DNA of 64,000 nucleotides from assembly GCF_011057975.1 (NCBI RefSeq), contig NZ_CP049109.1, positions 1,147,001 to 1,211,000 on the forward strand, read 5' to 3'. Origin of the DNA: Sphingosinithalassobacter tenebrarum. GTDB taxonomy: Bacteria; Pseudomonadota; Alphaproteobacteria; Sphingomonadales; Sphingomonadaceae. Both the position numbers and the translations under genes were made by a program. Shown piece by piece: positions 1-64,000 of this stretch. Each line of letters starts with the position of its first letter. The first letter of the stretch is position 1. The notes beneath the pieces were generated by a model, which did no database searches, had not been told where the DNA came from, and saw only the letters and a program-made list of their open reading frames with translations.

Positions 1-1303
1 GTTCGAGTTCGTTGTCGAGCGCCTGCGCGTCGGGCATCACGCCGCCGTCACGCAAGTCGAGTGTATAGCGAATGAGCGCGACGACGCCGTCTTCGAGCGC
101 GATTGACCAGTTGATCAGCCTGGCATGCGCCGCCTTGGTCAGCATGCCGCCGATCGCGGTGCGGTGGCCGGTCGAGACCTCGTCGCGCGGCAGCCAGACG
201 AAGGCGAAGAGGTGCCGCCCCAGCGCGCTGCGGATCAGCACCAGCTTAGAGCGCGGGCGATCGGCCACCGACATCGCCGTCATCGCCAGCGTTTCCAGCG
301 CTTCGGCCGGGAAGGCCGTGATCAGATCATGCGGCAGCGACTGCAGCGCATGCTGCATCGCCTTGCCGGTATGGCCGGCGGGATCGAAGCCGAATTTGCG
401 CTCCAGCATCCCCAGCCGGGTGCGCAGCACCGGCACGTCGCGCGGCTGGGTATGCATCGCCGCGCTGGTCCACAGCCCGGCATGGATCGAAAGGCCGGTG
501 ATCCGATCGTCGTCGCGCAGCGGCACGACCACCAGATCAAGCGGAACGCGGCGATGCACCGGCGACACCGCATTGGATTTGAGCAGCAGCGGTGCCTCTC
601 CGCCTTCCTCGAACCATTGCAGCGCAGCAGCGCGCGAGCTTTCCGCGAGGATCGGAACGTCGAGCGTATAGCGGCACAGCCCCAGCTGGTCGCTGGCGCT
701 GCCGTCGCGTGCCCAGCGTTCGTGGCCGAGCAGCGTCATCTTGCCATCGTGGAACCAGCGCACCAGCGCGGCGCCTTCCTCCGATTCGATGCGTTCGATA
801 TCGGCCGCCATCGCGCGCATCAGTTCGGGCCAGTCGCTGACCGCATCGCGCACCTGATCGAGCGTGCGTTCGATATCGGCCGCCAGCGCGCGGCGCAGCC
901 GGGCCTCGCCGCGCTCCATTTCGATGTAGATCATCGATTCGGGATGGCCTTCGCCGACCTTGACGATCGTCCCGTCCTTGTCGCGCGTCACCGGAATGAT
1001 CGGGTGGATGATCCGGTGAATGACGATGTCGTGCGCGGCAATGGCGCTGGCGATCGAATCGACCAGGAAGGGCATGTCGTCATTGGCGACGGCAAGCCGC
1101 ATCCGCCGCCGGCCATCGGCGAGATAGGTCGCCATCTCGATGCGCGAATCGCCGGTGCGGCGGTGGACCGCAGCCTTGGCCAGAAATTGTGCGGCCTCGG
1201 CGCGGGCCTCTTCGTCAAAGCCTTCCAGCTCGCCGGGCAACGCGCCGTCGGTGAGATGCGATTCGAGCTCTGCCGCCAGCGTTTTCAAGGTGTTTTTCGT
1301 CAT
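1..1303 (-). CDS. NAD-specific glutamate dehydrogenase, large 180-kDa class (N-terminal part, runs off the window)
   Basis: This frame is open from an ATG at 1303 to the window edge, giving about 434 residues starting MTKNTLKTLAAELES. The large NAD-glutamate dehydrogenases are about 1,600 residues and convert glutamate to 2-oxoglutarate and ammonia in the cytoplasm. The visible part matches their regulatory N-terminal half, for example DSRIEMATYLADGRRRMRLA, the HRIIHPIIPV segment and GEGHPESMIYIEMER. The catalytic Rossmann domain would lie beyond the left edge and cannot be checked. The next gene upstream on the same strand (PAS_5-like) ends 82 bases away, so the two may be co-transcribed. 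The family call is firm; integrity of the whole gene is unknown. Confidence 0.85.
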   Translation of the reverse strand, partial: MTKNTLKTLAAELESHLTDGALPGELEGFDEEARAEAAQFLAKAAVHRRTGDSRIEMATYLADGRRRMRLAVANDDMPFLVDSIASAIAAHDIVIHRIIHPIIPVTRDKDGTIVKVGEGHPESMIYIEMERGEARLRRALAADIERTLDQVRDAVSDWPELMRAMAADIERIESEEGAALVRWFHDGKMTLLGHERWARDGSASDQLGLCRYTLDVPILAESSRAAALQWFEEGGEAPLLLKSNAVSPVHRRVPLDLVVVPLRDDDRITGLSIHAGLWTSAAMHTQPRDVPVLRTRLGMLERKFGFDPAGHTGKAMQHALQSLPHDLITAFPAEALETLAMTAMSVADRPRSKLVLIRSALGRHLFAFVWLPRDEVSTGHRTAIGGMLTKAAHARLINWSIALEDGVVALIRYTLDLRDGGVMPDAQALDNELE

Positions 1304-1385
1304 GCGCGGGGCTATGCTCCCGTGCGCGCACGACCTCAAGGCTTGCCGCAGCTGCGAAGGGCTTTGCCGCGACGCGGCGAGGGAT

Positions 1386-2657
1386 TTAGGCGGCGGCCTT
1401 CTTCACCGCGCGTTCGATCAGCGCGCGGTCGCCGGGCACCGTCGCGACGATGTCGAGCCCGTCCTCGCCCGGCCGCGCGACCAGCACCACGAAGTCGCAA
1501 TCGTCGACCGCGCGGATCGGGACATGGGCGAGCGGCGGCCGTTCGCGCAGTTCTTCCGCGGCGCGCGCGAAGATATCGGGCTTTTTCGCCGGGCGGCGCA
1601 GCGCGCGCTCGGCCTTGACGATGCCCTTGATGCCGCCCTCGGCCGAATCGAGAAATCCGTCGAGTTCGCCTTCGGGCACGTCGTTGCGCCGCGCATGGGC
1701 CAGCACGGCGGCGAATTCGGTAACGCGCGTCTTGTCGTAATCGGCGCCGAAGACGAGCTTCACCGCCGGGGTCATCGGGGCGCGCTCCTGACGCTTCAGT
1801 CCCGCCGAGTCGAGAATCGCGACATAGCCGTCTTCGTCGGCCTCGGTCGCGCGGGCGAAATCATAGGCGCGGGCGAGCGCGCGATAGAGCGCGGCGCGGC
1901 TGCGCGTGTCCGAGGCGCGCGCGGCGGCGGCCGATTCGCGCGCGAGCATCAGCCGGTCGGACAGGCCCGAGGGGAGCAGCGCGGGAGCCTTGGGTTCGGC
2001 CGCTTCCTGCGAAATTCCGGCGCTGGGTCCGTCGGCCCAGACCGGTGCGGTCGGCGAGGGGCGCGGCACGGCGCGGCGCGATTCCTCGACCTCTGCGGCC
2101 AGCCGGGCCTGCGTCTCGGCGTCGACCAGTTCCTTCCAGTTGATCACGCCATAGATGAAATCGATCGTGTCCTCGTCCGAGGAAAAGGGCATCAGGATGC
2201 CGCGATAGAGCGTGTTGTGCCCGCGCTGGCCGATGAATTCGGCTTCGAATCCGATCGGCGCGCGATTTGCGATGATCTGGAGATAGTGATCGGTCAGGCG
2301 CGAAAGCAGCGAACGGCTGGGCACCTGGGCGATGTGCGTGATCGATCCGTCGACGCCGCATTCCTCGCGCAGCGCCGCGCCGAGATAGCGAATCGCCGGA
2401 TCCTCGATCCCGCCGGTGAAATCGAGCAGCACGCTGTGCGGGCCGAAATCGGCGATATTGCCCGGATCGAGATCCTCGATCGAAGGATAGGCGCGGCCCT
2501 GAAGCAGCGAAACCCAATGATTATAGGCGCGCACGTGCATCCGACGTTCGTCGGTGCCGATGTCGAGCGGCCGCTCGGTCATCGCGGCGTCGTCCTCATC
2601 CTCGCGCCGGCGCTCGTTACGATCGCTTAGTCCGCGGGGGGCCATATCCATGCGCAT
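1386..2657 (-). CDS. PAS_5-like domain protein
   Basis: A 423-residue soluble protein without a signal peptide. Residues about 35-165 look like a PAS_5-type module, with phrases such as RPLDIGTDERRMHVRAYNHW, FGPHSVLLDFTGGIEDPAIRYLG and FIYGVINWKELVD that are typical of this alphaproteobacterial family. The remainder is alanine- and arginine-rich and ends in a compact domain containing DDCDFVVLVARPGEDGLDIV. The ATG at 2657 gives the longest frame, but GGAG lies seven bases before the third-codon ATG at 2651, so translation may start there. It sits upstream of the NAD-glutamate dehydrogenase on the same strand. The function is not established; a sensory or regulatory role is inferred from the PAS fold only. 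Confidence 0.7.
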   Translation of the reverse strand: MRMDMAPRGLSDRNERRREDEDDAAMTERPLDIGTDERRMHVRAYNHWVSLLQGRAYPSIEDLDPGNIADFGPHSVLLDFTGGIEDPAIRYLGAALREECGVDGSITHIAQVPSRSLLSRLTDHYLQIIANRAPIGFEAEFIGQRGHNTLYRGILMPFSSDEDTIDFIYGVINWKELVDAETQARLAAEVEESRRAVPRPSPTAPVWADGPSAGISQEAAEPKAPALLPSGLSDRLMLARESAAAARASDTRSRAALYRALARAYDFARATEADEDGYVAILDSAGLKRQERAPMTPAVKLVFGADYDKTRVTEFAAVLAHARRNDVPEGELDGFLDSAEGGIKGIVKAERALRRPAKKPDIFARAAEELRERPPLAHVPIRAVDDCDFVVLVARPGEDGLDIVATVPGDRALIERAVKKAAA

Positions 2658-2818
2658 GCTCCACTGGGGCTGAAAACCCGAAATCCGGTAAGCCCCTTGT
2701 GCACGCTGTGTGGTAAACGACGCGTAAAGCTGGCGATACGCAGTCGAACCGCTTGTCAGCCGCGAAGACTGCTGGTAAGCGCCGCGGCCTCGACCGGCAA
2801 ATCCGCCGGTTGCCCCGG

Positions 2819-2894
2819 GCCGCTTTAGCTCAGCTGGTAGAGCATCGCATTCGTAATGCGGGGGTCACAGGTTCGAGTCCTGTAAGCGGCACCA
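2819..2894 (+). tRNA. tRNA-Thr(CGU)
   Basis: The 76 bases fold as a complete tRNA. The acceptor stem GCCGCTT pairs with AAGCGGC, followed by encoded ACCA. The D stem GCTC/GAGC, an anticodon stem TCGCA/TGCGG around TTCGTAA, and a T arm CAGG TTCGAGT CCTG are all present. The anticodon is CGT, reading ACG (Thr). Its 3' end is repeated at 25553-25569, so it is also the attachment site of the following island. Confidence 0.97.
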
Positions 2895-3076
2895 CGACAT
2901 AATGAGAACATTGTAGAAAACCGCGAAATTCTGCGGTAAAACGTCTCCTGCTGGTCCCACGAATTCTCATTATGTTCCATCGTGGCCCACCCAAAGTGGA
3001 CCACGAATCGGTGGACCACGAACATCGCAGGAGGCGCGGCCCACCCCATGCTTACGACTGTGGAGATTCGCGCGCT
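2875..3076 (+). repeat. Left copy of the island direct repeat (attachment core, integrase leader and start)
   Basis: This stretch is repeated at 25553-25736 with scattered substitutions and small indels. It contains the tRNA 3' end, then an inverted repeat CATAATGAGAA (2898-2908) / TTCTCATTATG (2964-2974) enclosing a CCGC/GCGG hairpin, then GTGGCCCAC (2982-2990) and two GTGGACCACGA units (2996-3006, 3011-3021), then the integrase ATG at 3048. The left copy has one extra 15-base unit compared with the right copy. The two copies part company after about ten integrase codons. Confidence 0.85.
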
Positions 3077-3340
3077 CAAACCGCAGGCGCGTGCATATAA
3101 GGTTCCAGATGCCGACGGGCTCTTCCTGTTGGTGCACGGGGGCCCTCTTGTGGCGCTTTCGCTACAAGATATTTGGCACCGAGCGGAAATTGTCGCTGGG
3201 TTCGTTTCCCGAAGTGTCGTTGCGCGATGCGCGCAAGAAGCGTGACCTGGCCCGCGCCGAGATAATTGACGGCATTGACCCGGTTGAGGAGAAGCGGCAG
3301 CGACGCATCGAGGCCGAACTGGCCGCCAAGATCGCCGCAC
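3048..3340 (+). pseudogene. Tyrosine-recombinase (P4-type) integrase, N-terminal remnant with frameshift
   Basis: The ATG at 3048 opens with MLTTVEIRALKPQARAYKVP and DADGLFLLVH, the start of the DUF4102 arm-binding domain of P4-type integrases. Near 3145 the frame slips, and the family sequence continues in another frame as ALLWRFRYKIFGTERKLSLG, FPEVSLRDARKKRDLA and GIDPVEEKR. The match stops at about 3340, where the sequence joins a conjugation gene, so the core-binding and catalytic domains (Arg-His-Arg-Tyr) are missing. It lies immediately downstream of tRNA-Thr, the usual place for such an integrase. The protein cannot be functional. Confidence 0.88.
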
Positions 3341-4219
3341 CCATGTGCTGGTCAAGCCGTTCGCGAGCGACCTCGCCACCAACCTCATCATCACCACCGA
3401 CCGGCGTGTCTATCATCTGGCGATGTCGAGCGGGGAGGGGGAGGCGATGGCGAGCCTCGCCCGGACCTATCCGCAGGACGCGCTGATCGCGCTTCACCGC
3501 GCAGCAGCCGAAGCCGAAGCGCGGGCACCGGTGGCGGAAGGGCTAGCGCTCGAACGGCTCCGCTTCGACTACAGGATCGCTGGCGACAGGCCGGGCTGGC
3601 GTCCGCTTCGGGCAACGATTCCGGTGCTCCGGTCAATCCGCACCGCATCGAAGCGCCGGCTTCGCCCTATGTGCTCTCGGCGGGCAGCGTCATCGCCGCC
3701 AGCCTGATCACCGGCATACGCTCGGACGTGCCGGGGCTGGTGACCGCGCAAGTCAGTGAGAACGTCTTCGATTCGTCGACGGGGCGTCTGCTGCTGATCC
3801 CCCAGGGCGCGCGACTGATCGGCACTTATGACAGCGTCGTCGCCTATGGCCAGTCGCGCGCGCTCGTTGTGTGGCAGCGGATCGTCTTTTCCGATGGCAG
3901 CTCGCTTCGCATCGACGATGTCCCGGCCACTGACCCCTCGGGCTATGCGGGGCTCGCCGGCAAGGTCGATTTCCACAGTTGGTCGCTGATCAAGGGCATT
4001 GCGCTGTCCACCCTGCTAGGCGTGACGCCGGAACTCGCGCTGTCGGGCGGCAGCGATCTGCTCGAGGCGATTCGACCATCCACGCAGGACAATGTGGCGC
4101 GTGCCAGCGACCGGATCACCGAGCGCAATCTCGGCGTCCAGCCGACGATCACGATCAGGCCCGGCACGCGTGTGCGCCTCGCCGTCCACCGCGACCTCAT
4201 CCTTCGTTCCTGGCATTGA
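3341..4219 (+). pseudogene. Fused remnant of conjugation genes trbG and trbI
   Basis: Two VirB9/VirB10-type pieces are joined. The piece at about 3341-3610 reads HVLVKPFASDLATNLIITTD, RRVYHLAMSS and DRPGWRPLRA, a segment of TrbG (outer-membrane ring of the mating-pair apparatus). At about 3611 the frame changes and the sequence becomes the C-terminal half of TrbI (inner-to-outer membrane scaffold): ASPYVLSAGSVIAASLITGI, LLIPQGARLIGTYDS, YAGLAGKVDFHSW, and QPTITIRPGTRVRLAVHRDL before the stop at 4217-4219. The 3' part of trbG and the 5' part of trbI have been deleted. The order trbG-trbI-DUF2274 is that of Tn4371-like conjugative elements. No start codon suits a functional product. Confidence 0.85.
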
Positions 4220-4231
4220 AAGGAGTTTCCG

Positions 4232-4447
4232 ATGCCCGAGCTTCGCCTCGCGCGCATCCCCGACCGCACCCCGATCAAGATTGCGATCATGGTCCTTCCC
4301 GACCTGCACCAGTCGCTGACCGCCTATGCCGATGCCTATCGCGAGACCTATGGTGAGACGGCGAGCGTCGCCGACCTCATCCCCTACATGCTCCAGAGCT
4401 TTCTCGACAGCGACCGCGCCTTCGCGCGTTCCCGCCCCAAATCCTGA
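4232..4447 (+). CDS. DUF2274 family protein
   Basis: A 71-residue protein, MPELRLARIPDRTPIKIAIM onward, of the small DUF2274 family whose genes usually follow trbI in integrative conjugative elements. AAGGAG stands nine bases before the ATG and the frame is intact, starting 12 bases after the trbI stop. The role is unknown; association with the mating apparatus is inferred from position. With the rest of the trb operon deleted it is probably a passenger, although nothing in the gene itself is broken. Confidence 0.8.
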   Translation: MPELRLARIPDRTPIKIAIMVLPDLHQSLTAYADAYRETYGETASVADLIPYMLQSFLDSDRAFARSRPKS

Positions 4448-4465
4448 GCCCGAAAGGACCATCCG

Positions 4466-4672
4466 ATGTCTGATACCCCCGACCGCATCCTTCGTCTCGA
4501 AGCAGTGCTTGAGCGCACCGGCCTCAGTCGCTCGACCATGTATCGCAAGATGCATGACGGCAGCTTCCCGAAAAGCATCCAGATCAGCGATCGCTGCATC
4601 GGATGGCGTCAGTCCGCCATCGATGCCTGGATGCGCAGTCCCACGCGCTATTCGGCTAGGGCCGAGCAATAG
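4466..4672 (+). CDS. AlpA-type excisionase/transcriptional regulator
   Basis: A 68-residue helix-turn-helix protein of the AlpA family. The segment LRLEAVLERTGLSRSTMYRK is the winged HTH and FPKSIQISDRCIGWRQSAID is the family's second signature, ending with a W-M-R-S motif. AAGGA precedes the ATG. AlpA proteins activate integrase or excision genes in prophages and integrative elements. It is intact and lies 18 bases after the DUF2274 gene. Because the integrase is truncated, its excision-related target is probably absent. Confidence 0.85.
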   Translation: MSDTPDRILRLEAVLERTGLSRSTMYRKMHDGSFPKSIQISDRCIGWRQSAIDAWMRSPTRYSARAEQ

Positions 4673-4818
4673 CGACGACCGGCGGCGGAGTGTCGCTGCA
4701 GTGCCCAAGCTGCATCATGGCAGAGCGCTGGTAGGTCGATAGGCAGGGGCAGGGCGCGATCGTTGCTGTTGAACCCAGTGCGGCGCGGTCACACCGGAGT
4801 CATGTATCGCGGTTTCCC

Positions 4819-5070
4819 CATGGCTCCGCGCACGATCACGACTTCCTCGCGGCATCGCACGAGACGCGTGCTCGTCGCATCCGCTGGGTCGTCGCGCTTA
4901 CCGCTGCTGGTCGTCGAAGCGCCGCCGGTCTCTGGACCGGCTCGATGGTTCTGCTCGCCGACGGCATCCATATGGCGACGCATGCCGGGCGCACTTGGTG
5001 TCGCCGCCGCCCTATCGGCTCACGCCGCGTCATCCCGACAGTCGCCGCTTCACGTTGGAAACACCATTGA
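4819..5070 (+). pseudogene. Cation diffusion facilitator (DmeF/CzcD-like) remnant
   Basis: One frame reads HDHDFLAASHETRARRIRWV, VALTA, then LWTGSMVLLADGIHMATHAG, the N-terminus and first two membrane segments of CDF-family divalent metal exporters, including the metal-site D and H of LADGxHMxTH. The family sequence then continues in other frames: GALGVAAAL, followed by YRLTPRHPDSRRFT. At least two frameshifts are therefore needed, and nothing matches beyond about 5070, where three of the six expected membrane helices are still missing. Such exporters remove Co, Zn or Cd and are common island cargo. This is a decayed gene, not a product. Confidence 0.7.
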
Positions 5071-5128
5071 GGGCGTGAATTGCGCCGCCTCGAAACTGCT
5101 TGCGCGTGCCTTCACCCAGTTACGCATC

Positions 5129-5815
5129 CTAGTGTCGAGCGCCCAACCGACGGACGTGTCGAGAGGATCGTCGGCCGCGACATGGTCGCCCCCCGGTTTT
5201 GATCTCAAGTAGCGCCGCAACGGCGAGTAGCGGAATCAGAGCCGTAGTGCCGAGCGCGGCGCTGGGCCAGGGAGAAGATACGAAGGATCGTGCCTCTCCT
5301 TTGACTGGTCTGTCGATACGGCGCGAGCAATCCTCATAGCCGCGAAAGCCGATTTCATCCTCGGCGCCGGGGAGCATGACGATCATTTCGGCCTCGCGGA
5401 GACCGTTCGAATCGAATTTGTCGTCCAGCGGCAGGATGGCTACGCGCAGCCCGTCATCGGCAAACATCCCCTCCCGCTGCGCACGCATTGGGATGAGCTT
5501 GCCGTTGAGCTTGATCGCGCCCGTTCGATCGAGACCGGTATGCACGAAGGAGGGCAGTCCCACGCGCGTCAGTCGAATGCTGCACATGCCCTCCGGCCCG
5601 CCCAGGCTGGCAATGTCCGCGTCGGTCATCGTTTCGGGCTGTACGGCCGCGACGGCAACTCCTGAAAGCGCCTGAGCGGCAGGCGTCCGGGGCGCCGGGC
5701 TCGGCGCCGCGTCGACTTGCGCCTCGCGGTCGTTGCCCGGGGCGGTGTTGCGGTTACAGCCGCCAAGCGCGATCAGCGGCAGCGCGGCGACGACGAGCAG
5801 CGTCAGGCGGATCAT
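5129..5815 (-). CDS. Predicted lipoprotein, unknown family
   Basis: A 228-residue protein beginning with a signal sequence and lipobox (LIALGGC, Cys20), followed by a Pro/Ala-rich linker. The middle region contains DIASLGGPEGMCSIRLTRVG and EIGFRGYEDCSRRID, giving three cysteines that may form a disulfide. A hydrophobic stretch near the end (AALGTTALIPLLAVAALL) is followed by a basic tail. The start overlaps the stop of the upstream DUF305 gene (ATGA), so the two form a translationally coupled pair. I do not recognise the family. Because of the DUF305 neighbour and the metal-exporter remnant nearby, a cell-envelope or metal-stress role is possible but unproven. Confidence 0.65.
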   Translation of the reverse strand: MIRLTLLVVAALPLIALGGCNRNTAPGNDREAQVDAAPSPAPRTPAAQALSGVAVAAVQPETMTDADIASLGGPEGMCSIRLTRVGLPSFVHTGLDRTGAIKLNGKLIPMRAQREGMFADDGLRVAILPLDDKFDSNGLREAEMIVMLPGAEDEIGFRGYEDCSRRIDRPVKGEARSFVSSPWPSAALGTTALIPLLAVAALLEIKTGGRPCRGRRSSRHVRRLGARH

Positions 5816-6360
5816 CGTGCTGCCTCCCTCGGCGCTTTCAGTTCCTCCTCGCGCGGCATGCGCTCGCTTGTGCGCACGCCGTTCCGCTCGATATCCTCGA
5901 TCAGATATCTCATCTCGGCGATTTCGCGCCGCTGGGCGACGATGATGTCCTTGGCGAGCTCACGGACGCGCGGATCGCGGATATGCGCCCGTTCGCTCGT
6001 CATGATCGCGATCGAATGGTGCGGGATCATCGCCTTCATATATTCGCTGTCGTCGATGGTGGTCTGGCTACGTACCAGCCAGAGTGCGATCCCGAATACC
6101 GTGACAGCGACCGCGAGGATGATATAGTTTTTGGTGCGGTTGCGATACATCGACCACATGAAGAGCAGCATGACGACCATCATCGCCGCACCCATCACGA
6201 ACGCCATCCAAAAGCGCGTCTCACTAAATAATATGTGATCGCTGCTATAGGTATTGAAGTACATCAGTACGAACATGACGAAGGTCGACGTAGCGATCAT
6301 CGCCATGAAGCGGCGGTACATACCGCCGTCCTGCTCTTGATCGCGCTGCTCCTCGGTCAA
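5812..6360 (-). CDS. Membrane-anchored DUF305 protein
   Basis: A 182-residue protein with three predicted membrane helices (about residues 18-36, 50-70 and 77-96). These are followed by a DUF305 segment, YMKAMIPHHSIAIMTSERA and RVRELAKDIIVAQRREIAEM, which belongs to the ferritin-like four-helix family. The paired His of MIPHH and the downstream helix are typical. DUF305 proteins often accompany copper and other metal-handling genes. It is the first gene of a two-gene unit with the lipoprotein at 5129-5815, overlapping it by four bases. The fold assignment is good; the substrate is unknown. Confidence 0.8.
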   Translation of the reverse strand: MTEEQRDQEQDGGMYRRFMAMIATSTFVMFVLMYFNTYSSDHILFSETRFWMAFVMGAAMMVVMLLFMWSMYRNRTKNYIILAVAVTVFGIALWLVRSQTTIDDSEYMKAMIPHHSIAIMTSERAHIRDPRVRELAKDIIVAQRREIAEMRYLIEDIERNGVRTSERMPREEELKAPREAAR

Positions 6361-6545
6361 GATTTGTCCTCCAGTACGCTTGCTAGAACCAAGTCACGTA
6401 ACGCCAAGTTGTTCCCGTAACGGGTCTGTAGAGGTGTGCTATTCGCTCCTGGTCCATCAGGCTGCGCGGACGGCGAGACCCTGTTGCGGTCCGCAGGATG
6501 CGCGGTTTCGTCGATACGAAGCAGGCCGGCCCATTGGGCGCTTAC

Positions 6546-7845
6546 TCACATCAGATCGATACGTTCGATCCGCTGCCGGATGGCGACGCCGATCGGATCG
6601 ATCAAGGCTGCCGGCACGCTGTCGGGCATCGCGGCCGCTGCGGCTACGAACGCTCGCTCGGCGATAGTGCTGAGCTCGTGCAAGATCGTGCGCGTGGCTT
6701 CCTGGTCATAGCCCGCGCGAATGGCCAACTGGAGAAAGTGGTGCGGCGCGATTTCGTCGGGACGGTACCGGCGGTGGTCGCCGATCGCCATGACGAGCCG
6801 CAGCTGGCGTTGGTTGATCTGGTGCGCCGCGAAGCTCGGCTCGGCTGAAAGCACATCATATAGCGGCGTGGCCGTGAAGCGGCCTCCTGGCAACAGGAAG
6901 ATGCTGAAATTCTTGGCGTGACCGTCGCTGGCGCCGATTAGCCAGAAGGCGATGATCGTCTTCATCAGCATCCGCCTATCGATGTCGGGCCGGTCACTCC
7001 CGGCGAACAGCCGCCTGATATCGGCAACACCCGTGGCGCCATGATCCTCATATTTTCGCGTCGGCGGGACCGACAATGCCTGGCAGACGTCTTGCTGCGG
7101 ACGGCGAAGCAGGCGCCCATCGCGTGCCCAGAGCCGATCAAAGCGTTCGACGATCAGCACCGGCTGCTCCTCGAAACGGGCGATTTCGCTTGGCGGCACC
7201 GGAAGTCCCAAAGCAGCGAGGAAGGTAAGGCAGAGATTCTCGTTCTCGGCGCTGTTGGAGAGGTCGATGCCGTTCGGCAGTTCGCCGATCCGGGGCTTGA
7301 AGATATGCGTCGTGGCGGTCGTGCCCAGTGGTTTGTGCCAGCGATCCTGCCACCACAGCAAAGCGGTCTTTTCCTGGGCCCCGGCGATCGAGATGCGGAA
7401 GGCGTCGTCCGGTTCGAGCCCCAGCGGCGCCCTGCCGAGGTTACGCAGCATCGCGGCGATATCCGCGTCGTTCAGGGGCTCGGCTTCGATCGCGCCGGCA
7501 GGTGCGGTGCTTCGTCTTCGGGAAGAAGCTGTAAGGCGCCGACGCAATCGCGGCCTATCGCGGCGAGCAGGCTGCAGAAGTCGGTGCCCTTCGTTCCGAA
7601 GCGCGCGGCGATGCGGCGGCGGATATCGTCATTGTCGGAAGGCAGATTGTCGAAGACTGCGGTAACGGCGGCGCCGGAATAGGTGTGGTGTTGAGTGGGA
7701 GTGAGAGCGAAGCCGGCTGTGTATGTTCCCCTGCGAGCCAGTCCGGAGCGTAGCGAAACCCGACCGCCCCGTTGGCGGCCCTGGAGCGAAGCCCGGCCTG
7801 GCGGCCGTTCAGGACAACGCGCAGTGTCGAAGACCTGTGGGCCAT
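6546..7845 (-). pseudogene. hipA: HipA-like serine/threonine kinase toxin, disrupted by two frameshifts
   Basis: The start ATG at 7845 shares its A with the stop of hipB. The first frame encodes the HipA N-terminus (RVVLNGRQAGLRSRAANGAV). Near 7681 one base appears to be missing, and the family sequence continues as YSGAAVTAVFDNL to ALQLLPEDEAP. Near 7503 a second single-base loss moves it into the frame carrying the kinase core: ISIAGAQEKTALLW (glycine-rich loop), LIGASDGHAKNFSIF (catalytic Asp) and PLYDVLSAEP (metal-binding Asp). HipA kinases inactivate GltX or other targets and cause growth arrest. Together the pieces cover the full family length, so the loss looks recent; a sequencing error cannot be excluded. 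Confidence 0.8.
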
Positions 7846-8102
7846 CAGAAGATGTCGTCCAGTGCCGGGGCGGATTGGCTGCGCTCCCGCAGTTCGAATT
7901 CGAGCTTGAGGAAGGTGAGTATGGCGAACAGCGTTTTGAGATTTGCGCCTTCGCCTTTCTCGAGGTTCGAAATCGTCGCCTGTCGAAGATTGGTTCGCGC
8001 GCCCAATTCCTTCTGCGTAAGCCCGGCGGCGCGTCTTGCCCGGCGCAGTGCGCTGCCGAGCGTCTGGGGGGACCGGATGATTGCGCGCATAACTGAGCCC
8101 AA
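7845..8102 (-). CDS. hipB: HipB-like antitoxin and repressor (Xre-type HTH)
   Basis: An 85-residue DNA-binding protein. Residues about 14-70 form a Cro/C1-type helix-turn-helix: LGSALRRARRAAGLTQKELG, TNLRQATISNLEKGEGANLK. HipB proteins bind operators upstream of their own operon and neutralise HipA by complex formation. The stop overlaps the hipA start by one base (TGATG), a standard coupled arrangement. Two CGATCG-centred inverted repeats lie upstream at 8139-8204. The frame is intact, in contrast to hipA. Confidence 0.85.
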   Translation of the reverse strand: MGSVMRAIIRSPQTLGSALRRARRAAGLTQKELGARTNLRQATISNLEKGEGANLKTLFAILTFLKLEFELRERSQSAPALDDIF

Positions 8103-8138
8103 TAAGTTTTTCCGTATCGATGTCCGTGCAAGTCAAAT

Positions 8139-8204
8139 CTTTCCGATCGATAAGAATGGGCCTGGGATATGCGCAAGGGGTGGTTGAACTTATCGATCGG
8201 TAAG
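8139..8204. promoter_or_regulatory. Putative HipB operators (two imperfect inverted repeats)
   Basis: CTTTCCGATCGATAAG at 8139-8154 and CTTATCGATCGGTAAG at 8189-8204 are variants of one palindrome, CTTAYCGATCGRTAAG, with starts 50 bases apart. They lie 37-102 bases upstream of the hipB ATG. Paired operators ahead of hipBA are the known mode of HipB autoregulation, although this core sequence differs from the E. coli one. Confidence 0.6.
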
Positions 8205-8445
8205 CAAGTCGGCCTTTTACTGGCTGGGCAGGGACCGCGTCTCGCTGCTCAACCGAGCCTGGCATCGGCCATGTCTCGTCGCCGTATTTCACGATGAATA
8301 GCGGTGAGAGCGGCGCGCCCGGCCAGCCTGCCGAGCCAAAGTCCACGCTAGCCCCTGCTCGAGTCCGATAGTGCCGACCGTTATCGACTTGATGCGACGC
8401 TGGGTCTAGGGGACCTGAAGTTGGTAAACGATATCCGTGACTACA

Positions 8446-9660
8446 TCAGCTTTGCCGCGCGTCTTCCGTCCGGGCGGATGTCCGTCCGATGAGTACGAAG
8501 AAGGTCGCGCCCACCAATGTGGAGACGCTGGCGACATACAGGAAAGCATCATAGTTGCCGGTCGAACCGACGATCCAGCTCATCAACAGGGCCCCCACGG
8601 CCGATCCGGTCAGCACCATCGTCGTCAGCAGGCTGAGAAGCAGGCTGAAATTCTCCAGATGGAATTTTCGGCTGATCAGGAAGGCGCCGATATCGGCCTC
8701 GGCGCCTTGCGCAAATCCGACGATGGACATGGCACCGACAAGGACCGGAAGCGAAGTGACCTCCCCGACGAGCAGGAAATAGCCGATGGCAGGCAGGCCG
8801 AGCGCCGCCAGCGCGACGATGTGCGCAGGCATCCTGTCGAGTGCGAGACCGCTGGCGAAGCGCCCGACGATGACGCCGACGGCATAGACCGACATCATCC
8901 ACGTCGCGGTCTGGTTCGTCACGCCGCCGTCCATGAGCACCAGTTTCAACTGCGAAGTGGCAAAGGCCTGCGGCAGATTGACGAGCAACATGCCGATCAG
9001 GATGAGGATGAGCGTCGGATGCTTTAAAAACTGCCCGAACTGCGCCCAGCTCAGTCTGGAAGGGGGCGGAGGCGGGCCTTCGCGGCGCCGATGCCGGCCC
9101 ATCAGCAATATTGCGGTCAGACCGCCGGCGCCGGTGACGAGCCCCAGCGCCCCGTACGCGGCGCGCCAGCCATGGTCGTCGATCAGCCCGCCGAGCAAGG
9201 GCGCGGCGATCGCGCCGAACAAGGGCGGCGGCGTCATCAGCAGCGATAGCGCGATGCCCCGCGCGCGATCGAATTTTTCGACCACCACCCGGGCGAAGAC
9301 CAGCGACGTGGTGAGAATGCCGAATATGTGCTGGACGATATATATTGCGAAAAATTCGGTGAGATTTCCGCTCATGAACATATAGGCAAAATAGCCCAGG
9401 GTCATGCCGGCGAAGCCCACGCTGGCGGCGAGGCGGGTACCGAAACGGTCGGTCAGGCGCCCCGCGACGGGCACGAGGATGCCGGTCAGGAGGGGCAGCG
9501 AGCCGACCAGCGCGAATTCGGCTTTCGACCAGCCGAATTCCTCGAGCAGCGGCGGACCGAACAGGCTCAGCGTATAATAGCTGAGCGCCGATCCCAGGCC
9601 GACGCCGATGGCGGCGGACAGAAACCTTTCCCAATGCGTCCCGAATTCACGAAGATACAT
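8446..9660 (-). CDS. MFS transporter (monocarboxylate/oxalate-type)
   Basis: A 404-residue inner-membrane protein with about twelve membrane helices in two halves. Between helices 2 and 3 it has GRLTDRFGTRLAASVGFAG, the major-facilitator signature, and it resembles the branch that includes oxalate/formate and monocarboxylate carriers. The ATG at 9660 is preceded by GGGGAAGGGG, a strong ribosome site; longer frames upstream are not convincing. It lies 32 bases after the SDR gene on the same strand and downstream of the luxC/luxE-like pair, so it may move the substrate or product of that pathway. The substrate cannot be deduced. Confidence 0.8.
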   Translation of the reverse strand: MYLREFGTHWERFLSAAIGVGLGSALSYYTLSLFGPPLLEEFGWSKAEFALVGSLPLLTGILVPVAGRLTDRFGTRLAASVGFAGMTLGYFAYMFMSGNLTEFFAIYIVQHIFGILTTSLVFARVVVEKFDRARGIALSLLMTPPPLFGAIAAPLLGGLIDDHGWRAAYGALGLVTGAGGLTAILLMGRHRRREGPPPPPSRLSWAQFGQFLKHPTLILILIGMLLVNLPQAFATSQLKLVLMDGGVTNQTATWMMSVYAVGVIVGRFASGLALDRMPAHIVALAALGLPAIGYFLLVGEVTSLPVLVGAMSIVGFAQGAEADIGAFLISRKFHLENFSLLLSLLTTMVLTGSAVGALLMSWIVGSTGNYDAFLYVASVSTLVGATFFVLIGRTSARTEDARQS

Positions 9661-9692
9661 GCTGCTGCCCCTTCCCCTGGTGAGGTGCGGGG

Positions 9693-10571
9693 CTACGCAT
9701 TGTGCGCCATGACCTGTTCCACGGCGGCTTCGCTGGCGGCCCACAGGCGGCGGGCCGCCTCGTCGTCGCTGCCCTGAGGGGCGGCTTCCGCCTCGGCCTT
9801 GTCGAAGAAGAAGCGGGCCGTTGGAAAACCGGCTTCGGGTGCGGTCGCCATCCAGACCAGCGTCTCGGCGGGCTTTTGCGGCGGATCGCAATCCGCTGCC
9901 GTCATGTGGCTGCGCAGGGTCTGATCGCCATGGCTGGCGAAATTGCTGTCAACGCGTCCTGGATGCATGCTTTGCGCGACGATGCCGTCGTCGGCGACAC
10001 GCCGCGCGAGTTCGCGCGTGAACAGGATGTTGGCCAGCTTCGCCTGGCAATAAGCGGCATTCGCATCGAAGTCGTCGCCGAGGTTGAAGTCGTCCCAGTT
10101 CATTCCGGGACATCTGTGGTGGGCAAGCGAGCTGACGGCGATAATGCGCACCGATCCGGCTGGTGCCCCGGCGGCAGTGCGTTCGAGCGTGGGAAGCAGC
10201 GTCCGCGTCAGTTCGAACGGGCCGAGATGATTGGCGGCAAAGGTTGCTTCCACGCCCTCGGATGTTTCGTAATAAGCGTCCCGAACGCCCCCCGCATTGT
10301 TGATGAGAACATGAATTTCGGGCGCCAGCCGGGCAATCTCCTCGCCCAGCCGGCGGGCCTCGGCCAATTCGGAGATGTCGGCCGTCAGGAAGTCGACGTC
10401 TCCCCCCTCCGCCGCAGCAGCAGCAATGGCGGAGCGGGCCGCCTCGCAGCGCTCAGGCGTGCGTCCGGCGGCGATGACGTGCCAGCCGCGCGCGGCGAAC
10501 ATCTTGGCGGCTTCCAGTCCGATGCCCGAACTGGCACCGGTAATGACCACGGTTTGCTGTGCCATGTTCAC
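9693..10571 (-). CDS. Short-chain dehydrogenase/reductase, retinol-dehydrogenase-like
   Basis: A 292-residue SDR. TGASSGIG at residues 11-18 binds the nucleotide, NNAG near 92-95 and the YCQAK catalytic motif near 170-174 are present, and an Arg after the first strand (AAGRT) suggests NADP(H). The layout, with SLAHHRCPGMNWDDFN and PGRVDSNFASHG, is that of retinol- and protochlorophyllide-type reductases acting on long-chain or terpenoid aldehydes and alcohols. It is placed between the MFS carrier and the LuxC-like acyl-CoA reductase on the same strand. An aldehyde-to-alcohol step following the acyl reductase is a plausible inference. Confidence 0.85.
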   Translation of the reverse strand: MNMAQQTVVITGASSGIGLEAAKMFAARGWHVIAAGRTPERCEAARSAIAAAAAEGGDVDFLTADISELAEARRLGEEIARLAPEIHVLINNAGGVRDAYYETSEGVEATFAANHLGPFELTRTLLPTLERTAAGAPAGSVRIIAVSSLAHHRCPGMNWDDFNLGDDFDANAAYCQAKLANILFTRELARRVADDGIVAQSMHPGRVDSNFASHGDQTLRSHMTAADCDPPQKPAETLVWMATAPEAGFPTARFFFDKAEAEAAPQGSDDEAARRLWAASEAAVEQVMAHNA

Positions 10572-10685
10572 AGCCTCCTCTCACTCATTTGTCGGCGCGC
10601 CGGTTTTTCCGGCTTTGCGCACTCATGGCAAAAGAAACTCATGAGTATACTTATTTTCTTCGGCGGCATGTCCGCCAGTGAGGCG

Positions 10686-10701
10686 CCCGCCTTGCGGCGG
10701 G
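10686..10701 (-). terminator. Weak hairpin after the luxC-like gene
   Basis: CCCGCC / GGCGGG with a TTGC loop lies 19 bases beyond the luxC-like stop. There is no T tract, so it could act as an attenuating or processing stem rather than a full intrinsic terminator. Confidence 0.35.
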
Positions 10702-10719
10702 AGGCCTTAATCGTGACCC

Positions 10720-12186
10720 TTATTCCAGCGTTCCGCTCATATCGCCCTGCGCGCTATCCGCGCCGGCGCGCGTGCCGTCCTCATGCGCCATCCATTGAAC
10801 GAAGCGCTGGAGCGGATACATCGCGTCATGCGGATTGCCGATCGTGCTCGGTCCGCCTTCGCCCAGCCGCACGATGCGCTGCGCGCCGCCGCTGGCCAGC
10901 CGGTCGCGATAGTCGTCCATGCGGTCGAAGGGGTAGAAGCCGACCGTCTGCGTGGCGACATTGACGAACCGCATCGCATCGTCGAGCGAGTCCACGCGGA
11001 CGACATTGGCGGTCTTGTTGATCGGATGGAAATCGACCGGTTCTTCGGACCGCACGACGACGCCCGACCCATCGAGCTTGCCCCAGACGCGGAATTCATC
11101 GTCGAGGAAAGACAGCGTTTCGATCTGTTCGCGCATATCGGGGTCGAGGGCACGCTTGTCACCCGACGCGGCCGCGCGCTTGACGATGGCTTGGTGAAGC
11201 GCCTTGCCGAAGCGGTCGACCTGCTCCTCGCTGCCTTCGACGAACTGGAAACGGCTGGCGACGCAGGCTTCCTGGTTCAGGATCATCACGTCGTCGGCGG
11301 CGAGTTCGGCGGCTTGCCGCATCGCTTCGTCGGACGCGAAGGCTTCGCGCCCGACCATCGAGATCGAGGTCTTGGGGTCGAAGGAGACGAGCTGCAGGCC
11401 CGGCCCCAGATATTTGATGACATTGTCGATGGCATCGCCGCCGCCCCAGGCGACGATCCGGTCGAAATATTGCGGCCGGAATATAATGGGTTCGACCATT
11501 TCGTCGCCACCGCGCCAATAGGCGGCGGACATGGATTGGACGATCGGGTGCCCGGCGTCGATGTCGGCCATCGTGCGCAGGATCGCCACGGTGGTGAACG
11601 GATCGCTCGACGACATCTTGAACAGGTTGAACGCCTTGACGAGCGCGCCCTGGGCAATCGACTTTACCGCCACGCCCGGCGAGTTTCCGGGCAGGACATG
11701 GACAAGGCGCGGGGCGAAGGCGCGCACATAGCTCTTGCGGCCGGTGAAATCCTCCTGCGGCACCCATTCATCGAGCACGCGCGGATCGTGGAAGTTGCGC
11801 TCGACCGTGGTCTTGAGCAGGTCCCGGTTGAGATAGGCGGCGGCGGTCGCGACCTGCATCTCCAGAACCTGGCGCGGCAGGATATGCGTGTTGCACATCC
11901 GCTCGACCACTTCGCTCATATAGGGATTGGCGGGGTCCGCCATGCGCCGGCCGGTTTCGACGAGGAAGTCGATGATTTCATCGAGCGGCATGTTGAGCAG
12001 CGGCGGCAACTCGTGGCGCGGCAGGATCGCCTTGTCGAGGTCGAGATCGGGCGTCGCGAATTCCACGCCCAGGTCGCGCGAGCGGTGGTTCGCGGCTGTG
12101 CCTTCGACAAGGTCTCCGCGCAGGAAAAAGGGCGCGCTGATGACCGCTTCGTCCGCGGTCTGACTGTTGTCGCTCATCACGTTCAT
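10720..12186 (-). CDS. LuxC-type fatty acyl-CoA/acyl-protein reductase
   Basis: A 488-residue protein of the LuxC acyl-CoA reductase family, which reduces an enzyme-bound acyl group to an aldehyde with NADPH. HVLPGNSPGVAV at about 163-174 is the nucleotide-binding segment, NQEACVASRF contains the presumed acyl-accepting Cys308, and GGGDAID and RIVRLGEGGPSTIGNPHD are further family markers. The start at 12186 overlaps the LuxE-like stop (ATGA), so the two are translationally coupled. No luxAB luciferase genes are present. In luminous bacteria the pair forms fatty aldehyde for light; here it more likely supplies an aldehyde to the adjacent SDR. Confidence 0.85.
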   Translation of the reverse strand: MNVMSDNSQTADEAVISAPFFLRGDLVEGTAANHRSRDLGVEFATPDLDLDKAILPRHELPPLLNMPLDEIIDFLVETGRRMADPANPYMSEVVERMCNTHILPRQVLEMQVATAAAYLNRDLLKTTVERNFHDPRVLDEWVPQEDFTGRKSYVRAFAPRLVHVLPGNSPGVAVKSIAQGALVKAFNLFKMSSSDPFTTVAILRTMADIDAGHPIVQSMSAAYWRGGDEMVEPIIFRPQYFDRIVAWGGGDAIDNVIKYLGPGLQLVSFDPKTSISMVGREAFASDEAMRQAAELAADDVMILNQEACVASRFQFVEGSEEQVDRFGKALHQAIVKRAAASGDKRALDPDMREQIETLSFLDDEFRVWGKLDGSGVVVRSEEPVDFHPINKTANVVRVDSLDDAMRFVNVATQTVGFYPFDRMDDYRDRLASGGAQRIVRLGEGGPSTIGNPHDAMYPLQRFVQWMAHEDGTRAGADSAQGDMSGTLE

Positions 12187-13544
12187 GACATTCCCCGTAC
12201 ATAAGCGTCGACGGTACCCGCGCAGCCAATCTTGTCGTCGCCTTCCTGAAGATCGGAATAGCGCACGATGTCGTCGCGGATCGACGGGCCGCGCGCGCCG
12301 CAGGCGCAGGGCGAAAAGTCGATGGCGATGCGGTCGCCCGAGATGACGCCGCCCCAGCGCCCGTCGATCGACAGGTCGAAAAAGGCCGCACGCCCTTCAT
12401 ATTCGCCGTCCTGAATCGGAAGCAGTTCATTGCCTTCCTTGTCGAGGATCAGCGGCACCACCCAGGGCGGGATGTGATAGCGGCCGCCCTTCTGGCAGCG
12501 CGGCATGCCCGAATGCAGCTCCTGCATCGAATAATTCTGATAATTGCGTTCGGGCCGGATGTTGAACGTGCCGTAGACATATTCGCGATAGTCGTCGGGC
12601 AGCGTCGCGCCTTTCAGCCCGCCGCCGACATAGATCGAATTTTCCGGGTGAAAGTCGTCGGCGGCAAAGCCCATGTCGCGCACGGCGCGCGCAACCTCGT
12701 AGAGCGAAGCCCACATGCCGGTAACGTGCAGCCGCTGCTTGCGCGCTTCGACGAGTTCGCGCGCGGCAATACCCACCGCGTCCTCGACGGCTTTCTTGCG
12801 TGCTGCCGACGTTGCTTCATATTCGGCCAGCTCGTTGGGCCGCGCGGTGCCTTCGGCGATCTTCTTGCGCAGCACCACCATGCGGGTCAGGCTGCCGACC
12901 GTGATCGGCGGAATGGGATAGACGAACGGCTCGCTGGCCGGGTCCTGAAGCGTCGCGCGATAGGCCTCGCCGGTGACATTGTTGCGCGCGACGCTGGCGG
13001 CGGGACCTGTCCCGAATATCCGGCGATCGCGATTCAACGGAACGCCCGAGCCCCAGCTATAGGCCTGCGGCGCCTCCCGCCGGATCCAGTCCATATCGGC
13101 TTCGGAGGCGACCAGCATGGCCGACTTGCCCGTGGTCCCGCTGGAGCAGGATACATAGACGCCCCGCTCGGCAAGCTGCGCGACCCAGTCGTCGATGTCG
13201 GCAATCGCATCGGTGTCGAGTTGCGGCACGGGATGCGTGGAGACGGTGTTCAGCCACTTGCCAAGCCGGTCCCAGCGTTCGTCCAGCAGGAAGCTTTCAG
13301 GATAGCTCTTATAGGCGGTGTGCGGCAGCAGCAGCGGAACGGCATCTTCGAGGCGGGAAATCGCATCGACGCCCTCATCCTCGGCGCGGCGTTTCACCAG
13401 CGGGATGGCGTCGCGGCGCTGCTCGAAACGCTCCTGCATCGCCTCGGTCTGGGCCTGGCGAAGCTCAGCGTGCGGAATGTCGTACCGATTGTGGTCATCG
13501 ACCAGCCCGGTTAGGCGACGTGTCTGGGGACCGATGGAGGGCAT
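12183..13544 (-). CDS. LuxE-type acyl-protein synthetase (acyl-AMP ligase)
   Basis: A 453-residue ATP-dependent acyl transfer enzyme of the LuxE family, related to the ANL adenylating enzymes. VYVSCSSGTTGKSAMLV at about 133-149 is the phosphate-binding loop, VGGGLKGATLP and YGTFNIRPERNYQNYSMQEL form the adenylate-binding core, and ISGDRIAIDFSPCACGARGP is the C-terminal Cys-rich region also seen in phenylacetate-CoA-ligase-like proteins. LuxE activates a fatty acid as acyl-AMP and passes it to LuxC. The ATG at 13544 follows AGGAAGAGAG. It is the first gene of the operon and is divergent from the TetR gene at 13590. Confidence 0.83.
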   Translation of the reverse strand: MPSIGPQTRRLTGLVDDHNRYDIPHAELRQAQTEAMQERFEQRRDAIPLVKRRAEDEGVDAISRLEDAVPLLLPHTAYKSYPESFLLDERWDRLGKWLNTVSTHPVPQLDTDAIADIDDWVAQLAERGVYVSCSSGTTGKSAMLVASEADMDWIRREAPQAYSWGSGVPLNRDRRIFGTGPAASVARNNVTGEAYRATLQDPASEPFVYPIPPITVGSLTRMVVLRKKIAEGTARPNELAEYEATSAARKKAVEDAVGIAARELVEARKQRLHVTGMWASLYEVARAVRDMGFAADDFHPENSIYVGGGLKGATLPDDYREYVYGTFNIRPERNYQNYSMQELHSGMPRCQKGGRYHIPPWVVPLILDKEGNELLPIQDGEYEGRAAFFDLSIDGRWGGVISGDRIAIDFSPCACGARGPSIRDDIVRYSDLQEGDDKIGCAGTVDAYVRGMS

Positions 13545-13570
13545 ACTCTCTTCCTGGTTCGATCATTAAA

Positions 13571-13586
13571 GGTAATTTATAGTACC
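13571..13586. promoter_or_regulatory. Putative TetR operator between the luxE-like and tetR genes
   Basis: GGTAATTTATAGTACC has inverted GGTA/TACC arms in an A+T-rich 45-base divergent spacer. It lies 26 bases upstream of the luxE-like ATG and three bases before the tetR ATG, the usual place for an autoregulated TetR operator. Confidence 0.5.
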
Positions 13587-13589
13587 ATT

Positions 13590-14267
13590 ATGAAAAACGG
13601 CGCCCAGAAAAGCAAGCCGGCAATATCCGATGCGCAGGAAAAGCCGTCGCGGCGCGGGCGACCGACCCGCGAGCAGGCGCGCCAGCGCCATGCCGAACTG
13701 CTTTCCACAAGCTTCGATCTGTTTCTCGAAAAAGGGTATGAAGGCGCCACGATGGACGACGTCGCCGCCGCGCTCGGCATGTCGAAACGCACGATCTACA
13801 GCTATTATGACGACAAGGAGGCGCTTTTCCGGGCGGTCGTATCGCGCGCCATTGCCGACTATACCGTCGACCGCGAGGCGCTGGAGAGATTGCGCAGCGA
13901 TGATCTTCGCGAGACGCTGATGCGGGTCGGGCGGCTGCGCATTTCCAACATGGCGAACCGCAACGCGATCGGGCTTCAGCGGATTCTGACCGCTCAGGCT
14001 GCGCAATTTCCCGATCTGTTTCGGCAGGCTTTCGAGGAAGGGGTCGGCCCCACGATCGCGTTCCTCATCGCCCTTTTGCGCGACCATGCGGGGCGCGGCG
14101 AGATCAAGGTCGAAAATCCGCGACTTGCGGCGACGACATTTCTCAGCATGACCGCCGGGGGCGCGGTGCGCACGATGGTGTCGGGACAGCCCCTGTCTCA
14201 GGACGATATCGAAGAACGCCTTCGTTTCTCGGTCGACTTGTTTCTGAACGGTATAGCCGGACGTTGA
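13590..14267 (+). CDS. TetR/AcrR family regulator
   Basis: A 225-residue repressor-type protein. After a basic N-terminus, the HTH spans about residues 52-72 (ATMDDVAAALGMSKRTIYSY, then YDDKEALF). The C-terminal ligand domain resembles the AefR-like TetR branch (GLQRILTAQAAQFPDLFRQA). The ATG at 13590 has no Shine-Dalgarno and directly follows the palindrome, so the mRNA may be leaderless, or translation may begin further inside; no better start is evident. It is divergent from the luxE-luxC-SDR-MFS genes and probably controls them. Confidence 0.85.
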   Translation: MKNGAQKSKPAISDAQEKPSRRGRPTREQARQRHAELLSTSFDLFLEKGYEGATMDDVAAALGMSKRTIYSYYDDKEALFRAVVSRAIADYTVDREALERLRSDDLRETLMRVGRLRISNMANRNAIGLQRILTAQAAQFPDLFRQAFEEGVGPTIAFLIALLRDHAGRGEIKVENPRLAATTFLSMTAGGAVRTMVSGQPLSQDDIEERLRFSVDLFLNGIAGR

Positions 14268-14397
14268 CCTTTGGTCTGGAAAACCGCTGGCCCGGGCACA
14301 GTGCCAAGCGCACTTGGGGCACAGAGGCCGGTGCTCCAGGGGCAAGGCGTCGCGTTAGGGCCGGGACAACGGGTAGACCGGTATGGCGGTCTGCGGG

Positions 14398-15003
14398 TTA
14401 AGCCTCAGCTTCGGGGCTGCATTGCCCTGCCGGAACCGGCGCCGGGTCGCTATCTTCTTCGATCAAATAGAGCATCGATCGGCTGACATCGATGACCGCG
14501 CGATGCTCGGTCAGGACATCTTGCCCTATAATGCCTGCCACGTCGCTGTTGGTCGCCTGCCCGAGTGCGGAGAGCATCGGGCCCAGGTCGGCGCTGACGA
14601 TATTGTCCTGCCGGATCGTGACCGGGGCGATGACGAAACTGTCGACCATCGCCTGCCGGGCATTGCCTGCGCCGGCGATTGATCGCGCGCCCAAGCTGGA
14701 AAGGACACCGGATGATTTCACGAGTCCGAACCGCTCCGCATGCGCATCGTCGATGACGCTGACATTGGCACCGGTATCGACCACGAAACCGGCGGCGTTG
14801 CCGTTGATGGCCGCCTCCACCAGATGGTGCCCGGTCGAGACTTCGCGTAGCGGAATCGCCGTGAAACCGAGCAGGCAAAGCGCATGGTCGACCGTGCCCG
14901 CTTCGGTCAGGCGGTATTCGACCGTCCGGTTCGAGCCGCTCGGCAATTGCTCGCAACCGGCGGTGGCGAGCAATGCGGACAGAATGGCGATGTTGCGCTT
15001 CAT
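14398..15003 (-). CDS. Retropepsin-like aspartic protease, lipoprotein
   Basis: A 201-residue protein with a signal peptide ending in ATAGC, a lipobox. The active-site motif FVVDTGANVSVID at about residue 80 is the D-T/S-G of the TIGR02281/retropepsin-like clan, and GIIGQDVL with the later VIDVSRSMLYL completes the single-domain fold. Single-domain aspartic proteases work as dimers; bacterial members are periplasmic or outer-membrane-attached. The start at 15003 (MKRNIAIL) was chosen because it puts the signal peptide at the N-terminus. It stands alone, convergent with the TetR gene, 49 bases after the ExoD stop. The substrate is unknown. Confidence 0.72.
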   Translation of the reverse strand: MKRNIAILSALLATAGCEQLPSGSNRTVEYRLTEAGTVDHALCLLGFTAIPLREVSTGHHLVEAAINGNAAGFVVDTGANVSVIDDAHAERFGLVKSSGVLSSLGARSIAGAGNARQAMVDSFVIAPVTIRQDNIVSADLGPMLSALGQATNSDVAGIIGQDVLTEHRAVIDVSRSMLYLIEEDSDPAPVPAGQCSPEAEA

Positions 15004-15052
15004 CGCTCTCCAATCGCCGGGCAATCGCATCGGTTCCTGACTGCCTTCGGCT

Positions 15053-15649
15053 TCAGGCGACTTCCGAGCCCACCAGCCCGAAGCCGACGCCCAGCGCCAC
15101 CATGGCGAGAATTCCTGCGATCGCCATCAGAAATCCGTCGCGCACGAGCAATGCGAGACCGAACGCCGCAATCGCCGCCATCGGCGCAGTGCTGGCAAAG
15201 GGCAACAGTTCGAGCGGGGGGACCGTGCAGGCAAGCAGGATCACGATCGCCGCCGCAATCCGCGGGATCGGCGGACGCGTCAGCGCCGGCAAGCGGCCGT
15301 GGAACCAGCGATCTAGGAACCGGGCGGTTCCGCGCAGCTTCGCCGTGGCTTCGCAAAGCTTGCCCGAAGAGAGGCGCCGCCGCTCGATAAAGCCGGGCAG
15401 CCAGAGATGATCATGCCCGATCAGTATCTGTACCGCGAAGGTGATGATGATCGCCGCCAGAAAGGTCGGCACGCCCGGTATGCCGCCGACCGGCGTAATT
15501 TCGAGAAGCGCGGGAACGAGCAGGACCGGCCCATAGCCGCGCCGGCCGAGGCCGGCGAGGAAATCGCCGATCGATACCGTGTCAGCATCTTCGGTGAGCC
15601 GTTCGAGTTCGTCGAGGACATCGCCAACGCTATGGGGATCCGTATTCAC
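15053..15649 (-). CDS. ExoD-family membrane protein
   Basis: A protein of about 198 residues with four to six membrane helices, matching ExoD of rhizobia: SIGDFLAGLGRRGYGPVLLV, PGVPTFLAAII and WLPGFIERRRLS. ExoD affects exopolysaccharide production and alkali tolerance, but its molecular activity is unknown. A GTG at 15649 (VNTDPHSVGDVLDEL) is the most likely start because the frame upstream loses similarity; no strong ribosome site is visible. It follows the small oxidase-linked membrane gene by 37 bases on the same strand, so it may be the last gene of the oxidase operon. Confidence 0.75.
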   Translation of the reverse strand: MNTDPHSVGDVLDELERLTEDADTVSIGDFLAGLGRRGYGPVLLVPALLEITPVGGIPGVPTFLAAIIITFAVQILIGHDHLWLPGFIERRRLSSGKLCEATAKLRGTARFLDRWFHGRLPALTRPPIPRIAAAIVILLACTVPPLELLPFASTAPMAAIAAFGLALLVRDGFLMAIAGILAMVALGVGFGLVGSEVA

Positions 15650-15686
15650 TGCGAGAGAACGGCAGGCGGAGCGCCGTTGTTCCGCG

Positions 15687-15977
15687 CTAGAGCAGCAGCG
15701 GCGGGAGTGTCTGCAGGACGATGGCGAAGCCGGCGATGGCGCGCGCGCTTCGCGCGAGAGTGCTTTCCTGTGGTCCGATGCGGCGATGGAAAAGGAAGAG
15801 CGTGCCCAGCGCTGCGAGGCAGGCGAAACTCGCGATCCAGCCGTCGACCGGGTGGTCTGGAGCCACCAGCGCGACGGCGTAGACGACGATGAAATGCGCC
15901 GCCCAGACGAGGAAGGCAAAGGCCAGCGCGCGCCAGTTGGCGCGGCGGCTGATATCCTCGCGCTCCGCCTCAGCCAC
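15687..15977 (-). CDS. Small membrane protein at the end of the cytochrome oxidase operon
   Basis: A 96-residue protein with three hydrophobic helices (ALAFAFLVWAAHFIVVYAVA, WIASFACLAALGTLFLFH and IAGFAIVLQTLPPLLL). A GTG at 15977 overlaps the end of the subunit I-III gene by eight bases and gives VAEAEREDISRRANWRALAF. Short helical proteins in this position often serve as oxidase accessory subunits (subunit IV-like), but I do not recognise a family signature. Start codon and function are inferred. Confidence 0.6.
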   Translation of the reverse strand: MAEAEREDISRRANWRALAFAFLVWAAHFIVVYAVALVAPDHPVDGWIASFACLAALGTLFLFHRRIGPQESTLARSARAIAGFAIVLQTLPPLLL

Positions 15978-18513
15978 CGGGAAACAGCCTCGGCACCAGC
16001 GCGAAGACGAGGCCCTGGATCCCTGCAAAGCCGATGAACCGGCCGACGATGTCCATCGTCACGTTGGTCGGCGTGGTGAGCAGCCCGCGCGCCTCGCGAA
16101 AGGCGAGATAAGTGACCATGATCACCGCGACCACGACGACCTGTCCTTGCAGCGCCATGAGCATGAAGATGCTGGCTCCCTGACTGGTGGCGGTGGCGAC
16201 CAGCCCGGCGCCCTGCCAGCCGGTGATGTCCCACCAGAGCGCCAGCACCAGCGCGGCAGCGCCGAAAGCCTGCACCACCCAGGGGAAATTGCCCGGCTTG
16301 CGCCCAGCCTTTGCCGCCAGTGCCCTGCGCCCCGCCCAGCCGAGCAGCACCGCCAGCGCGCAGAGCGCCGCGATCCCGGCCGTCTGAAGCAGAGGCGGCG
16401 GCGCGACGGTCCAGAAATCGGTGTGGACGCCATAAAGGTAGAGATAGGCGAAGATCGCCATGAAGCCGATCATCCCGAACACTACCATCAGCACGTTGAG
16501 CGCCCACCAGCTATGGCTGTGCCGGCCGGTGATCGCGATCGGCAGCACGATGCCCGCGCCGACATCGACCTCTTTGCGGGCATGCGGCGGATCGGTTTCC
16601 CACAGCCAGCGCAGCACCGCGCCGAGTGCCAGCACCCCGGAAACCGCCGCGAAGCCATAGGCCTGCACCGTCAGCGCGAGGAAAAAGCCCGCAGTGAACA
16701 CCGCTGCCGCCAGCGGCCAGGGCGACGGGCCGGGCATGAGCTGGAGATATTGCGGCTCGGCCTTGATTGGCGAGGTGATCAGCGTCTCGCGCGTGCCGGT
16801 CGGTGCATTGGGCAGGAAATAGCGGCCCTCTTCGACATGTTCGCAGATGTCGGGATCGTCCCATAGCGGCTCGCGCGAGCGCACCAGCGGGATCGATCGC
16901 GTCGAATACATGCCCGTCGGCAGCCACTCGAGCGTGCCGCCGTGATAGACGTTACCGGCATCTTCGCCGCGGGCGATGAAGCGGAAATTGCGCAGGCAAT
17001 CGATCAGGAATAGCAGGATTCCCGCCGCCAGCACGAACGATCCGATCGTTGAAGTGAGGTTGAGCAGATCGAGCCCGCGCCCGGGCAGATAGGTGAATAC
17101 GCGGCGCGGCATGCCCATCAGCCCGGTAAGGTGCATCGGCAGGAAGGTGATGTGTAGCCCGGCGAACATCAGCCCGAACACCCATTTGCCCAGCCGGTCC
17201 GACAGCGGGCGGCTGCTCGTCATCGGCGTCCAGTAGTAAAAGGCGGCGAACATCGGGAACACCATCCCGCCCATCAGCACGTAATGAAGGTGGGCGACGA
17301 CGAAATAGGTGTCATGCGCCTGCCAGTCGAACGGCACCATGCCGAGCATCACGCCGGTGATGCCGCCCATGGTGAAGATCACGACCGATCCGACGACGAA
17401 CAATGCAGGCGCGTTCCACCGGATTTTCCCGCTGGCTAGCGTCGCGATCCAGCAGAAGACCTGAATGCCCGCTGGCAGGCTCACCGCCATGCTCGCTGCC
17501 GAGAAATAGCCCGCCGACACGCGCGGAATGCCGGTCGCGAACATGTGATGCGCCCAGACGCCGAAGCTGATGAAGCCGGTCGCCACGAGCGCCAGCACAT
17601 TGAGCCGATAACCGATCAGCGGCGTCTGCGCGACGGCGGCGACCATCATCGACATCAGCCCGGCGGCGGGGATGAAGATGATGTAGACCTCCGGGTGTCC
17701 GAAGAACCAGAAGAGATGCTGCCAGAGCAGCGGATCGCCGCCGCGCAGCGCATCGAAGAACGGCCAGTTGAACGCGCGCTCGATCTCGAGCAGCAGCGTA
17801 CACAGGATCACGGCGGGAAAGGCGACGACGATCATCACCGCGAAGACCAGCATGGCCCAGGCGAACATCGGCATCTTGTCGAGCGTCATCCCGGGAGCGC
17901 GCGTGCGCAGCACGCCGACGATGATCTCCACCGCCCCGGCGATCGCCGAGATTTCGATGAAGCCGATGCCAAGCAGCCAGAAATCGGCGTTGATGCCCGG
18001 CGAATAGGTGGTCGAAGTGAGCGGCGGATACATGAACCAGCCGCCGCTGGGGGCCAGCCCGACGAACAGCGAGGCGAAAAAGCACAGGCCGCCGACGAAA
18101 TAGGCCCAGAAGGCGTAGGCCGAAAGTCGCGGGAAAGGGAGGTCGCGCGCCGCCAGCATCTGCGGAAGGAGCATGACGCCCAGCGCCTCCACCGCAGGCA
18201 CGGCGAACAGGAACATCATCACCGTGCCGTGCATGGTGAAGAACTGGTTGTACGTTTCCATGCCGAGGAATTCCTGCATCGGCGCGGCGAGCTGGACGCG
18301 CATGCCGAGCGCGAGCACGCCGGCGAGCAGGAAGAACAGGAACGCCGTCGCGACATACCAGAAGCCGACATAATTGTTGTTGACCGCCGTAATCAGCGAA
18401 AAGCCACGCGGTGCATCCCAGATGCGGTTGAGCTCGTCGATTTCGCCGTCGGGTCGCGGCTCCTTCGTCGGAAACCGTGCGTACAGTTCGGGATCGAAGC
18501 CGGTTTCGCTCAC
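15970..18513 (-). CDS. ctaD: Cytochrome c oxidase subunit I fused to subunit III
   Basis: An 847-residue inner-membrane protein. Residues 1 to about 560 are subunit I: MHGTVMMF (heme a His), GHPEVY (CuB His and the cross-linked Tyr, with the proton-channel Glu), GVWAHHMFATG (CuB His pair) and HDTYFVVAHLHYVL (heme a3 and heme a ligands). From about 640 a subunit-III-like bundle follows (HSHSWWALNVLMVVFGMIGF, GASIFMLMALQGQ). Fused I-III chains occur in caa3-type oxidases. The ATG at 18513 overlaps the subunit II stop (ATGA). It reduces O2 to water with proton pumping. All metal ligands are in place, so the enzyme should be active. Confidence 0.95.
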   Translation of the reverse strand: MSETGFDPELYARFPTKEPRPDGEIDELNRIWDAPRGFSLITAVNNNYVGFWYVATAFLFFLLAGVLALGMRVQLAAPMQEFLGMETYNQFFTMHGTVMMFLFAVPAVEALGVMLLPQMLAARDLPFPRLSAYAFWAYFVGGLCFFASLFVGLAPSGGWFMYPPLTSTTYSPGINADFWLLGIGFIEISAIAGAVEIIVGVLRTRAPGMTLDKMPMFAWAMLVFAVMIVVAFPAVILCTLLLEIERAFNWPFFDALRGGDPLLWQHLFWFFGHPEVYIIFIPAAGLMSMMVAAVAQTPLIGYRLNVLALVATGFISFGVWAHHMFATGIPRVSAGYFSAASMAVSLPAGIQVFCWIATLASGKIRWNAPALFVVGSVVIFTMGGITGVMLGMVPFDWQAHDTYFVVAHLHYVLMGGMVFPMFAAFYYWTPMTSSRPLSDRLGKWVFGLMFAGLHITFLPMHLTGLMGMPRRVFTYLPGRGLDLLNLTSTIGSFVLAAGILLFLIDCLRNFRFIARGEDAGNVYHGGTLEWLPTGMYSTRSIPLVRSREPLWDDPDICEHVEEGRYFLPNAPTGTRETLITSPIKAEPQYLQLMPGPSPWPLAAAVFTAGFFLALTVQAYGFAAVSGVLALGAVLRWLWETDPPHARKEVDVGAGIVLPIAITGRHSHSWWALNVLMVVFGMIGFMAIFAYLYLYGVHTDFWTVAPPPLLQTAGIAALCALAVLLGWAGRRALAAKAGRKPGNFPWVVQAFGAAALVLALWWDITGWQGAGLVATATSQGASIFMLMALQGQVVVVAVIMVTYLAFREARGLLTTPTNVTMDIVGRFIGFAGIQGLVFALVPRLFPGG

Positions 18514-19469
18514 CGCTGTGTTTCCAGCCAGATCGCGATCGCTTCGATCTCCTCGGCGGAGAGCATGTCGTAACGCGGCATGCGATTACCCGGTTTGATC
18601 GATTGGCTGTCGCCGATCCAGCCCATCATCGTGCCGCGATGGTTGGGCAATATGCCCGCGCCCAGCGTCGCGCGGCTGCCGACATGGGTGAGGTCGGGGC
18701 CCGCCAGTCCGTTGGCCTGCGTTCCGGCGACGCGGTGGCAGCCGGCGCAGCCTTCATCCATGAACAGCGCGCGCCCGCGCGCCGCCGCTCCGGCCGGGGG
18801 TGAGGAGGCGGCCTGCAGCCGCGCGCGGCGGGCGGCTACCCATTGGTTCCACGCCTCGGGCTCGTGGGCGATGACCACGAAGCCCATCAGCGCATGCGGT
18901 CCGCCGCAATATTCGGCGCAGACGCCGCCGAACTGACCCGGCCGATCGGCCTGGATGCGCAGCAAATTGGTGCGACCGGGGATCATGTCCATTTTGCCCG
19001 ACAGATTGGGCACCCAGAAATTGTGGATGACATCGGCCGATTCGAGTTCGAGCACCACCGGATGGCCGACGGGGATGTGGATCTCGTTCGCGTCGAGCAT
19101 CTCGGTGTTGCCGGCGGGATCGAGATAGGCGACGCGAAACCACCACATCTCGCCGGTGACGCGAACGCGCATTTCCTCGCCGCTGATCGGCCTGGTCAGA
19201 CTGGCGGTGAGCAGCAATCCCCAGACGAGCAGCGCGACCAGCACCACCGCCGGAAAGGCAATGCCGCCGATCCAGACGGCGTGCTCGCCACCCAGCTTCG
19301 CGCGCAGCCCGGGCGAGCCCTTGACTGCGATCCACAGTGCGACGACCACGACGCCGCTGACGAACACGCCGAGCCCGAACAACACCCAGGCGAGCAGCGT
19401 CACGCTGTCGGCATAGGGGCCTGCCGGATCGAGTACCGGCGGCGGCCATCCCCACACGGCGTCAATCAT
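18510..19469 (-). CDS. ctaC: Cytochrome c oxidase subunit II with C-terminal heme-c domain (caa3 type)
   Basis: A 319-residue protein: two membrane helices (about 24-48 and 64-90), then the cupredoxin domain with CuA ligands His149 (VIHNFWVPNLSGKMDMIPG), Cys184, Glu186, Cys188, His192 and Met195 (CAEYCGGPHALM). A cytochrome c domain follows, with CAGCH at 241-245 and distal Met in NRMPRYDML. The ATG at 19469 (MIDAVWGWPPP) is used because it overlaps the upstream cytochrome stop by eight bases. It accepts electrons directly from a soluble cytochrome c and passes them to subunit I. Confidence 0.95.
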   Translation of the reverse strand: MIDAVWGWPPPVLDPAGPYADSVTLLAWVLFGLGVFVSGVVVVALWIAVKGSPGLRAKLGGEHAVWIGGIAFPAVVLVALLVWGLLLTASLTRPISGEEMRVRVTGEMWWFRVAYLDPAGNTEMLDANEIHIPVGHPVVLELESADVIHNFWVPNLSGKMDMIPGRTNLLRIQADRPGQFGGVCAEYCGGPHALMGFVVIAHEPEAWNQWVAARRARLQAASSPPAGAAARGRALFMDEGCAGCHRVAGTQANGLAGPDLTHVGSRATLGAGILPNHRGTMMGWIGDSQSIKPGNRMPRYDMLSAEEIEAIAIWLETQR

Positions 19470-19812
19470 CGTCCTGCCCGTAGAGATAAGTGGCGACCGC
19501 GCGCGCATCGGCTTCGCTGATCGGCATGGCAGGCATTGTCGAATCGGGGCGAACCGAGCGCGGATCGCGCACGAAGGTGGCGAGTGTGGCGATGCTGGCG
19601 GGGCGCGACCCGGCGATGAAACCGATATCGTCGTAATTCATAAGAGATGGCCCCAGCTTCCCGCGCGGCCATGCAACGCCCGGAATTTCGTGGCATGCGC
19701 CGCATCCGGCCTGTGCGATCACTTGCTTGCCTCGCGCCATGGTGGATTGGTCGCCGATATGCCGGCTTTGCGGGGGTGGTTTGCACGCAGCGAGCGCGGC
19801 GAGCACAGTCAT
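19462..19812 (-). CDS. Monoheme cytochrome c lipoprotein
   Basis: A 116-residue class I cytochrome c. The N-terminus LAALAAC is a lipobox, heme is bound by CGACH (AQAGCGACHEIPGVAWPRGK) and the distal Met lies in DSTMPAMPISEADARAVATY. The start at 19812 places the lipobox within the first 12 residues, rather short for a signal peptide, so translation may begin a little upstream. It is the first gene of the oxidase operon, overlapping subunit II by eight bases, and is a probable electron donor to it. It is divergent from the cytochrome c4-like gene at 19912. Confidence 0.8.
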   Translation of the reverse strand: MTVLAALAACKPPPQSRHIGDQSTMARGKQVIAQAGCGACHEIPGVAWPRGKLGPSLMNYDDIGFIAGSRPASIATLATFVRDPRSVRPDSTMPAMPISEADARAVATYLYGQDDD

Positions 19813-19911
19813 TGCCGGTCCGACCAGGCATCGGTGATGCAAATCCCGCCTCCCGTTCGCGCGCCCATCCCGATGGGAACCAGTGCGCGCGCGCAATGTT
19901 CCCGTGAGGCA

Positions 19912-20619
19912 ATGAAAGCGCGCGCACCCGACATCCCCAAGCCGATCGGTATCGCAGCTCTGGTGGCGCTGCTCGCCGGATGCAGTCCCGAACCGGTGGA
20001 AAGTCCCTTTTCGCGAAGCGGCGAAATGATCGCGCTGTCGGGGGGCGATGCCGGCGCGGGCGGCGCCTGTTTCACCTGTCACGGACGCGAGGGAGAAGGC
20101 GACGGCAATCTCGTGCCACGGCTCGCCGGGCTCGACTCCGGATATCTGGCGCGTCAACTCGAGCTGTTCGCCACCGGCCAGCGGCACGACCCGCAAATGT
20201 ACGCGATTGCCAAAAGGCTGAGCGGTGAGGACCGCTTACGGGCGGCGCGATACTATGCCGCGCTGCCTTGGCCGTCCGAGGGCGGCGAGGCCGTCGCCGC
20301 GAGGGCAAGCTGCGGGCCCACCTCGGCGAGGTTGCTCTATTTCGAAGGCGATGCGAGCCGCGGCTTGGTCGCCTGCGCGGCCTGTCACGGCGAGGACGGC
20401 GCCGGGCGCGGCCCCGGCAATCCGCCGCTGGCGGGACAGCCCGCGCCCTATATTGCCGAACAGTTGCGCAAGTGGCGGTCGGGCGAACGTTATGGCGATC
20501 CCGGTCATGTGATGCACGATGTCGCGCTGGAGCTCAGCGCGCGCGAGGTGCGGGATCTTGCTGCACTTGCTCCGGCTCCGGCGTCTCGTAATCTGGAATC
20601 TCCGGCAATATGCCCCTGA
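19912..20619 (+). CDS. Diheme cytochrome c4-like lipoprotein
   Basis: A 235-residue protein with signal peptide and lipobox (LVALLAGC). It has two tandem cytochrome c domains: CFTCHGREGEGDGNLVPRLAG and CAACHGEDGAGRGPGNPPLAG, each followed by the c4-type YLARQLELF or YIAEQLRKW segment. The distal ligands fall in DPQMYAIAKRLS and GHVMHDVALELS. The ATG at 19912 is chosen because it begins the signal peptide and follows GTGAGG. Cytochrome c4 proteins shuttle electrons to terminal oxidases. Its 3' end overlaps the convergent cytochrome b561 gene by 86 bases, a notably long tail-to-tail overlap. Confidence 0.88.
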   Translation: MKARAPDIPKPIGIAALVALLAGCSPEPVESPFSRSGEMIALSGGDAGAGGACFTCHGREGEGDGNLVPRLAGLDSGYLARQLELFATGQRHDPQMYAIAKRLSGEDRLRAARYYAALPWPSEGGEAVAARASCGPTSARLLYFEGDASRGLVACAACHGEDGAGRGPGNPPLAGQPAPYIAEQLRKWRSGERYGDPGHVMHDVALELSAREVRDLAALAPAPASRNLESPAICP

Positions 20620-21187
20620 CCACGTCGTCGCGTGCGAAGAAGTGATGATTGAGCGCTGCGCCCACATGCAGCGGAATGAGCAACGCAAGGCCCACCACGC
20701 CGGCAAGATGCAGCCGCCGCGCCAGATCGAGCACTTCGCGCTGCCATGCCGGTGACAGGTCGTAAAAGGGCATGGCGGGCAGGGGGATGATGCCCGCCAG
20801 GCTGAGCGGTTCGGCGGGTTGGATCGCCGACCACATGCACCAGCCGCTGAGGGGCAGCAGCGCGAACAGGCCGTAAAAGGCAAGCTGTGTCCATTCCGCT
20901 GCCGAGCGTTGCCACGCAGGCGACTGCGCGTCATTGGTCGGATCCATCACGAGCAGCCGCCAAAGCCCGCGCAGGATCGCCATCGCCAGAATCAGAAAGC
21001 CGATTTCGCTGTGCTGCGCATAGGCGGCGAGCTTGTCGCCGCCCACCGGCAGGCGGCTCATCCGCCAACCGCTGTAGAGCTGATAGAGCGCCAGCCCCGC
21101 CATGATCCAGTGGAACCACACCCCGACGGGGCTGTATTTGCCGGTACGCGTATAGCTTTCGGCCCAGTCGCGGATCGCTCCGAGCAT
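20534..21187 (-). CDS. Cytochrome b561-type membrane protein
   Basis: A 217-residue protein with four membrane helices and heme-ligand histidines in WFHWIMAGLALYQ, AYAQHSEIGFLILA, RRLHLAGVVGLALLIPLHVG and ALNHHFF, the pattern of bacterial b561/YodB-like di-heme proteins that carry electrons between quinol and periplasmic acceptors. The ATG at 21187 shares its A with the stop of the CtaG-type gene (TGATG). The C-terminus is acidic and lies over the 3' end of the opposing c4-type gene. It probably links the quinone pool to the neighbouring cytochromes, though this is inferred from context. Confidence 0.83.
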   Translation of the reverse strand: MLGAIRDWAESYTRTGKYSPVGVWFHWIMAGLALYQLYSGWRMSRLPVGGDKLAAYAQHSEIGFLILAMAILRGLWRLLVMDPTNDAQSPAWQRSAAEWTQLAFYGLFALLPLSGWCMWSAIQPAEPLSLAGIIPLPAMPFYDLSPAWQREVLDLARRLHLAGVVGLALLIPLHVGAALNHHFFARDDVVRGILPEIPDYETPEPEQVQQDPAPRAR

Positions 21188-21909
21188 CAGGCGAGCGCGC
21201 GCGGGCGCAGTGCGCCGTAGAGCACTACCATAGCCGCGAGCAGATAGACTGCCGACGCCGGCGCCCACATGATGATGCCCGCAATCTGCTGATCCTCCAG
21301 CGGCGCCAGGCCCCAGGCCTGAGTCGTCAGCCAGTGCGGCGCGTAGAGCGCGCTGCCGGCGAAGACGATCAGCGCGCCGAGCACGCCCATTGCCACCGTC
21401 GTCGCCAGCAGCGCCACGACCGAGGCAGCAGCGGGCGCGCGGACAACTTTCGCCCACCACAATGCGGCGGTGCCGGTGATGCTGATCTGCATCGCCCAGA
21501 AGACCATGTCGGAAGACAGGGCAGCGGCATAGAGCGGCGGCGCATGCCACAGCCAGAAAGTGAGCGCATGCACGGCGGTCCAGATCGTCAGCGATCCGGG
21601 GAGGGCGCGTCGCTGCAAGGCAAGCGCGGCAGTGACCAGCGGGGCGAGCAGCGCGGCGAGGATCAGATCATGGACGATGCGCACGGTGAACAGTGCCGAC
21701 CCCATCGCGCAGAACGGACTGACGAACAGGAACAGCGTGACGCCCAGCGCACCCCAGGCCGCGCGCGAATCGCCGCCGCGCGACCAGTGCCGCCAGGCAA
21801 GCGCGGCGAGCAGCAGCGCGACGAGCAGCACCGGATCGAAATTCCAGCGCAGCCAGCCCTCGGGCGTGGGGCCGATGCCGCAATAGGGCGTCCAGATTCG
21901 CTCGGTCAT
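21187..21909 (-). CDS. ctaG: CtaG-type (caa3) cytochrome oxidase assembly protein
   Basis: A 240-residue protein with about seven membrane helices. CGIGPTPEGWLRWNFDPVLL, FVSPFCAMGSALFTVRIVHD and ALTFWLWHAPPLYAAALSSD are typical of the caa3_CtaG family, which differs from the copper chaperone CtaG/Cox11 and is needed for caa3 oxidase function in Bacillus. Two adjacent ATGs (21912, 21909) follow GGGGAG; the second has the better spacing. It forms a coupled pair with the b561 gene and sits in the same cluster as the oxidase subunits, supporting the assignment. Confidence 0.87.
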   Translation of the reverse strand: MTERIWTPYCGIGPTPEGWLRWNFDPVLLVALLLAALAWRHWSRGGDSRAAWGALGVTLFLFVSPFCAMGSALFTVRIVHDLILAALLAPLVTAALALQRRALPGSLTIWTAVHALTFWLWHAPPLYAAALSSDMVFWAMQISITGTAALWWAKVVRAPAAASVVALLATTVAMGVLGALIVFAGSALYAPHWLTTQAWGLAPLEDQQIAGIIMWAPASAVYLLAAMVVLYGALRPRALA

Positions 21910-21989
21910 CATGCTCCCCGTTCCGGCCCTCATACGGCCGGTTCGCTACCAACGCGTCGGGCCTCGGCTAGTTGCCCAACGCTGGGCGA

Positions 21990-22733
21990 TCACGCACCGA
22001 GATAAGCTGAGCCTAGCAGGAGCAGCACAAACCCCAACGCAAAGGCAGGGCTGGAGAGCCGGCGGGGCGCTTCGGGCGCGTCCGCCTCGGGCACCAGTTC
22101 CTCGATGGTGGCGACCAGCAACAGTCCCGCCAGAAGGGCCAGAATGAAGCCGATCACGGGATCGGGCGCTTCGCGCAGCGCCACGAAGCCGAGTACAGCC
22201 ATCAGCGGCGCGGCTGCCGGAAGCGCCAGCAGCGCGATCCGGCGCGGGCGTTTCTCGAGGCCTCCAGCGCGCAGCGAACTGGCGACGGCAAAGCCGCCCG
22301 GCATGTTGGCCAGCAGTTGCGACAGCGCGAGCAGGAAGCCCAGTCCCGCCGAAATCGTACTGCCGCTGCCGGTGAACAGACCGTCGGTGCAAAGATCGAT
22401 CAGCACGACGCTATAGGCGCCCCATGCGCCGCCCGCCCCGGTGCGCGCATCCATCCATCGCTCGAGCTTGCCGGTCATGCGCGCCAGCAGCAGCGACAGG
22501 CCGCTGCCGATCATCACCGCCGCCGCGATGATCCATTCGCCGGTCCGTTCCTGCGCGCGGGGGATCAGGTCGATCGCGACCAGCGCCATCGCGAACCCGG
22601 CGGCGGCATGCAGCATCGCGCCCCGCATCGCGCGCGAAGGCGGCTTCCATTCGGCGAGCAAGATGCCCGACAGCGTACCCGCTGCGGGCAGCAGCGCCAT
22701 CAGGGCGACGGTCAACACCTGCGCAAGCATCAT
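21990..22733 (-). CDS. ZIP-family-like metal transporter
   Basis: A 247-residue inner-membrane protein of about eight helices. It carries the ZIP-like segments LHAAAGFAMALVAIDLIPRA (helix 4) and LDL-equivalent VLIDLCTDGLFTGSGSTI, SQLLANMPGGFAVASSLRA (helix 5), and a final GLLLVATIEELVPEADA. These His/Asp/Glu-bearing helices line the metal path in ZIP zinc/iron permeases, although several canonical His are replaced by Asp or Asn, so the substrate is uncertain. The ATG pair at 22733/22730 follows GGAAAC. It lies 80 bases upstream of ctaG on the same strand, where metal delivery to the oxidase is a possible role. Confidence 0.72.
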   Translation of the reverse strand: MMLAQVLTVALMALLPAAGTLSGILLAEWKPPSRAMRGAMLHAAAGFAMALVAIDLIPRAQERTGEWIIAAAVMIGSGLSLLLARMTGKLERWMDARTGAGGAWGAYSVVLIDLCTDGLFTGSGSTISAGLGFLLALSQLLANMPGGFAVASSLRAGGLEKRPRRIALLALPAAAPLMAVLGFVALREAPDPVIGFILALLAGLLLVATIEELVPEADAPEAPRRLSSPAFALGFVLLLLGSAYLGA

Positions 22734-22962
22734 GTTTCCAACCCGGCGCGCGGCGATTGGGTCCGTCCGGACGCGCGGCGGGCGACAAAGCCGCGCCGGC
22801 ATCGGCCGGGCCTTGGCGGCCCGCGACGCCCGAGCGGATAAAGCAGGGCTTCCGGTTGGCCGGGATCGGTCCGACGACGTGGAACCATATGCAAGGCACG
22901 TGCTTTCGTGGAGAAAGCGTCGCACGTCTTGCTGCGGCGGAACCCTCGTTTCGGGATGTCAC

Positions 22963-23400
22963 ATGCCAGCAAACCGCTTTTCGTTCGCGCGGACACAGCC
23001 GCCCCATCCGGTGCATGCCGCGCTCCTCGCGGGTAGCCTGTCGCTGTTCCTCGGCGCGCTGCTCAGCGACTGGGCCTATGCCGCCACCTATCAGATTCAA
23101 TGGACCAATTTCGCTGCCTGGCTGATCGCGGGCGCGCTGGTCTTCAGCGGGGTCGCCATGCTGTTCGCGATCTGGGACGTGATCCGTAGCGCCGGGCGCG
23201 GCCTGCTGTACCTGCTGCTGCTCGTCGCGACCTTTCTGCTCGGGCTCGTCAATGCGTTGGTCCATGCCAAGGATGCCTGGGCAGCGATGCCTGCCGCGCT
23301 GATCCTGTCGGTTGTCGTCGCGGTGATCGCGTTCGCGGCGACTTGGATCGGCTTTGCCGCGCTGCGCCCCGCCGTATCCAGCGAAGGAGACCGCGCATGA
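22963..23400 (+). CDS. DUF2231 membrane protein
   Basis: A 145-residue protein with four membrane helices. The N-terminal PPHPVHAALLAGSLSLFLGA carries the HP-(V/I)-H motif of DUF2231 proteins, followed by DWAYAATYQIQWTNFAAWLI and a C-terminal helix pair. The ATG at 22963 follows GGGA. The stop overlaps the start of the sorbosone-dehydrogenase-like gene (ATGA), a pairing that is recurrent in proteobacteria; DUF2231 may act as a membrane electron acceptor or anchor for the secreted dehydrogenase. That role is inferred only. Confidence 0.82.
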   Translation: MPANRFSFARTQPPHPVHAALLAGSLSLFLGALLSDWAYAATYQIQWTNFAAWLIAGALVFSGVAMLFAIWDVIRSAGRGLLYLLLLVATFLLGLVNALVHAKDAWAAMPAALILSVVVAVIAFAATWIGFAALRPAVSSEGDRA

Positions 23401-24758
23401 ACCGGATGATGTATCGCGGGCTGATCCTCGCCGCCTCCGCCGTCTCGCTTTCGCTGGCCGGATGTTCGGGCGACCCCGAGCCTCCCGAATATGGACAGGC
23501 GCCCCAGCTGCCCGAACAGCAGCGCGGACTCCTGCCCAATATGAAGATCGCGAAGCCCGCAGAATGGGGCGATCACGCGCCGCAGGTGCCTGAGGGCTAT
23601 ACCATCCGCGCGATCGCGACGGATCTGAAGATACCGCGCCAGACGCTGGTTCTGCCCAACGGCGACATCCTCGTCGCCGAGGGCAAGGGCGGGCATGCAC
23701 CGAAACTCACGCCCAAGGACGTCATCGCCTCTTATATCAAGAGCAAGGGCACCAGCCCGGTCGAAAGCGGGGACCGGCTGACGCTGCTGCGCGACGCCGA
23801 CGGCGACGGCGTGTACGAGGGCCGCAGCGTCTTCGCCGAAAATCTCGATGCGCCCTATGGGCTCGCCTATGCGGACGGCCAGATCTATGTCGCCAATCAG
23901 GGCGAACTGGTCCGCTTCACCTATCGCGACGGGCAGACCAGGGCCGATGCGCCGCCGGTCCGCGTCACGCGGCTTCCCGAGCGGATCAACCACCACTGGA
24001 CCAAGTCGCTGGCGATCAGCCCCGACGGCCGGTATCTCTATGTCGGCATCGGATCGAACAGCAATGTCGGCGAACGCGGCCTCGATGTGGAGGTCGACCG
24101 GGCAATGGTGTGGGAGATCGATGCCGAAACCGGAATGCACCGCGCCTTCGCCACCGGCATCCGCAATCCCACGGCGATGGCGTTCCGCCCCGGCAGCGAC
24201 CAGTTGTGGACCGTCGCCAACGAACGTGACGAACTCGGCGCCAATCTCGTGCCCGACTATCTCACTTCGGTTCGCGACGGCGCATTTTACGGCTGGCCCT
24301 ACAGCTATTGGGGGCAGAACGTCGATCCGCGCGTGCGCCCGCAGGATCCAGAAAAAGTGGCCTCGGCGACCCGGCCCGATTATGCGCTGGGCTCGCATGT
24401 CGCGGCGCTGGGGCTTGCCTTTTCCGGTCCGGTGATGGGTCCGCGCTTCGCCGAAGGCGCTTTCGTCGGCGAGCACGGAAGCTGGAACCGCAGCGAGCCG
24501 ATCGGATATAAGGTAGTGTTCGTGCCGTTCCGCAACGGCCAGCCCGCCGGTGCTCCGGTCAATGTGGTTACGGGGTTCCACGGCGAGGATGGGAAGACGC
24601 GCGGGCGACCCGTCGGCGTCACTGTCGACCCGGCCGGTGCGCTCATCATCTGCGACGATCTGTCCAACACCGTCTGGCGCATGACGCCCGATCGCCCGGC
24701 GCAGATACCGCCAGTGGAGGCTGGCGACCGCGCTCCCGCGGCGCAGCAAGCGCCCTAG
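23397..24758 (+). CDS. PQQ-type sugar (L-sorbosone-like) dehydrogenase, lipoprotein
   Basis: A 453-residue secreted protein with lipobox LSLAGC at its start. It is a six-bladed propeller of the glucose/sorbosone dehydrogenase family: VPEGYTIRAIATDLKIPRQT, LPNGDILVAEG, AENLDAPYGLAYADGQIYVA, INHHWTKSLAISPDGRYLYV (PQQ-region His), FATGIRNPTAMAFRPGSDQL and GAFYGWPYSYWGQ. Several such proteins bind PQQ and oxidise sugars or aldehydes in the periplasm. It is coupled to the DUF2231 gene by a four-base overlap. The precise substrate cannot be read from sequence. No PQQ biosynthesis genes lie in the window. Confidence 0.85.
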   Translation: MNRMMYRGLILAASAVSLSLAGCSGDPEPPEYGQAPQLPEQQRGLLPNMKIAKPAEWGDHAPQVPEGYTIRAIATDLKIPRQTLVLPNGDILVAEGKGGHAPKLTPKDVIASYIKSKGTSPVESGDRLTLLRDADGDGVYEGRSVFAENLDAPYGLAYADGQIYVANQGELVRFTYRDGQTRADAPPVRVTRLPERINHHWTKSLAISPDGRYLYVGIGSNSNVGERGLDVEVDRAMVWEIDAETGMHRAFATGIRNPTAMAFRPGSDQLWTVANERDELGANLVPDYLTSVRDGAFYGWPYSYWGQNVDPRVRPQDPEKVASATRPDYALGSHVAALGLAFSGPVMGPRFAEGAFVGEHGSWNRSEPIGYKVVFVPFRNGQPAGAPVNVVTGFHGEDGKTRGRPVGVTVDPAGALIICDDLSNTVWRMTPDRPAQIPPVEAGDRAPAAQQAP

Positions 24759-25478
24759 CCAGACACAGGATCCATCGCCTTCGGCGGGAAGAACTCCGCC
24801 GTGACCGGCCCCCGGCACCGGAGCGGCCATGCGGTTCGTCGACACAGAGCATTTGATGATGGCCCCGCCGGACCGGTATCGAAATTCGGCGAGCAGGCGC
24901 TATGGCGGCGGAAAACGGTACGGCCTGATCGCCTTGCCCGCATAGCGTCCGCGGAGTACTTCACGCTGTTCGCGCCCATCGAATGGTTTCGCCGCACGAG
25001 GCGGACCGAACTGTTCGACGATGGGCGCGGAGACGCCCTCTTATGTCCCAACTTGGCCCAGCTAGCACCGCCGGAATTGCACAACTGCAGCCGCCGCGCC
25101 GCGCCGCGCCTCCTGCGATGGTGACAGCAAGGATTGTTCAAGGTCGGCTTTGGGCATCCCGGGGCGGAACGGGAACGGCTGAGATGTTGTGCTTTGCTGC
25201 CGACCGTCGTCGGGTTGTCTGGGGTCCAGCTAGCACCGTCAGGGAGATGAGGGTCGCCGCTGGCCGCTTTCTTGCGCGGATCACACCATTTCCGAGGCAG
25301 GACAAATGCTAGAGACGTCGGAAGGCATTCGATTTACATTTCACCAGAGATAGCCGGTCCGCCCGCCGCAACTGGTGCCTTCGAAGGGGGCTAAATTTGC
25401 CTCCCGGGACAGCGAATCGCCGCCCGATATTTCTTCCCTGCTACCGGTTCGGGTCCTGACTCGGGAACACAATTAGGG
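24759..25478. other. Gene-poor right end of the island
   Basis: No reading frame here resembles a known protein, codon use is unlike the neighbouring genes, and no operon-like spacing or ribosome site is evident. A short phrase AGCTAGCACCG occurs twice (near 25060 and 25215). The stretch is best read as decayed DNA at the right end of the island. Confidence 0.5.
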
Positions 25479-25500
25479 GTGGACCACGAGTGGGCCACGA
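25479..25500 (+). repeat. Tandem arm-type repeats at the right end of the island
   Basis: GTGGACCACGA (25479-25489) is followed directly by GTGGGCCACGA (25490-25500). The same 11-mer occurs twice in the left repeat (2996-3006, 3011-3021). Such short repeats inside each end are what tyrosine-recombinase arm-binding sites look like. Confidence 0.65.
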
Positions 25501-25552
25501 AATGATGGCCGTTCAGAAGGCCAGCTTTTCTGCGGCTTTCAGAAGCAAATGT

Positions 25553-25736
25553 GAGTCTTGTAAGCACCACGACATAATGAGAACATTGCAGAAAGCCGCG
25601 GAATTCTGCGGTAAAATGTCTCCTGCTGGTCCCGCGAATTCTCATTATGTTCCATCGTGGCCCACCCAAAGTGGACCACGAACATCGCAGGAGGCGTGGC
25701 CCACCCCATGCTTACGACTGTGGAGATTTCGCGCGC
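25553..25736 (+). repeat. Right copy of the island direct repeat, with decayed integrase start
   Basis: This is the second copy of the segment at 2875-3076. It holds the degenerate core GAGTCTTGTAAGCACCA (25553-25569), the CATAATGAGAA/TTCTCATTATG inverted repeat, GTGGCCCAC and one GTGGACCACGA, and then an ATG at 25708 followed by nine recognisable integrase codons. One extra T shifts the frame, and similarity is lost after 25736. It looks like the left end of a second, tandemly integrated element of which only this scar remains. Confidence 0.75.
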
Positions 25737-25770
25737 TACTGAGCGGGGCTGATATTCACGGGAGACCCTC

Positions 25771-25814
25771 TCGTCTCCATCCAGAGAGTCGGCGGTTCGA
25801 GCCCGTCACTGACC
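25771..25814 (+). other. tRNA-3'-half-like sequence
   Basis: A T arm GGCGG TTCGAGC CCGTC (25791-25807) is followed by a seven-base acceptor-like ACTGACC (25808-25814) and preceded by a four-of-five-paired stem TCTCG/CCAGA around a seven-base loop. No matching GGTCAGT or D arm exists upstream, and ATCA replaces ACCA. It may be an attachment-site remnant. The evidence is modest. Confidence 0.35.
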
Positions 25815-25979
25815 ATCACAGGCCGCGGAAACGCGCGGTTTCTTTGGGTTTCGATGCGACAGCGCTGCGGATTGCCGAGTCGTCTGTGTATCCGCCGGAT
25901 ATCCGCAGGTGCGGCGGGGCAGGACGTTTGAGACAAAAGGCAGCCTATATTCGCAGGCCCAGCGGCAGCGCGTGTTTGA

Positions 25980-26810
25980 CTAGCAGCGCGGAAAATTGGG
26001 CTCACAAAGCGGGTCGCCGTCGCGCAGCGTGACCGGTTCGCGCAGAATCGTCCGAACACTTTCTTTGTCCATGAAGGTGCCCTGTCGCGCGTCCCAGCGG
26101 GCATCGTCGCCCAGATAGCGGATCGCGATCGCCCGGCGCCGCGTGTCGCGCGACAAATTGCCCGCCGAGAAATGGAAGGTCAGCGGGTGATGGACGATCA
26201 CGTCGCCCGGCTCGGTCTCGAACGAGAGGATATCATACCGCTTGCGCAGCGCCGCTTCGTCCGGCGCCGGATCGAACCCCCTCTTGGCGTAGAGTTCGCC
26301 AAAGCCGGATGTCGTTGAAAAAGCGCGCGGGGCATAGAGCTTGCCCTCGAGATGCGATCCGCGCGCATATTGCACCGCGCCGCTTTCGACCGTCACCGGA
26401 TCGAGCCCGACCCAGATCGACAGGATCTGTTCGCCGCGCACTGGCCAATAGGGCAGGTCCTGGTGCCAGGGCGTGTGTTCCTGCGTGCCCGGTTCCTTGA
26501 CCAGCAGCTGGTCGTAAAAGAGGCGGCTTTCCCGCGATTCCATGATCACACGGGCAAGCGCGGGCAGCGGCGATTCGAGCATCAGCGCGGCGAAATCCGG
26601 GTCGCGCATCCACACGAAGAAGTCGCCGACATAGCGGCCCTCTTTGTCCTGCGGGGTATATTCCACCGATGCGCCCGAGGGCGCGGCGATGGCGCGCTCG
26701 ACCGCGTCGCGCATCCGCGCGATCCATGCGGTATCGAGCACGCCGCGCACGACGGCGGCGCCGTCGCAGCGATAGGCGGCGCGTGCGGCTTCGATTGCGT
26801 TCTGATCCAT
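25980..26810 (-). CDS. Phytanoyl-CoA dioxygenase (PhyH) family 2-oxoglutarate/Fe(II) oxygenase
   Basis: A 276-residue cytoplasmic enzyme. The iron triad is visible as His116 and Asp118 (HTPWHQDLPYW) and His213 (HHPLTFHFSAGN), with the 2-oxoglutarate-binding Arg in SRDTRRRAIAIRYLGDD. PhyH-type enzymes hydroxylate acyl-CoAs, amino acids or natural-product intermediates. It follows the SDR gene by 19 bases and is the last gene of the kbl-SDR-PhyH unit. It is the first chromosomal gene to the right of the island scar. A hydroxylation that precedes SDR oxidation and Kbl-type cleavage is a reasonable hypothesis; the substrate is unknown. Confidence 0.85.
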   Translation of the reverse strand: MDQNAIEAARAAYRCDGAAVVRGVLDTAWIARMRDAVERAIAAPSGASVEYTPQDKEGRYVGDFFVWMRDPDFAALMLESPLPALARVIMESRESRLFYDQLLVKEPGTQEHTPWHQDLPYWPVRGEQILSIWVGLDPVTVESGAVQYARGSHLEGKLYAPRAFSTTSGFGELYAKRGFDPAPDEAALRKRYDILSFETEPGDVIVHHPLTFHFSAGNLSRDTRRRAIAIRYLGDDARWDARQGTFMDKESVRTILREPVTLRDGDPLCEPNFPRC

Positions 26811-26829
26811 TGGTCCTCTCCCCGGCGGT

Positions 26830-27621
26830 TCAGCCTTGTGGTTCCTGTCGTTCGGAATGGCGGCGATGCATCACGCCGGCGGCAAGGAACCCGCCATCGA
26901 CGCCGAGCACATGGCCGGTGACGTAGGACGAGGCTTCGCTCGCGAGGAACAGTGCCGCTTCGGCGACTTCCCCGGGCGTGCCGTAGCGGTCCATCGGAAT
27001 GCCCGCGCGATAGACGGTGCGCGTCTCGTCCGAATGCATGCGCGCGACCAGCTCGGTCTCGATCGCGCCGGGGGCGAGGCAATTGGCGGTGATGCCGTAT
27101 GGCGCGAGTTCGACCGCCATCACGCGCGTCAGCCCGATCACGCCCGCCTTGGCCGCGCCGTAGGCGGCGCGGCCGGTGCCGCCCAATATCCCGGCGGTCG
27201 AGGAAATGGTGACGATCCGGCCATAGCCCTGATCGCGCATTGCCCGCGCCGCGCTCTGGCACATCAGGAAAGTGCCGGTGAGATCGATGTCGAGCACGCG
27301 GCGCCATTGCGCCAGCTCGGTGTCGAGAAACGCCTGTTCGATGCCGATGCCCGCGCTGTGCAGCAGGATATCGAGCCGGCCGAAGCGCGAGACCGTGACC
27401 CCGACGGCGGAGTTGACTGCTTGCGGATCGGTGACGTCGGTGGTGAGCGCGAAGGCGTCATGGCCCGCCTCGCACAGCGCCTGCGCGGTGGCGGTCGCGG
27501 CTTCGGCATTGGCGTCGGCGATGCACAGCCGCGCGCCATGCTGTGCGAAGCGGTGCGCCGCGGCGCGGCCGATGCCGCTGCCGCCGCCGGTAACGATTGC
27601 GGTTCTGCCCTGCAGCATCAT
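26830..27621 (-). CDS. Short-chain dehydrogenase/reductase (classical)
   Basis: A 263-residue classical SDR with TGGGSGIG at 11-18, the NADH-favouring Asp in CIADANAEA, and SAGIG, ISSTAG and YGAAK for the catalytic Ser, Tyr and Lys. The C-terminus closes with SYVTGHVLGVDGGFLAAGV, the usual PG/SDR end. It overlaps the kbl stop by four bases (ATGA), so the genes are translationally coupled. In the standard threonine route a medium-chain Tdh makes the 2-amino-3-oxo acid for Kbl; here an SDR stands in its place and could oxidise a 3-hydroxy amino acid. That role is inferred. Confidence 0.87.
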   Translation of the reverse strand: MMLQGRTAIVTGGGSGIGRAAAHRFAQHGARLCIADANAEAATATAQALCEAGHDAFALTTDVTDPQAVNSAVGVTVSRFGRLDILLHSAGIGIEQAFLDTELAQWRRVLDIDLTGTFLMCQSAARAMRDQGYGRIVTISSTAGILGGTGRAAYGAAKAGVIGLTRVMAVELAPYGITANCLAPGAIETELVARMHSDETRTVYRAGIPMDRYGTPGEVAEAALFLASEASSYVTGHVLGVDGGFLAAGVMHRRHSERQEPQG

Positions 27622-28835
27622 GCCGGGATCACGCCCAGCTCGCGGCCCGCGCGAACGAAGGCGGTGATGGCGCGGTCGATATCGGCATCGCTCAGCGCGC
27701 TCGACATCTGGGTGCGGATGCGCGCCAGACCTGGCGGGACCACCGGCGCGGAAAAGGCGACGGCGTAGATGCCGTCGTCATGGAGCTTCGCTGCGAATTG
27801 CGTGGCGGTCCGCGCGTCACCGATCATCACCGGAATGATCGGATGTCCGGCGCCGGCCAGCGTGAAGCCCGCCTCGGTAAGCGCCTCGCGGAACCGCGCG
27901 GCATGATTGGTGAGCCGCGCGCGCCGTTCGGGTTCTTCGGCCACGATATCGAGCGCGCGCAGTGCCGATGCCGCCAGCGCGGGCGGCAGCGCGTTCGAGA
28001 AGAGATAGGGGCGGGCCTTTTGCCGCAGCCAGGCGACCAGGGACGCCGAACCGGCGATATAGCCGCCAGCCGCGCCGCCCAGCGCCTTGCCGAGCGTGCC
28101 CGACACCATGTCGACCGGCACGCCGTCATGATGCGCGGCGGTGCCGCTGCCGTCGGGGCCGAGCACACCGGTGGCATGCGAATCATCGACCATCAATAAC
28201 GCGCCGTGGCGATCGCATACCGCGCGGATCGCCGGCAGATCGGCGATCACGCCGTCCATCGAGAAGACGCCGTCGGTGACGACCAGCTTGCGCCGCGCGT
28301 CCTTGGCCTGGGTCAGCGCGGCATCGAGCGCGGCGATGTCGCCATTGGGGTAGCGATGGCGCTGCGCCTTGCACAGGCGAATGCCGTCGATGATGCTGGC
28401 GTGGTTGAGCGCATCGCTGAACACTGCGTCCTCGGGGCCGAGCAGCGCTTCGAAAATCCCGGCATTGGCATCGAAACAGGAGGGGAAGAGGATCGCGTCC
28501 TTCTGCCCCGTCAGCGCCGCCAGCCGTGCTTCGAGGCGCCGGTGCAGCTCGTGCGTGCCGCAGATGAAACGCACCGATGCCATGCCGAGGCCGTGAGTAT
28601 CGAGCGCGTGCTTCGCCGCCGCGACCAGCCGCGAGTCGTCGGCGAGGCCGAGATAATTGTTGGCGCACAGGTTGAGCAGGTCGCGATTGCCGCCCGGCTC
28701 CGTCACGGTGACATGACCCGATTGCGGCGAAACCAGCGGATGCTCGTCCTTGAACAGGCCGGTTTCGCGCAGCGTATCGAGCTCGGCGGCGAGCGCTGCG
28801 TCGAGCGATTGCGATTGGGGCGTGTGCGTCGTCAT
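27618..28835 (-). CDS. kbl: 2-amino-3-oxobutyrate CoA ligase (glycine C-acetyltransferase)
   Basis: A 405-residue PLP enzyme of the alpha-oxoamine synthase family. CANNYLGLADD, GMASVRFICGTHELHRRLEA, YPNGDIAALDAAL, VDDSHATGVLG and the PLP-lysine loop SGTLGKALGGAAGGY (Lys250) are diagnostic of Kbl rather than BioF or HemA. It cleaves 2-amino-3-oxobutyrate with CoA to glycine and acetyl-CoA in threonine breakdown, or the related 3-oxo amino acids. The ATG at 28835 is used because the family's N-terminus starts close to it. It is the first gene of its operon and lies 44 bases from a regulon motif at 28880-28894. No tdh gene is adjacent. Confidence 0.9.
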   Translation of the reverse strand: MTTHTPQSQSLDAALAAELDTLRETGLFKDEHPLVSPQSGHVTVTEPGGNRDLLNLCANNYLGLADDSRLVAAAKHALDTHGLGMASVRFICGTHELHRRLEARLAALTGQKDAILFPSCFDANAGIFEALLGPEDAVFSDALNHASIIDGIRLCKAQRHRYPNGDIAALDAALTQAKDARRKLVVTDGVFSMDGVIADLPAIRAVCDRHGALLMVDDSHATGVLGPDGSGTAAHHDGVPVDMVSGTLGKALGGAAGGYIAGSASLVAWLRQKARPYLFSNALPPALAASALRALDIVAEEPERRARLTNHAARFREALTEAGFTLAGAGHPIIPVMIGDARTATQFAAKLHDDGIYAVAFSAPVVPPGLARIRTQMSSALSDADIDRAITAFVRAGRELGVIPA

Positions 28836-28879
28836 GCCATTATTCTGACCCACATTGCACTTTGCCCGCAAGCATTTTA

Positions 28880-28894
28880 TGACGCTGATGTCAG
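28880..28894. promoter_or_regulatory. Regulon motif, site 1 (between kbl operon and serine hydrolase)
   Basis: TGACGCTGATGTCAG fits TGAY-NN-TGAY-RTCAG. It sits in the 104-base divergent spacer, 45 bases before the kbl ATG and 46 bases before the hydrolase ATG at 28940, and so could control both units. Confidence 0.65.
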
Positions 28895-28939
28895 TTTTGG
28901 TTTCGCGCGATGGCGCGTCGGGAAATGGGAAGCACTGCA

Positions 28940-30385
28940 ATGATCATCGGAACACGACGTTATGCGGCATTTCTGGCGATGCTGGCCTGCAGCGCATCGG
29001 CCTGCGCCCAGACCGCCGTACCGGCGGCGCCGGTCGCGGCCGCGCCTGAAGCAGCCGCGTCGGGCACGGTCGAATCGCTCGCGCTTCGCGCCGATGCCGC
29101 AATCCGGCAGGCGATGGCGGACGGGCCGTTTCCCGGCGTCTCGGTTGCGGTCGCGCGCGACGGGCAGATTATTTATGCGCGCGGCATGGGGCTCGCCGAT
29201 CGCGAGAGCGGCGCGCCGGTGACGCCGCAGACGCGCTTTCCGATCGGTTCGATTACCAAGCCAGTGACCTGCCTGTCGACGCTCCAGCTCGTCGGGCAGG
29301 GCAAGGTCGCGCTCGATGCGCCGGTCGGTACCTATCTGCCCGATCTTCCCGCACCGAGCCGCGACGTCACCATCCGCCAGCTTGCCGAACATACGTCGGG
29401 CATTCCCAATTATCTCGAGAACCGCGAATTTCCGTACAGCAACCCGGTCGATCTGACGCGTGAGAAGATGCTCGGCTATTTCGCCGACAAGCCGCTCATG
29501 TTCGCGCCCGGTGCGAAGTTCAACTATTCGAATTCCGACACATTCCTGCTCGGGCTGGTGATCGAAGCGGTGACGGGGCAAAGCTATGACCGCTATGTCG
29601 CCGATCACGTTTTCGCGCCGTTCGGCATGGCGCAGGCGGATTTCGGCGCCGACCCCGATCATGCAAGCGGCTATCTGGCGCGCGGCGGCGAATTTGCGCC
29701 GGCGCCCGCCTATGACTGGCTGGCGCCCTTTTCGGCCGGGGCGATCGTTTCGACCGCGCAGGATCTGGTGCGCTTTTCCGACGGTCTGTTCGGCAATGCC
29801 ACGCCCGAAGCCGTGCGCGCGCTGGCGCTGTCGGGCGATGCGCTCAGCGACGGCGGCGCCAATGCCTATCTTCAGGGCTGTCTGATCGAAGGCGATCTCG
29901 ACGGCCGGCGCAAGCTCTCGCACCCCGGCTCGATCTACGGCTTTTCCAGCCATTTCGCCTATTATCCCGACGATCATCTGACCGTGGTGGTGCTGACCAA
30001 CAGCCAGGGGCGCAATTTCCCCGCGCTGACGCTTGAACATCGCATAGCCCGCATTTTCCTCGGCCTGCCCGAACCCGATCTGTCGGGCGTCGCCTTCGAT
30101 CCGGCGGAGGCGGCGTGGATCGCGGGCAATTATGACATCACCACTCATCGCCTCGGCTTCGACCGGCTGGGCTTCGCCGCGAAGGAGGGCGGGCTGTATC
30201 TCAGCTTCGGCGGCGTCGACAGCGGTGCTCCGCCGATCGCGCTGATCGCGCTCGGTGCCGGGCGCTATGCCTCGAGCATCGACACCGAACAGCGCTTCGC
30301 TTTCTCCCGGCAACCAGACGGGACGGTGGCGCTCTCCATGCGCTATTATGACGGTGACTTCCCGATGGTGAAGGCGGCGCAATAG
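28940..30385 (+). CDS. Secreted serine hydrolase, class C beta-lactamase family
   Basis: A 481-residue exported protein; the signal peptide ends near ACAQ-T. The fold is the penicillin-binding/AmpC type: Ser104-x-x-Lys107 (GSITKPVT), Tyr196-Ser-Asn (FNYSNSDTF) and a late HPG motif (LSHPGSIYGF). Members include D-aminopeptidases, esterases and beta-lactamases, so the substrate is uncertain. A C-terminal domain of about 100 residues (DPAEAAWIAGNYDITTHRLG) resembles the lipocalin-like barrels attached to several such enzymes. The ATG at 28940 follows GGGAAG with seven-base spacing. It is divergent from kbl, with regulon site 1 between them. Confidence 0.87.
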   Translation: MIIGTRRYAAFLAMLACSASACAQTAVPAAPVAAAPEAAASGTVESLALRADAAIRQAMADGPFPGVSVAVARDGQIIYARGMGLADRESGAPVTPQTRFPIGSITKPVTCLSTLQLVGQGKVALDAPVGTYLPDLPAPSRDVTIRQLAEHTSGIPNYLENREFPYSNPVDLTREKMLGYFADKPLMFAPGAKFNYSNSDTFLLGLVIEAVTGQSYDRYVADHVFAPFGMAQADFGADPDHASGYLARGGEFAPAPAYDWLAPFSAGAIVSTAQDLVRFSDGLFGNATPEAVRALALSGDALSDGGANAYLQGCLIEGDLDGRRKLSHPGSIYGFSSHFAYYPDDHLTVVVLTNSQGRNFPALTLEHRIARIFLGLPEPDLSGVAFDPAEAAWIAGNYDITTHRLGFDRLGFAAKEGGLYLSFGGVDSGAPPIALIALGAGRYASSIDTEQRFAFSRQPDGTVALSMRYYDGDFPMVKAAQ

Positions 30386-30413
30386 CCGCCGCGCCGACCG
30401 GGGCGAAAAAATC

Positions 30414-30450
30414 GGGGCGGCGCGGGGATTTCCCGCGCCGCCCCTTTTTT
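30414..30450. terminator. Bidirectional intrinsic terminator
   Basis: GGGGCGGCGCGGG pairs perfectly with CCCGCGCCGCCCC across a short loop, followed by six T (30445-30450) and preceded by six A on the other side. It lies between the convergent serine hydrolase and TonB receptor genes and can stop transcription from both directions. Confidence 0.92.
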
Positions 30451-30473
30451 GCTTGGCACTGGTAGCCAATCCT

Positions 30474-30544
30474 CAATTCCTGCCCTTCCAGGGAAGGAAT
30501 TGATGCCGGGTTCGCGCGGCTATTTCCTGATCGACGAACCCGGC
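30474..30544. repeat. Two further inverted repeats next to the terminator
   Basis: CAATTCCT/AGGAATTG (30474-30481 and 30495-30502) encloses a second small stem, CCCT/AGGG. GCCGGGTTCG/CGAACCCGGC (30505-30514 and 30535-30544) is a perfect 10-base stem around 20 bases. They stand just beyond the TonB receptor stop and may serve as mRNA stabilising or extra terminating stems. Confidence 0.5.
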
Positions 30545-30550
30545 CTGTGC

Positions 30551-32728
30551 TCAGAAGTCGAAGGTTGCTTCCACGCCATAGGTGCGCGGCGCGGCGAGCG
30601 TCTGGATCGCCTGCCCCGGCACGATCGCGCCGCTCGAGCGCTGCACCGCATAGTCGCGATTGCCGATATTGCGGCCCCAGAGATAGACGCCCCAGCCCAT
30701 ATCCGTGTCATGGATGCCGACGCGCGCGTTGAACAGCGCGAGGCCGCCCTGGCTGTAGACATTGTCGGCGCCGAAATAGACGCGGCTGTGCGCAATCGCT
30801 TCGCCGCGCAGGAACAGTTCGAGCGAACCGGCGAGCGGTGCCACATATTGCGCGGCCACGCTGCCGCTATGTTCAGGCGCGCGGGGCAGCCTGTTGCCGG
30901 TATAGTCGGCGCCGCCGCTGGTGGCGTTGCGATAGTCGATGAAGTCGGCGTCGAGATAGGTGTAGGTCGCGGTCAGATCGAGCCCGCGCACCGGGCGCAA
31001 CACCAGTTCTGCCTCGAGCCCGCGCGTACGCGCCGACGCCGCGTTCGACGTCATGAAGCGTGGGACGCCGCCGACATTGATCAACTGGTTCACCTGCAGG
31101 TTGGAATAATCCATGCGGAAGACGTCGACCGCGATGCGACCGCGCCCGCCTAGGATTTCCGCCTTCGCGCCTATTTCATAGCTGTCGACATGTTCGGGCG
31201 CATAGCGCGCGTCATCGGTCGGTGAGACGCCGAACACATTGAACCCGCCCGATTTGAACCCGCGCGAATAGCTGGCGTAGAGCAGCACGTCCTCGCCCGG
31301 CTTGTAATTGAGGCTCGCCGAGGGGGAGAAATCATCCTCCGACCGTTCGAGCGTCCGCTGCGCGATGTTGGGCAGCAGCACCTGCCAGGGATCGCCCTGC
31401 TGGGCATGGACCAGCTTCTTCTTCTCATAGGTGTAGCGCAGCCCGGCGGTGAGGCTCAGCCGGTCCGAAAAGGCATAGTCGCCGTGCAGGAAGGCGGCAT
31501 AGCTGTCGCTCGTGACATCACCCTTCACGATCGCGTCGACCGCGTCGGGATAGATGCCGAGATCGACGCCGACCGTCGAGATCGAATTAGTGTCGAGCTG
31601 CTGGTGGAAATAATAGAGCCCGGCGACATAAGTCAGCGCACCGGCCTCACCCGCGTAGCGGAGTTCCTGCGAGACCTGTTCCTGATCCTCGTCGATGCCC
31701 GATGCGAGCATATCGAGCACGGTGTAATCATTGTCGGCGAAATTGTGCCAGGTGAAGCCGCGCCACGCAGTAAGCGACGTCAGCGTTCCGTTGCCGAGCG
31801 CCCAGTCGATTTGCGCCGACACGCCCCAGGTATCACGGTCCTGCACCGGGTCGCGATTTTGCGCGATATTGCGGTCGTTGGGATCGACATCGGCGAGCGG
31901 GGTGCCGGCAAAGGCGCCGTTGTTCAGCACTTCCGAACTGCCCGCATTGGTTCGGTCGCGGCCGATATCGCCGCGCAGGATGATGTCGATGTCGGCGCTC
32001 GGCTGAATGCGCAGCGTGCCGCGCAGCGCGAGCGCGTCGAGATCGTCCTGATCGGTGCCGGTGGCGCTGTTGTGGATGAAGCCGCTGCGCTGATCGATGG
32101 CGCCGGCGAGGCCGATCGACACGCCGTCGCTCAGCGGGCCGCTCGCCGAGGCGCGGAACTGCCACGCATCGTAGTTGCCGTAGCCTGCCTCGAATCGCCC
32201 TTCGAGCGTGTCGCCCGGCAGGCGGGTGATATAGTTGATCGCGCCGGCAATGGTGTTCTTGCCGTAGAGCGCGCCCTGCGGCCCGCGCAGCACTTCGATG
32301 CGTTCTAGATCGAACAGGCTGGCATTGCCCGGCGTCGCGCGGCCCATATAGACGCCGTCGACATAGATGCCGACGCTCTGATCGAGCCCGGGATTGTTGA
32401 GATCGGCCGAAAGCCCGCGGATCGCGATCGATTGCGTGCGCAGGCTGCGGTCGGCGATGAATACCCCGGGGATCTGCCCCGCCAGATCCTCGATGCGCGA
32501 GACATTGGCGTCTTCCAGATCGCTCGCGGTGAATGCCGACAGCGCGATCGGCGTATCGAGCAGCCGCGTTTCGCGGCGTTCGGCGGTGACGACGATCTCG
32601 GGGACGGTATCGTCCTGCGCCGCCGCGCTGTCCCGCGATGCCTGCTGCGCCTGTGCCTGCGTGATGCCGGCGAGCGCGACGCCGGTACAAAGACTCCACT
32701 TCACGATCTTGCGAAACTGATTCGTCAC
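30551..32728 (-). CDS. TonB-dependent outer-membrane receptor (I)
   Basis: A 725-residue receptor with a signal peptide (ITQAQA-Q). The TonB-box/plug start PEIVVTAERRETRLLDTPIA is followed by plug motifs IAIRGLSADLNNPGLDQSVG, IYVDGVYMGR, LRGPQGALYGKNTIAGAINY, and then a 22-strand-type barrel ending with an aromatic residue (VEATFDF). This is the sphingomonad family of TonB receptors commonly linked to catabolic clusters rather than to siderophores. It imports large or scarce substrates into the periplasm with energy from TonB-ExbBD. It is transcribed as its own unit; regulon site 2 lies 26 bases before its ATG. The ligand is unknown. Confidence 0.92.
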   Translation of the reverse strand: MTNQFRKIVKWSLCTGVALAGITQAQAQQASRDSAAAQDDTVPEIVVTAERRETRLLDTPIALSAFTASDLEDANVSRIEDLAGQIPGVFIADRSLRTQSIAIRGLSADLNNPGLDQSVGIYVDGVYMGRATPGNASLFDLERIEVLRGPQGALYGKNTIAGAINYITRLPGDTLEGRFEAGYGNYDAWQFRASASGPLSDGVSIGLAGAIDQRSGFIHNSATGTDQDDLDALALRGTLRIQPSADIDIILRGDIGRDRTNAGSSEVLNNGAFAGTPLADVDPNDRNIAQNRDPVQDRDTWGVSAQIDWALGNGTLTSLTAWRGFTWHNFADNDYTVLDMLASGIDEDQEQVSQELRYAGEAGALTYVAGLYYFHQQLDTNSISTVGVDLGIYPDAVDAIVKGDVTSDSYAAFLHGDYAFSDRLSLTAGLRYTYEKKKLVHAQQGDPWQVLLPNIAQRTLERSEDDFSPSASLNYKPGEDVLLYASYSRGFKSGGFNVFGVSPTDDARYAPEHVDSYEIGAKAEILGGRGRIAVDVFRMDYSNLQVNQLINVGGVPRFMTSNAASARTRGLEAELVLRPVRGLDLTATYTYLDADFIDYRNATSGGADYTGNRLPRAPEHSGSVAAQYVAPLAGSLELFLRGEAIAHSRVYFGADNVYSQGGLALFNARVGIHDTDMGWGVYLWGRNIGNRDYAVQRSSGAIVPGQAIQTLAAPRTYGVEATFDF

Positions 32729-32753
32729 GACGACCCTCCCTGATTCCCAAAAG

Positions 32754-32768
32754 TGATTATGACATCAG
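32754..32768. promoter_or_regulatory. Regulon motif, site 2 (upstream of TonB receptor I)
   Basis: TGATTATGACATCAG, followed by TTTT, fits TGAY-NN-TGAY-RTCAG. It lies 26 bases upstream of the receptor ATG at 32728, in the 188-base gap after the acyl-CoA ligase stop. Confidence 0.65.
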
Positions 32769-32916
32769 TTTTACAAATGTCGAATCAGATTTGTAGCGTT
32801 TCAGGCGAATGCGAGAGACGATTTTCCGCCGTTTTCGCGCGGGGGTGCGCGGATGCGGGACAGGGGTTCGTGCCCGGTGTGGGGGCCGGTTACGCGAACG
32901 ATTCGCGCGCGCCGGT

Positions 32917-34449
32917 TCAGCCGGGCGCGTGCTCGCGCGCTTCGCGGCGCAACGCGACCTTGTCGACCTTGCCGATTGGCAACAGCGGCAATTCGCGGCG
33001 CAGTTCGAAGCGCTTGGGCAGCTTGTAATTGGCCAGCCGCTCGCGGCAATGGGTCAGGATATCGGCTTCGCTCACGTCTGCATCGGCGATGACGAAGGCG
33101 ATGCCGACTTCGTCCCATAGCGGATCGGGAATGCCGACGACCGCGCAGCCGTGCACGCCCGGGTGCGCCTCGATCACCGCTTCGACTTCGAGTGGATAGA
33201 CGTTGTAGCCGCCCGACTTGTACATTTCCTTGATCCGCCCGGCGATCGCATAGCTGCCGTCGGGCAGGCGGCGGCCAATATCGCCGGTGTGCAGCCAGCC
33301 ATCGGCGTCGATCGCCTCGGCGGTCGCATCGGGCCGATTCCAGTAACCGAGCGTCACCAGCGGCGACCGCAACTGGATCTCGCCTTCCTCGCCGACATTG
33401 CCCGCCGGATCGACCAGCCGCACCTCGGCATAGGCGAAGGGATAGCCGACCGAGCGTGCGAGCAGCGCCGGATCGTCGCACGGCGGCATCGCCAGGATCG
33501 CGCTGGTTGCTTCGGTCATTCCGTAATTGGTGGCGAGGCGCGGGTGGATGGCGTGCAGCCGCCGGATCAGCGGCTCGGCCATCGGCGCGCCTTCCCAGAC
33601 GATCAGTTGCACCGCCGACAGATCGAACCGATCGAAATCGGGCAGGTCGAGTTGCATCTGGAACACGCTTGGCACGCTCGCCCAGAGCGTGATGCGCTCG
33701 CGCTGCATCAGCTCGAGCGACTCGGCGGGGTCGAATTTCTCCATCAGCACCACCGTGCCGCCCGCGATCAGCGCGGGCAGGCTGATGTCGACGACGCTGC
33801 CGATATGATTGATCGGGAAATAGTTCAGCACGCGCAGCGGCGCGACCGGCCAGAGTGCGTTTTGCGCCTGCGCAAAGGCATGGATCGCTGCCTGCGAGAG
33901 CAGCGCGCCCTTGGGGCGGCCGGTCGATCCCGAAGTATAGACGATCATGCTGGCCGCGCGCCCGTCGGGGCGGCGCGCGGCGATATCGTCCGCGCCCAGT
34001 GCCGCGCCTTCGCCGAGGAATGTGGGCAAGTCGTGGTCGATGACGACGCTCATGTCGCGACGCTCGGCAGCGAGCGTCGCCAGCTCCTCGCCATAATCGC
34101 GCCCGTCGATTTTGCCGCGCGCGATCATCAGCCGCGGCGTGCTGTCGCCGAGCACGAAGCGCAGTTCCTCGAGCTTGTAGCGCGGGTTGAGCCCGATCCA
34201 GATCGCACCGATCGCGTTGGCGGCGATCAGGCTGGTCACGAAGACCGGCTCGGGCGGCGCAAGGCAGGCAACGCGATCGCCCGGCCCGACGCCGCATGCG
34301 AGCATCGCGCATGCCAGCGCGTCGATCTCGGTTTCGAGCTGCGCATAGGAAATGCGGCGTTCGCCATGAACCAGTGCCTCGGCATCGGGCGTCTCGCGCG
34401 CCCAGCGGCGGACAGCGTCGATCAGCAGCGTGTCAGGCAAGTCGGTCAT
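32917..34449 (-). CDS. AMP-dependent acyl-CoA synthetase/ligase
   Basis: A 510-residue ANL-family enzyme. The P-loop IVYTSGSTGRPKGALLS, the adenine-binding LATNYGMTEATSAIL, the hinge GWLHTGDIG and GRIKEMYKSGGYNVYPLEVE, and the C-terminal catalytic Lys in LPIGKVDKVALRRE are all in place. Such enzymes activate fatty or aromatic acids to CoA thioesters in the cytoplasm; the acid here is probably released by the hydrolases of the cluster. The ATG at 34449 overlaps the end of the GPH carrier gene by four bases, so it is the third gene of maoC-MFS-ligase. Confidence 0.9.
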   Translation of the reverse strand: MTDLPDTLLIDAVRRWARETPDAEALVHGERRISYAQLETEIDALACAMLACGVGPGDRVACLAPPEPVFVTSLIAANAIGAIWIGLNPRYKLEELRFVLGDSTPRLMIARGKIDGRDYGEELATLAAERRDMSVVIDHDLPTFLGEGAALGADDIAARRPDGRAASMIVYTSGSTGRPKGALLSQAAIHAFAQAQNALWPVAPLRVLNYFPINHIGSVVDISLPALIAGGTVVLMEKFDPAESLELMQRERITLWASVPSVFQMQLDLPDFDRFDLSAVQLIVWEGAPMAEPLIRRLHAIHPRLATNYGMTEATSAILAMPPCDDPALLARSVGYPFAYAEVRLVDPAGNVGEEGEIQLRSPLVTLGYWNRPDATAEAIDADGWLHTGDIGRRLPDGSYAIAGRIKEMYKSGGYNVYPLEVEAVIEAHPGVHGCAVVGIPDPLWDEVGIAFVIADADVSEADILTHCRERLANYKLPKRFELRRELPLLPIGKVDKVALRREAREHAPG

Positions 34450-35732
34450 TTGCGGTTCCCAAGGGCAAGCAGGGCGAGGCTGAGCAGCATACAGGCAAGC
34501 GGCCCGGCGGCGATCAGCCAACGCAGCGTTTCGACGGCTTCGGCGCTCTGCACCGGCGCGGCCGACACGAAGCCGCCGATCTGCAAGCCCAGCCCCGAAA
34601 GCGCCGCGCCAAGCGCGAGGCCGCTCTTTTCGCCTGCGGTCCATATCCCGGTGAACAGCCCTTCGCGATCATCGGGAATGGCGTGGATGGCGTGTGCGAC
34701 CAGTGCGAAGGCTGCGACCTGGATCCCCGCGAAAGGTACGCCGAGCGCGACATAGACCGGTAGCATCGGCACGCGATCGGGCATGGCGAGCAGCAGCGCG
34801 GCGCCCCCGAACATCGCTGCGGACGCGATCAGCGCGGCGCTCGCCCCCCAGCGCGCAATGCCGCGCATCCACAGCGGGACGGTGACGATCGTCGCGAGGA
34901 ACATCGCGCCGAGCGCGGTGCCGGTCTCGCCTGCGGGCAGCCCGGCGAGCTGCACCATCCAGTAGGGCGTGAGCGCGGTGACCGCGCCGATCCCGATCAG
35001 CTGCAGGATATAGACGGCGGTAAGCGTCCAGAAGCGTCCAGCGCCCCGAATGAGCGCGCTCGGGCGGAAGCGGGCGCGGGCAGGGGAGGCCTCGCCCGCC
35101 ACCGGCGCGATGAAATGCGAGGGCGTGGCGAAGAAAGTGCTGGTGAGCGCGAACAGACACATCGCCGCGATCGTGATCGACATCACCATATAGCCGCCGC
35201 GCCCGCCGCCGACCGTTTCGGCGATGAACGGTCCCGCCGCCGCGCCGAAGAACACGCCGATCATCGCAAATCCGATCCGCCATCCGGTAATCCGCTCGCG
35301 CACCACCGGATCGGGGCTGGCTTCGGCGGGCACCGCGACGAAGGGGACGGCGAACAGCGAATAGGCACTGGTCATCAGCAAATAGAACAGCATCACCGGC
35401 AGAAATGCCGCATCGCCCTGCGGATAGGGCCAGGAAAAGAGCAGGATGAAGAAGAGCGGGACACCGATCGTCCCGGCGAGAATGAACGGCCGCCGCCGCC
35501 CCATCCGGCTGCGCGTATTGTCCGACCAGCCGCCGACGATCGGATCCCAGAGGATCGCCGAAAGCTTGGGCAGCAGCACCGCCAGCGCTGCGAGGCCCGG
35601 CGATATGCCGAGTATCTCGGTGCAGAAATAGAGGAGCAGGGCGGCCGGGACGGTGTTGATCACCCCTGTCCCGAAGCCGCCGAGCGCCCAGAAGCCGAGG
35701 CGCGGCCCGGCGAGCGCGGCGCGCTCGGTCAC
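34446..35732 (-). CDS. GPH-type MFS transporter
   Basis: A 428-residue carrier with about twelve helices. IVGGWSDNTRSRMGRRRPFI after helix 2 is the signature of the glycoside-pentoside-hexuronide cation symporters, and the N-terminal FWALGGFGTGVINTVPAALL is typical. GPH carriers take up sugars, but sphingomonad members near catabolic genes often take peptides or acids. It overlaps both neighbours by four bases (maoC upstream, ligase downstream), indicating one polycistronic message. It is the inner-membrane step following the TonB receptors of the cluster. Confidence 0.88.
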   Translation of the reverse strand: MTERAALAGPRLGFWALGGFGTGVINTVPAALLLYFCTEILGISPGLAALAVLLPKLSAILWDPIVGGWSDNTRSRMGRRRPFILAGTIGVPLFFILLFSWPYPQGDAAFLPVMLFYLLMTSAYSLFAVPFVAVPAEASPDPVVRERITGWRIGFAMIGVFFGAAAGPFIAETVGGGRGGYMVMSITIAAMCLFALTSTFFATPSHFIAPVAGEASPARARFRPSALIRGAGRFWTLTAVYILQLIGIGAVTALTPYWMVQLAGLPAGETGTALGAMFLATIVTVPLWMRGIARWGASAALIASAAMFGGAALLLAMPDRVPMLPVYVALGVPFAGIQVAAFALVAHAIHAIPDDREGLFTGIWTAGEKSGLALGAALSGLGLQIGGFVSAAPVQSAEAVETLRWLIAAGPLACMLLSLALLALGNRK

Positions 35733-36226
35733 GACTGAGCGTCGCCGCTGGGCGGGACCCAGATTGCCAGCCAGGTGCCGGCGAGCGCGGGGCGTTCCTC
35801 ACCCTCGATCTCGATCTCGACGCCGATCGAGAGCCGTGCGCGGCCCGATTGGTCGAGCGTGCGATCGTCGAGGCGGAACTTGCCGCGGATGCGCGAGCCA
35901 ACCGGCACCGGCGCCACCAGCCGCATCTTGTCGAACCCGTAATTGAGGAAATAGCCGGTCCGCTCGGGCTCGCGCGCCGGGCCTTCGCCCAGGGTTTCGT
36001 GGAGCATGTGGGTGAGCAGCGACATCGTCATGAAGCCATAGGCGACGGTCTTGCCGAACGGCCCCTTGTTCGCCGCCCATTCTGGATCGGCATGCATCGG
36101 ATCATCGTCGAGAGTCGCGATTCCGAAATGATCGATCATCGCCTGGGTCACGGTGAGCCATTGCGATTCGCCCAGCATCGTGCCCGGTTCTGCCGCTACG
36201 ATTGCTCTTTTGTCCTGAACGTCCAT
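35729..36226 (-). CDS. MaoC-like (R)-hydratase
   Basis: A 165-residue hot-dog-fold protein. IDHFGIATLDDDPMHADPEW contains the D-x-x-P-x-H catalytic dyad of MaoC/(R)-specific enoyl-CoA hydratases, followed by GPFGKTVAYGFMTMSLLTHM. It would hydrate or dehydrate an acyl-CoA made by the ligase encoded two genes downstream. The ATG at 36226 follows AGGGGACAGT. It leads the maoC-MFS-ligase operon and is divergent from tetR, with regulon site 3 between them. Confidence 0.87.
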   Translation of the reverse strand: MDVQDKRAIVAAEPGTMLGESQWLTVTQAMIDHFGIATLDDDPMHADPEWAANKGPFGKTVAYGFMTMSLLTHMLHETLGEGPAREPERTGYFLNYGFDKMRLVAPVPVGSRIRGKFRLDDRTLDQSGRARLSIGVEIEIEGEERPALAGTWLAIWVPPSGDAQS

Positions 36227-36250
36227 ACTGTCCCCTGAAGAATAGAAACC

Positions 36251-36265
36251 TGATATCAGTATCAG
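36251..36265. promoter_or_regulatory. Regulon motif, site 3 (between maoC and tetR)
   Basis: TGATATCAGTATCAG, followed by TTTT, shares the outer TGA-N8-TCAG-TTTT frame of the other sites; its central tetrad CAGT differs from TGAY. It occupies the middle of the 62-base divergent spacer, 25 bases from maoC and 24 bases from tetR, which suggests autoregulation. Confidence 0.6.
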
Positions 36266-36288
36266 TTTTAGGACGCAAGGTAGAGCCG

Positions 36289-37083
36289 ATGGCGCGAGCA
36301 GCGAACAGTGCACGAAAGCAGAAAACGCAGGAAATTCCGCTGCGGGACGTCAATTCCTTCGCGCGATATGCGGACTATCTCGCGCATGTGATCGACGCCG
36401 CGCCCAAGCGGACCAAGGGCGAGCGCACGCGCGACATGCTCAAATTCGGCGCGATCAAGGTGCTCGATGATGTCGGCTATCACGCGATGCGCGTGTCGGA
36501 CATCTGCGAGGCGGCGGGCGTCGCGGCGGCGACCTTCTATCTCTATTTCGACAACAAGGAGCAGGTGACACACGTCGTCCTGGCCGAATATCTCGAAGCG
36601 GCGATGGAAATGATGGCGGTGCGGCCCGAAGGGAAGGGGCCGTTCGAGGCGATTCGCGCCTCGCACCTCAAATGGCTCGAAGTGATGCAGGCCAATGCCG
36701 GGCTGATGCGCTGCATCCTGCAACTGGGGGACGAAGTGGAGGATTTCCGCGACCTCGCCCACGGCGCCAACAAGCAATGGTATGAACGGATCGCCCAGTC
36801 GCTGCTGCGCGATCATCCGCAGACGGCGATGCCGTACGATGTCGCGCTGCTCTCCGCCTATGCGCTCGGCGCGATGATGGACGAACTGGCGCGCAAGCTC
36901 TTGATCCATCCCGACCCGGCGCTGCTCGCGCTCAAGGATCGCGCGGTGCCGACGAACGAGGACCTCGCCGATTTCCTCGCCGTGCTCTGGTATCAGGCGC
37001 TCTACGGCCCGATCCCCGAAGGCGCGCGAATCGGCGATTCGGCACAGGCGCTCACGCGCATGCTCGGCGACGGCAACGGGTGA
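36289..37083 (+). CDS. TetR family regulator, candidate regulator of the catabolic cluster
   Basis: A 264-residue protein. The HTH covers about residues 69-88 (VSDICEAAGVAAATFYLYFD, then NKEQV); a 40-residue basic leader precedes it. The C-terminal ligand domain is helical (GLMRCILQLGDEVEDFRDLA). The ATG at 36289 follows AGGTAGAG. It is the only regulator gene between 26 and 48.5 kb, lies divergent from the maoC operon across regulon site 3, and is followed by the second TonB receptor. I infer that it binds the TGA-N8-TCA motif found ahead of every unit of the cluster, including its own. Confidence 0.87.
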   Translation: MARAANSARKQKTQEIPLRDVNSFARYADYLAHVIDAAPKRTKGERTRDMLKFGAIKVLDDVGYHAMRVSDICEAAGVAAATFYLYFDNKEQVTHVVLAEYLEAAMEMMAVRPEGKGPFEAIRASHLKWLEVMQANAGLMRCILQLGDEVEDFRDLAHGANKQWYERIAQSLLRDHPQTAMPYDVALLSAYALGAMMDELARKLLIHPDPALLALKDRAVPTNEDLADFLAVLWYQALYGPIPEGARIGDSAQALTRMLGDGNG

Positions 37084-37147
37084 AATCGTCTGATTACGAA
37101 GGTTTAGCGGCCGCACGCTGCCCGGTTGACAGAGTCGCCCAAAAAAA

Positions 37148-37162
37148 TGACAGTGACGTCAC
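37148..37162. promoter_or_regulatory. Regulon motif, site 4 (upstream of TonB receptor II)
   Basis: TGACAGTGACGTCAC fits the consensus except for its last base. It lies 23 bases before the receptor ATG at 37186 and 64 bases after the tetR stop. Confidence 0.65.
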
Positions 37163-37185
37163 ATTTATTTTTTGGGGGTGACGGC

Positions 37186-39372
37186 ATGAAGACGGGAATT
37201 GCGCGCTGGCTCACATCGGCTTCGCTGCTGGCGGTACTGGCAATGCCGGTGCAGGCGCTGGCGCAGTCGGCGGCGTCCGACGACGCCACACAGCAGGAGG
37301 CGACTGCGGCGGACGAGATCGTCGTCACCGCGCAATATCGCCCCCAGTCGGTGCAGGATGTGCCGCTAAGCATCACCGCGCTGTCGGGCGAGACGCTCGA
37401 GGCGCAGGGGATCACTGACTTCCGCGACTATGCCGCGCAGATCCCCAACATCGCCTATGGCTATACGCAGAGCCTGGGCGGCACCGCGCAGACGGTGACG
37501 CTGCGCGGCGTGTTCGGCCAGAATACCACCGGCTTCTATCTTGACGATTCGCCGCTGCCCGGCAGCATCGATCCGCGCGTGCTCGATCTCGACCGAATCG
37601 AAGTGCTGCGCGGGCCGCAGGGCACGCTCTACGGCGCGCGTTCGATGGGCGGCACCGTACGACTCATCACCCGCAAGCCCGATGCGAACGAATTCTCCGG
37701 TTCGCTGCTCGGTCGTGTTTCGACGACGGCGCATGGCGGCGAGAACGGTTCGATCGACGGCGCGATCAACGTGCCGCTGGTGCGCGATCAGCTCGCGCTG
37801 CGTGTCTCGGGCTATTGGGAAGCCGAATCGGGCGTCTATGACCGCATCGCCTCGGCCGCCGCGCCGGTCGATTTCGGCACGATCCGCGATGTCGACAGTT
37901 CGGAGCGTTTCGGCGGCACGATCGCCCTGACGGCGAAGATGGGCGCGCTCACCTTCACGCCGCGCTACATGTTCCAGCGCGGCACCACCGAAGGCCGCTC
38001 GCTCGCCGACGTCAATGCCGGCAACTATGTCCAGGAGCGGTTGTTCAACATCGCCGAGCCCGGCAGCGACGACTGGGATCTCGGCACGCTGACGTTCGCA
38101 TATGACGCGGGGTTCGGCACGATCACCTCGGCGACGACCTTCTTCGATCGCCGCGTCGAGGCGAGCGAGGATTATTCCGAAGTCGCGATGCTGCTGTTCG
38201 GCACGCCCGCCATCCCTGCGGTGATGAAGGCGTCGAGCGATTATGACAGCACCGCGCAGGAGCTGCGCTTCACCTCCGATTTCGACGGCCCGGTGAACCT
38301 CACCGCCGGGCTTTTCTATCAGGATACGAGCAATCGCCTCGTCTTCCCGCCGTCGCCGCTGCCGGGCGTGGTGTCGAACGTCTATGATCAGGACTTCCTG
38401 ACGAAGACCGAGGAATATGCCGCGTTCGGTGAAGTCACCGTCACGCCGGTCGAGGGCGTACGCCTGATCGCCGGCGCGCGCGTGTTCGATGCGCGGGTCA
38501 CGTTCAAGGGCAGCCAGGGCGGCGTCGCCGTCACGCCCGCCAGCTTCACCGGGCGGCAGAAGGAAAACGGCGTCGATCCGCGTTTCGCAGTGCAGGTCGA
38601 TCTCGCACCCGACGCGATGGTCTATGTCAGCGCGGCGAAGGGATACCGGCTGGGCGGCGTCAACGCTTTTTCGGACACGCTCTGCTTGGCTTCGCTCGCG
38701 GCGGTCGGGCTGACGCCGGACGAGGTGCGTTCCTATGATTCGGACTCGCTGTGGAGCTACGAAATCGGCGCCAAGACGCGCTGGTTCGGCCGCCGCCTGA
38801 CGCTCAACGGATCGCTCTACCGGATCGACTGGTCCGACGTGCAGCAGGGCATGTCGCTCGCCTGCGGCTTCGGCGTGCTCGTCAATGGTGGCGAGGCGCG
38901 CAGCCAGGGCGGCGAGATCGAAGGCAGCTTCGCCGCGACCGACTGGCTGAGCTTCAATTTCGGCGCGGGCTATACCGATGCGCATATCACCGACGGCGGC
39001 GGCAATCCGGCCTTCCCCAACGGCGCGCGCATCCAGCAGGTGCCCGAATGGACCTATAACGGCGGCGTCGACGCCGCTGTGCATGTCGGCTTTCCGCTCA
39101 CGCTCCACGCCGATTATTCGCATGTCGACATGAGCTACAGCCGGTCGAACGTGCCTGCCACGCGCCGCGTCCGCCCGGCCTATGATATGGTCAATCTGCG
39201 CGCGACGGCGCATCTTGCCGATGTCGATATCAGCCTGTTCGCCGACAATCTGTTCGACGAGGCGGCGAATCTTTCCGATCTGCCGTCGCTGGCGATCGAA
39301 TTGCCCGGGCGGCCGCGCATCGTCGCCAGCCGGCCGCGCACCGTCGGGCTCGAAGCGCGGCTGCGCTTCTGA
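37186..39372 (+). CDS. TonB-dependent outer-membrane receptor (II)
   Basis: A 728-residue receptor with signal peptide (VQALA-QSA). The plug shows DEIVVTAQYRPQSVQDVPLS, TVTLRGVFGQNTTGFYLDDS and LRGPQGTLYGARSMGGTVRL; the barrel runs to a terminal Phe (LEARLRF). It is related to receptor I but clearly diverged, so the cluster has two distinct outer-membrane ports. The ATG at 37186 follows GGGGGTGA. The aminopeptidase gene downstream starts 21 bases after its stop, indicating a receptor-hydrolase operon. The ligand is unknown, presumably peptide-like because of the hydrolases. Confidence 0.92.
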   Translation: MKTGIARWLTSASLLAVLAMPVQALAQSAASDDATQQEATAADEIVVTAQYRPQSVQDVPLSITALSGETLEAQGITDFRDYAAQIPNIAYGYTQSLGGTAQTVTLRGVFGQNTTGFYLDDSPLPGSIDPRVLDLDRIEVLRGPQGTLYGARSMGGTVRLITRKPDANEFSGSLLGRVSTTAHGGENGSIDGAINVPLVRDQLALRVSGYWEAESGVYDRIASAAAPVDFGTIRDVDSSERFGGTIALTAKMGALTFTPRYMFQRGTTEGRSLADVNAGNYVQERLFNIAEPGSDDWDLGTLTFAYDAGFGTITSATTFFDRRVEASEDYSEVAMLLFGTPAIPAVMKASSDYDSTAQELRFTSDFDGPVNLTAGLFYQDTSNRLVFPPSPLPGVVSNVYDQDFLTKTEEYAAFGEVTVTPVEGVRLIAGARVFDARVTFKGSQGGVAVTPASFTGRQKENGVDPRFAVQVDLAPDAMVYVSAAKGYRLGGVNAFSDTLCLASLAAVGLTPDEVRSYDSDSLWSYEIGAKTRWFGRRLTLNGSLYRIDWSDVQQGMSLACGFGVLVNGGEARSQGGEIEGSFAATDWLSFNFGAGYTDAHITDGGGNPAFPNGARIQQVPEWTYNGGVDAAVHVGFPLTLHADYSHVDMSYSRSNVPATRRVRPAYDMVNLRATAHLADVDISLFADNLFDEAANLSDLPSLAIELPGRPRIVASRPRTVGLEARLRF

Positions 39373-39393
39373 TCGCCGGGGCTGGCCGAACCA

Positions 39394-40614
39394 ATGAAGG
39401 GACATATTGTGAAGACCGATCTGCGCGCCGCATTCACTTTGGGCCTCGCCGCCCTGTTTCTCGCGGCGGCCCCCGCCGCGGCGCAGGAGCGCGCGCGCGA
39501 TCTTGGCGTGCCGTTCGACGGGACGCCGGGCGAATTTAACGCGATCACCGACGTTCCCGGCGTCGAAGTCGGCCAGACGACGGTGATCAAGGGCGAGGGG
39601 CCGCTCGACATCGGCCGGGGGCCCGCGCGCACCGGCGTCACCATTATCCACCCGCTCGGCAAGGATAGCGTCGACGGCGTCGCTGCCGGCCGCGCGGTGA
39701 TCAACGGCACCGGCGAATGGACCGGCATGCATCTGGTCGACGAGATCGGGCTGTTCTTCGGGCCGGTCGCGCTCACCGGATCGGGCAATGTCGGGCTGGT
39801 GATCCAGAGCCTGATGGACTGGTCGGTCGAACATGTCCCCGCGCCGCTGCTGGTCACGCGAGTGCTGCCGGTGGTCGGCGAGACGCTCGACAGCCGCCTC
39901 AATGACGTGTTCGGCCATCCGCTCTCGCGCGAGGATGTGTTCGCCGCGCTCGACAGTGCGGCGAGCGGCCCGGTCGCTGAAGGCAATGTCGGCGGCGGTA
40001 CGGGGATGATCGCCTATACCTTCAAGGGCGGGGTCGGTACGGCTTCGCGCATCGTCGAAGTGGGCGGCAAACGTTATACGGTCGGCGTGCTGCTCCAGGC
40101 CAATCACGGCAATCGCGACGATCTGCGCATCGCCGGCATTCCGGTGGGCCGCGAGATCGAGCAGAACTGGCCCGAGATAAACGGCGTTGCCGCGATCGGC
40201 CCCAATGCGGGCGAGCCGCAGGACAAGAATTCGCTGCTGATCGTCATCGCCACCGATGCCCCGCTGATGCCGCATCAGCTCCGGCGGGTGGCGCGCCGCG
40301 CGGCGATGGGCGTCGGGCGCAATGGCAGCACTGCGGGCAATCTTTCGGGCGAGATGGTGCTGGCCTTTTCCACCACCAATGTCTCCACCCCCGGCGGTGA
40401 AATCCATATCGACGGGATGATCGCCGATACCGACAGCGACACGATGAATGCGCTGTTCGCGGCGGTGGTGCAGGCGACCGAGGAAGCGCTGGTCAACCAG
40501 CTTGTCGCTTCGGAAACGATGACCGGCGCCAACGGCGTGAAGGTCTATGCGCTGCCGAGGGACCAGCTCGTCGAAATCCTCGCGCGGCACAATCGGCTGG
40601 TTCCGCAGGACTAA
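39394..40614 (+). CDS. P1-family aminopeptidase (DmpA/BapA type), self-processing
   Basis: A 406-residue exported Ntn-type hydrolase with signal peptide ending AAAPAAA-Q. It matches DmpA and the beta-peptidyl aminopeptidase BapA of sphingomonads: FNAITDVPGVEVGQTTVI, ARTGVTIIHPLG, EGNVGGGTGMIAYTFKGG and PQDKNSLLIVIATDAP. The family cuts itself before the Ser of an N-S bond, here Asn279-Ser280, making that Ser the nucleophile of the beta chain. BapA removes N-terminal beta-amino acids and DmpA removes D- or L-residues, so this enzyme would trim unusual peptides in the periplasm. It is in operon with TonB receptor II. Confidence 0.9.
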   Translation: MKGHIVKTDLRAAFTLGLAALFLAAAPAAAQERARDLGVPFDGTPGEFNAITDVPGVEVGQTTVIKGEGPLDIGRGPARTGVTIIHPLGKDSVDGVAAGRAVINGTGEWTGMHLVDEIGLFFGPVALTGSGNVGLVIQSLMDWSVEHVPAPLLVTRVLPVVGETLDSRLNDVFGHPLSREDVFAALDSAASGPVAEGNVGGGTGMIAYTFKGGVGTASRIVEVGGKRYTVGVLLQANHGNRDDLRIAGIPVGREIEQNWPEINGVAAIGPNAGEPQDKNSLLIVIATDAPLMPHQLRRVARRAAMGVGRNGSTAGNLSGEMVLAFSTTNVSTPGGEIHIDGMIADTDSDTMNALFAAVVQATEEALVNQLVASETMTGANGVKVYALPRDQLVEILARHNRLVPQD

Positions 40615-40622
40615 CCCGCGTC

Positions 40623-40642
40623 ATTCCCGCGAAAGCGGGAAT
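40623..40642. repeat. REP-like palindrome between convergent genes
   Basis: ATTCCCGC-GAAA-GCGGGAAT is a perfect eight-base stem with a GNRA tetraloop, followed by more G+C-rich inverted sequence (GGCCGAAGGCC). The same short palindrome is dispersed in many alphaproteobacterial chromosomes. Here it separates the aminopeptidase and penicillin-acylase genes and could end both transcripts. Confidence 0.6.
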
Positions 40643-40715
40643 CCGGCTTCTTCTCGTCGGCCGAAGGCCGCCGGACCTTCGCCTTCGAGGGGGGCGTGTT
40701 TGGACAGGCCCGGGG

Positions 40716-43115
40716 CTATCGCGCCGGCGTCAGCGTCATGTCACCCACCGCGCTCTTGCGCAGCGTTTCCGGGTCGCCGGTCAGTGTCACATATTCGCCC
40801 CGGCTCCACGGTTTCGCGAAGCTGCCGAACCAGTGCGACAGCGGATTGCCCGAAACGCCCGGCGCGATCATGTACAGGCTTTTTTCCGGCGCAGCGAGGT
40901 CGATCACCTGCCGATAGCGCGGGCCATAGATATCCGCCCAGGGGTCCTCGCCCCACAGATCGGTCTGCCCGGCATTGACGGTGTTCGCACCGCCGCCCGC
41001 AGGCACGCGGATTGTCACCAGCCCGCCGATCAGCGGGACATGGGAGAGGATGTCGTGGCGGAAGGAGGCGCGGTGCACGTCGCCCCAGCGCCAGCGCGTC
41101 ATGTCGCTTCCCTGGCTTTCGGCAAGATCGCCCACTGCGTCATCAAGCGCCTTCGCCGCAAGCGCCGGGCAGTCGGCGCACCAGCCGCTGCCGGGTTGCA
41201 GCAGCCGGTCGAGGCGGGGGCGGTTTTCCTTGAGCCAGGCGTCGGCAAGTCCGCCTAGCTTCGGTCGCAACAGCGCCAGTCCCGCCGCGCGCTGCCACGC
41301 CGCCCAGATCAGAGGCTCGGGCCGATCGGCCGCCATTTCCCCGTCCCAGGCAAACAGCATCGTCTGCGCCTGCCGGCCCTGTTCGGTCTGCGGCCGCGCA
41401 TCGCGCAGTACCGGCTTGAGCGCCGCGACCTCCAGCGAGACCGTATCGAGCTGCAGCGTCGTCATCCGGTCCATGCCGATGCCCTGCGCGGGTGCGAGCA
41501 CCGCCTCGATCCGCCCCGCGCGCCAGCCGGGTACGAACGCCGTGCTGTCGAGCGCCCCGCCGCTGCCCGGGACCAGCCGGTTGTTGCCGTTGGCGAGAAA
41601 ACCCGATTCGGGATCGCTTTGCGCGGGCAATTGCTCGGCGGGCAGATAGCCGGTCCAGTCGAACCGTCTCTCCCAGCCGGGGACGGGCAGAAAGCCGTCG
41701 CCTCTGCGCAGCGGTAGCCGGCCGGCCGAGATCATGCCGATCGTCCCGTCGCGCGCGGCGAAGGCGAGGTTGTGCTGCAGTCCGAAACCGCGCGCGGCGG
41801 CCTCGAACCCCTGCCAGTCGCGCGCTTCGGCCATGCCCAGAAACGCCTGCACCAGCGGGTTCCCGTCCGTGTTGTCGAGCCCCGACACCGCGAGCACATA
41901 GCCGGGGCCAATCTGCTCCTTCAGCAATTGCGCGGCGTCCGCGTCGATATCGGAAAGGACGATGCCGTGCCGGGTATAGCGCAGCGTCACCGCCTGCGCC
42001 TCGCCGCCCTTTACGGGGATCGAAACGGTGCGCGTGCGGAACGGCGCCGATCCTTCGGGCGTCAGATAGCGGCCCGGATCGGCAGGATCGATGCGCTCGA
42101 CGAAGATGTCGGACTGGTCCGCCATCATGTCGGTGATGCCCCAGGCGATGAAGCCGTTGCGCCCCGATGCGACGGCAGGCGATCCCGGGCGCGATGCGCC
42201 GACGATCTCGAACCCCGGCCAACTCATCCGTACGGGATAATAGTCCGCCGGCGCGCCGAGCGGGCCGTGCGGATCATTGGCGAGCATCGGCTTGCCGCTC
42301 ACCGTGTGGCTGCCCGACACGGTCCAGCTGTTCGACGCGGGATGCGATCGGCCGAAGGGGAGCGAGGAGACATTCGCCGCCGCCTTCCCCTGCCATCGGA
42401 TGGCGCTGCAGCTATCCGTCGTCGCACGCGACCGCTCGGGCAGCCCGGGATAGGTGATCGGCCGTTCGTCGGGCCGGGCATAAAGGTCGTGCAACCGCTC
42501 GCAATCGAGCTTGGTCGCCAGCCGCGCGCGCAGCATTTCCTCGCGCCAGTCGCCCATGCCGAGCGCAACGAGCCCGCCCAGCCGATTGACATCGGCATCG
42601 GTCCAATGGCCGGGCTCCACGCCCAGCAGCACGAATTCGGGCGGCAGCGCGCCCTTGCGCGTGTCGATCCCGGCATTGATGCCGAGCACATAGGCATGGA
42701 TCGCCGTGCGCGTTTCCGGGCTGTTGCGCGCATGCGTCGCTGCGGCGACGCGATCGAGATCGAGCGCGGCGACCAGCTTGTCGGTCGGCAGCCCCGATTC
42801 GCCCACCGCTTCGGTGATACGCCCCTGTCCGGCGAGCCGAGTCATTTCGAGCTGCCACAGCCGGTCCTGTGCATGGACATAGCCGAGCGCGAAATAGGCG
42901 TCCTCGCGCGACTTGGCGAAGATGTGCGGCACGGCATGGGCGTCGCGGATGATCTCGATCCCCGCGCGCGGCCCGGCGACGCTGCGGTCCGCCGAATAAT
43001 CGGGCAGCGAGCTGCGCAGCCACAGATAGCCGCCCCCGGTCGCCGCCGCCGCGATGCCGGCAAGGCCAGCGCCGGTGAGGAGGGCGACTCGCCCGAGCCG
43101 CTTCATCGAAATCAT
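40716..43115 (-). CDS. Penicillin acylase family N-terminal-nucleophile hydrolase
   Basis: A 799-residue exported or membrane-tethered protein with an N-terminal hydrophobic segment (ALLTGAGLAGIAAAATGGGY). It has alpha-chain motifs (IIRDAHAVPHIFAKSREDAY, LGYVHAQDRLWQLEM) and the processing site ahead of the nucleophile Ser261 (SNSWTVSGSHT) with PMLANDPHGPLG behind. FLANGNNRLV and a late GGGANTVNAGQ segment complete the beta chain. This family hydrolyses N-acyl bonds in penicillins, acyl-homoserine lactones, cephalosporins or N-acyl amino acids. Its ATG shares one base with the serine hydrolase stop (TAATG), making it the fourth gene of the aminoacylase operon. The exact acyl substrate is not readable. 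Confidence 0.9.
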   Translation of the reverse strand: MISMKRLGRVALLTGAGLAGIAAAATGGGYLWLRSSLPDYSADRSVAGPRAGIEIIRDAHAVPHIFAKSREDAYFALGYVHAQDRLWQLEMTRLAGQGRITEAVGESGLPTDKLVAALDLDRVAAATHARNSPETRTAIHAYVLGINAGIDTRKGALPPEFVLLGVEPGHWTDADVNRLGGLVALGMGDWREEMLRARLATKLDCERLHDLYARPDERPITYPGLPERSRATTDSCSAIRWQGKAAANVSSLPFGRSHPASNSWTVSGSHTVSGKPMLANDPHGPLGAPADYYPVRMSWPGFEIVGASRPGSPAVASGRNGFIAWGITDMMADQSDIFVERIDPADPGRYLTPEGSAPFRTRTVSIPVKGGEAQAVTLRYTRHGIVLSDIDADAAQLLKEQIGPGYVLAVSGLDNTDGNPLVQAFLGMAEARDWQGFEAAARGFGLQHNLAFAARDGTIGMISAGRLPLRRGDGFLPVPGWERRFDWTGYLPAEQLPAQSDPESGFLANGNNRLVPGSGGALDSTAFVPGWRAGRIEAVLAPAQGIGMDRMTTLQLDTVSLEVAALKPVLRDARPQTEQGRQAQTMLFAWDGEMAADRPEPLIWAAWQRAAGLALLRPKLGGLADAWLKENRPRLDRLLQPGSGWCADCPALAAKALDDAVGDLAESQGSDMTRWRWGDVHRASFRHDILSHVPLIGGLVTIRVPAGGGANTVNAGQTDLWGEDPWADIYGPRYRQVIDLAAPEKSLYMIAPGVSGNPLSHWFGSFAKPWSRGEYVTLTGDPETLRKSAVGDMTLTPAR

Positions 43116-44629
43116 TATTGTCGCTCCAGTGTGAGATCGTCGATCGCCATTTGCGCCACGCCGCCGTCGGGGCCGGTGCGGAAGGTCACGAAACCGAGCC
43201 GCCCTGCCTGCGGATCGTCCATCGGCAGCATTTCGAACCGGTCGCCGTTCCAGTGGCGCAGCGCGAAGCCGCCGGTACCAATGCGCAGCACGAGCTTATC
43301 GCCCTGGGGCGCGACTTCGGCGGCGCCGATCGGCCCGCCATCGTCATAGCGCCCGGCATAAGCGTCGAGCGGCAGGCGCGGGCGCGGGTTGGCCAGCACC
43401 GCCGCGCGCAAGGCCGCCTCGCGCGCTTCGATGCGCGCGATGATCGCGTCCTGCCGGGCGAGGAAGTCGCGGCCCCATTCGCCCGGCTCGCGCCCCTCGA
43501 TCCGATCCATCAGGTCGAGGAACAACGCACGCGGGAGCGCGGCATTGGGACTGTTCTCCAGCGCGGCGAAGCCCAGCCCATATTGCGGGACGATCGCAGT
43601 GAAACAGCGAAACCCGCCCTGGCTGCCGTGATGATAGAGTACCTCTGTCCCGTGATAGCGCATCACGAACCAGCCGAGCGCATAGGCCTCGTCGCTCACC
43701 CCCGGCACGTCGTGAAAGGGCGAATCGTAAAAGGGCCCGCGCAAGGGAATCTGCGCCTCGCGCGTTTCGGCGAGCCCCGCCTGCGTCAGTTCCGGCCCCT
43801 CCGCCGCGCCAAGCTGAAAGGCAAGCCATTTCGAAAGGTCGCGCACGCTGCTGTTGATCCCGACCGCGGGCAGGCCGACCTGATCGGGATAGTTCCACGC
43901 GATCGGCACCATCCTGCCGTCGACCAGGTCATGTGGCGTGGCCGCATCGGGATCGGCGCGCGCGGTGCGATAATCGGCGCCCGTGCGTGTCATGCCGAGC
44001 GGCGCCCAGAAATTCTCCCTTGCGAAATCGCGCCAGTCCGTCCCCGTTCGCGCCGCGACGACTTCGCCCGACAGTGCGAACATGTCCGAGGCATAGGCAT
44101 AGTTGGCGCGGAACGCGTGGATCGGCGCCGAGGTCGCCACGCCTTCGAGGAACGCCCGGCGGCTTGGCGCGACCGCGCGGATCGCCTGGCTGCGCAGCCC
44201 CGCACGGTTGGACAATATGTCGCGGATGGTGAGCGCGCGCGTCACCCAGGGATCGCGCGCGCGGAACCAGGGCAGGCTGTCGGTCACCGGATCGTCCCAG
44301 CCGATCATCCCGCGCTGGACGAGCAGCGCGATCGCGGCAGCCGCGAAAGGCTTGCTGCACGAACTGAGCGCGAACAGCGTGTCGGGATCGACCGGGTCGT
44401 TGCCGCGCACGTCGCGCACGCCATAGCCGCGCAGCCATGTCGGCTCGCCCTTGCGCACCACCGCGATCGCGAGCCCCGGCTGGTGCCAGCGCGTCATTTC
44501 GGCGCGCACCTGCCGGTCGAACGCGGCCATGTCGACGCGGCTCTGTGCCGCCGCCGGAGCGACCTGTGCGAGCGTGAGCGCGAGCAAGGCCGCAATCGCG
44601 CCCAGCCGGCGCAGCGGGTTCGAACTCAT
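43115..44629 (-). CDS. Secreted serine hydrolase, class C beta-lactamase family (second)
   Basis: A 504-residue exported protein; the signal peptide ends near APAAA-Q. The active site has Ser90-Cys-Ser-Lys93 (ALSSCSKPF), a Tyr-Ala-Ser motif (YAYASDMF) in place of Tyr-x-Asn, and HHGSQGGFRC for the third motif. The C-terminal 100 residues (LDAYAGRYDDGGPIGAAEVA) look like a DUF3471-type accessory domain. The Y-A-S variation suggests esterase or peptidase rather than beta-lactamase action. It is translationally coupled to both neighbours: its start overlaps the third hydrolase by four bases, and its stop overlaps the acylase gene by one base. Confidence 0.87.
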   Translation of the reverse strand: MSSNPLRRLGAIAALLALTLAQVAPAAAQSRVDMAAFDRQVRAEMTRWHQPGLAIAVVRKGEPTWLRGYGVRDVRGNDPVDPDTLFALSSCSKPFAAAAIALLVQRGMIGWDDPVTDSLPWFRARDPWVTRALTIRDILSNRAGLRSQAIRAVAPSRRAFLEGVATSAPIHAFRANYAYASDMFALSGEVVAARTGTDWRDFARENFWAPLGMTRTGADYRTARADPDAATPHDLVDGRMVPIAWNYPDQVGLPAVGINSSVRDLSKWLAFQLGAAEGPELTQAGLAETREAQIPLRGPFYDSPFHDVPGVSDEAYALGWFVMRYHGTEVLYHHGSQGGFRCFTAIVPQYGLGFAALENSPNAALPRALFLDLMDRIEGREPGEWGRDFLARQDAIIARIEAREAALRAAVLANPRPRLPLDAYAGRYDDGGPIGAAEVAPQGDKLVLRIGTGGFALRHWNGDRFEMLPMDDPQAGRLGFVTFRTGPDGGVAQMAIDDLTLERQ

Positions 44630-45771
44630 GGGGCGGCTCCTTCGGGGCGCGACATCCGCGCGACGTCTTCAGCGGGGCAGAGGGGTATCGGGTTGGCGCC
44701 GATCAGCAGCGCCTCGACCTGCGCGACCAGAGGCGTGAGGTCGCTCTCGCCATTGGTGAGGATCGCTACCGCCAGCCCGCGCTCGGGAAAGCTGGCGAGA
44801 TAGGCGCGATAGCCCGCGATCACGCCATAATGGCTGACATGCGCGACACCGTTCGCCGCGTCGAGATAGACGCCGAGACCATATTGCGCGACGCGGCACC
44901 CCTCCGGCCCGCGCCGCGCGAGGCTGCCGTCGGAGAGTCGTGTCGGCGTCAGCATCCGCGCGCGCATCTGCGGCGGCAGCACATCGTCATGGAGCAGCGC
45001 GTCCTGCCAGCGGAGCAGGTCGGGCACCGTCGATCGCATCGCGCCCGCGCCGCCCGGAACACTCATCGACACCCACGCGGCATGGACGAACCCGCCCGGC
45101 GCCTCTGGATCGGCGGCATAGCCGATGGCGCGGCCGGGCACGATGTCGCGCTCGTCGTCGAGCGCGGTGCGGTCGAGGCCGAGCGGGACGAAGAAGGCCT
45201 CGTTCAAATAAGCGCCGAGCGGCATCCCGCTCGCGCGCTCGATCGCCGCGCCGACCAGATAATAGCCGCTGTTGCTGTAATCCCAGCCCGCCCCGGGTGC
45301 GAAGCGGGGCGCAAAGCCCGCGATCATCGCCAGCATTTCGGCCTCGCCGCGCCGCCGCGACCAGCCTTCGCCTGGCGCGACATCGCCATTGGTGAACGAC
45401 GTGACGCCGCCGGTATGGCCAAGCAGTTGATAGAGACTCGCCGGGCCGGGCAGCATGTCGGGCGTCAGCGGCCCCGCCTCGGCCAGCCGCAGCGCCGCGG
45501 CGGCAGTGAATTGCTTGGTCACCGATCCGATGCGGAACACCGTCTCGGGCGTCACCGCCACGTCATGCTCGATATCGGCCAGGCCATAGCCGCGCGCGAG
45601 GACGATCTCATGCCCCTGCATCACGCCGATCGCGATGCCCGGCGCCTTGCCCTCGGCGACCCAGTTGCGCGCTGCTTCGGCGACGGTCTCGACGGGAAGC
45701 GATTGCGCCTGTGCGCCCGGAGCGCACGCGGTGAGCAGCGCCGCGAGGGCCAGGGACAGCGGCAACCTCAC
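44626..45771 (-). CDS. Secreted serine hydrolase, class C beta-lactamase family (third)
   Basis: A 381-residue exported protein, probably a lipoprotein (LLTAC at residue 16). Ser83-Val-Thr-Lys86 (GSVTKQFTA), Tyr-Ser-Asn (WDYSNSGYYLVG) and a His-Tyr-Gly third motif (VSHYGVIAGY) complete the active site. It is only the catalytic domain, without the C-terminal extension seen in the two longer paralogues of the cluster. It lies between the aminoacylase and the 504-residue paralogue, overlapping both by four bases (ATGA). Side-by-side paralogues suggest division of labour on one substrate class. Confidence 0.87.
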   Translation of the reverse strand: MRLPLSLALAALLTACAPGAQAQSLPVETVAEAARNWVAEGKAPGIAIGVMQGHEIVLARGYGLADIEHDVAVTPETVFRIGSVTKQFTAAAALRLAEAGPLTPDMLPGPASLYQLLGHTGGVTSFTNGDVAPGEGWSRRRGEAEMLAMIAGFAPRFAPGAGWDYSNSGYYLVGAAIERASGMPLGAYLNEAFFVPLGLDRTALDDERDIVPGRAIGYAADPEAPGGFVHAAWVSMSVPGGAGAMRSTVPDLLRWQDALLHDDVLPPQMRARMLTPTRLSDGSLARRGPEGCRVAQYGLGVYLDAANGVAHVSHYGVIAGYRAYLASFPERGLAVAILTNGESDLTPLVAQVEALLIGANPIPLCPAEDVARMSRPEGAAP

Positions 45772-47393
45772 TCGGGCTGCTGCCGCCGCACGAACCTGCC
45801 CGGCGTCGCGCCGGTCGCCGCGCCGTCTTCATAGACGACGACGCCGTTCACCAGCACCGTGTCGATCCCCGCAGAGGGGCGCGAGGGGTGGAGATAGTCG
45901 GCGCGCGCAGCGACTGTCGCGGGATCGAAGAGGACGATATCGGCCGCCTTGCCCTCGGCGATCCGGCCGCGATCGGCAAAGCCGAGATGATCGGCGGGGA
46001 GCGACGTCATCTTGCGGATCGCCTCTTCGAGTGGGAAGAGGTGCAGATCGCGGCTATAATGGCCGAGCACGCGCGTGAAGCTGCCCCAGGAGCGCGGATG
46101 CGCCTTGCCCAGCGCGCGGACGGTGTCGTCGACATAGAAGCCGTCGCTGGCGATCATCACCCAGGGACGGACGATCAGTTCGCGGATATCGGCTTCGTCG
46201 ATGCTGCCGAGCGTCAGCCGCACGTCGCGATGCCGGGTCACCAGCCGGACGAGCGCCTCGAACGGCGGCACGCCCCAATCCTCGGCGAGCAATTGCAGGT
46301 TGCGGTCGATCAGATCGGGCGCGTCGGGCGCATCGACGATGCGCATCGATCCGTACCCGCCGACCGCCTTGATCCACGCAAAGCCGCCATCGACACCCTG
46401 TTCGGTCGCGTCGCGCAGCGCCGCGCGCCGGTCGGGATCGGCAAGCATCGCCGCCAGCGCGTCGGCGCCGGGCACCTTGCCGTCCGGCCCGAGCAGCAAC
46501 TCGCGGGCATAGCGCAGGGTGGCGCCGTCATAGGGATATTGATCGGCGACCACCGACACCCCTTCGGCCTGCGCCGCCTCGACCATCGCGATCACGTCGC
46601 CGATCCGGCCGCGATTGGCGAGGCCGACGGCCTTCAGATGCGCGATCTTTACCGGCACGCCGGTCGCACGGCCCAGCCGCACGACTTCGCGATCCGATTC
46701 GAGCAGATGCGCGCCGGGATCGCGGACATGCGAATCATAGCTGCCGTGAAAAGGGAGGACTTGCCGCGCCAGCGCCTGTACTTCGGCCTCGTCGGCATAC
46801 ATGCCCGGATCGTACATCAGCCCGGTCGACAGGCCGACGCAGCCCATTTCCATTCCCGCGCGCACCTGCGCTTCCATCGCGGCGAGTTCTTCCGGCGTCG
46901 CGGTGCGGTGCTCGCCGGGCATCACTTCGCGGCGAATGCCGTTATGCCCGACATAGCAGCCGTAATTGGGGCCCGATCCGCGCCGCGCCAGTTCGTCGCG
47001 CAACATGCCCATCTGCCGCACCGAAAGTTCGCCGTCGGGGCTCGCCATGATGGTAGTAACGCCCTGTGAGAGATCCTGCACGTCGCGCATCGGCCCGGGC
47101 ATTTCGGGGACCGATTCGGGGACATGGCTGTGCGGATCGATGAATCCGGGGGCGACCGCCAGGCCGGTGGCGTCGATATGCCGCCGCGCACGCAGCCGGG
47201 TGTCGGGTGCGGCGACGCGGGCGATGCGCCCGTCCCGCACCGCCACGCTCGCCGCGCGCGGCGGCGCGCCGCTGCCGTCATAGAGCGTGCCGCCGGTGAT
47301 CGCGATGTCATAGACCGGGCCGGTGGCGCAGCCCGAAGCCAATGCCGCAGCGGTCGCAACGGCAACGATTCGGAAGAAAGATGACACTGACAT
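45768..47393 (-). CDS. N-acyl-D-amino-acid deacylase-like amidohydrolase, lipoprotein
   Basis: A 541-residue metallo-amidohydrolase with lipobox ALASGC. VAPGFIDPHSHVPES is the metal-binding strand; MEMGCVGLSTGLMYDPGMYA and HVRDPGAHLLESDREVVRLG, then VPVKIAHLKAVG, are D-aminoacylase signatures; the C-terminus has LADHLGFADRGRIAEGKAAD. The usual G-x-C-G metal-bridging Cys motif is replaced by MASPDGELS, marking a subgroup. D-aminoacylases free D-amino acids from N-acyl or dipeptide forms. It heads the operon with two serine hydrolases and penicillin acylase. The ATG at 47393 begins the signal peptide and lies inside regulon site 5; an ATG at 47408 is the alternative. Confidence 0.85.
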   Translation of the reverse strand: MSVSSFFRIVAVATAAALASGCATGPVYDIAITGGTLYDGSGAPPRAASVAVRDGRIARVAAPDTRLRARRHIDATGLAVAPGFIDPHSHVPESVPEMPGPMRDVQDLSQGVTTIMASPDGELSVRQMGMLRDELARRGSGPNYGCYVGHNGIRREVMPGEHRTATPEELAAMEAQVRAGMEMGCVGLSTGLMYDPGMYADEAEVQALARQVLPFHGSYDSHVRDPGAHLLESDREVVRLGRATGVPVKIAHLKAVGLANRGRIGDVIAMVEAAQAEGVSVVADQYPYDGATLRYARELLLGPDGKVPGADALAAMLADPDRRAALRDATEQGVDGGFAWIKAVGGYGSMRIVDAPDAPDLIDRNLQLLAEDWGVPPFEALVRLVTRHRDVRLTLGSIDEADIRELIVRPWVMIASDGFYVDDTVRALGKAHPRSWGSFTRVLGHYSRDLHLFPLEEAIRKMTSLPADHLGFADRGRIAEGKAADIVLFDPATVAARADYLHPSRPSAGIDTVLVNGVVVYEDGAATGATPGRFVRRQQPE

Positions 47394-47396
47394 CAG
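47382..47396. promoter_or_regulatory. Regulon motif, site 5 (between amidohydrolase and FAD oxidase)
   Basis: TGACACTGACATCAG fits the consensus exactly. It overlaps the amidohydrolase start codon and lies 45 bases before the FAD oxidase start at 47442, in the divergent spacer. Confidence 0.65.
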
Positions 47397-47441
47397 GTTT
47401 ATGTACATAGTGGTCCGAAGACGCGCAAGGGAGGCTGGGAC

Positions 47442-48569
47442 GTGGATGAATGCGACTTTCTGATCATCGGCGCGGGGATTGCCGGGCTCGCCGCCGCGGC
47501 GGAGCTGGCGCCACATGGCAAGGTCGCGCTGATCGAGCAGGAAGCGCATCCCTGTTTTCATTCGAGCGGCCGTTCCGCCGCGATCTTCGTGCGCAGCTAC
47601 GGCAACGAGGTTGTGCAGGCGATCACCGCCCGCGCCGGTGATCTGTTCGCGCAGGCGCAGGCCGAGGGGCTATTCTCCGCCTTCGCGCCGCCGCGCGGGG
47701 TGATGGTGGTCACGCCCAAGGGGTCGCCCAATTCGGGTGAGGCGCCGTTCCGCGAATATCTGACCGCGCAAGAGGCGGCGCGACTGATGCCGTGCCTAGA
47801 TGCCGGCCGGATCGACTATGGCTGGTGGGAGCCGGGGGCGTGCGACATCGACGTCCATGCGATGCAGACCGGCTATCTTCGCGTCCTGCGCGCACATGGC
47901 GGCGCGCTGATCGCCGAGGCACCGGTGCGGTCGGCCGACTATCGTGGCGGACGCTGGCATGTCGAAGCGGGGGCGCATCTTCTGTCCGCGCCGGTGGTGG
48001 TCAACGCCGCCGGTGCCTGGATCGATCGCGTCGCGTCGCTGTTCGGCGCACATCCGCTCGGCGTCACGCCGATGCGGCGCAGCGCGGTGCTGATCGACCC
48101 GCCGGGTGACGTCGACATCGCCGGCAAGCCGATGGTCGTCGATGTCGACGAGACGGTCTATTTCAAGCCCGACGCCGGGCGGCTGATGCTCTCGCCCGCC
48201 GATGCCACGCCGGTCGAACCGCATGATTGCTGGCCCGAGGATCTCGACCTCGCCATCGCCATCGATCGCTATGAAAGGCTCACCGGCAACAGCGTCAGCC
48301 ATGTCCATCGCGGCTGGGCGGGGCTGCGCAGTTTCGTGCCCGACGAATGTCCGCTGGCGGGGCCGGACCCGGACGTGCCCGGGCTGCACTGGCTGGGCGC
48401 GCTAGGCGGCTTCGGTGTTCAGACCGCACCCGCGCTTGCGCGACTAATTTCCCGTCAGATATTGGACCGACCGCGGGAAATGGACGTTGACCTGATCCGC
48501 GCAATTCAGCCGGGCCGGATCTGCGGTCGGGCTGAAGTGTATCGGCCCGAGCTATCAGCGAGGAGTTAA
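47442..48569 (+). CDS. FAD-dependent amino-acid oxidase (DAO family)
   Basis: A 375-residue flavoprotein. DFLIIGAGIAGLAAAAELAP binds the FAD ADP moiety, followed by SSGRSAAIFVRSYG and the DAO-type VVNAAGAWIDRVASLF. The C-terminal GLRSFVPDECPLAGPDPDVP and LGGFGVQTAPALARLISR are the family end with the FAD-contacting loop. These enzymes oxidatively deaminate D-amino acids, glycine or sarcosine to oxo acids. The start is a GTG at 47442 preceded by GGGAGGCTGGGA. It is divergent from the D-aminoacylase-like gene across regulon site 5, which suggests that the amino acid released is passed to this oxidase. Confidence 0.87.
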   Translation: MDECDFLIIGAGIAGLAAAAELAPHGKVALIEQEAHPCFHSSGRSAAIFVRSYGNEVVQAITARAGDLFAQAQAEGLFSAFAPPRGVMVVTPKGSPNSGEAPFREYLTAQEAARLMPCLDAGRIDYGWWEPGACDIDVHAMQTGYLRVLRAHGGALIAEAPVRSADYRGGRWHVEAGAHLLSAPVVVNAAGAWIDRVASLFGAHPLGVTPMRRSAVLIDPPGDVDIAGKPMVVDVDETVYFKPDAGRLMLSPADATPVEPHDCWPEDLDLAIAIDRYERLTGNSVSHVHRGWAGLRSFVPDECPLAGPDPDVPGLHWLGALGGFGVQTAPALARLISRQILDRPREMDVDLIRAIQPGRICGRAEVYRPELSARS

Positions 48570-48643
48570 CGCCGGCCCTGGGAAAGACCGAGCCCGGCAC
48601 CGCCCACCAAGGTAGACGCCCGCGTGCGCAGGGAGCGGGCCGC

Positions 48644-49255
48644 TTGGGCAAGGCGCTTATCGGCCTGATGATGAAGCGTGCGATCGTCACCGCATGCGAA
48701 GACCCGGGCGGCGGCTTCCGGCTTGTCACGCTGGAGGGGGCGGCGCTCAGACGCGTCGCGTGGACCGCGGGGCAGAAGGCCCAGATCGCAATGGGATCGG
48801 CCTTTGTCGCAAGGACCTACACGCCGATCGAATGGAACGTCGAAGCCGGGCGGACCCGCATTCTCGGTTACGCGCATGGCGACGGGCCGGGCAGCGACTG
48901 GCTGCTGTCGCTCGCGCCCGGCGATGAATGCGATCTGTTCGGCCCGCGCGCTTCTCTGAACGTAAGTGGCGTGGCCGGTCCGCTTTCCGTGTTCGGCGAC
49001 GAGACGTCGATGGGACTGGCCTATGCGCTGATCCACCAACATGCGGAATGGCCGGTGGAGTGCCAGTTCGAAGCGAACGATATAACTGCCTGCGAACAGG
49101 TCGTCACCCGACTAGGGCTTTCTACTGCAACGCTGGTGGCCAGACGCCGCGACGATGCGCATCTCCGAGACATGGCGAAAGCATTCGGAAAGTTGCCGAT
49201 CGCCCCTAAGCCGTCGGTATGGTGCCGCCATCGATTACATATTCGGTGCCGGTAA
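48644..49255 (+). CDS. Siderophore-interacting protein (flavin ferric-siderophore reductase), 3'-truncated
   Basis: A 203-residue protein of the SIP/ViuB family. [20 protein letters not shown] and [20 protein letters not shown] carry the FAD-binding R-x-Y-T motif and the ferredoxin-reductase barrel; [20 protein letters not shown] is the next family block. Members are about 240 residues and end with a W-x-A-G-E-x-x-x-x-R-x-x-R helix, which is missing. From about 49205 the frame reads into the 3' end of the opposing SDR gene. It probably initiates at TTG 48644 or ATG 48671. A recombination or deletion has removed its C-terminus, so activity is doubtful. It follows the FAD oxidase by 74 bases. 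Confidence 0.75.
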
Positions 49256-49985
49256 TCGAGCCCGCACGATCGGAGGCGAGGAAGGCGATCAGGCTGGCTA
49301 TCTCATCAGGCTTCGATGGCCTGCCGATTGGTATGCCGCCGAGCGAGTCCATGATTATCTGTTTGCCCTGCTCGACGTCGACGTGATGTTCGACCGCCAG
49401 TCGTTTGGCCAATTCGATGGACGACTCGGTCTCAATCCAGCCCGGGGATACCCGCAGGACGCGCACACCCTTGGGCGAGACCTGCTTGGAAAGACCCTTG
49501 CTGTAAGTGGAAAGGGCTGCTTTTGCCGCAGCGTAGGCGATGGTCGCTTCCGGCAATGGGAGTTCTCGCTGAATCGATGTCACGTGGATCACTACGCCTG
49601 AACCGCGCGCCTCCATGTCGGGCACGAGCTCGCGATCGAGGCGAACTGCGGGCATCAGATTGAGATCGAGCTCTCGTCGCCACTGCTCGTCGTCGAGAAC
49701 CGTATAACCGCCTGCAGGGGCCGACGATCCACCGAGCATGTGAACGATGACATCCACCCCGCCGAGCCGCTCGTGCACCGCGGCAGCCACCGCTGCGCAG
49801 CCCTCGGGATGTGTAAGGTCGGCAGCGATGAACCGTGCCTCCGCCATCTCCGCCGGCTTGGTCCGGGCCGTCGTCAGCACGCGAGCGCCGAGCGCCTCGA
49901 ACAGGGTGAGAGTTGCCGCTCCGGCTCCGCGCGTGCCCGAGGTGATGAGCGCGCGCTTTCCCTGGAGCGTCAGGAAAGGGGTCAC
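49206..49985 (-). CDS. Short-chain dehydrogenase/reductase
   Basis: A 259-residue SDR with TSGTRGAG in place of TGxxxGxG at residues 15-22, HMLGGSS for the NAG strand, VTSIQREL for the catalytic Ser and YAAAKAAL for Tyr/Lys. The last residues, [18 protein letters not shown], are a typical SDR end. It overlaps the upstream NTF2-like gene by four bases, and both are divergent from a LysR regulator, a common regulator-target layout. Its 3' end is fused over the truncated siderophore-interacting gene. The substrate is unknown. Confidence 0.87.
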
Positions 49986-50311
49986 GGTACGATCTCCAGT
50001 TCGGCGATCTTGTCGCCCTCGAGGACGAAGAAGTAGCGCAGATCCACCGGACTGCCGGGGAAGTTGCCGACGAGATGGCTGGTGACGACGGTCCGCCCGT
50101 CTTCTTTTACGAGCGCAAAGGGCTCGACGGTGTAGTTATATTGCGTGGATGCATTCGCCATCCACTGCCGGATCGCATCGCGCCCGGTGTAGGTATTGCC
50201 CTCATCGACGACGACAGCATCTTGCGTGAAGCATTTTGAAATCGCCTCCGCATTGCCTTTCTTGTCGGCTGCGAAATACTCCGCGATCACGCCTGGAAGC
50301 TCGATAGTCAT
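49982..50311 (-). CDS. NTF2-like (SnoaL-type) domain protein
   Basis: A 109-residue single-domain protein with an N-terminal helix pair ([20 protein letters not shown]), [20 protein letters not shown], then a beta sheet ([20 protein letters not shown]) ending in [20 protein letters not shown]. Small NTF2 proteins act as isomerases, hydrolases or binding proteins and often sit beside SDRs. The ATG at 50311 follows AGGAGGAG. It is the first gene of the pair controlled by the adjacent LysR gene, judging by the 98-base divergent spacer. Confidence 0.82.
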
Positions 50312-50372
50312 GCTGTTTCTCCTCCTGGATTACGAGGAGCAATCTAGCGTTTTGACTCTGTCCAGATAATCA

Positions 50373-50410
50373 GGATAATCATGGATAAGAAATTTCGAAT
50401 TTCAGGATAA
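50373..50410. promoter_or_regulatory. Candidate LysR binding region
   Basis: An A+T-rich spacer holds three GGATAA phrases (50373, 50383, 50405) and an inverted repeat GAAATTTCGAATTTC (50389-50403; arms GAAATT/AATTTC). LysR proteins bind such dyads between divergent promoters. Confidence 0.45.
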
Positions 50411-51327
50411 TGATGAGCTACAGCCTAGGTGATTTCGATGCTGTCCTTGCCATAAGCCGCAGAGGCTCCTTTCGTGCCGCCGCGCTCGAACTCGGAATAT
50501 CGACGAGCGCGCTCAGCAACGCGATCGCCAAGCTGGAAGGGCAGTTAGGCGTTCGTCTGTTCAATCGCACGACGCGCAGTGTTTCGCTGACCGAGGCAGG
50601 GCGCAGCTTTATCGAGCAGGTTGCGCCTGCCCTGAAGGACATCCATCAGGCGCTCGACACGGTGCGCTCACAGCAGGAAACACCGTCCGGCACGTTGAGG
50701 ATCAATACATTCGCGACGGCGGGACGTGAAATACTCTCGCCGTTGATCATCGAATTTCTGCGACGTTTCCCCGAAGTTCACATCGATGTCGTAACCGAAG
50801 GGAAGCTCGTGGACATTGTGGCGGACGGGTTCGATTTCGGAGTACGGAGCGCGAACCTCGTTCCCACCGACATGATCGCGATCCCATTGGGTCCGGCAAG
50901 GCGGAATACCGTGGTCGCCTCGCCATCCTATCTCGACAACCGCGAACGGCCCCGCATACCGTCCGACCTGCTTTTGCACCCTTGCGTTCGCACGCGGCTG
51001 CCCAACGGAGCCCTGTATCGCTGGCAATTCGAATCGGAAGGTCAACTGGTGCAAGTCGATGTCGACGGCCCGGTCACACTGGATAATGCCAGTCTCGCAC
51101 GCATAGCCGTGCTTGAAGCAGTGGGCGTCGGCTATTTCATGGAATCCGATGTACGCGAAGATATCGAGGCGGGTCGGCTCATCCGCCTCCTTAAAGAGTG
51201 GACCCCTCCGCTCTCGCCCCTGTGCCTCTATTATCCCAGCCGCCGCAATCCGCCTGCGGCATTCAAGGTTTTCGTTGATCTCGCACGCGAACTTGCCCGC
51301 TCGTCGCGCAATGCCCAATCCGCTTGA
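50410..51327 (+). CDS. LysR family regulator
   Basis: A 305-residue LTTR. The winged HTH covers residues about 5-65 ([59 protein letters not shown]) and is followed by the linker helix and the periplasmic-binding-like effector domain ([20 protein letters not shown]). The first residues [15 protein letters not shown] and the domain pattern match the CrgA/DmlR-like LTTR group. It is divergent from the NTF2/SDR pair and probably controls it. Confidence 0.92.
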
Positions 51328-51660
51328 TCATCGGTAGACTTCTGGTGCTGTCAACAGCGGCAACCATTAGGATGAACAAAGGGCAATTAAGGAGCAAATG
51401 CCGCCAAATGGACCGAGATGCTGGCTTTTTTGAGGGTTTCTGGACCAGATGTGAGTCCGGCCAGTCCATGACCGCGATCGAGAGTAGGCAGATGACTCGG
51501 GAACAAAGCGACATGGCGGTGAATACGGTAGCACCTCGCCTGACTTGTGTTCGGTTGCCTCAAAACACTGAATGTCAGGTTCCCGCCTGCCTAAGGTTGT
51601 GCTGACGGCAGTGCGCCTGCATTCTGCCGGAATTGCAGTGAAGCCGCTGCCGGGCAAGCC
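51328..51660. other. Intergenic stretch without a recognisable gene
   Basis: Frames here have no family resemblance and poor codon pattern. The upstream region of the Crp-type gene lies at its right end. I see no clear terminator or operator. Confidence 0.5.
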
Positions 51661-52344
51661 ATGACCGAAGCATTTTCGACATTCGACCTGCTGCAATGGA
51701 TGGACGCGGAAACGCGCGCCGCGTTCAAGGCCGCTGCGCGGGTGCGCAAATACCGGTCGGGCCAGATCATCTACATGCAGGGGGACACCGGCGCGGAGAT
51801 GTACCGGCTGCTCAGCGGCTCGGTGAACTTCACGGTGAACCGTCCCGACGGGCGGGAGCTCGTCTTCGCGCTTTTCCAGCCGGGCGATTGTTTCGGCGAC
51901 AGCAGCCTGGTCGATGATGACGTCCGCCCGCAGACGGTCGAGGCGCTGACCGATCTGGAGGTCGAGGTGGTCGGCCGGGCGGATTTCAATCGTCTGCGCG
52001 CGGCGCATCGCAGCTTCGACGACGCGCTGCTCAGGTCGGTGACGCGCCAGCTGCGGCTGGTCTGTGCCTTTTACGAAGACGCGAACATGAACCCGCTGTC
52101 GGTCCGCGTCGCGGGCCGGATCGTCAGCGCGGCGCTTTCCTTCGGCGCGCAGCATTCCGACGGCCTGCGCCTGACGATCCCGCTGTCGCAGACCGAACTC
52201 GCCGCGATGGCCGGCGCGTCGCGCCAGTCGGTGAACAAGGTGCTGCAGGCCTTTCAGGCCGAAGCGCTGTTGCGCGTCGAATATGGCGGGCTGCTCATCC
52301 TCGACCTGGAGGGGCTCAAGGCGCGGATGACGCTGCCGGATTGA
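51661..52344 (+). CDS. Crp/Fnr family regulator
   Basis: A 227-residue regulator. Residues about 15-130 are a cyclic-nucleotide-binding-type barrel (SGQIIYMQGDTGAEMYRLLS, FALFQPGDCFGDSSLVDD); a long helix follows, and the HTH is at about 178-205 (LSQTELAAMAGASRQSVNKV). No Cys cluster is visible, so it is not an Fe-S Fnr. The effector cannot be deduced. It is followed by a secreted serine hydrolase in the same direction, with 72 bases between. Confidence 0.9.
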   Translation: MTEAFSTFDLLQWMDAETRAAFKAAARVRKYRSGQIIYMQGDTGAEMYRLLSGSVNFTVNRPDGRELVFALFQPGDCFGDSSLVDDDVRPQTVEALTDLEVEVVGRADFNRLRAAHRSFDDALLRSVTRQLRLVCAFYEDANMNPLSVRVAGRIVSAALSFGAQHSDGLRLTIPLSQTELAAMAGASRQSVNKVLQAFQAEALLRVEYGGLLILDLEGLKARMTLPD

Positions 52345-52416
52345 GAGTGTCGCCGGATTGACAGTGCCGGGCGCGGAACCTTGCGACCTTTCCCCCTCGA
52401 AAAAGGGGGACGGCGC

Positions 52417-53592
52417 ATGGCGAAATCACTGGCATTGATATCGGGGCTGGCGGCATTTTGTGCCAGCTGCGCGGCCGAGGTGCCGCTCCAGGCACCGCCC
52501 GCAACGACGATCCCCGCCGCCGTGGCACCCGCCACCGGCGAAGTCGTCGACCCCGAAGCCGTCGACCCCGAAGCCGAGCAATTCCTGCAGAGGATGGTCG
52601 CCGAAGAGCATCTGTCGGGCGTCGTCCTGATCCGGCGGCATGGCGTGGTGGTGCACAAGCGCGCTTATGGCGAGGCGGCGCCCGGTCGCCCCAATCGCGT
52701 CGACGGCCGATTCCACATCGCATCGATGACCAAGCAGTTCACCGCTGCGGCCATCATGCGGCTGGCCGAACAGGGGAAGCTGCGGCTCGACGAAACGATC
52801 AACGAGTTTCTCCCGCCACGCTATCGATCGGCGCGCTGGTCGGCGGTCACGGTGAAACACCTGCTGTCGCATTCGAGCGGCATTCCCGATTATGCCGAGA
52901 CGCGCGACTATTACGACGTGACCGATGGCCGTGCGTTCGGCGCCACGGTCGACGGCATGATCCGCGAAGCGATGCAGGCGCCGCTGCAGTTCGAACCCGG
53001 ATCGCGCTTCCGCTATTCCAATATCGGCTACACGTTGCTCGGCCAAATCATCGAGCAACAATCCGGCCGCGGCTATGCCGACTATATCGAGACCGAATTG
53101 CTCGACCCGATGGGGATGCGCGATTCGGCCGTCCATGACGCGGAATATGTCGCCTCGCCGCGCGATGCCGAGGGGATGCGGTGGGACGCGGCGTCGGGCC
53201 GTCAGGTTCATGACGACATCGTCTCGCTTCCCGTCACCGCGCCCGATGGCGGCTTGATCACGACACTTGACGATTTCGCGCGCTGGATCGTGGTCTATCG
53301 CGACATGGCGCATCCGCGATTGTCGCGCGGTTCGATCGTGCAGATGTCGCGGCAATCGGCGCCGAACGAACATTATCACTGGCCGCAACAGGGGTTTCGC
53401 GGCGAGGCCTATTACGGCCTCGGCCTGATGCGCAGCGGCGATCTGGTCATGCACGAAGGCTATGTCGTCGGCTTTCGCAGCTATTTCATCTACAGCCGGC
53501 GGGACGACCTGCTGATCGTGCTGTTCACCAACACGACCAGCAACGACGTATTCAGGATCGCCAGCGGCCTGTTCGAACTTCAGACCCGGTAG
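52417..53592 (+). CDS. Secreted serine hydrolase, class C beta-lactamase family (fourth), lipoprotein
   Basis: A 391-residue protein with lipobox FCASC. Ser103-Met-Thr-Lys106 (IASMTKQFTA), Tyr-Ser-Asn (FRYSNIGYTLLGQ) and a His-Glu-Gly third motif (VMHEGYVVGFRSYF) form the active site. Between the signal and the domain lies a Pro/Ala linker containing a 15-base exact tandem repeat (52546-52575) that encodes VDPEA twice. The ATG at 52417 follows GGGGGA. It is outside the TetR regulon region but belongs to the same family as the hydrolases at 28.9, 43.1 and 44.6 kb. The substrate is unknown. Confidence 0.87.
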   Translation: MAKSLALISGLAAFCASCAAEVPLQAPPATTIPAAVAPATGEVVDPEAVDPEAEQFLQRMVAEEHLSGVVLIRRHGVVVHKRAYGEAAPGRPNRVDGRFHIASMTKQFTAAAIMRLAEQGKLRLDETINEFLPPRYRSARWSAVTVKHLLSHSSGIPDYAETRDYYDVTDGRAFGATVDGMIREAMQAPLQFEPGSRFRYSNIGYTLLGQIIEQQSGRGYADYIETELLDPMGMRDSAVHDAEYVASPRDAEGMRWDAASGRQVHDDIVSLPVTAPDGGLITTLDDFARWIVVYRDMAHPRLSRGSIVQMSRQSAPNEHYHWPQQGFRGEAYYGLGLMRSGDLVMHEGYVVGFRSYFIYSRRDDLLIVLFTNTTSNDVFRIASGLFELQTR

Positions 53593-53619
53593 CGGAACGC
53601 CGCGCGCCCGGACGGCGGG

Positions 53620-53862
53620 TCAGAGGCCTTCCTTGCGCACCGTGAGAACGCCGATGAACCGTTGCATGCGCGCGGCGATGATATCGATCGCATCGGCGTC
53701 GGCACCCTCGATCATGATCGTGATCTCCGAAACCCCTTCGCGCCAGGAGCGAACCTCCAGCGCGGGAATGTCGAGATCGCGCTGTGCCAGCAGGCCAATC
53801 AGCCGGCACAGCAGCCCCGCGCTGCCCTCCGCCTCGACGCGCAATGTAACGGCGTTGCTCAT
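53620..53862 (-). CDS. ACT-domain protein
   Basis: An 80-residue protein that is a single ACT domain: TLRVEAEGSAGLLCRLIGLL, AQRDLDIPALEVRSWREGVS, EITIMIEGADADAIDIIAAR. ACT domains bind amino acids, as in the small subunit of acetolactate synthase. It overlaps the end of the leucine-dehydrogenase-like gene by four bases, and a regulatory subunit or amino-acid sensor for that enzyme is the natural guess. No ilvB gene is near. Confidence 0.72.
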   Translation of the reverse strand: MSNAVTLRVEAEGSAGLLCRLIGLLAQRDLDIPALEVRSWREGVSEITIMIEGADADAIDIIAARMQRFIGVLTVRKEGL

Positions 53863-54926
53863 GCCGAGCGGCGTTCGGCGGGCAGGGGCGCGCGGGCGAT
53901 CCGTTCGCGCGCCAGACGATCGGCGGCGCGGGCAGGCGGCAGGCCCTCGCGATCGGCATGGGCGAATACGCGTTCGAGCCGCTCGCCCGTCTGTTCGACG
54001 CGGCGCGCCACGTCGGCCATTTCCCAACCGAGATATTCGCCCGCGACATGGATGATGCCGCCGGCATTGACGACGTAATCTGGAGCGTACAGCACGCCGC
54101 GACCGGCGAGCCGGTCGCCGTCTTCGGCGGTTGCCAGCACATTGTTGGCGCCGCCGCACACCAGCCCGGCGCGCAACAGGGGAACCGTGTCGGCATCGAG
54201 GACCCCGCCCAGCGCACAAGGCGCAAAAATGTCAGCGCGCGCGCTCAGGATCGTGTCGCTCGCCGAAACTTCGGCGCCGTAGCGGCAGGCGATATGAGCG
54301 GCGACGCCGGGACGCGGCTCCGCGACGATCAGCTTCGCACCGGCATCGTGCAGCAATTCGCACAGCCGCGATCCGACATTGCCCAACCCCTGGACCGCGA
54401 CGGTCAGCCCGTCGAGATCGCAGCCGAAGCGGCGCCGGGCGGCGACGCGCATCGAAAGAAACACACCGCGCGCGGTCCAGGGCGAAGGATCGCCGCCGGG
54501 GCGGCCGGGCTCCTGCGTCAGCCCCGCGACGTGGCGCGTGGCACGGCGTACCGCGGTCATGTCCGCCACGGTGGTGCCGACGTCTTCGGCGGTGATATAG
54601 TCGCCCTCCAGTTCGCGCACCGCGCGGCCGAACGCTTCGAACAGCTTTTCCCGGTCATAGGGGCGATCGGGCACGGCAAGCACCGACTTGCCCCCGCCCA
54701 GCGGCAGATCGGCCAGCGCGTTCTTGTACGCCATCCCCTCGGCGAGGCGCAGCGCGTCGGCATGCAATGCTCCGTCATCGTCATAATGCCAGAAGCGGCA
54801 TCCCCCGGCGGCGGGGCCGAGGCGCAGGGAATGGAGGACGATGACGCCGCGCAGCCCCGCTGCCCGGTCCTCGACCGGGATGATTCTTTCCGGCGGACAA
54901 GCGGTGAAGGCTGCGGATTGGGCCAT
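53859..54926 (-). CDS. Leucine/phenylalanine/valine dehydrogenase-type enzyme (first)
   Basis: A 355-residue member of the Glu/Leu/Phe/Val dehydrogenase family. Residues Lys68 (MAYKNALADLPLGGGKSVLA) and Lys80 are the substrate-carboxylate and catalytic lysines of leucine dehydrogenase; EDVGTTVADM and the NAD domain VAVQGLGNVGSRLCELLHDA follow, ending with GVLYAPDYVVNAGGIIHVAG. It deaminates a branched or aromatic amino acid to the 2-oxo acid with NAD+. It is coupled to the ACT-domain gene downstream and is divergent from the lrp remnant. Confidence 0.9.
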   Translation of the reverse strand: MAQSAAFTACPPERIIPVEDRAAGLRGVIVLHSLRLGPAAGGCRFWHYDDDGALHADALRLAEGMAYKNALADLPLGGGKSVLAVPDRPYDREKLFEAFGRAVRELEGDYITAEDVGTTVADMTAVRRATRHVAGLTQEPGRPGGDPSPWTARGVFLSMRVAARRRFGCDLDGLTVAVQGLGNVGSRLCELLHDAGAKLIVAEPRPGVAAHIACRYGAEVSASDTILSARADIFAPCALGGVLDADTVPLLRAGLVCGGANNVLATAEDGDRLAGRGVLYAPDYVVNAGGIIHVAGEYLGWEMADVARRVEQTGERLERVFAHADREGLPPARAADRLARERIARAPLPAERRSA

Positions 54927-55054
54927 GATTTCCTCCGAATGAGCGATCCGGCAGGATATTCCGGCTATTCGGCCGAAATTTCTGCGCTATGTTGGCGAGA
55001 CCGGGCGGGGTTGAGGGAAGTTTATCCCGATACGAGCGAAAAGGGGGTCAGATC

Positions 55055-55389
55055 ATGTCGATTGAACTCGACTGTTATGAGCGCTGGATCCTTCGCGAGC
55101 TTCAGGAGGATCGAGCTTGTCGATGGCCAGGCTCGACGAGCGCGTCGCGCTCGTCGATCGCAAGAAGATCGGGTTGAACGCGCATATTTTCGCGCAGGTG
55201 AAGTTCAACGCGCACCGCCGCACGAATGTCGACCAATTTGCCGAGACCATCCGAAGCTTTCCCGAAGTACGGGATGCCTATAAGCGCTTCTTCTTCCACC
55301 GGCTGTCGAAGCTGCCTGGGGTGCAGGAGATCAACTCCACCGTCACGCTGTTCGAACGCAAGACCACGACCGCGCCGCCCATCCGGTAA
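55055..55389 (+). pseudogene. Lrp/AsnC family regulator, remnant with two internal deletions
   Basis: The ATG at 55055 after AAGGGGG opens with MSIELDCYERWILRELQED, the first Lrp helix. The frame then breaks: the HTH helices are missing and the sequence resumes in another frame as RVALVDRKKIGLNAHIFAQV (linker and first AsnC strand). After RSFPEVRDA a second stretch of about 25 residues (the central G-D-x-D-Y-L-L block) is absent, and the end RFFFHRLSKLPGVQEINSTV follows. Lrp proteins control amino-acid metabolism. This copy stands between two amino-acid dehydrogenases and was probably their regulator, now lost. Confidence 0.8.
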
Positions 55390-55421
55390 GCCGGGGGCGG
55401 TTCGCTTTTGCGCGGCTTCGC

Positions 55422-56483
55422 TCACCTGCCGCGCCCGATGATATCCCTCGCCAATTGCTCGGCAGCCTCTGCGGGCGTTTTGCCTTGCGCATCGGCGCGT
55501 GCGAAAATCCGCATCAGCCGGTCGTGGATCGCGGCGAGGCTTTCCTCGAGCGGTGGCACCTTTGCTTCCTCGCGCCCCGGAATGGTGTTGAGCGCCTGCA
55601 TCCCGCTGATGATGCCGCCGGCATTGAGGACATAGTCGGGAGCGAACAGGATTCCGCGCTCGGCGAGGATCTGCCCGGCGAGCGCATCGGCGAGCTGGTT
55701 GTTCGCGGCGCCGGCGACGGCCCTGGCGCGGATCTCGCGCGCCGATGCCTCGGTGATCACGCCGCCGAGCGCGCAGGGCGCGAACACGTCGGCGTCGGCG
55801 CGATGGATATCCGAAACCGGCACCGCGCGCGCGCCGAGTTGTTCGACCGCGGCGGCGACTGCGTCTTCGCGGATATCGGCGACGATCAGCTGCGCGCCCT
55901 CTGCGTGCAGGCGCTCGGCGACGCCCCGGCCGACCGCGCCCAACCCCTGCACGGCGACGCGCATGCCGTGAAACCCATCCTGATCGAACCGCCATTTCAC
56001 CACGGCGCGCAGCCCGTGCATCACGCCGATCGCGGTGGGGATCGAGGGATCGCCCGAATTGGCGGAGGTGCCCGCGATATAGGGGCTGACCTCGGCGACG
56101 GTTTCGACATCGGCGACGCTCATGCCGACATCCTCGCCGGTCGCGAAACTGGCGCCGATGCGATTGATGCAGCGGCCATAGGCATGGAGCAGGGCGCGAT
56201 TCTTGATCGCGCGCGGATCGCCGATGATCACGCTCTTGCCGCCGCCGACGGGCAGGCCGGCAAGCGCCGATTTGTACGACATGGCGCGCGAAAGCCGCAG
56301 CGCATCGTCGAGCGCCTCGCGATCCGATTGATAGGGCCGGAAACGCGTTCCGCCGCACGCCGGGCCGAGCCTGGTCGAATGGATCGCGACGATGCATTTC
56401 AGGCCGGTAGGCGCATCGGAAAACAGGCAGACCTGTTCGTGCTCGTCGAAAACGGGAGAATCCCAGACATCCATGATATGCAA
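55422..56483 (-). CDS. Leucine/phenylalanine/valine dehydrogenase-type enzyme (second)
   Basis: A 353-residue paralogue of the gene at 53.9-54.9 kb. Lys71 and Lys83 (SYKSALAGLPVGGGKSVIIG), EDVGMSVADVETVAEVSPYI, NSGDPSIPTAIGVMHGLRAV and the Rossmann strand VAVQGLGAVGRGVAERLHAE are all typical of the enzyme family. The differences from the first copy around the substrate pocket (GTSANSGDPSIPTA against TQEPGRPGGDPSPW) suggest different side-chain preference. It ends 33 bases beyond the lrp remnant on the opposite strand and stands without an ACT partner. Confidence 0.9.
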   Translation of the reverse strand: MHIMDVWDSPVFDEHEQVCLFSDAPTGLKCIVAIHSTRLGPACGGTRFRPYQSDREALDDALRLSRAMSYKSALAGLPVGGGKSVIIGDPRAIKNRALLHAYGRCINRIGASFATGEDVGMSVADVETVAEVSPYIAGTSANSGDPSIPTAIGVMHGLRAVVKWRFDQDGFHGMRVAVQGLGAVGRGVAERLHAEGAQLIVADIREDAVAAAVEQLGARAVPVSDIHRADADVFAPCALGGVITEASAREIRARAVAGAANNQLADALAGQILAERGILFAPDYVLNAGGIISGMQALNTIPGREEAKVPPLEESLAAIHDRLMRIFARADAQGKTPAEAAEQLARDIIGRGR

Positions 56484-56612
56484 CTTTCAAAGGCAGTTGA
56501 TCGCGGCGCGGGATGGCCCCGTGCCGGTTCGCAATGCGCCGCATCTGGCCCGGCGCTCAGTCGGGAAGGCGACAATTGGACCGAAGAATCTGCCCGGCGC
56601 CGGCTTCCGCAG

Positions 56613-57800
56613 CTATTCGGCCGGGGCGCCGTCGCCCGCGCGGACCGCGATCGGCCGGATGTCGTTGACTAGATGGAAGAACAGCCGGCCTGGCGCTTCG
56701 AACTGAATCTCGTGCGCCACGCCGGGAAATCGGATCAGATGTTTCTCCGGGGCGTGCAACCGGTCGAGCCACTGCGCGGCCAGCTCACTCGACGTGGCAT
56801 AGTCATGCTCTCCGGCAAGGAGGAACACTGGGCAATCGACCTGGGTCGCGTCGGTGAAGGAAAGCTGCGCGAGTTCGGGCAGGATCGCCAGTTGCGTGGC
56901 GCCGACATTCGACCGCGCCGCAATATCGGCTTCGCTATAGTCGGGCGAGAGCAGCGCGGCGTCCTCCTGAAAGGAAAGGTCGTGCCGGCCCCAGGTCAGG
57001 CCGCCGAAATAGGTCAGCCATTTGCGCTGGAGCAGGATCTTTTCGATCGCGAGCGGTGTCCCCGGTTCGGGATAGGGGAGGATCGCGCGAAGCTCGCGCA
57101 GTGCCTCGGCATTGCCCCGCGCCTCCGCCTCGCGCAGCGCGAAGGCGGTTCCGATCCGCTCATTCTCCACGAAATCGATCGCCTGGCCCATGCCGATATA
57201 GGCATGGAGCCATTCGGGACGGCGCAGCGCCAGCTTGAGCCCGATGACCGAGCCCCAGCTATGCCCGAGGACGAAGATCTTCCGCTTGCCGTAGGTTTCG
57301 CGGAGATAGGCGACCAGCTTCTCCGCGTCGGAAACGAACCGGTCGATGCGCATCTCGCTGGCGGGCGCGGCGGAGTCCGACGCGGCCAGCGTCTTTCCCG
57401 AACCGCGCTGGTCCCACTGCACCACGGTGAAATAGTCCTCCCACGGCGTCTGGTAGAACCAGCTGCCCGGCATTTCCGGCACGGCCGGGCCGCCGTGCAG
57501 GAACAGCAGGACAGGATTGTCCCGATCGCGCCCGCGCACCGAGATCCACTGCTCGGCCCCGCCGATGGAGACGGCCCGGAGTTCCTCGATGCCGTCATCG
57601 CCCGTGATCCGTCGCAGGTTGCCGACGATCGCCTGCGCGTGCGCGCGGTCGATCGTCATGTCGGGCGCGGCGGCATCCTGCGCGCGCGTTGGGCCGATTG
57701 CCGGCCAGGCGAGGGCAAGCAGCAGCGCGACCGCCGCAGCGCCGATCCGCGCGGATGTCGGGCGGCGAAGCCGGGTAATGGCAGACGGGTCGACCGTCAT
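56613..57800 (-). CDS. Prolyl-iminopeptidase-like alpha/beta hydrolase, exported
   Basis: A 395-residue protein with an N-terminal signal segment (AAAVALLLALAWPAIGPTRA-Q). LLFLHGGPAVPEMPGSWFYQ is the oxyanion-loop H-G-G-P motif; VVQWDQRGSGKTLA and FVLGHSWGSVIGLKLAL place the nucleophile at Ser181; GEHDYATSSELAAQW and FPGVAHEIQFEAP give the Asp and His. The H-G-G-P-G loop has Ala for the last Gly. Family members remove N-terminal proline or hydrolyse esters. It is 9 bases downstream of the third TonB receptor in the same direction, so a receptor-hydrolase unit is likely. Confidence 0.85.
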   Translation of the reverse strand: MTVDPSAITRLRRPTSARIGAAAVALLLALAWPAIGPTRAQDAAAPDMTIDRAHAQAIVGNLRRITGDDGIEELRAVSIGGAEQWISVRGRDRDNPVLLFLHGGPAVPEMPGSWFYQTPWEDYFTVVQWDQRGSGKTLAASDSAAPASEMRIDRFVSDAEKLVAYLRETYGKRKIFVLGHSWGSVIGLKLALRRPEWLHAYIGMGQAIDFVENERIGTAFALREAEARGNAEALRELRAILPYPEPGTPLAIEKILLQRKWLTYFGGLTWGRHDLSFQEDAALLSPDYSEADIAARSNVGATQLAILPELAQLSFTDATQVDCPVFLLAGEHDYATSSELAAQWLDRLHAPEKHLIRFPGVAHEIQFEAPGRLFFHLVNDIRPIAVRAGDGAPAE

Positions 57801-57809
57801 CGCTCCCTC

Positions 57810-59990
57810 CTAGAAGTCATGGGCGACCGAGATGCCGAAGGTTCGTGGCGTATTGACGGTATAGCGATCGAGCGTGATCGGATTGCCGTTGCGCACCCCG
57901 GTCAGGATGTCACGCGCCAGCTGCGCCCGGCTGTCGGTCAGGTTGGTGACGAACGCCGATAGCTGCCATCCGCCATGCTCGAACCCGATCCGGGCGTTCA
58001 CGATCGCATAATCGTCGAGCGACACCGCCGTGGGGCCGAGAATATTCTGGCGTTCGCCCTGATATTGCACATCGCCGCGCAGCGATACCCGGCTGTCGTC
58101 GCCGACCTCCAGCGTCCATTGCGCGAAGGACGATGCCGCCCATTGCGGAACCTGCGGCAATTGCACGCCGACCGACGCATAGGATTCTAGGCCGGGATTG
58201 AGCGAACGCAACTCGGCGTCGGTGTAAGTGACTTGCCCGCCCAGCTGCAGGTTCGGCGAAACGCGCCCGTCGACTTCCAGTTCGAACCCGCGGCTGCGCG
58301 CGCGGCCGGCATTGGTGAAGCCTGTGAACCCGTCCTCGCGACCGACGCTCAGCTGGATGTCGTCCCAGTCGATCCAGAACAGCGACGCATTGAACGTCAA
58401 TGCGCGATCGAAGAACTGGGATTTGAGGCCGAGTTCGTAGTTCCATAGGCTGTCCGGTCCGAATTCGGACTGGAGGTCCACGATGCAGGTCGGGCAGGGC
58501 GGCAGGCCAGGATTAGTGCCGCCGATGCGGAATCCCTTGCTCGCCTGCGCATAGACCAGAACATCCTCGTCGAAGCGGTAGGAGATGTTGAATTTCGGCG
58601 TCGTCGCCGTGTCCTCGAACCGCCCGGCCTGTCGATCGAGCACGCCGCCATAGATCAGGCCGCCCTTAACCGCGTCCGCCCTTCGCACGATATGCGAAAC
58701 CCGCAGTCCCGCCGTCAGTTCGAGACCGTCGAGCGGTTCGTAGCTCGCTTCGCCGAAACCGGCGATCTGGCGCACCTCGCCATCGGTCGTTGCATAGAAG
58801 AGATTGGCCTCCGGCGCGCTCGCAGGCGGCGCGCCGCGAATGTTGATCGTCTGGAAATAATCCTCGTCGCGGCTGACGAAATAACCGCCGACCAGCCATT
58901 GCAGCGGCCCGCTCGCCTGCGAGGCCAGCCGGACCTCCTGGGTGAAGGACTGCGCCGTATAGCGATAGAGCGACAGGCCGCGCGGAATGCCCGCGAGCGC
59001 CTCGAGGAAATAGTCGATGTCGTTTTCGAACACGCGCTTGCGGTCGAAATAGGAAGTCGACGAGGTCAGGTGCGCAAAGCCGAGATCGGCGTCCACGGCC
59101 AGATTCACCACCCCGAAACGATCGGTATAGGGCTCGGGCTCGCTCTGGTCCTTGACCAGCTCGGGATAATGGTCCGTCACGCGGTTGTACGCGCCGCTCT
59201 CGCTGCGCTGATACATGCCGGTCAGCGCGAATTCCACGCGGCTCGACGCGCGATGGCGCAGCGTCAGCCGGCCGCCATAGGTGGTTTCGTCGTTGATGTC
59301 GGTTTCGCCGGTCAGCCCGTTGTCGAGGAAACCCGAATTGTGCAGTCCATATCCGACGGCGCGCACCGCCGTGTCGCTGCCGAGCGGCAGGTTCAGCCAG
59401 CCTTTCGCTGATCCGTTGGCGCCGCCATGTTCTGTGATCGAACCAACAAGCTCGCCATGACCGGCGATGCGATCGAATTCGGGCTGGTTGGTGATGATCT
59501 GCACCGTGCCGCCCAGCGATCCGCTACCGTAGAGCGTGCCCTGTGGCCCGCGCAGCACTTCGACCCGGCTGATGTCGTACAGCTTCAGCTCGGGTTGCGA
59601 CGAACCTTCGCTCACCGGCGTTTCGTCGAAATAGACGCCGACCGTCGATTCCTTGCCGGTGTCGATATCGGCGCCGCTCGAAACGCCGCGGATGAAGATC
59701 TGTGCCCGGCCCGGCCCGTCATCCTGGAACTGGACCCCGGCGACCGAACGGGCATAGTCGGCGAAGTTGACCGCTCCCATCTGCGCCAGTTCGTCGCCAC
59801 CGAGCGCCTGCATGCTCAAGGGGACGTCCTGCAGCCGTTCCGACCGGCGCGTTGCCGTCACGACGATTTCGTCACCCTGTGCCGGCGCGGCCTGTGCCTC
59901 CGGCGGAGCGGCTTGCTGTGCCTGGGCGGGCGCGGCCAGCGCCACCATGCCGACCGCTGCCAGAAGCTGACATCGAAACTGACCCGTCAT
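57810..59990 (-). CDS. TonB-dependent outer-membrane receptor (III)
   Basis: A 726-residue receptor with signal peptide (APAQAQ-Q). The plug start GDEIVVTATRRSERLQDVPL, IFIRGVSSGADIDTGKESTV, VGVYFDETPV and LRGPQGTLYGSGSLGGTVQI precede the barrel; the chain ends with Phe (ISVAHDF). The ATG at 59990 is preferred over one eight codons upstream because GGGGGA stands six bases before it. It forms a unit with the iminopeptidase-like gene and may import peptides or peptide-like compounds. A TGTCA-N6-TGACA palindrome lies 60 bases upstream. Confidence 0.92.
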   Translation of the reverse strand: MTGQFRCQLLAAVGMVALAAPAQAQQAAPPEAQAAPAQGDEIVVTATRRSERLQDVPLSMQALGGDELAQMGAVNFADYARSVAGVQFQDDGPGRAQIFIRGVSSGADIDTGKESTVGVYFDETPVSEGSSQPELKLYDISRVEVLRGPQGTLYGSGSLGGTVQIITNQPEFDRIAGHGELVGSITEHGGANGSAKGWLNLPLGSDTAVRAVGYGLHNSGFLDNGLTGETDINDETTYGGRLTLRHRASSRVEFALTGMYQRSESGAYNRVTDHYPELVKDQSEPEPYTDRFGVVNLAVDADLGFAHLTSSTSYFDRKRVFENDIDYFLEALAGIPRGLSLYRYTAQSFTQEVRLASQASGPLQWLVGGYFVSRDEDYFQTINIRGAPPASAPEANLFYATTDGEVRQIAGFGEASYEPLDGLELTAGLRVSHIVRRADAVKGGLIYGGVLDRQAGRFEDTATTPKFNISYRFDEDVLVYAQASKGFRIGGTNPGLPPCPTCIVDLQSEFGPDSLWNYELGLKSQFFDRALTFNASLFWIDWDDIQLSVGREDGFTGFTNAGRARSRGFELEVDGRVSPNLQLGGQVTYTDAELRSLNPGLESYASVGVQLPQVPQWAASSFAQWTLEVGDDSRVSLRGDVQYQGERQNILGPTAVSLDDYAIVNARIGFEHGGWQLSAFVTNLTDSRAQLARDILTGVRNGNPITLDRYTVNTPRTFGISVAHDF

Positions 59991-60049
59991 TCGCGATCCC
60001 CCATATCGTCCCATGATCCACCATGTTTGGCGGGGTGCCGGAGGAATTC

Positions 60050-60065
60050 TGTCAACTAGATGACA
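60050..60065. promoter_or_regulatory. Inverted repeat upstream of TonB receptor III
   Basis: TGTCAACTAGATGACA has perfect TGTCA/TGACA arms around a CTAG centre. It is 60 bases before the receptor ATG and could be an operator. It is different from the TGA-N8-TCA motif of the 26-48 kb regulon. Confidence 0.45.
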
Positions 60066-60216
60066 TTCCTGCCCGGTCGTTAGAGTCGCGGACGTGAACT
60101 ATGTCTATGCGGCGCTGGACGTGAGTTACATCGCTGCTCTCGGTGGGCGCCTGGCTGTATCCAGCAGGTTTCCGCGCTTCTGGCCGGTGTCCCGCGCTGA
60201 CCAACTTCTTGAAAGG

Positions 60217-61398
60217 CTAGCCGCCCGCAGCGCGCGGGAGACCGGCGTCATTGCTATCCTGTGACTGCGAGCGGCGCGTCGCCGGGGAACCGGCCCGGAA
60301 GATTCCCGCAAGCAGGGCGATAGTGGCAAAGCCCGCCACAGCCGGGGCCGCGCCGACCTCTTCCATCAGCAAGCCGAATAGCGGGGCACCCGCGCTCTGC
60401 CCTATCGCGAGAACAAGGAAACCGACCATCAGCCCCGTCGCAGGGCGGTCCGGCAAGGCCCCAGTCCCCCACACCAGATAGACGCCCGTCAGCATGATAT
60501 AGGCTGCGCCAAAGACTGTACCGCCCACGAGAGCAACGGCAGCGGAGCCGGAATCCATCCCGACCGTGAGAATCCCGACTGCCATCAGGCCAAGGAAAGC
60601 CCGATGAACGCGGTCGAGCCCGCAGCGTGCAACCAGCATACCTGCGCAACCCCCGGCGATTCCGCCCGCCCCAATGCAGGTCCATAACAGGCCGGTTCCA
60701 ACCGTCCGCCATTCAAGGTTTTGCGAGACAAGTTCGCCGCCGAAGGACCACAAGGCGGTGCTGGCCGCACCCATCATGAAGGTTGCGCAGATCAGGCGCA
60801 TGACCGGCCCGGCAAGGGGAAAAAGACCGTCTGCCCTGCTGTCTCCGCGTACGCCGGGAAGGGCGAGCATGGCGGCAACCGCCAGCGCCAGCGCGACGGC
60901 AGCGTAGGCAGCAAAAGCCAGCCGCCACTCTCCGGCAATGGCGAGTGCTATCGGACCTGAGAGGGCTACGCCCGCGCTTGTCCCGGCATTGATTCCGGTA
61001 TTGGTCGTGTCCTGCCGGTTCCTGCGCACCGCTTCAGCAACCGCCGCGGCCAAGGGAGGAGATGCGAGCCCCGTGCTCGAACCCGCTACCATCACCGCAA
61101 TCGCCAGAAGCACGGGCGTCGGCGCGAGGGCTATGCCCGCCATGCCTATGGCCGCGACAAGCGACGCAGCTGTTGCAACGGCGCGCGCGCCAAACCGCTC
61201 TGTCAAAAGAGCCGAGGCAATGATTGTCACGCAATATCCAGCGAATGAACCACCCGAGATGAAGCCGCTGAGCGAAGCGCCAAGGCCGAGTTCGCGGTCG
61301 ATCTGCGGTAGGAAAAGGCCGAAGGCGAAGCGGGCGAAGCCGTAACATACCGCTATCAGCGCAAAGCTTGTTGCTCCGATCCGCAGGGCCGGGCTCAT
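60217..61398 (-). CDS. MFS transporter, YbfB/YjiJ-like
   Basis: A 393-residue carrier with about twelve helices. The N-terminal ALIAVCYGFARFAFGLFLPQ is the hallmark of the YbfB/YjiJ family, and SGFISGGSFAGYCVTIIASA, LLTERFGARAVATAASLVAA match the first half of an efflux MFS. The start overlaps the stop of the upstream TetR gene by four bases, so regulator and carrier are one operon, typical for drug or metabolite efflux. The substrate is unknown. Confidence 0.88.
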   Translation of the reverse strand: MSPALRIGATSFALIAVCYGFARFAFGLFLPQIDRELGLGASLSGFISGGSFAGYCVTIIASALLTERFGARAVATAASLVAAIGMAGIALAPTPVLLAIAVMVAGSSTGLASPPLAAAVAEAVRRNRQDTTNTGINAGTSAGVALSGPIALAIAGEWRLAFAAYAAVALALAVAAMLALPGVRGDSRADGLFPLAGPVMRLICATFMMGAASTALWSFGGELVSQNLEWRTVGTGLLWTCIGAGGIAGGCAGMLVARCGLDRVHRAFLGLMAVGILTVGMDSGSAAVALVGGTVFGAAYIMLTGVYLVWGTGALPDRPATGLMVGFLVLAIGQSAGAPLFGLLMEEVGAAPAVAGFATIALLAGIFRAGSPATRRSQSQDSNDAGLPRAAGG

Positions 61399-61922
61399 CG
61401 CCTTGCCCCTTCCACCAGCACCGCAGCCGCAGTACGCGCGGCGGACACGGCCCTGACGCCGCGATAGACCGCCGCATGCGTTGCGCCCTCGAACAGAACA
61501 AGCACCCGCTCTGCCAAGAGCGGGGCCTCACGTCCGATATCGGCAGCAACGACCGCGGAGACGCGCTGCTGAAACATCGACTTGTGTGCCAAGACCACCT
61601 CCGCGATCTCGGGTGTGACGCCGCCTGTCTCCGCGAGGGATCGCAGGAACAGGCAACCGCGATTTCCTTCAATCCGCACCCAGTCCTCCAGTGCGGCGAA
61701 CAGCGCATCGACGCTCTGGACGTCGAGCCTGGCCATGAAGCGCGCATCTCTTTCCGTCAGCACGCGCGCCATGAGCCGGGCCTTGCTGCCGGCGTGCTTG
61801 TAAAGCGTGCGGCTCGACATGCCGGCAGCCTGGGTCAGCCGGTCCATGCCGGTGGCCGTGTAGCCGTGGCGGTCGAAAAGCTGTTCCGCCGCGGCTGTCA
61901 GCTTGCTGGTCAAATCCATCAT
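61395..61922 (-). CDS. TetR family regulator of the MFS carrier
   Basis: A 175-residue regulator. The HTH is at about residues 25-46 (TGMDRLTQAAGMSSRTLYKH), followed by AGSKARLMARVLTERDARFM and a short ligand domain (GNRGCLFLRSLAETGGVTPE). The ATG at 61922 follows GGAGCCGC; longer starts are not supported. It is coupled to the MFS gene and preceded by a strong palindrome at 61949-61966, so it likely represses its own operon. Confidence 0.87.
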   Translation of the reverse strand: MMDLTSKLTAAAEQLFDRHGYTATGMDRLTQAAGMSSRTLYKHAGSKARLMARVLTERDARFMARLDVQSVDALFAALEDWVRIEGNRGCLFLRSLAETGGVTPEIAEVVLAHKSMFQQRVSAVVAADIGREAPLLAERVLVLFEGATHAAVYRGVRAVSAARTAAAVLVEGARR

Positions 61923-61948
61923 GCGGCTCCTGCGTGTGGGAGCCTCAT

Positions 61949-61966
61949 GTAAAACGATCGTTGTAC
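61949..61966. promoter_or_regulatory. Operator palindrome upstream of the tetR-MFS operon
   Basis: GTAAAACGATCGTTGTAC has a perfect core AACGATCGTT (61953-61962) with GTA/TAC arms, one mismatched pair only. It is 26 bases before the tetR ATG. The geometry is that of a TetR-family operator. Confidence 0.7.
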
Positions 61967-62411
61967 CTTGCAAGGATGCAGTACGAATATCGCGATACCC
62001 TGGCGTCCGGGATTCCGGGGCCACACGTCTCGATTACCTCGAAGAAACCGGCATTTGGTCACTTGAATCGGGCCGCCGAAGCCTGTCCCTCGTTTGTCGG
62101 GCAATTCCGGCGCCCAAGGAAAGCAGGGGACCGCAACCCGCGTCGAATCTCGGTTCGTTCAGACAGTGTCAGCGCATCGTCTACATCCAGGCGGAGACAG
62201 CGGACGGTATTTTCGAGCCGGCGAGCGGATCACCTTTTTCCGTACCTTTGGTTCCTGACGATGGTGGCTTGGACGACGCCCGAACGCCACGCTGCATTCC
62301 GGGGTTTGCCCTTGGCAGAACATTGCGGTCGCAAGCCATCAGACTCGATGCCTATAGTCGGTCATGCCGAATCCGGCGCTGGCGACACGGATGATAACTC
62401 TGAAGAATTCA
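61967..62411. other. Intergenic stretch without a recognisable gene
   Basis: This region separates the tetR-MFS operon from the divergent MocR-type gene. Frames in it have no family resemblance. It must contain the mocR promoter, but I see no clear signal beyond GAAGAA ahead of the start at 62412. Confidence 0.45.
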
Positions 62412-63881
62412 ATGCGACCGTTTTCCTTCATTCCTCCCGACCGGATCGACCCGTCGCGCGAAATGCCGATCTACATGCAGATCGCGCGCGCGATCATCCA
62501 TGAAGTCGAACGCGGGCGGCTGGCGCCGGGTAGTTACCTTCCGAGCACCCGCGACGCCGCCCAATCGCTAGGCGTCAATCGCAAGACGGTGGTGCTCGCC
62601 TATGAGGAACTGGTCGCGCAGGGCTGGCTCGTCTCGCACGGCACGCGCGGTACGGCCATCTCGCCCTCGCTTCCCGGGCCGGTCGCGGACGACGGTGACG
62701 GTCTGCCGCGTGTCGGCGAGGAACTGGCGCCCGCGGAATATCCCTTTCTGCCGCCGCCCGGGCCGCCCTTGGCGATCCCGACGGGCGACTGGATCAAGCT
62801 CGACGAAGGCGCGCCCGACGGGCGGCAGTTTCCGCCCGACCTGCTGATCCGCGCCTATCGCGCCGCCATCCGCAACGCTTCGGCGGAGAACCGCCTGCAA
62901 TATCGCGATCCGCGCGGCTCGCCGCAGCTGCGTGAAAGCATCGCTGCGATGCTCAAGAGCCAGCGCGGGCTGATGGTCACGGCAGAGAATATCTGCGTGA
63001 CGCGCGGCAGCCAGATGGGCATTTCGCTCGCGGCGCGCATCCTGATCCGGCCCGGCGACACCGTTCTGGTCGAAGCGCTCACCTATGAGCCTGCCGTCGC
63101 CGCCTTCCGCGCCTGTGGTGCCGATATCGTGACGGTCGGGCTTGACGGATCGGGCGCCGATGTCGGCGAAATCGAGCGCGCCTGCCGCCGGCACCGGGTC
63201 CGCGCGATCTTTCTGACTCCGCACCATCAGTTTCCGACGACCGTGGCGCTGCCGCCCGAAAGCAGGCTGCGCGTGCTCGAACTGGCGCGGCAATTCGGCT
63301 TTGCCGTGGTCGAGGACGACTATGATCACGAGTTTCAGTTCGGCGCGCAGCCGCTGCTGCCGATGGCGAGCTATGCGCCGCGACAGGTGATATATATCGG
63401 TTCGCTGTCCAAGCTGTTGCTGCCTGCCTTGCGCGTCGGCTATGTCGTCGCGCCGCCCGAAGTGATCGATTCGATCGCCTATCAGGTGTCGCTGACCGAC
63501 GGGATGGGCAATACGCTGACCGAGGATGCCGCTGCCGACCTGATCCTGTCGGGTGATGTCCGCCGCCACACGCGCAAGGTGACGCGTATCTACGGCGCGC
63601 GGCGCGATGCCTTTGCCCAGGCGCTGGCGACGACGATGGGCGACATCGTCGACTATGCCATCCCCGATGGCGGGCTCGCATTCTGGCTGCGCTTCCGCAA
63701 TGTCGCGGATCTCGACCGGCTGGAAGCGAACGCGCAGGACCACGGGCTGCGCTTCGCCACGTCGGGCTCCTTCATGGTCGACCCCGATGCGCCGCGCGGA
63801 CTACGTATCGGTTTTGCCAGCATGACCGAGGCCGAAGCCGCCGAAAGCCTTCGCCGGATGCGCGTAGCCATCGGCCGCTGA
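62412..63881 (+). CDS. MocR/PdxR-type regulator (GntR HTH fused to aminotransferase domain)
   Basis: A 489-residue two-domain protein. Residues about 20-90 are a GntR-type winged HTH (MPIYMQIARAIIHEVERGRL, LPSTRDAAQSLGVNRKTVVL, AYEELVAQGWL). From about 130 a fold-type-I aminotransferase follows, with LQYRDPRGSPQLRESIAAML, VEDDYDHEFQF and the PLP-lysine segment YIGSLSKLLLPALRVGYVV. MocR proteins bind PLP or a PLP-amino acid adduct and control vitamin B6, GABA, taurine or D-alanine metabolism. The ATG at 62412 is chosen because GAAGAA precedes it and earlier ATGs add residues without similarity. No obvious target gene lies downstream in the window. Confidence 0.9.
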   Translation: MRPFSFIPPDRIDPSREMPIYMQIARAIIHEVERGRLAPGSYLPSTRDAAQSLGVNRKTVVLAYEELVAQGWLVSHGTRGTAISPSLPGPVADDGDGLPRVGEELAPAEYPFLPPPGPPLAIPTGDWIKLDEGAPDGRQFPPDLLIRAYRAAIRNASAENRLQYRDPRGSPQLRESIAAMLKSQRGLMVTAENICVTRGSQMGISLAARILIRPGDTVLVEALTYEPAVAAFRACGADIVTVGLDGSGADVGEIERACRRHRVRAIFLTPHHQFPTTVALPPESRLRVLELARQFGFAVVEDDYDHEFQFGAQPLLPMASYAPRQVIYIGSLSKLLLPALRVGYVVAPPEVIDSIAYQVSLTDGMGNTLTEDAAADLILSGDVRRHTRKVTRIYGARRDAFAQALATTMGDIVDYAIPDGGLAFWLRFRNVADLDRLEANAQDHGLRFATSGSFMVDPDAPRGLRIGFASMTEAEAAESLRRMRVAIGR

Positions 63882-64000
63882 CTGGCCCCTCCGGGCAGCG
63901 GCTTTTCGCAATAAAAATGTCATTGGACCCGTCAAGCGGGCAATTCTTGGATGTTTTGACAAGCCAAGACGTGCGGGAACCTCCACCCATGCTCAAAGCG
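63882..64000. other. Right edge of the window
   Basis: The last 119 bases hold no complete gene and no clear regulatory signal. Confidence 0.4.

Follow-up and report, generated by a model that had tools for sequence, protein, structure and literature searches.

Five copies of a short motif lie between the genes of a catabolic cluster in the window (the whole 64-kb stretch of DNA analysed here) and raise the question of whether the cluster is commanded as one regulon by the TetR-type protein that it encodes. The cluster contains 16 genes, tetR included, organised in seven transcription units with five site-bearing spacers, three of them divergent, which agrees with the original prediction. At the left end, the minus strand encodes a PhyH-type dioxygenase (25980..26810; Pfam PhyH), an SDR oxidoreductase (26830..27621; Pfam adh_short_C2) and kbl (27618..28835), whose product exceeds the equivalog cutoffs of both NCBIfam models for glycine C-acetyltransferase (PRK06939, 549.2 vs 460; TIGR01822, 534.9 vs 493). 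Predicted operator 1 (28876..28899, core 28880-28893, plus strand) occupies the divergent spacer between kbl and the plus-strand gene of serine hydrolase 1 (28940..30385), a beta-lactamase-fold protein (Pfam Beta-lactamase on 28910-30385) whose start was picked by eye, the mechanical ORF beginning at 28910. This operator is exact in all five aligned cluster genomes. Predicted operator 2 (32750..32773, core 32754-32767, plus strand) lies before the minus-strand gene of TonB-dependent receptor 1 (TBDR1, 30551..32728; Pfam TonB_dep_Rec_b-barrel and Plug). Minus-strand genes for an acyl-CoA ligase (32917..34455; Pfam AMP-binding), an MFS transporter (34446..35732; Pfam MFS_2) and a MaoC-type hydratase (35729..36226; Pfam MaoC_dehydratas) are followed by predicted operator 3 (36245..36268, core 36251-36264, minus strand), in the divergent spacer between maoC and tetR (36289..37083, plus strand; Pfam TetR_N), whose product is proposed to read all five operators.

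Predicted operator 4 (37144..37167, core 37148-37161, plus strand) stands before the plus-strand genes of TonB-dependent receptor 2 (TBDR2, 37186..39372; Pfam TonB_dep_Rec_b-barrel and Plug) and a DmpA-type peptidase S58 (39394..40614; Pfam Peptidase_S58, 334 bits). The minus strand then carries genes for a penicillin-amidase family hydrolase (40716..43115; Pfam Penicil_amidase, 629 bits), serine hydrolases 2 (43115..44629) and 3 (44626..45771), both of beta-lactamase fold (Pfam Beta-lactamase), and an amidohydrolase (45768..47393; Pfam Amidohydro_3), originally named a D-aminoacylase. Predicted operator 5 (47378..47401, core 47382-47395, plus strand) lies in the divergent spacer between the amidohydrolase gene and that of an FAD-dependent oxidoreductase of the DAO family (47442..48569, plus strand; Pfam DAO). 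Narrower names for several of these enzymes were rejected on NCBIfam scores. The penicillin-amidase family protein scored 57.3 against 950 bits as a PvdQ-type acylase (NF051460), and serine hydrolases 1-3 scored 104.6, 49.3 and 76.3 against 443 bits as D-aminopeptidases (NF009622) and 93.3, 68.6 and 68.6 against 415 bits as class C beta-lactamases (NF033085).

The motif sequences reported at 28880, 32754, 36251, 37148 and 47382 were all confirmed, with two adjustments to their description. The inner TGAY, at first recognised in four copies, is present in all five once the copy at 36251 is taken in its minus-strand orientation (36264 to 36250, TGATACTGATATCAG), where it has 0 mismatches to the proposed 15-mer; the 15-mer itself fits, save for a single mismatch in the copy at 37148, whose last base is C. 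Each of the five sites is also flanked by A or T at positions -4 to -2 and by TTT at positions 17-19. Across 30 aligned sites the palindromic form has two symmetric centres 3 bp apart; this alignment omits the TBDR1 site of S. canadensis (14-mer only) and three matches with 2 mismatches (G300:214398, G301:16745 and G302:66121), and its base frequencies are biased towards the pattern because the sites were collected with it. A more fitting description of the predicted operator is a TGAY-N6-RTCA palindrome between A/T flanks, in which an additional inner TGAY creates the second centre.

Short sequences can resemble one another by chance, and loose matches to this one are indeed common: the 15-mer at 3 mismatches gives 88 matches in the window where 50 are expected, so that a scan of this kind is uninformative. 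Exact counts, in contrast, are far above those of shuffled sequences. The 14-mer core TGAYNNTGAYRTCA occurs exactly five times in the window against 0.03 expected, with no further exact copy in the 64 kb, as originally noticed, and five 19-mers at no more than 1 mismatch compare with 0.02 expected. In the 3.86-Mb genome there are eight exact 14-mers, five of them in the cluster; the other three are without A/T flanks, and each falls within a long mechanically called ORF. The 19-mer TGAYNNTGAYRTCANNTTT, which adds the TTT flank to the core, has five exact copies in the genome, all in the cluster and one per spacer, a count that holds partly by construction because the flank was derived from the same five sites. 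The independent test of the flanked 19-mer is therefore provided by other genomes; there the sites reappear in matching positions, which excludes chance and makes a fortuitous likeness of five short sequences vanishingly improbable.

The same motif was found in syntenic clusters of other sphingomonads, as the original prediction had proposed to look for. In the window and four cluster-bearing relatives, a site is present in 25 of 25 spacers: 20 are exact, one has a single mismatch, three have 2 and one consists of the 14-base core only. With a TetR at 96%, the relative G298 is very closely related to the window, and the evidential weight rests on the other three (TetR 73-79%). The claim that every unit is marked holds in the window and near relatives and fails in the two more distant MAGs, from Caulobacteraceae and Niveispirillum, where several units lack a site even when 2 mismatches are allowed, among them TBDR1 and serine hydrolase 1 in each MAG. 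It also fails for one gene of the relative S. sayramensis, in which no site lies ahead of the FAD oxidase. Alternatively, the motif might be a small repeat, or an element that an uncommon sigma factor recognises in promoters, since its positions 1-7, TGATACT, look like an extended -10 and its copies lie close to start codons. Against this speak its palindromic form, its service to divergent gene pairs, its reversed orientation before TBDR1 in S. canadensis and its co-occurrence with the window type of TetR, which together render such an element highly improbable.

Another possibility is that a more global regulator reads the motif and that tetR is merely one of its targets; room for it exists because the binding of the TetR protein to the motif is something we infer. 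The distribution of the motif argues otherwise. A high frequency in unrelated promoters had been named as a finding that would refute the prediction; the scan did not show it, with no exact extended copy elsewhere in the own genome. Among 298 genomes of the family, an exact match occurs in 23, of which 20 have one each and three have 3-5; these three are the only ones with a close TetR orthologue (at least 433 bits), whereas the 295 genomes without one have at most one exact copy per genome. In whole-genome scans of the six genomes with a close orthologue, 17 of 18 exact copies fall within the cluster stretch, and the Niveispirillum MAG carries one exact copy outside the recognised cluster (G300 and G301 of this count share coordinates with G212 and G163 of the family scan, and they were treated as the same genomes and counted once). 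Further, where relatives of this TetR differ in the recognition helix, the same spacer holds a different palindrome. A global regulator is thus very unlikely. Wider scans at E 1e-40 or better added few relatives, with 4 of 385 class genomes and 11 of 396 order genomes, own genome included.

The protein encoded at 36289-37083 has a TetR-family DNA-binding domain (Pfam TetR_N, 46.8 bits vs a cutoff of 24) and a palindromic predicted operator, operator 3, in its own promoter. Its structure model (mean pLDDT 88.4) gives 30 matches in the PDB with E no higher than 0.001, EthR predominating, and has an all-helical TetR-like fold, the similarity being modest. The own genome has three further TetR matches, all weak, at 28-33% identity over 58-105 residues. 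Site conservation and co-occurrence with a close TetR orthologue support the single-regulator regulon first proposed: in all likelihood, though somewhat short of certainty, the five sites are operators through which this TetR protein represses the units. Because some TetR proteins are activators, repression is less than certain. The same TetR acting on the same operators could instead be an activator of the units, with or without repressing its own gene; sequence by itself allows either sign of control, and one site serves divergent pairs. The positions of two operators are better suited to blocking. A putative -35 element of the TBDR2 promoter, TTGACA (37126..37131, plus strand), lies 16 bp before operator 4, a distance kept in five of five aligned genomes, and the expected -10 therefore falls inside the operator. 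Likewise, the probable ATG of the amidohydrolase gene (47393-47391) is inside operator 5, with an in-frame ATG there in all five genomes. Activation is accordingly an unlikely alternative.

The best reading is thus very probably a local autoregulated TetR regulon over TonB-dependent import, exported hydrolases and a CoA pathway, in which binding and repression are predicted from sequence. The inverted repeat (A/T)3-nn-TGAY-N6-RTCA-nn-TTT, placed at or across the start regions of the seven units (16 genes including tetR), would be bound by a TetR dimer, which would thereby repress these units. The repressor would be released once its C-terminal domain binds a compound of the pathway, plausibly an intermediate of acyl or acyl-CoA type from the neighbouring ligase; that the inducer is of acyl type is a reasonable guess, slightly more apt to be wrong than right. 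The TonB receptors would then import the substrate, perhaps an acylated or D-amino-acid peptide, and the exported hydrolases would cleave it; a peptide as the imported substrate is put forward tentatively, with a little less confidence than the type of inducer. The MFS carrier, the ligase and MaoC, the FAD oxidase, and Kbl and the SDR enzyme would handle the resulting pieces.

A search for further members in the own genome with TRAYNNTGAYRTCANNTTT at up to 2 mismatches returned 20 matches, 15 of them outside the cluster and the others being the five operators; the reversed-pattern control gave 7. Mechanical ORFs were listed at seven of the 15 (L014, L015, L019, L020, L021, L022 and L026), and at four of these seven Pfam was run on nine neighbouring proteins. 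Match 304622, inside an SDR gene, and match 989329, near a ParA-like ATPase, are unconvincing. Match 1698322 stands immediately ahead of an alpha/beta hydrolase gene and match 3502355 adjoins a Band-7 gene; both may be regulon members, although they too are unconvincing.

The probable regulon adds a new and clear-cut case to an ordinary type of gene control. Autoregulated catabolic regulons under TetR-family repressors include those of FadP, LiuQ, PsrA and RutR, listed in PMC5343134. Like the present one, they combine a regulator of TetR type with a number of predicted sites at genes of catabolism. None of the five TetR groups named there (these four and FabR) has the present gene set, judging by their descriptions in the part of the source available. 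For RutR, the profile score of the window TetR is 26.2 bits against a cutoff of 368. The nearest profile for its DNA-binding part is Bacillus-type FadR, at 43.7 against 200 bits (NCBIfam NF053878) and hence far below the cutoff; by fold, the nearest is mycobacterial EthR (E 1e-4, TM 0.57 by query), with FadR at E 5e-4. FadR and EthR share about 20% identity with the window TetR and have a different gene neighbourhood. The bsd I bile-salt cluster of the sphingomonad Caenibius tardaugens also unites TetR, amidohydrolase, CoA ligase and MaoC, but the palindromes proposed for it, ATAGGGCCATTG and GCATGCGGGATGC, do not resemble the window operator, and it has Scd4AB and a monooxygenase, absent from the 16 genes when compared by description (PMC12882949, available portion). 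PheR of Sphingobium sp. SHPJ-2 is likewise the repressor of a sphingomonad catabolic operon, and TonB receptor genes rise in its deletion; it differs in that the accessible part of the report treats it as a member of the IclR family, for which a GCAACG element is essential and a GC-rich stretch of 44 bp is protected (PMC13273656). Among the matches listed for TGACATCAG with TetR in the open-access literature, nothing was relevant. The analysis gives an unstudied TetR protein a probable operator, a target set and a boundary, and treating the 16 genes around tetR as one functional unit aids the search for the substrate of the two TonB receptors and the exported hydrolases.

More distant relatives of the window TetR have TGAG-N6-CTCA in place of TGAY-N6-RTCA. 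The protein alignment comprised 36 rows, the window protein and 35 of 120 homologues listed (at least 130 found, 8000 candidates). TGAY operators accompany the helix [AS]TFYLYF in 9 of 9 cases and TGAG operators accompany GSFY[VI]YF in 9 of 11, but the correspondence amounts to a single change on a tree of 25 of the 37 helix/operator rows (>170 bits; without L048, L135 and L137), and the distant L125 combines a TGAY site with a different helix; both points count against the main reading. A broader proposal, which we regard as doubtful, is that a TetR subfamily, usually beside maoC and often with an acyl-CoA ligase and a TonB receptor gene, would have split into TGAY-N6-RTCA and TGAG-N6-CTCA classes through a helix change (ATFYLYF vs GSFYVYF) that insulates paralogues even side by side in one genome, and that in the clade of the window it would command an island for scavenging lipopeptides or D-peptides through a three-half-site operator with two overlapping dimer registers 3 bp apart. 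With their paired difference in helix and operator, the relatives make up a small natural system in which repressor specificity could be studied.

The claim that a single motif marks every transcription unit of the catabolic cluster holds in the window, where five predicted operators in five spacers jointly head all units. According to Pfam and NCBIfam, the cluster runs kbl-SDR-phyH; serine hydrolase 1; TBDR1, a TonB-dependent receptor gene; maoC-MFS-ligase; tetR (36289..37083, plus strand), whose product is the proposed reader of the operators; TBDR2-dmpA, with the second receptor gene; an amidohydrolase unit (amidohydrolase, serine hydrolases 3 and 2, penicillin-amidase); and the FAD oxidase. 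Inspection of the protein sequences by eye found export-like N-terminal signals on serine hydrolases 1-3, DmpA, the penicillin-amidase protein and the amidohydrolase, and none on the ligase, MaoC, Kbl, SDR, PhyH or the oxidase. All five motif sequences of the original prediction were found in the window; on one common strand, operators 1-5 (kbl/serine hydrolase 1, TBDR1, maoC/tetR, TBDR2 and amidohydrolase/FAD oxidase spacers) read TGACGCTGATGTCAGTTTT, TGATTATGACATCAGTTTT, TGATACTGATATCAGGTTT (minus strand), TGACAGTGACGTCACATTT and TGACACTGACATCAGGTTT. The core 14-mer TGAYNNTGAYRTCA has five exact copies in the 64-kb window, against 0.03 expected from shuffles, and eight in the 3.86-Mb genome; the three copies outside the cluster lack A/T flanks and lie inside long mechanical ORFs. 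When TTT at positions 17-19 was included, the genome scan returned five copies of this 19-mer, and the extended motif was confined to the cluster (5/5). Two other palindromes were seen in this genome: the near-perfect TAATGGTGATATCACATTA directly 5′ of an alpha/beta hydrolase gene (L015, G000:C1:1698322-1698340), perhaps the site of another regulator, and, where a Band-7 gene starts, the A/T-rich TTAAAGTGATATCATATTTA (L026, G000:C1:3502355-3502374).

A protein search with the window TetR gave at least 130 homologues, and a 36-row alignment then used on genome contigs gave 16 loci. Six of these carry TetR at 57-96% identity, the close loci being those of Sphingosinithalassobacter portus (G298), Sphingomonas canadensis (G299), Sandaracinobacteroides sayramensis (G300), Sandaracinobacter neustonicus (G301), a Caulobacteraceae MAG (G302) and a Niveispirillum MAG (G303). 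The motif recurs in all five spacers of the syntenic clusters of G298-G301, so that, with the window, a site is present in 25/25 spacers and the exact 19-mer in 20; the agreement of G298 carries little weight because it is very near to the window. The TBDR2 site of G299 has one mismatch, three sites have two (TBDR1 of G300 and G301, amidohydrolase of G301), and the TBDR1 site of G299 keeps only the exact 14-mer, in reversed orientation. Neither kbl-SDR nor TBDR2 was found in G301, where phyH occupies the kbl-SDR place behind the operator 1 equivalent and dmpA sits behind operator 4. The predicted completeness of the regulon stands for the spacers of the window and G298-G301; it fails for the FAD oxidase of G300, set apart from the cluster and without a preceding site at up to two mismatches, and for TBDR1 and serine hydrolase 1 of G302 and G303, which have no site 5′ of either gene. 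Sites in G302 lie at maoC/tetR, on both the 5′ and 3′ sides of the oxidase and 5′ of TBDR2, and G303 has two at tetR, with one mismatch each.

Whole genomes of G298-G303 contain 5, 3, 4, 3, 2 and 1 exact 19-mers, respectively, and two further relatives (G304, G305) none. Seventeen of these 18 copies fall in the cluster stretch; the sole copy of G303 (L122, G303:C72:770-788) is on a different contig, 6.3 kb long, in which no gene of the cluster could be recognised. Copies with one mismatch outside the cluster numbered four in G303 and one each in G298 and G304, and the reversed pattern at equal threshold gave two matches in the eight genomes, both in G298. Among 298 genomes of the family, 23 had an exact match (20 with one copy, three with 5, 3 and 4), compared with one match for the reversed pattern; the pattern was defined from the five copies of S. 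tenebrarum, and the other two multi-copy genomes had no part in it. These three are the only family genomes with a TetR match of at least 433 bits, and the two whose matches are weaker (257 and 251 bits) lack an exact motif. The possibility that the motif is common in unrelated promoters was therefore not borne out, more than one exact copy occurring only in the three close-TetR genomes of 298. The close orthologue is patchy (3/298; in its own genus 1/6 in that sample, S. tenebrarum itself), which suggests transfer or repeated loss.

Alignment of 30 sites, 25 of them from outside the window, showed A/T at positions -4 to -2, TGAY at 1-4, a further TGA at 7-9, RTCA at 11-14 and TTT at 17-19. 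Complementarity peaked at centres 7.5 (0.56) and 10.5 (0.53) and was at most 0.38 elsewhere. Since distant relatives retain the outer palindrome, though in different letters, it is taken as the predicted dimer site of TetR; the inner TGAY may be a second register, part of a -10 element, or both. In 5/5 genomes, TTGACA stands exactly 16 bp 5′ of operator 4, and a -10 would therefore fall inside this operator. A TTGCAC-17-TATGAC pair at serine hydrolase 1 overlaps the start of operator 1, and the probable ATG of the amidohydrolase is inside operator 5 (47382-47400), in frame, in 5/5 genomes. Protein bound at these positions would block transcription. The TetR structure model (pLDDT 88.4) has its closest, though weak, matches in structures of EthR and of the FadR type. 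Because ligase and MaoC adjoin tetR, an acyl or acyl-CoA compound is our best, still tentative, guess for the inducer; the substrate guess for the cluster, drawn from its gene families, is slightly more doubtful. The penicillin-amidase protein stayed below the NCBIfam equivalog cutoff for PvdQ acylase, and serine hydrolases 1-3 below that for D-aminopeptidase.

No comparable regulon turned up in the open-access literature searched (one library). The nearest accounts include PheR, treated as IclR-family in the part of the source consulted (PMC13273656), and the bsd I cluster, whose proposed TetR sites differ from the window operator (PMC12882949). A survey of 33 regulator groups names, in the portion seen, five TetR groups, none described there with the gene set of the window cluster (PMC5343134). 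We class the regulon as newly found, of an already known type.

The recognition helix was compared with the operator in 37 TetR rows, TGAY sites being sought in 330 bases upstream. TGAY-N6-RTCA lies upstream in 9/9 rows with helix [AS]TFYLYF, and TGAG-N6-CTCA in 9/11 with GSFY[VI]YF (exceptions L040 and L123); L048, matched in two pieces, combines GSFYVYF with a TGAG site. The remaining 16 rows had no TGAG site and a TGAY site in one, L125 (helix GTFYRYF), a distant TetR match with an internal stop and ATAAATGATACTGACATCATTTTC upstream, which belongs to the TGAY class despite its different helix. A single change on the tree divides the two classes, and the predicted pairing therefore agrees with co-evolution, yet counts as one event. 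TGAG sites also occur 5′ of the TonB receptor gene in L042, L045, L046 and L047, and none was found there in L043 and L048 under the A/T filter applied. S. neustonicus has both operator classes close together, each with its own tetR: the paralogous tetR (35% identity; L036, G301:C23:10713-15851, and L054) adjoins the window-type cluster and is accompanied by maoC, ligase and TonB receptor genes of its own, together with a TGAG-N6-CTCA site.
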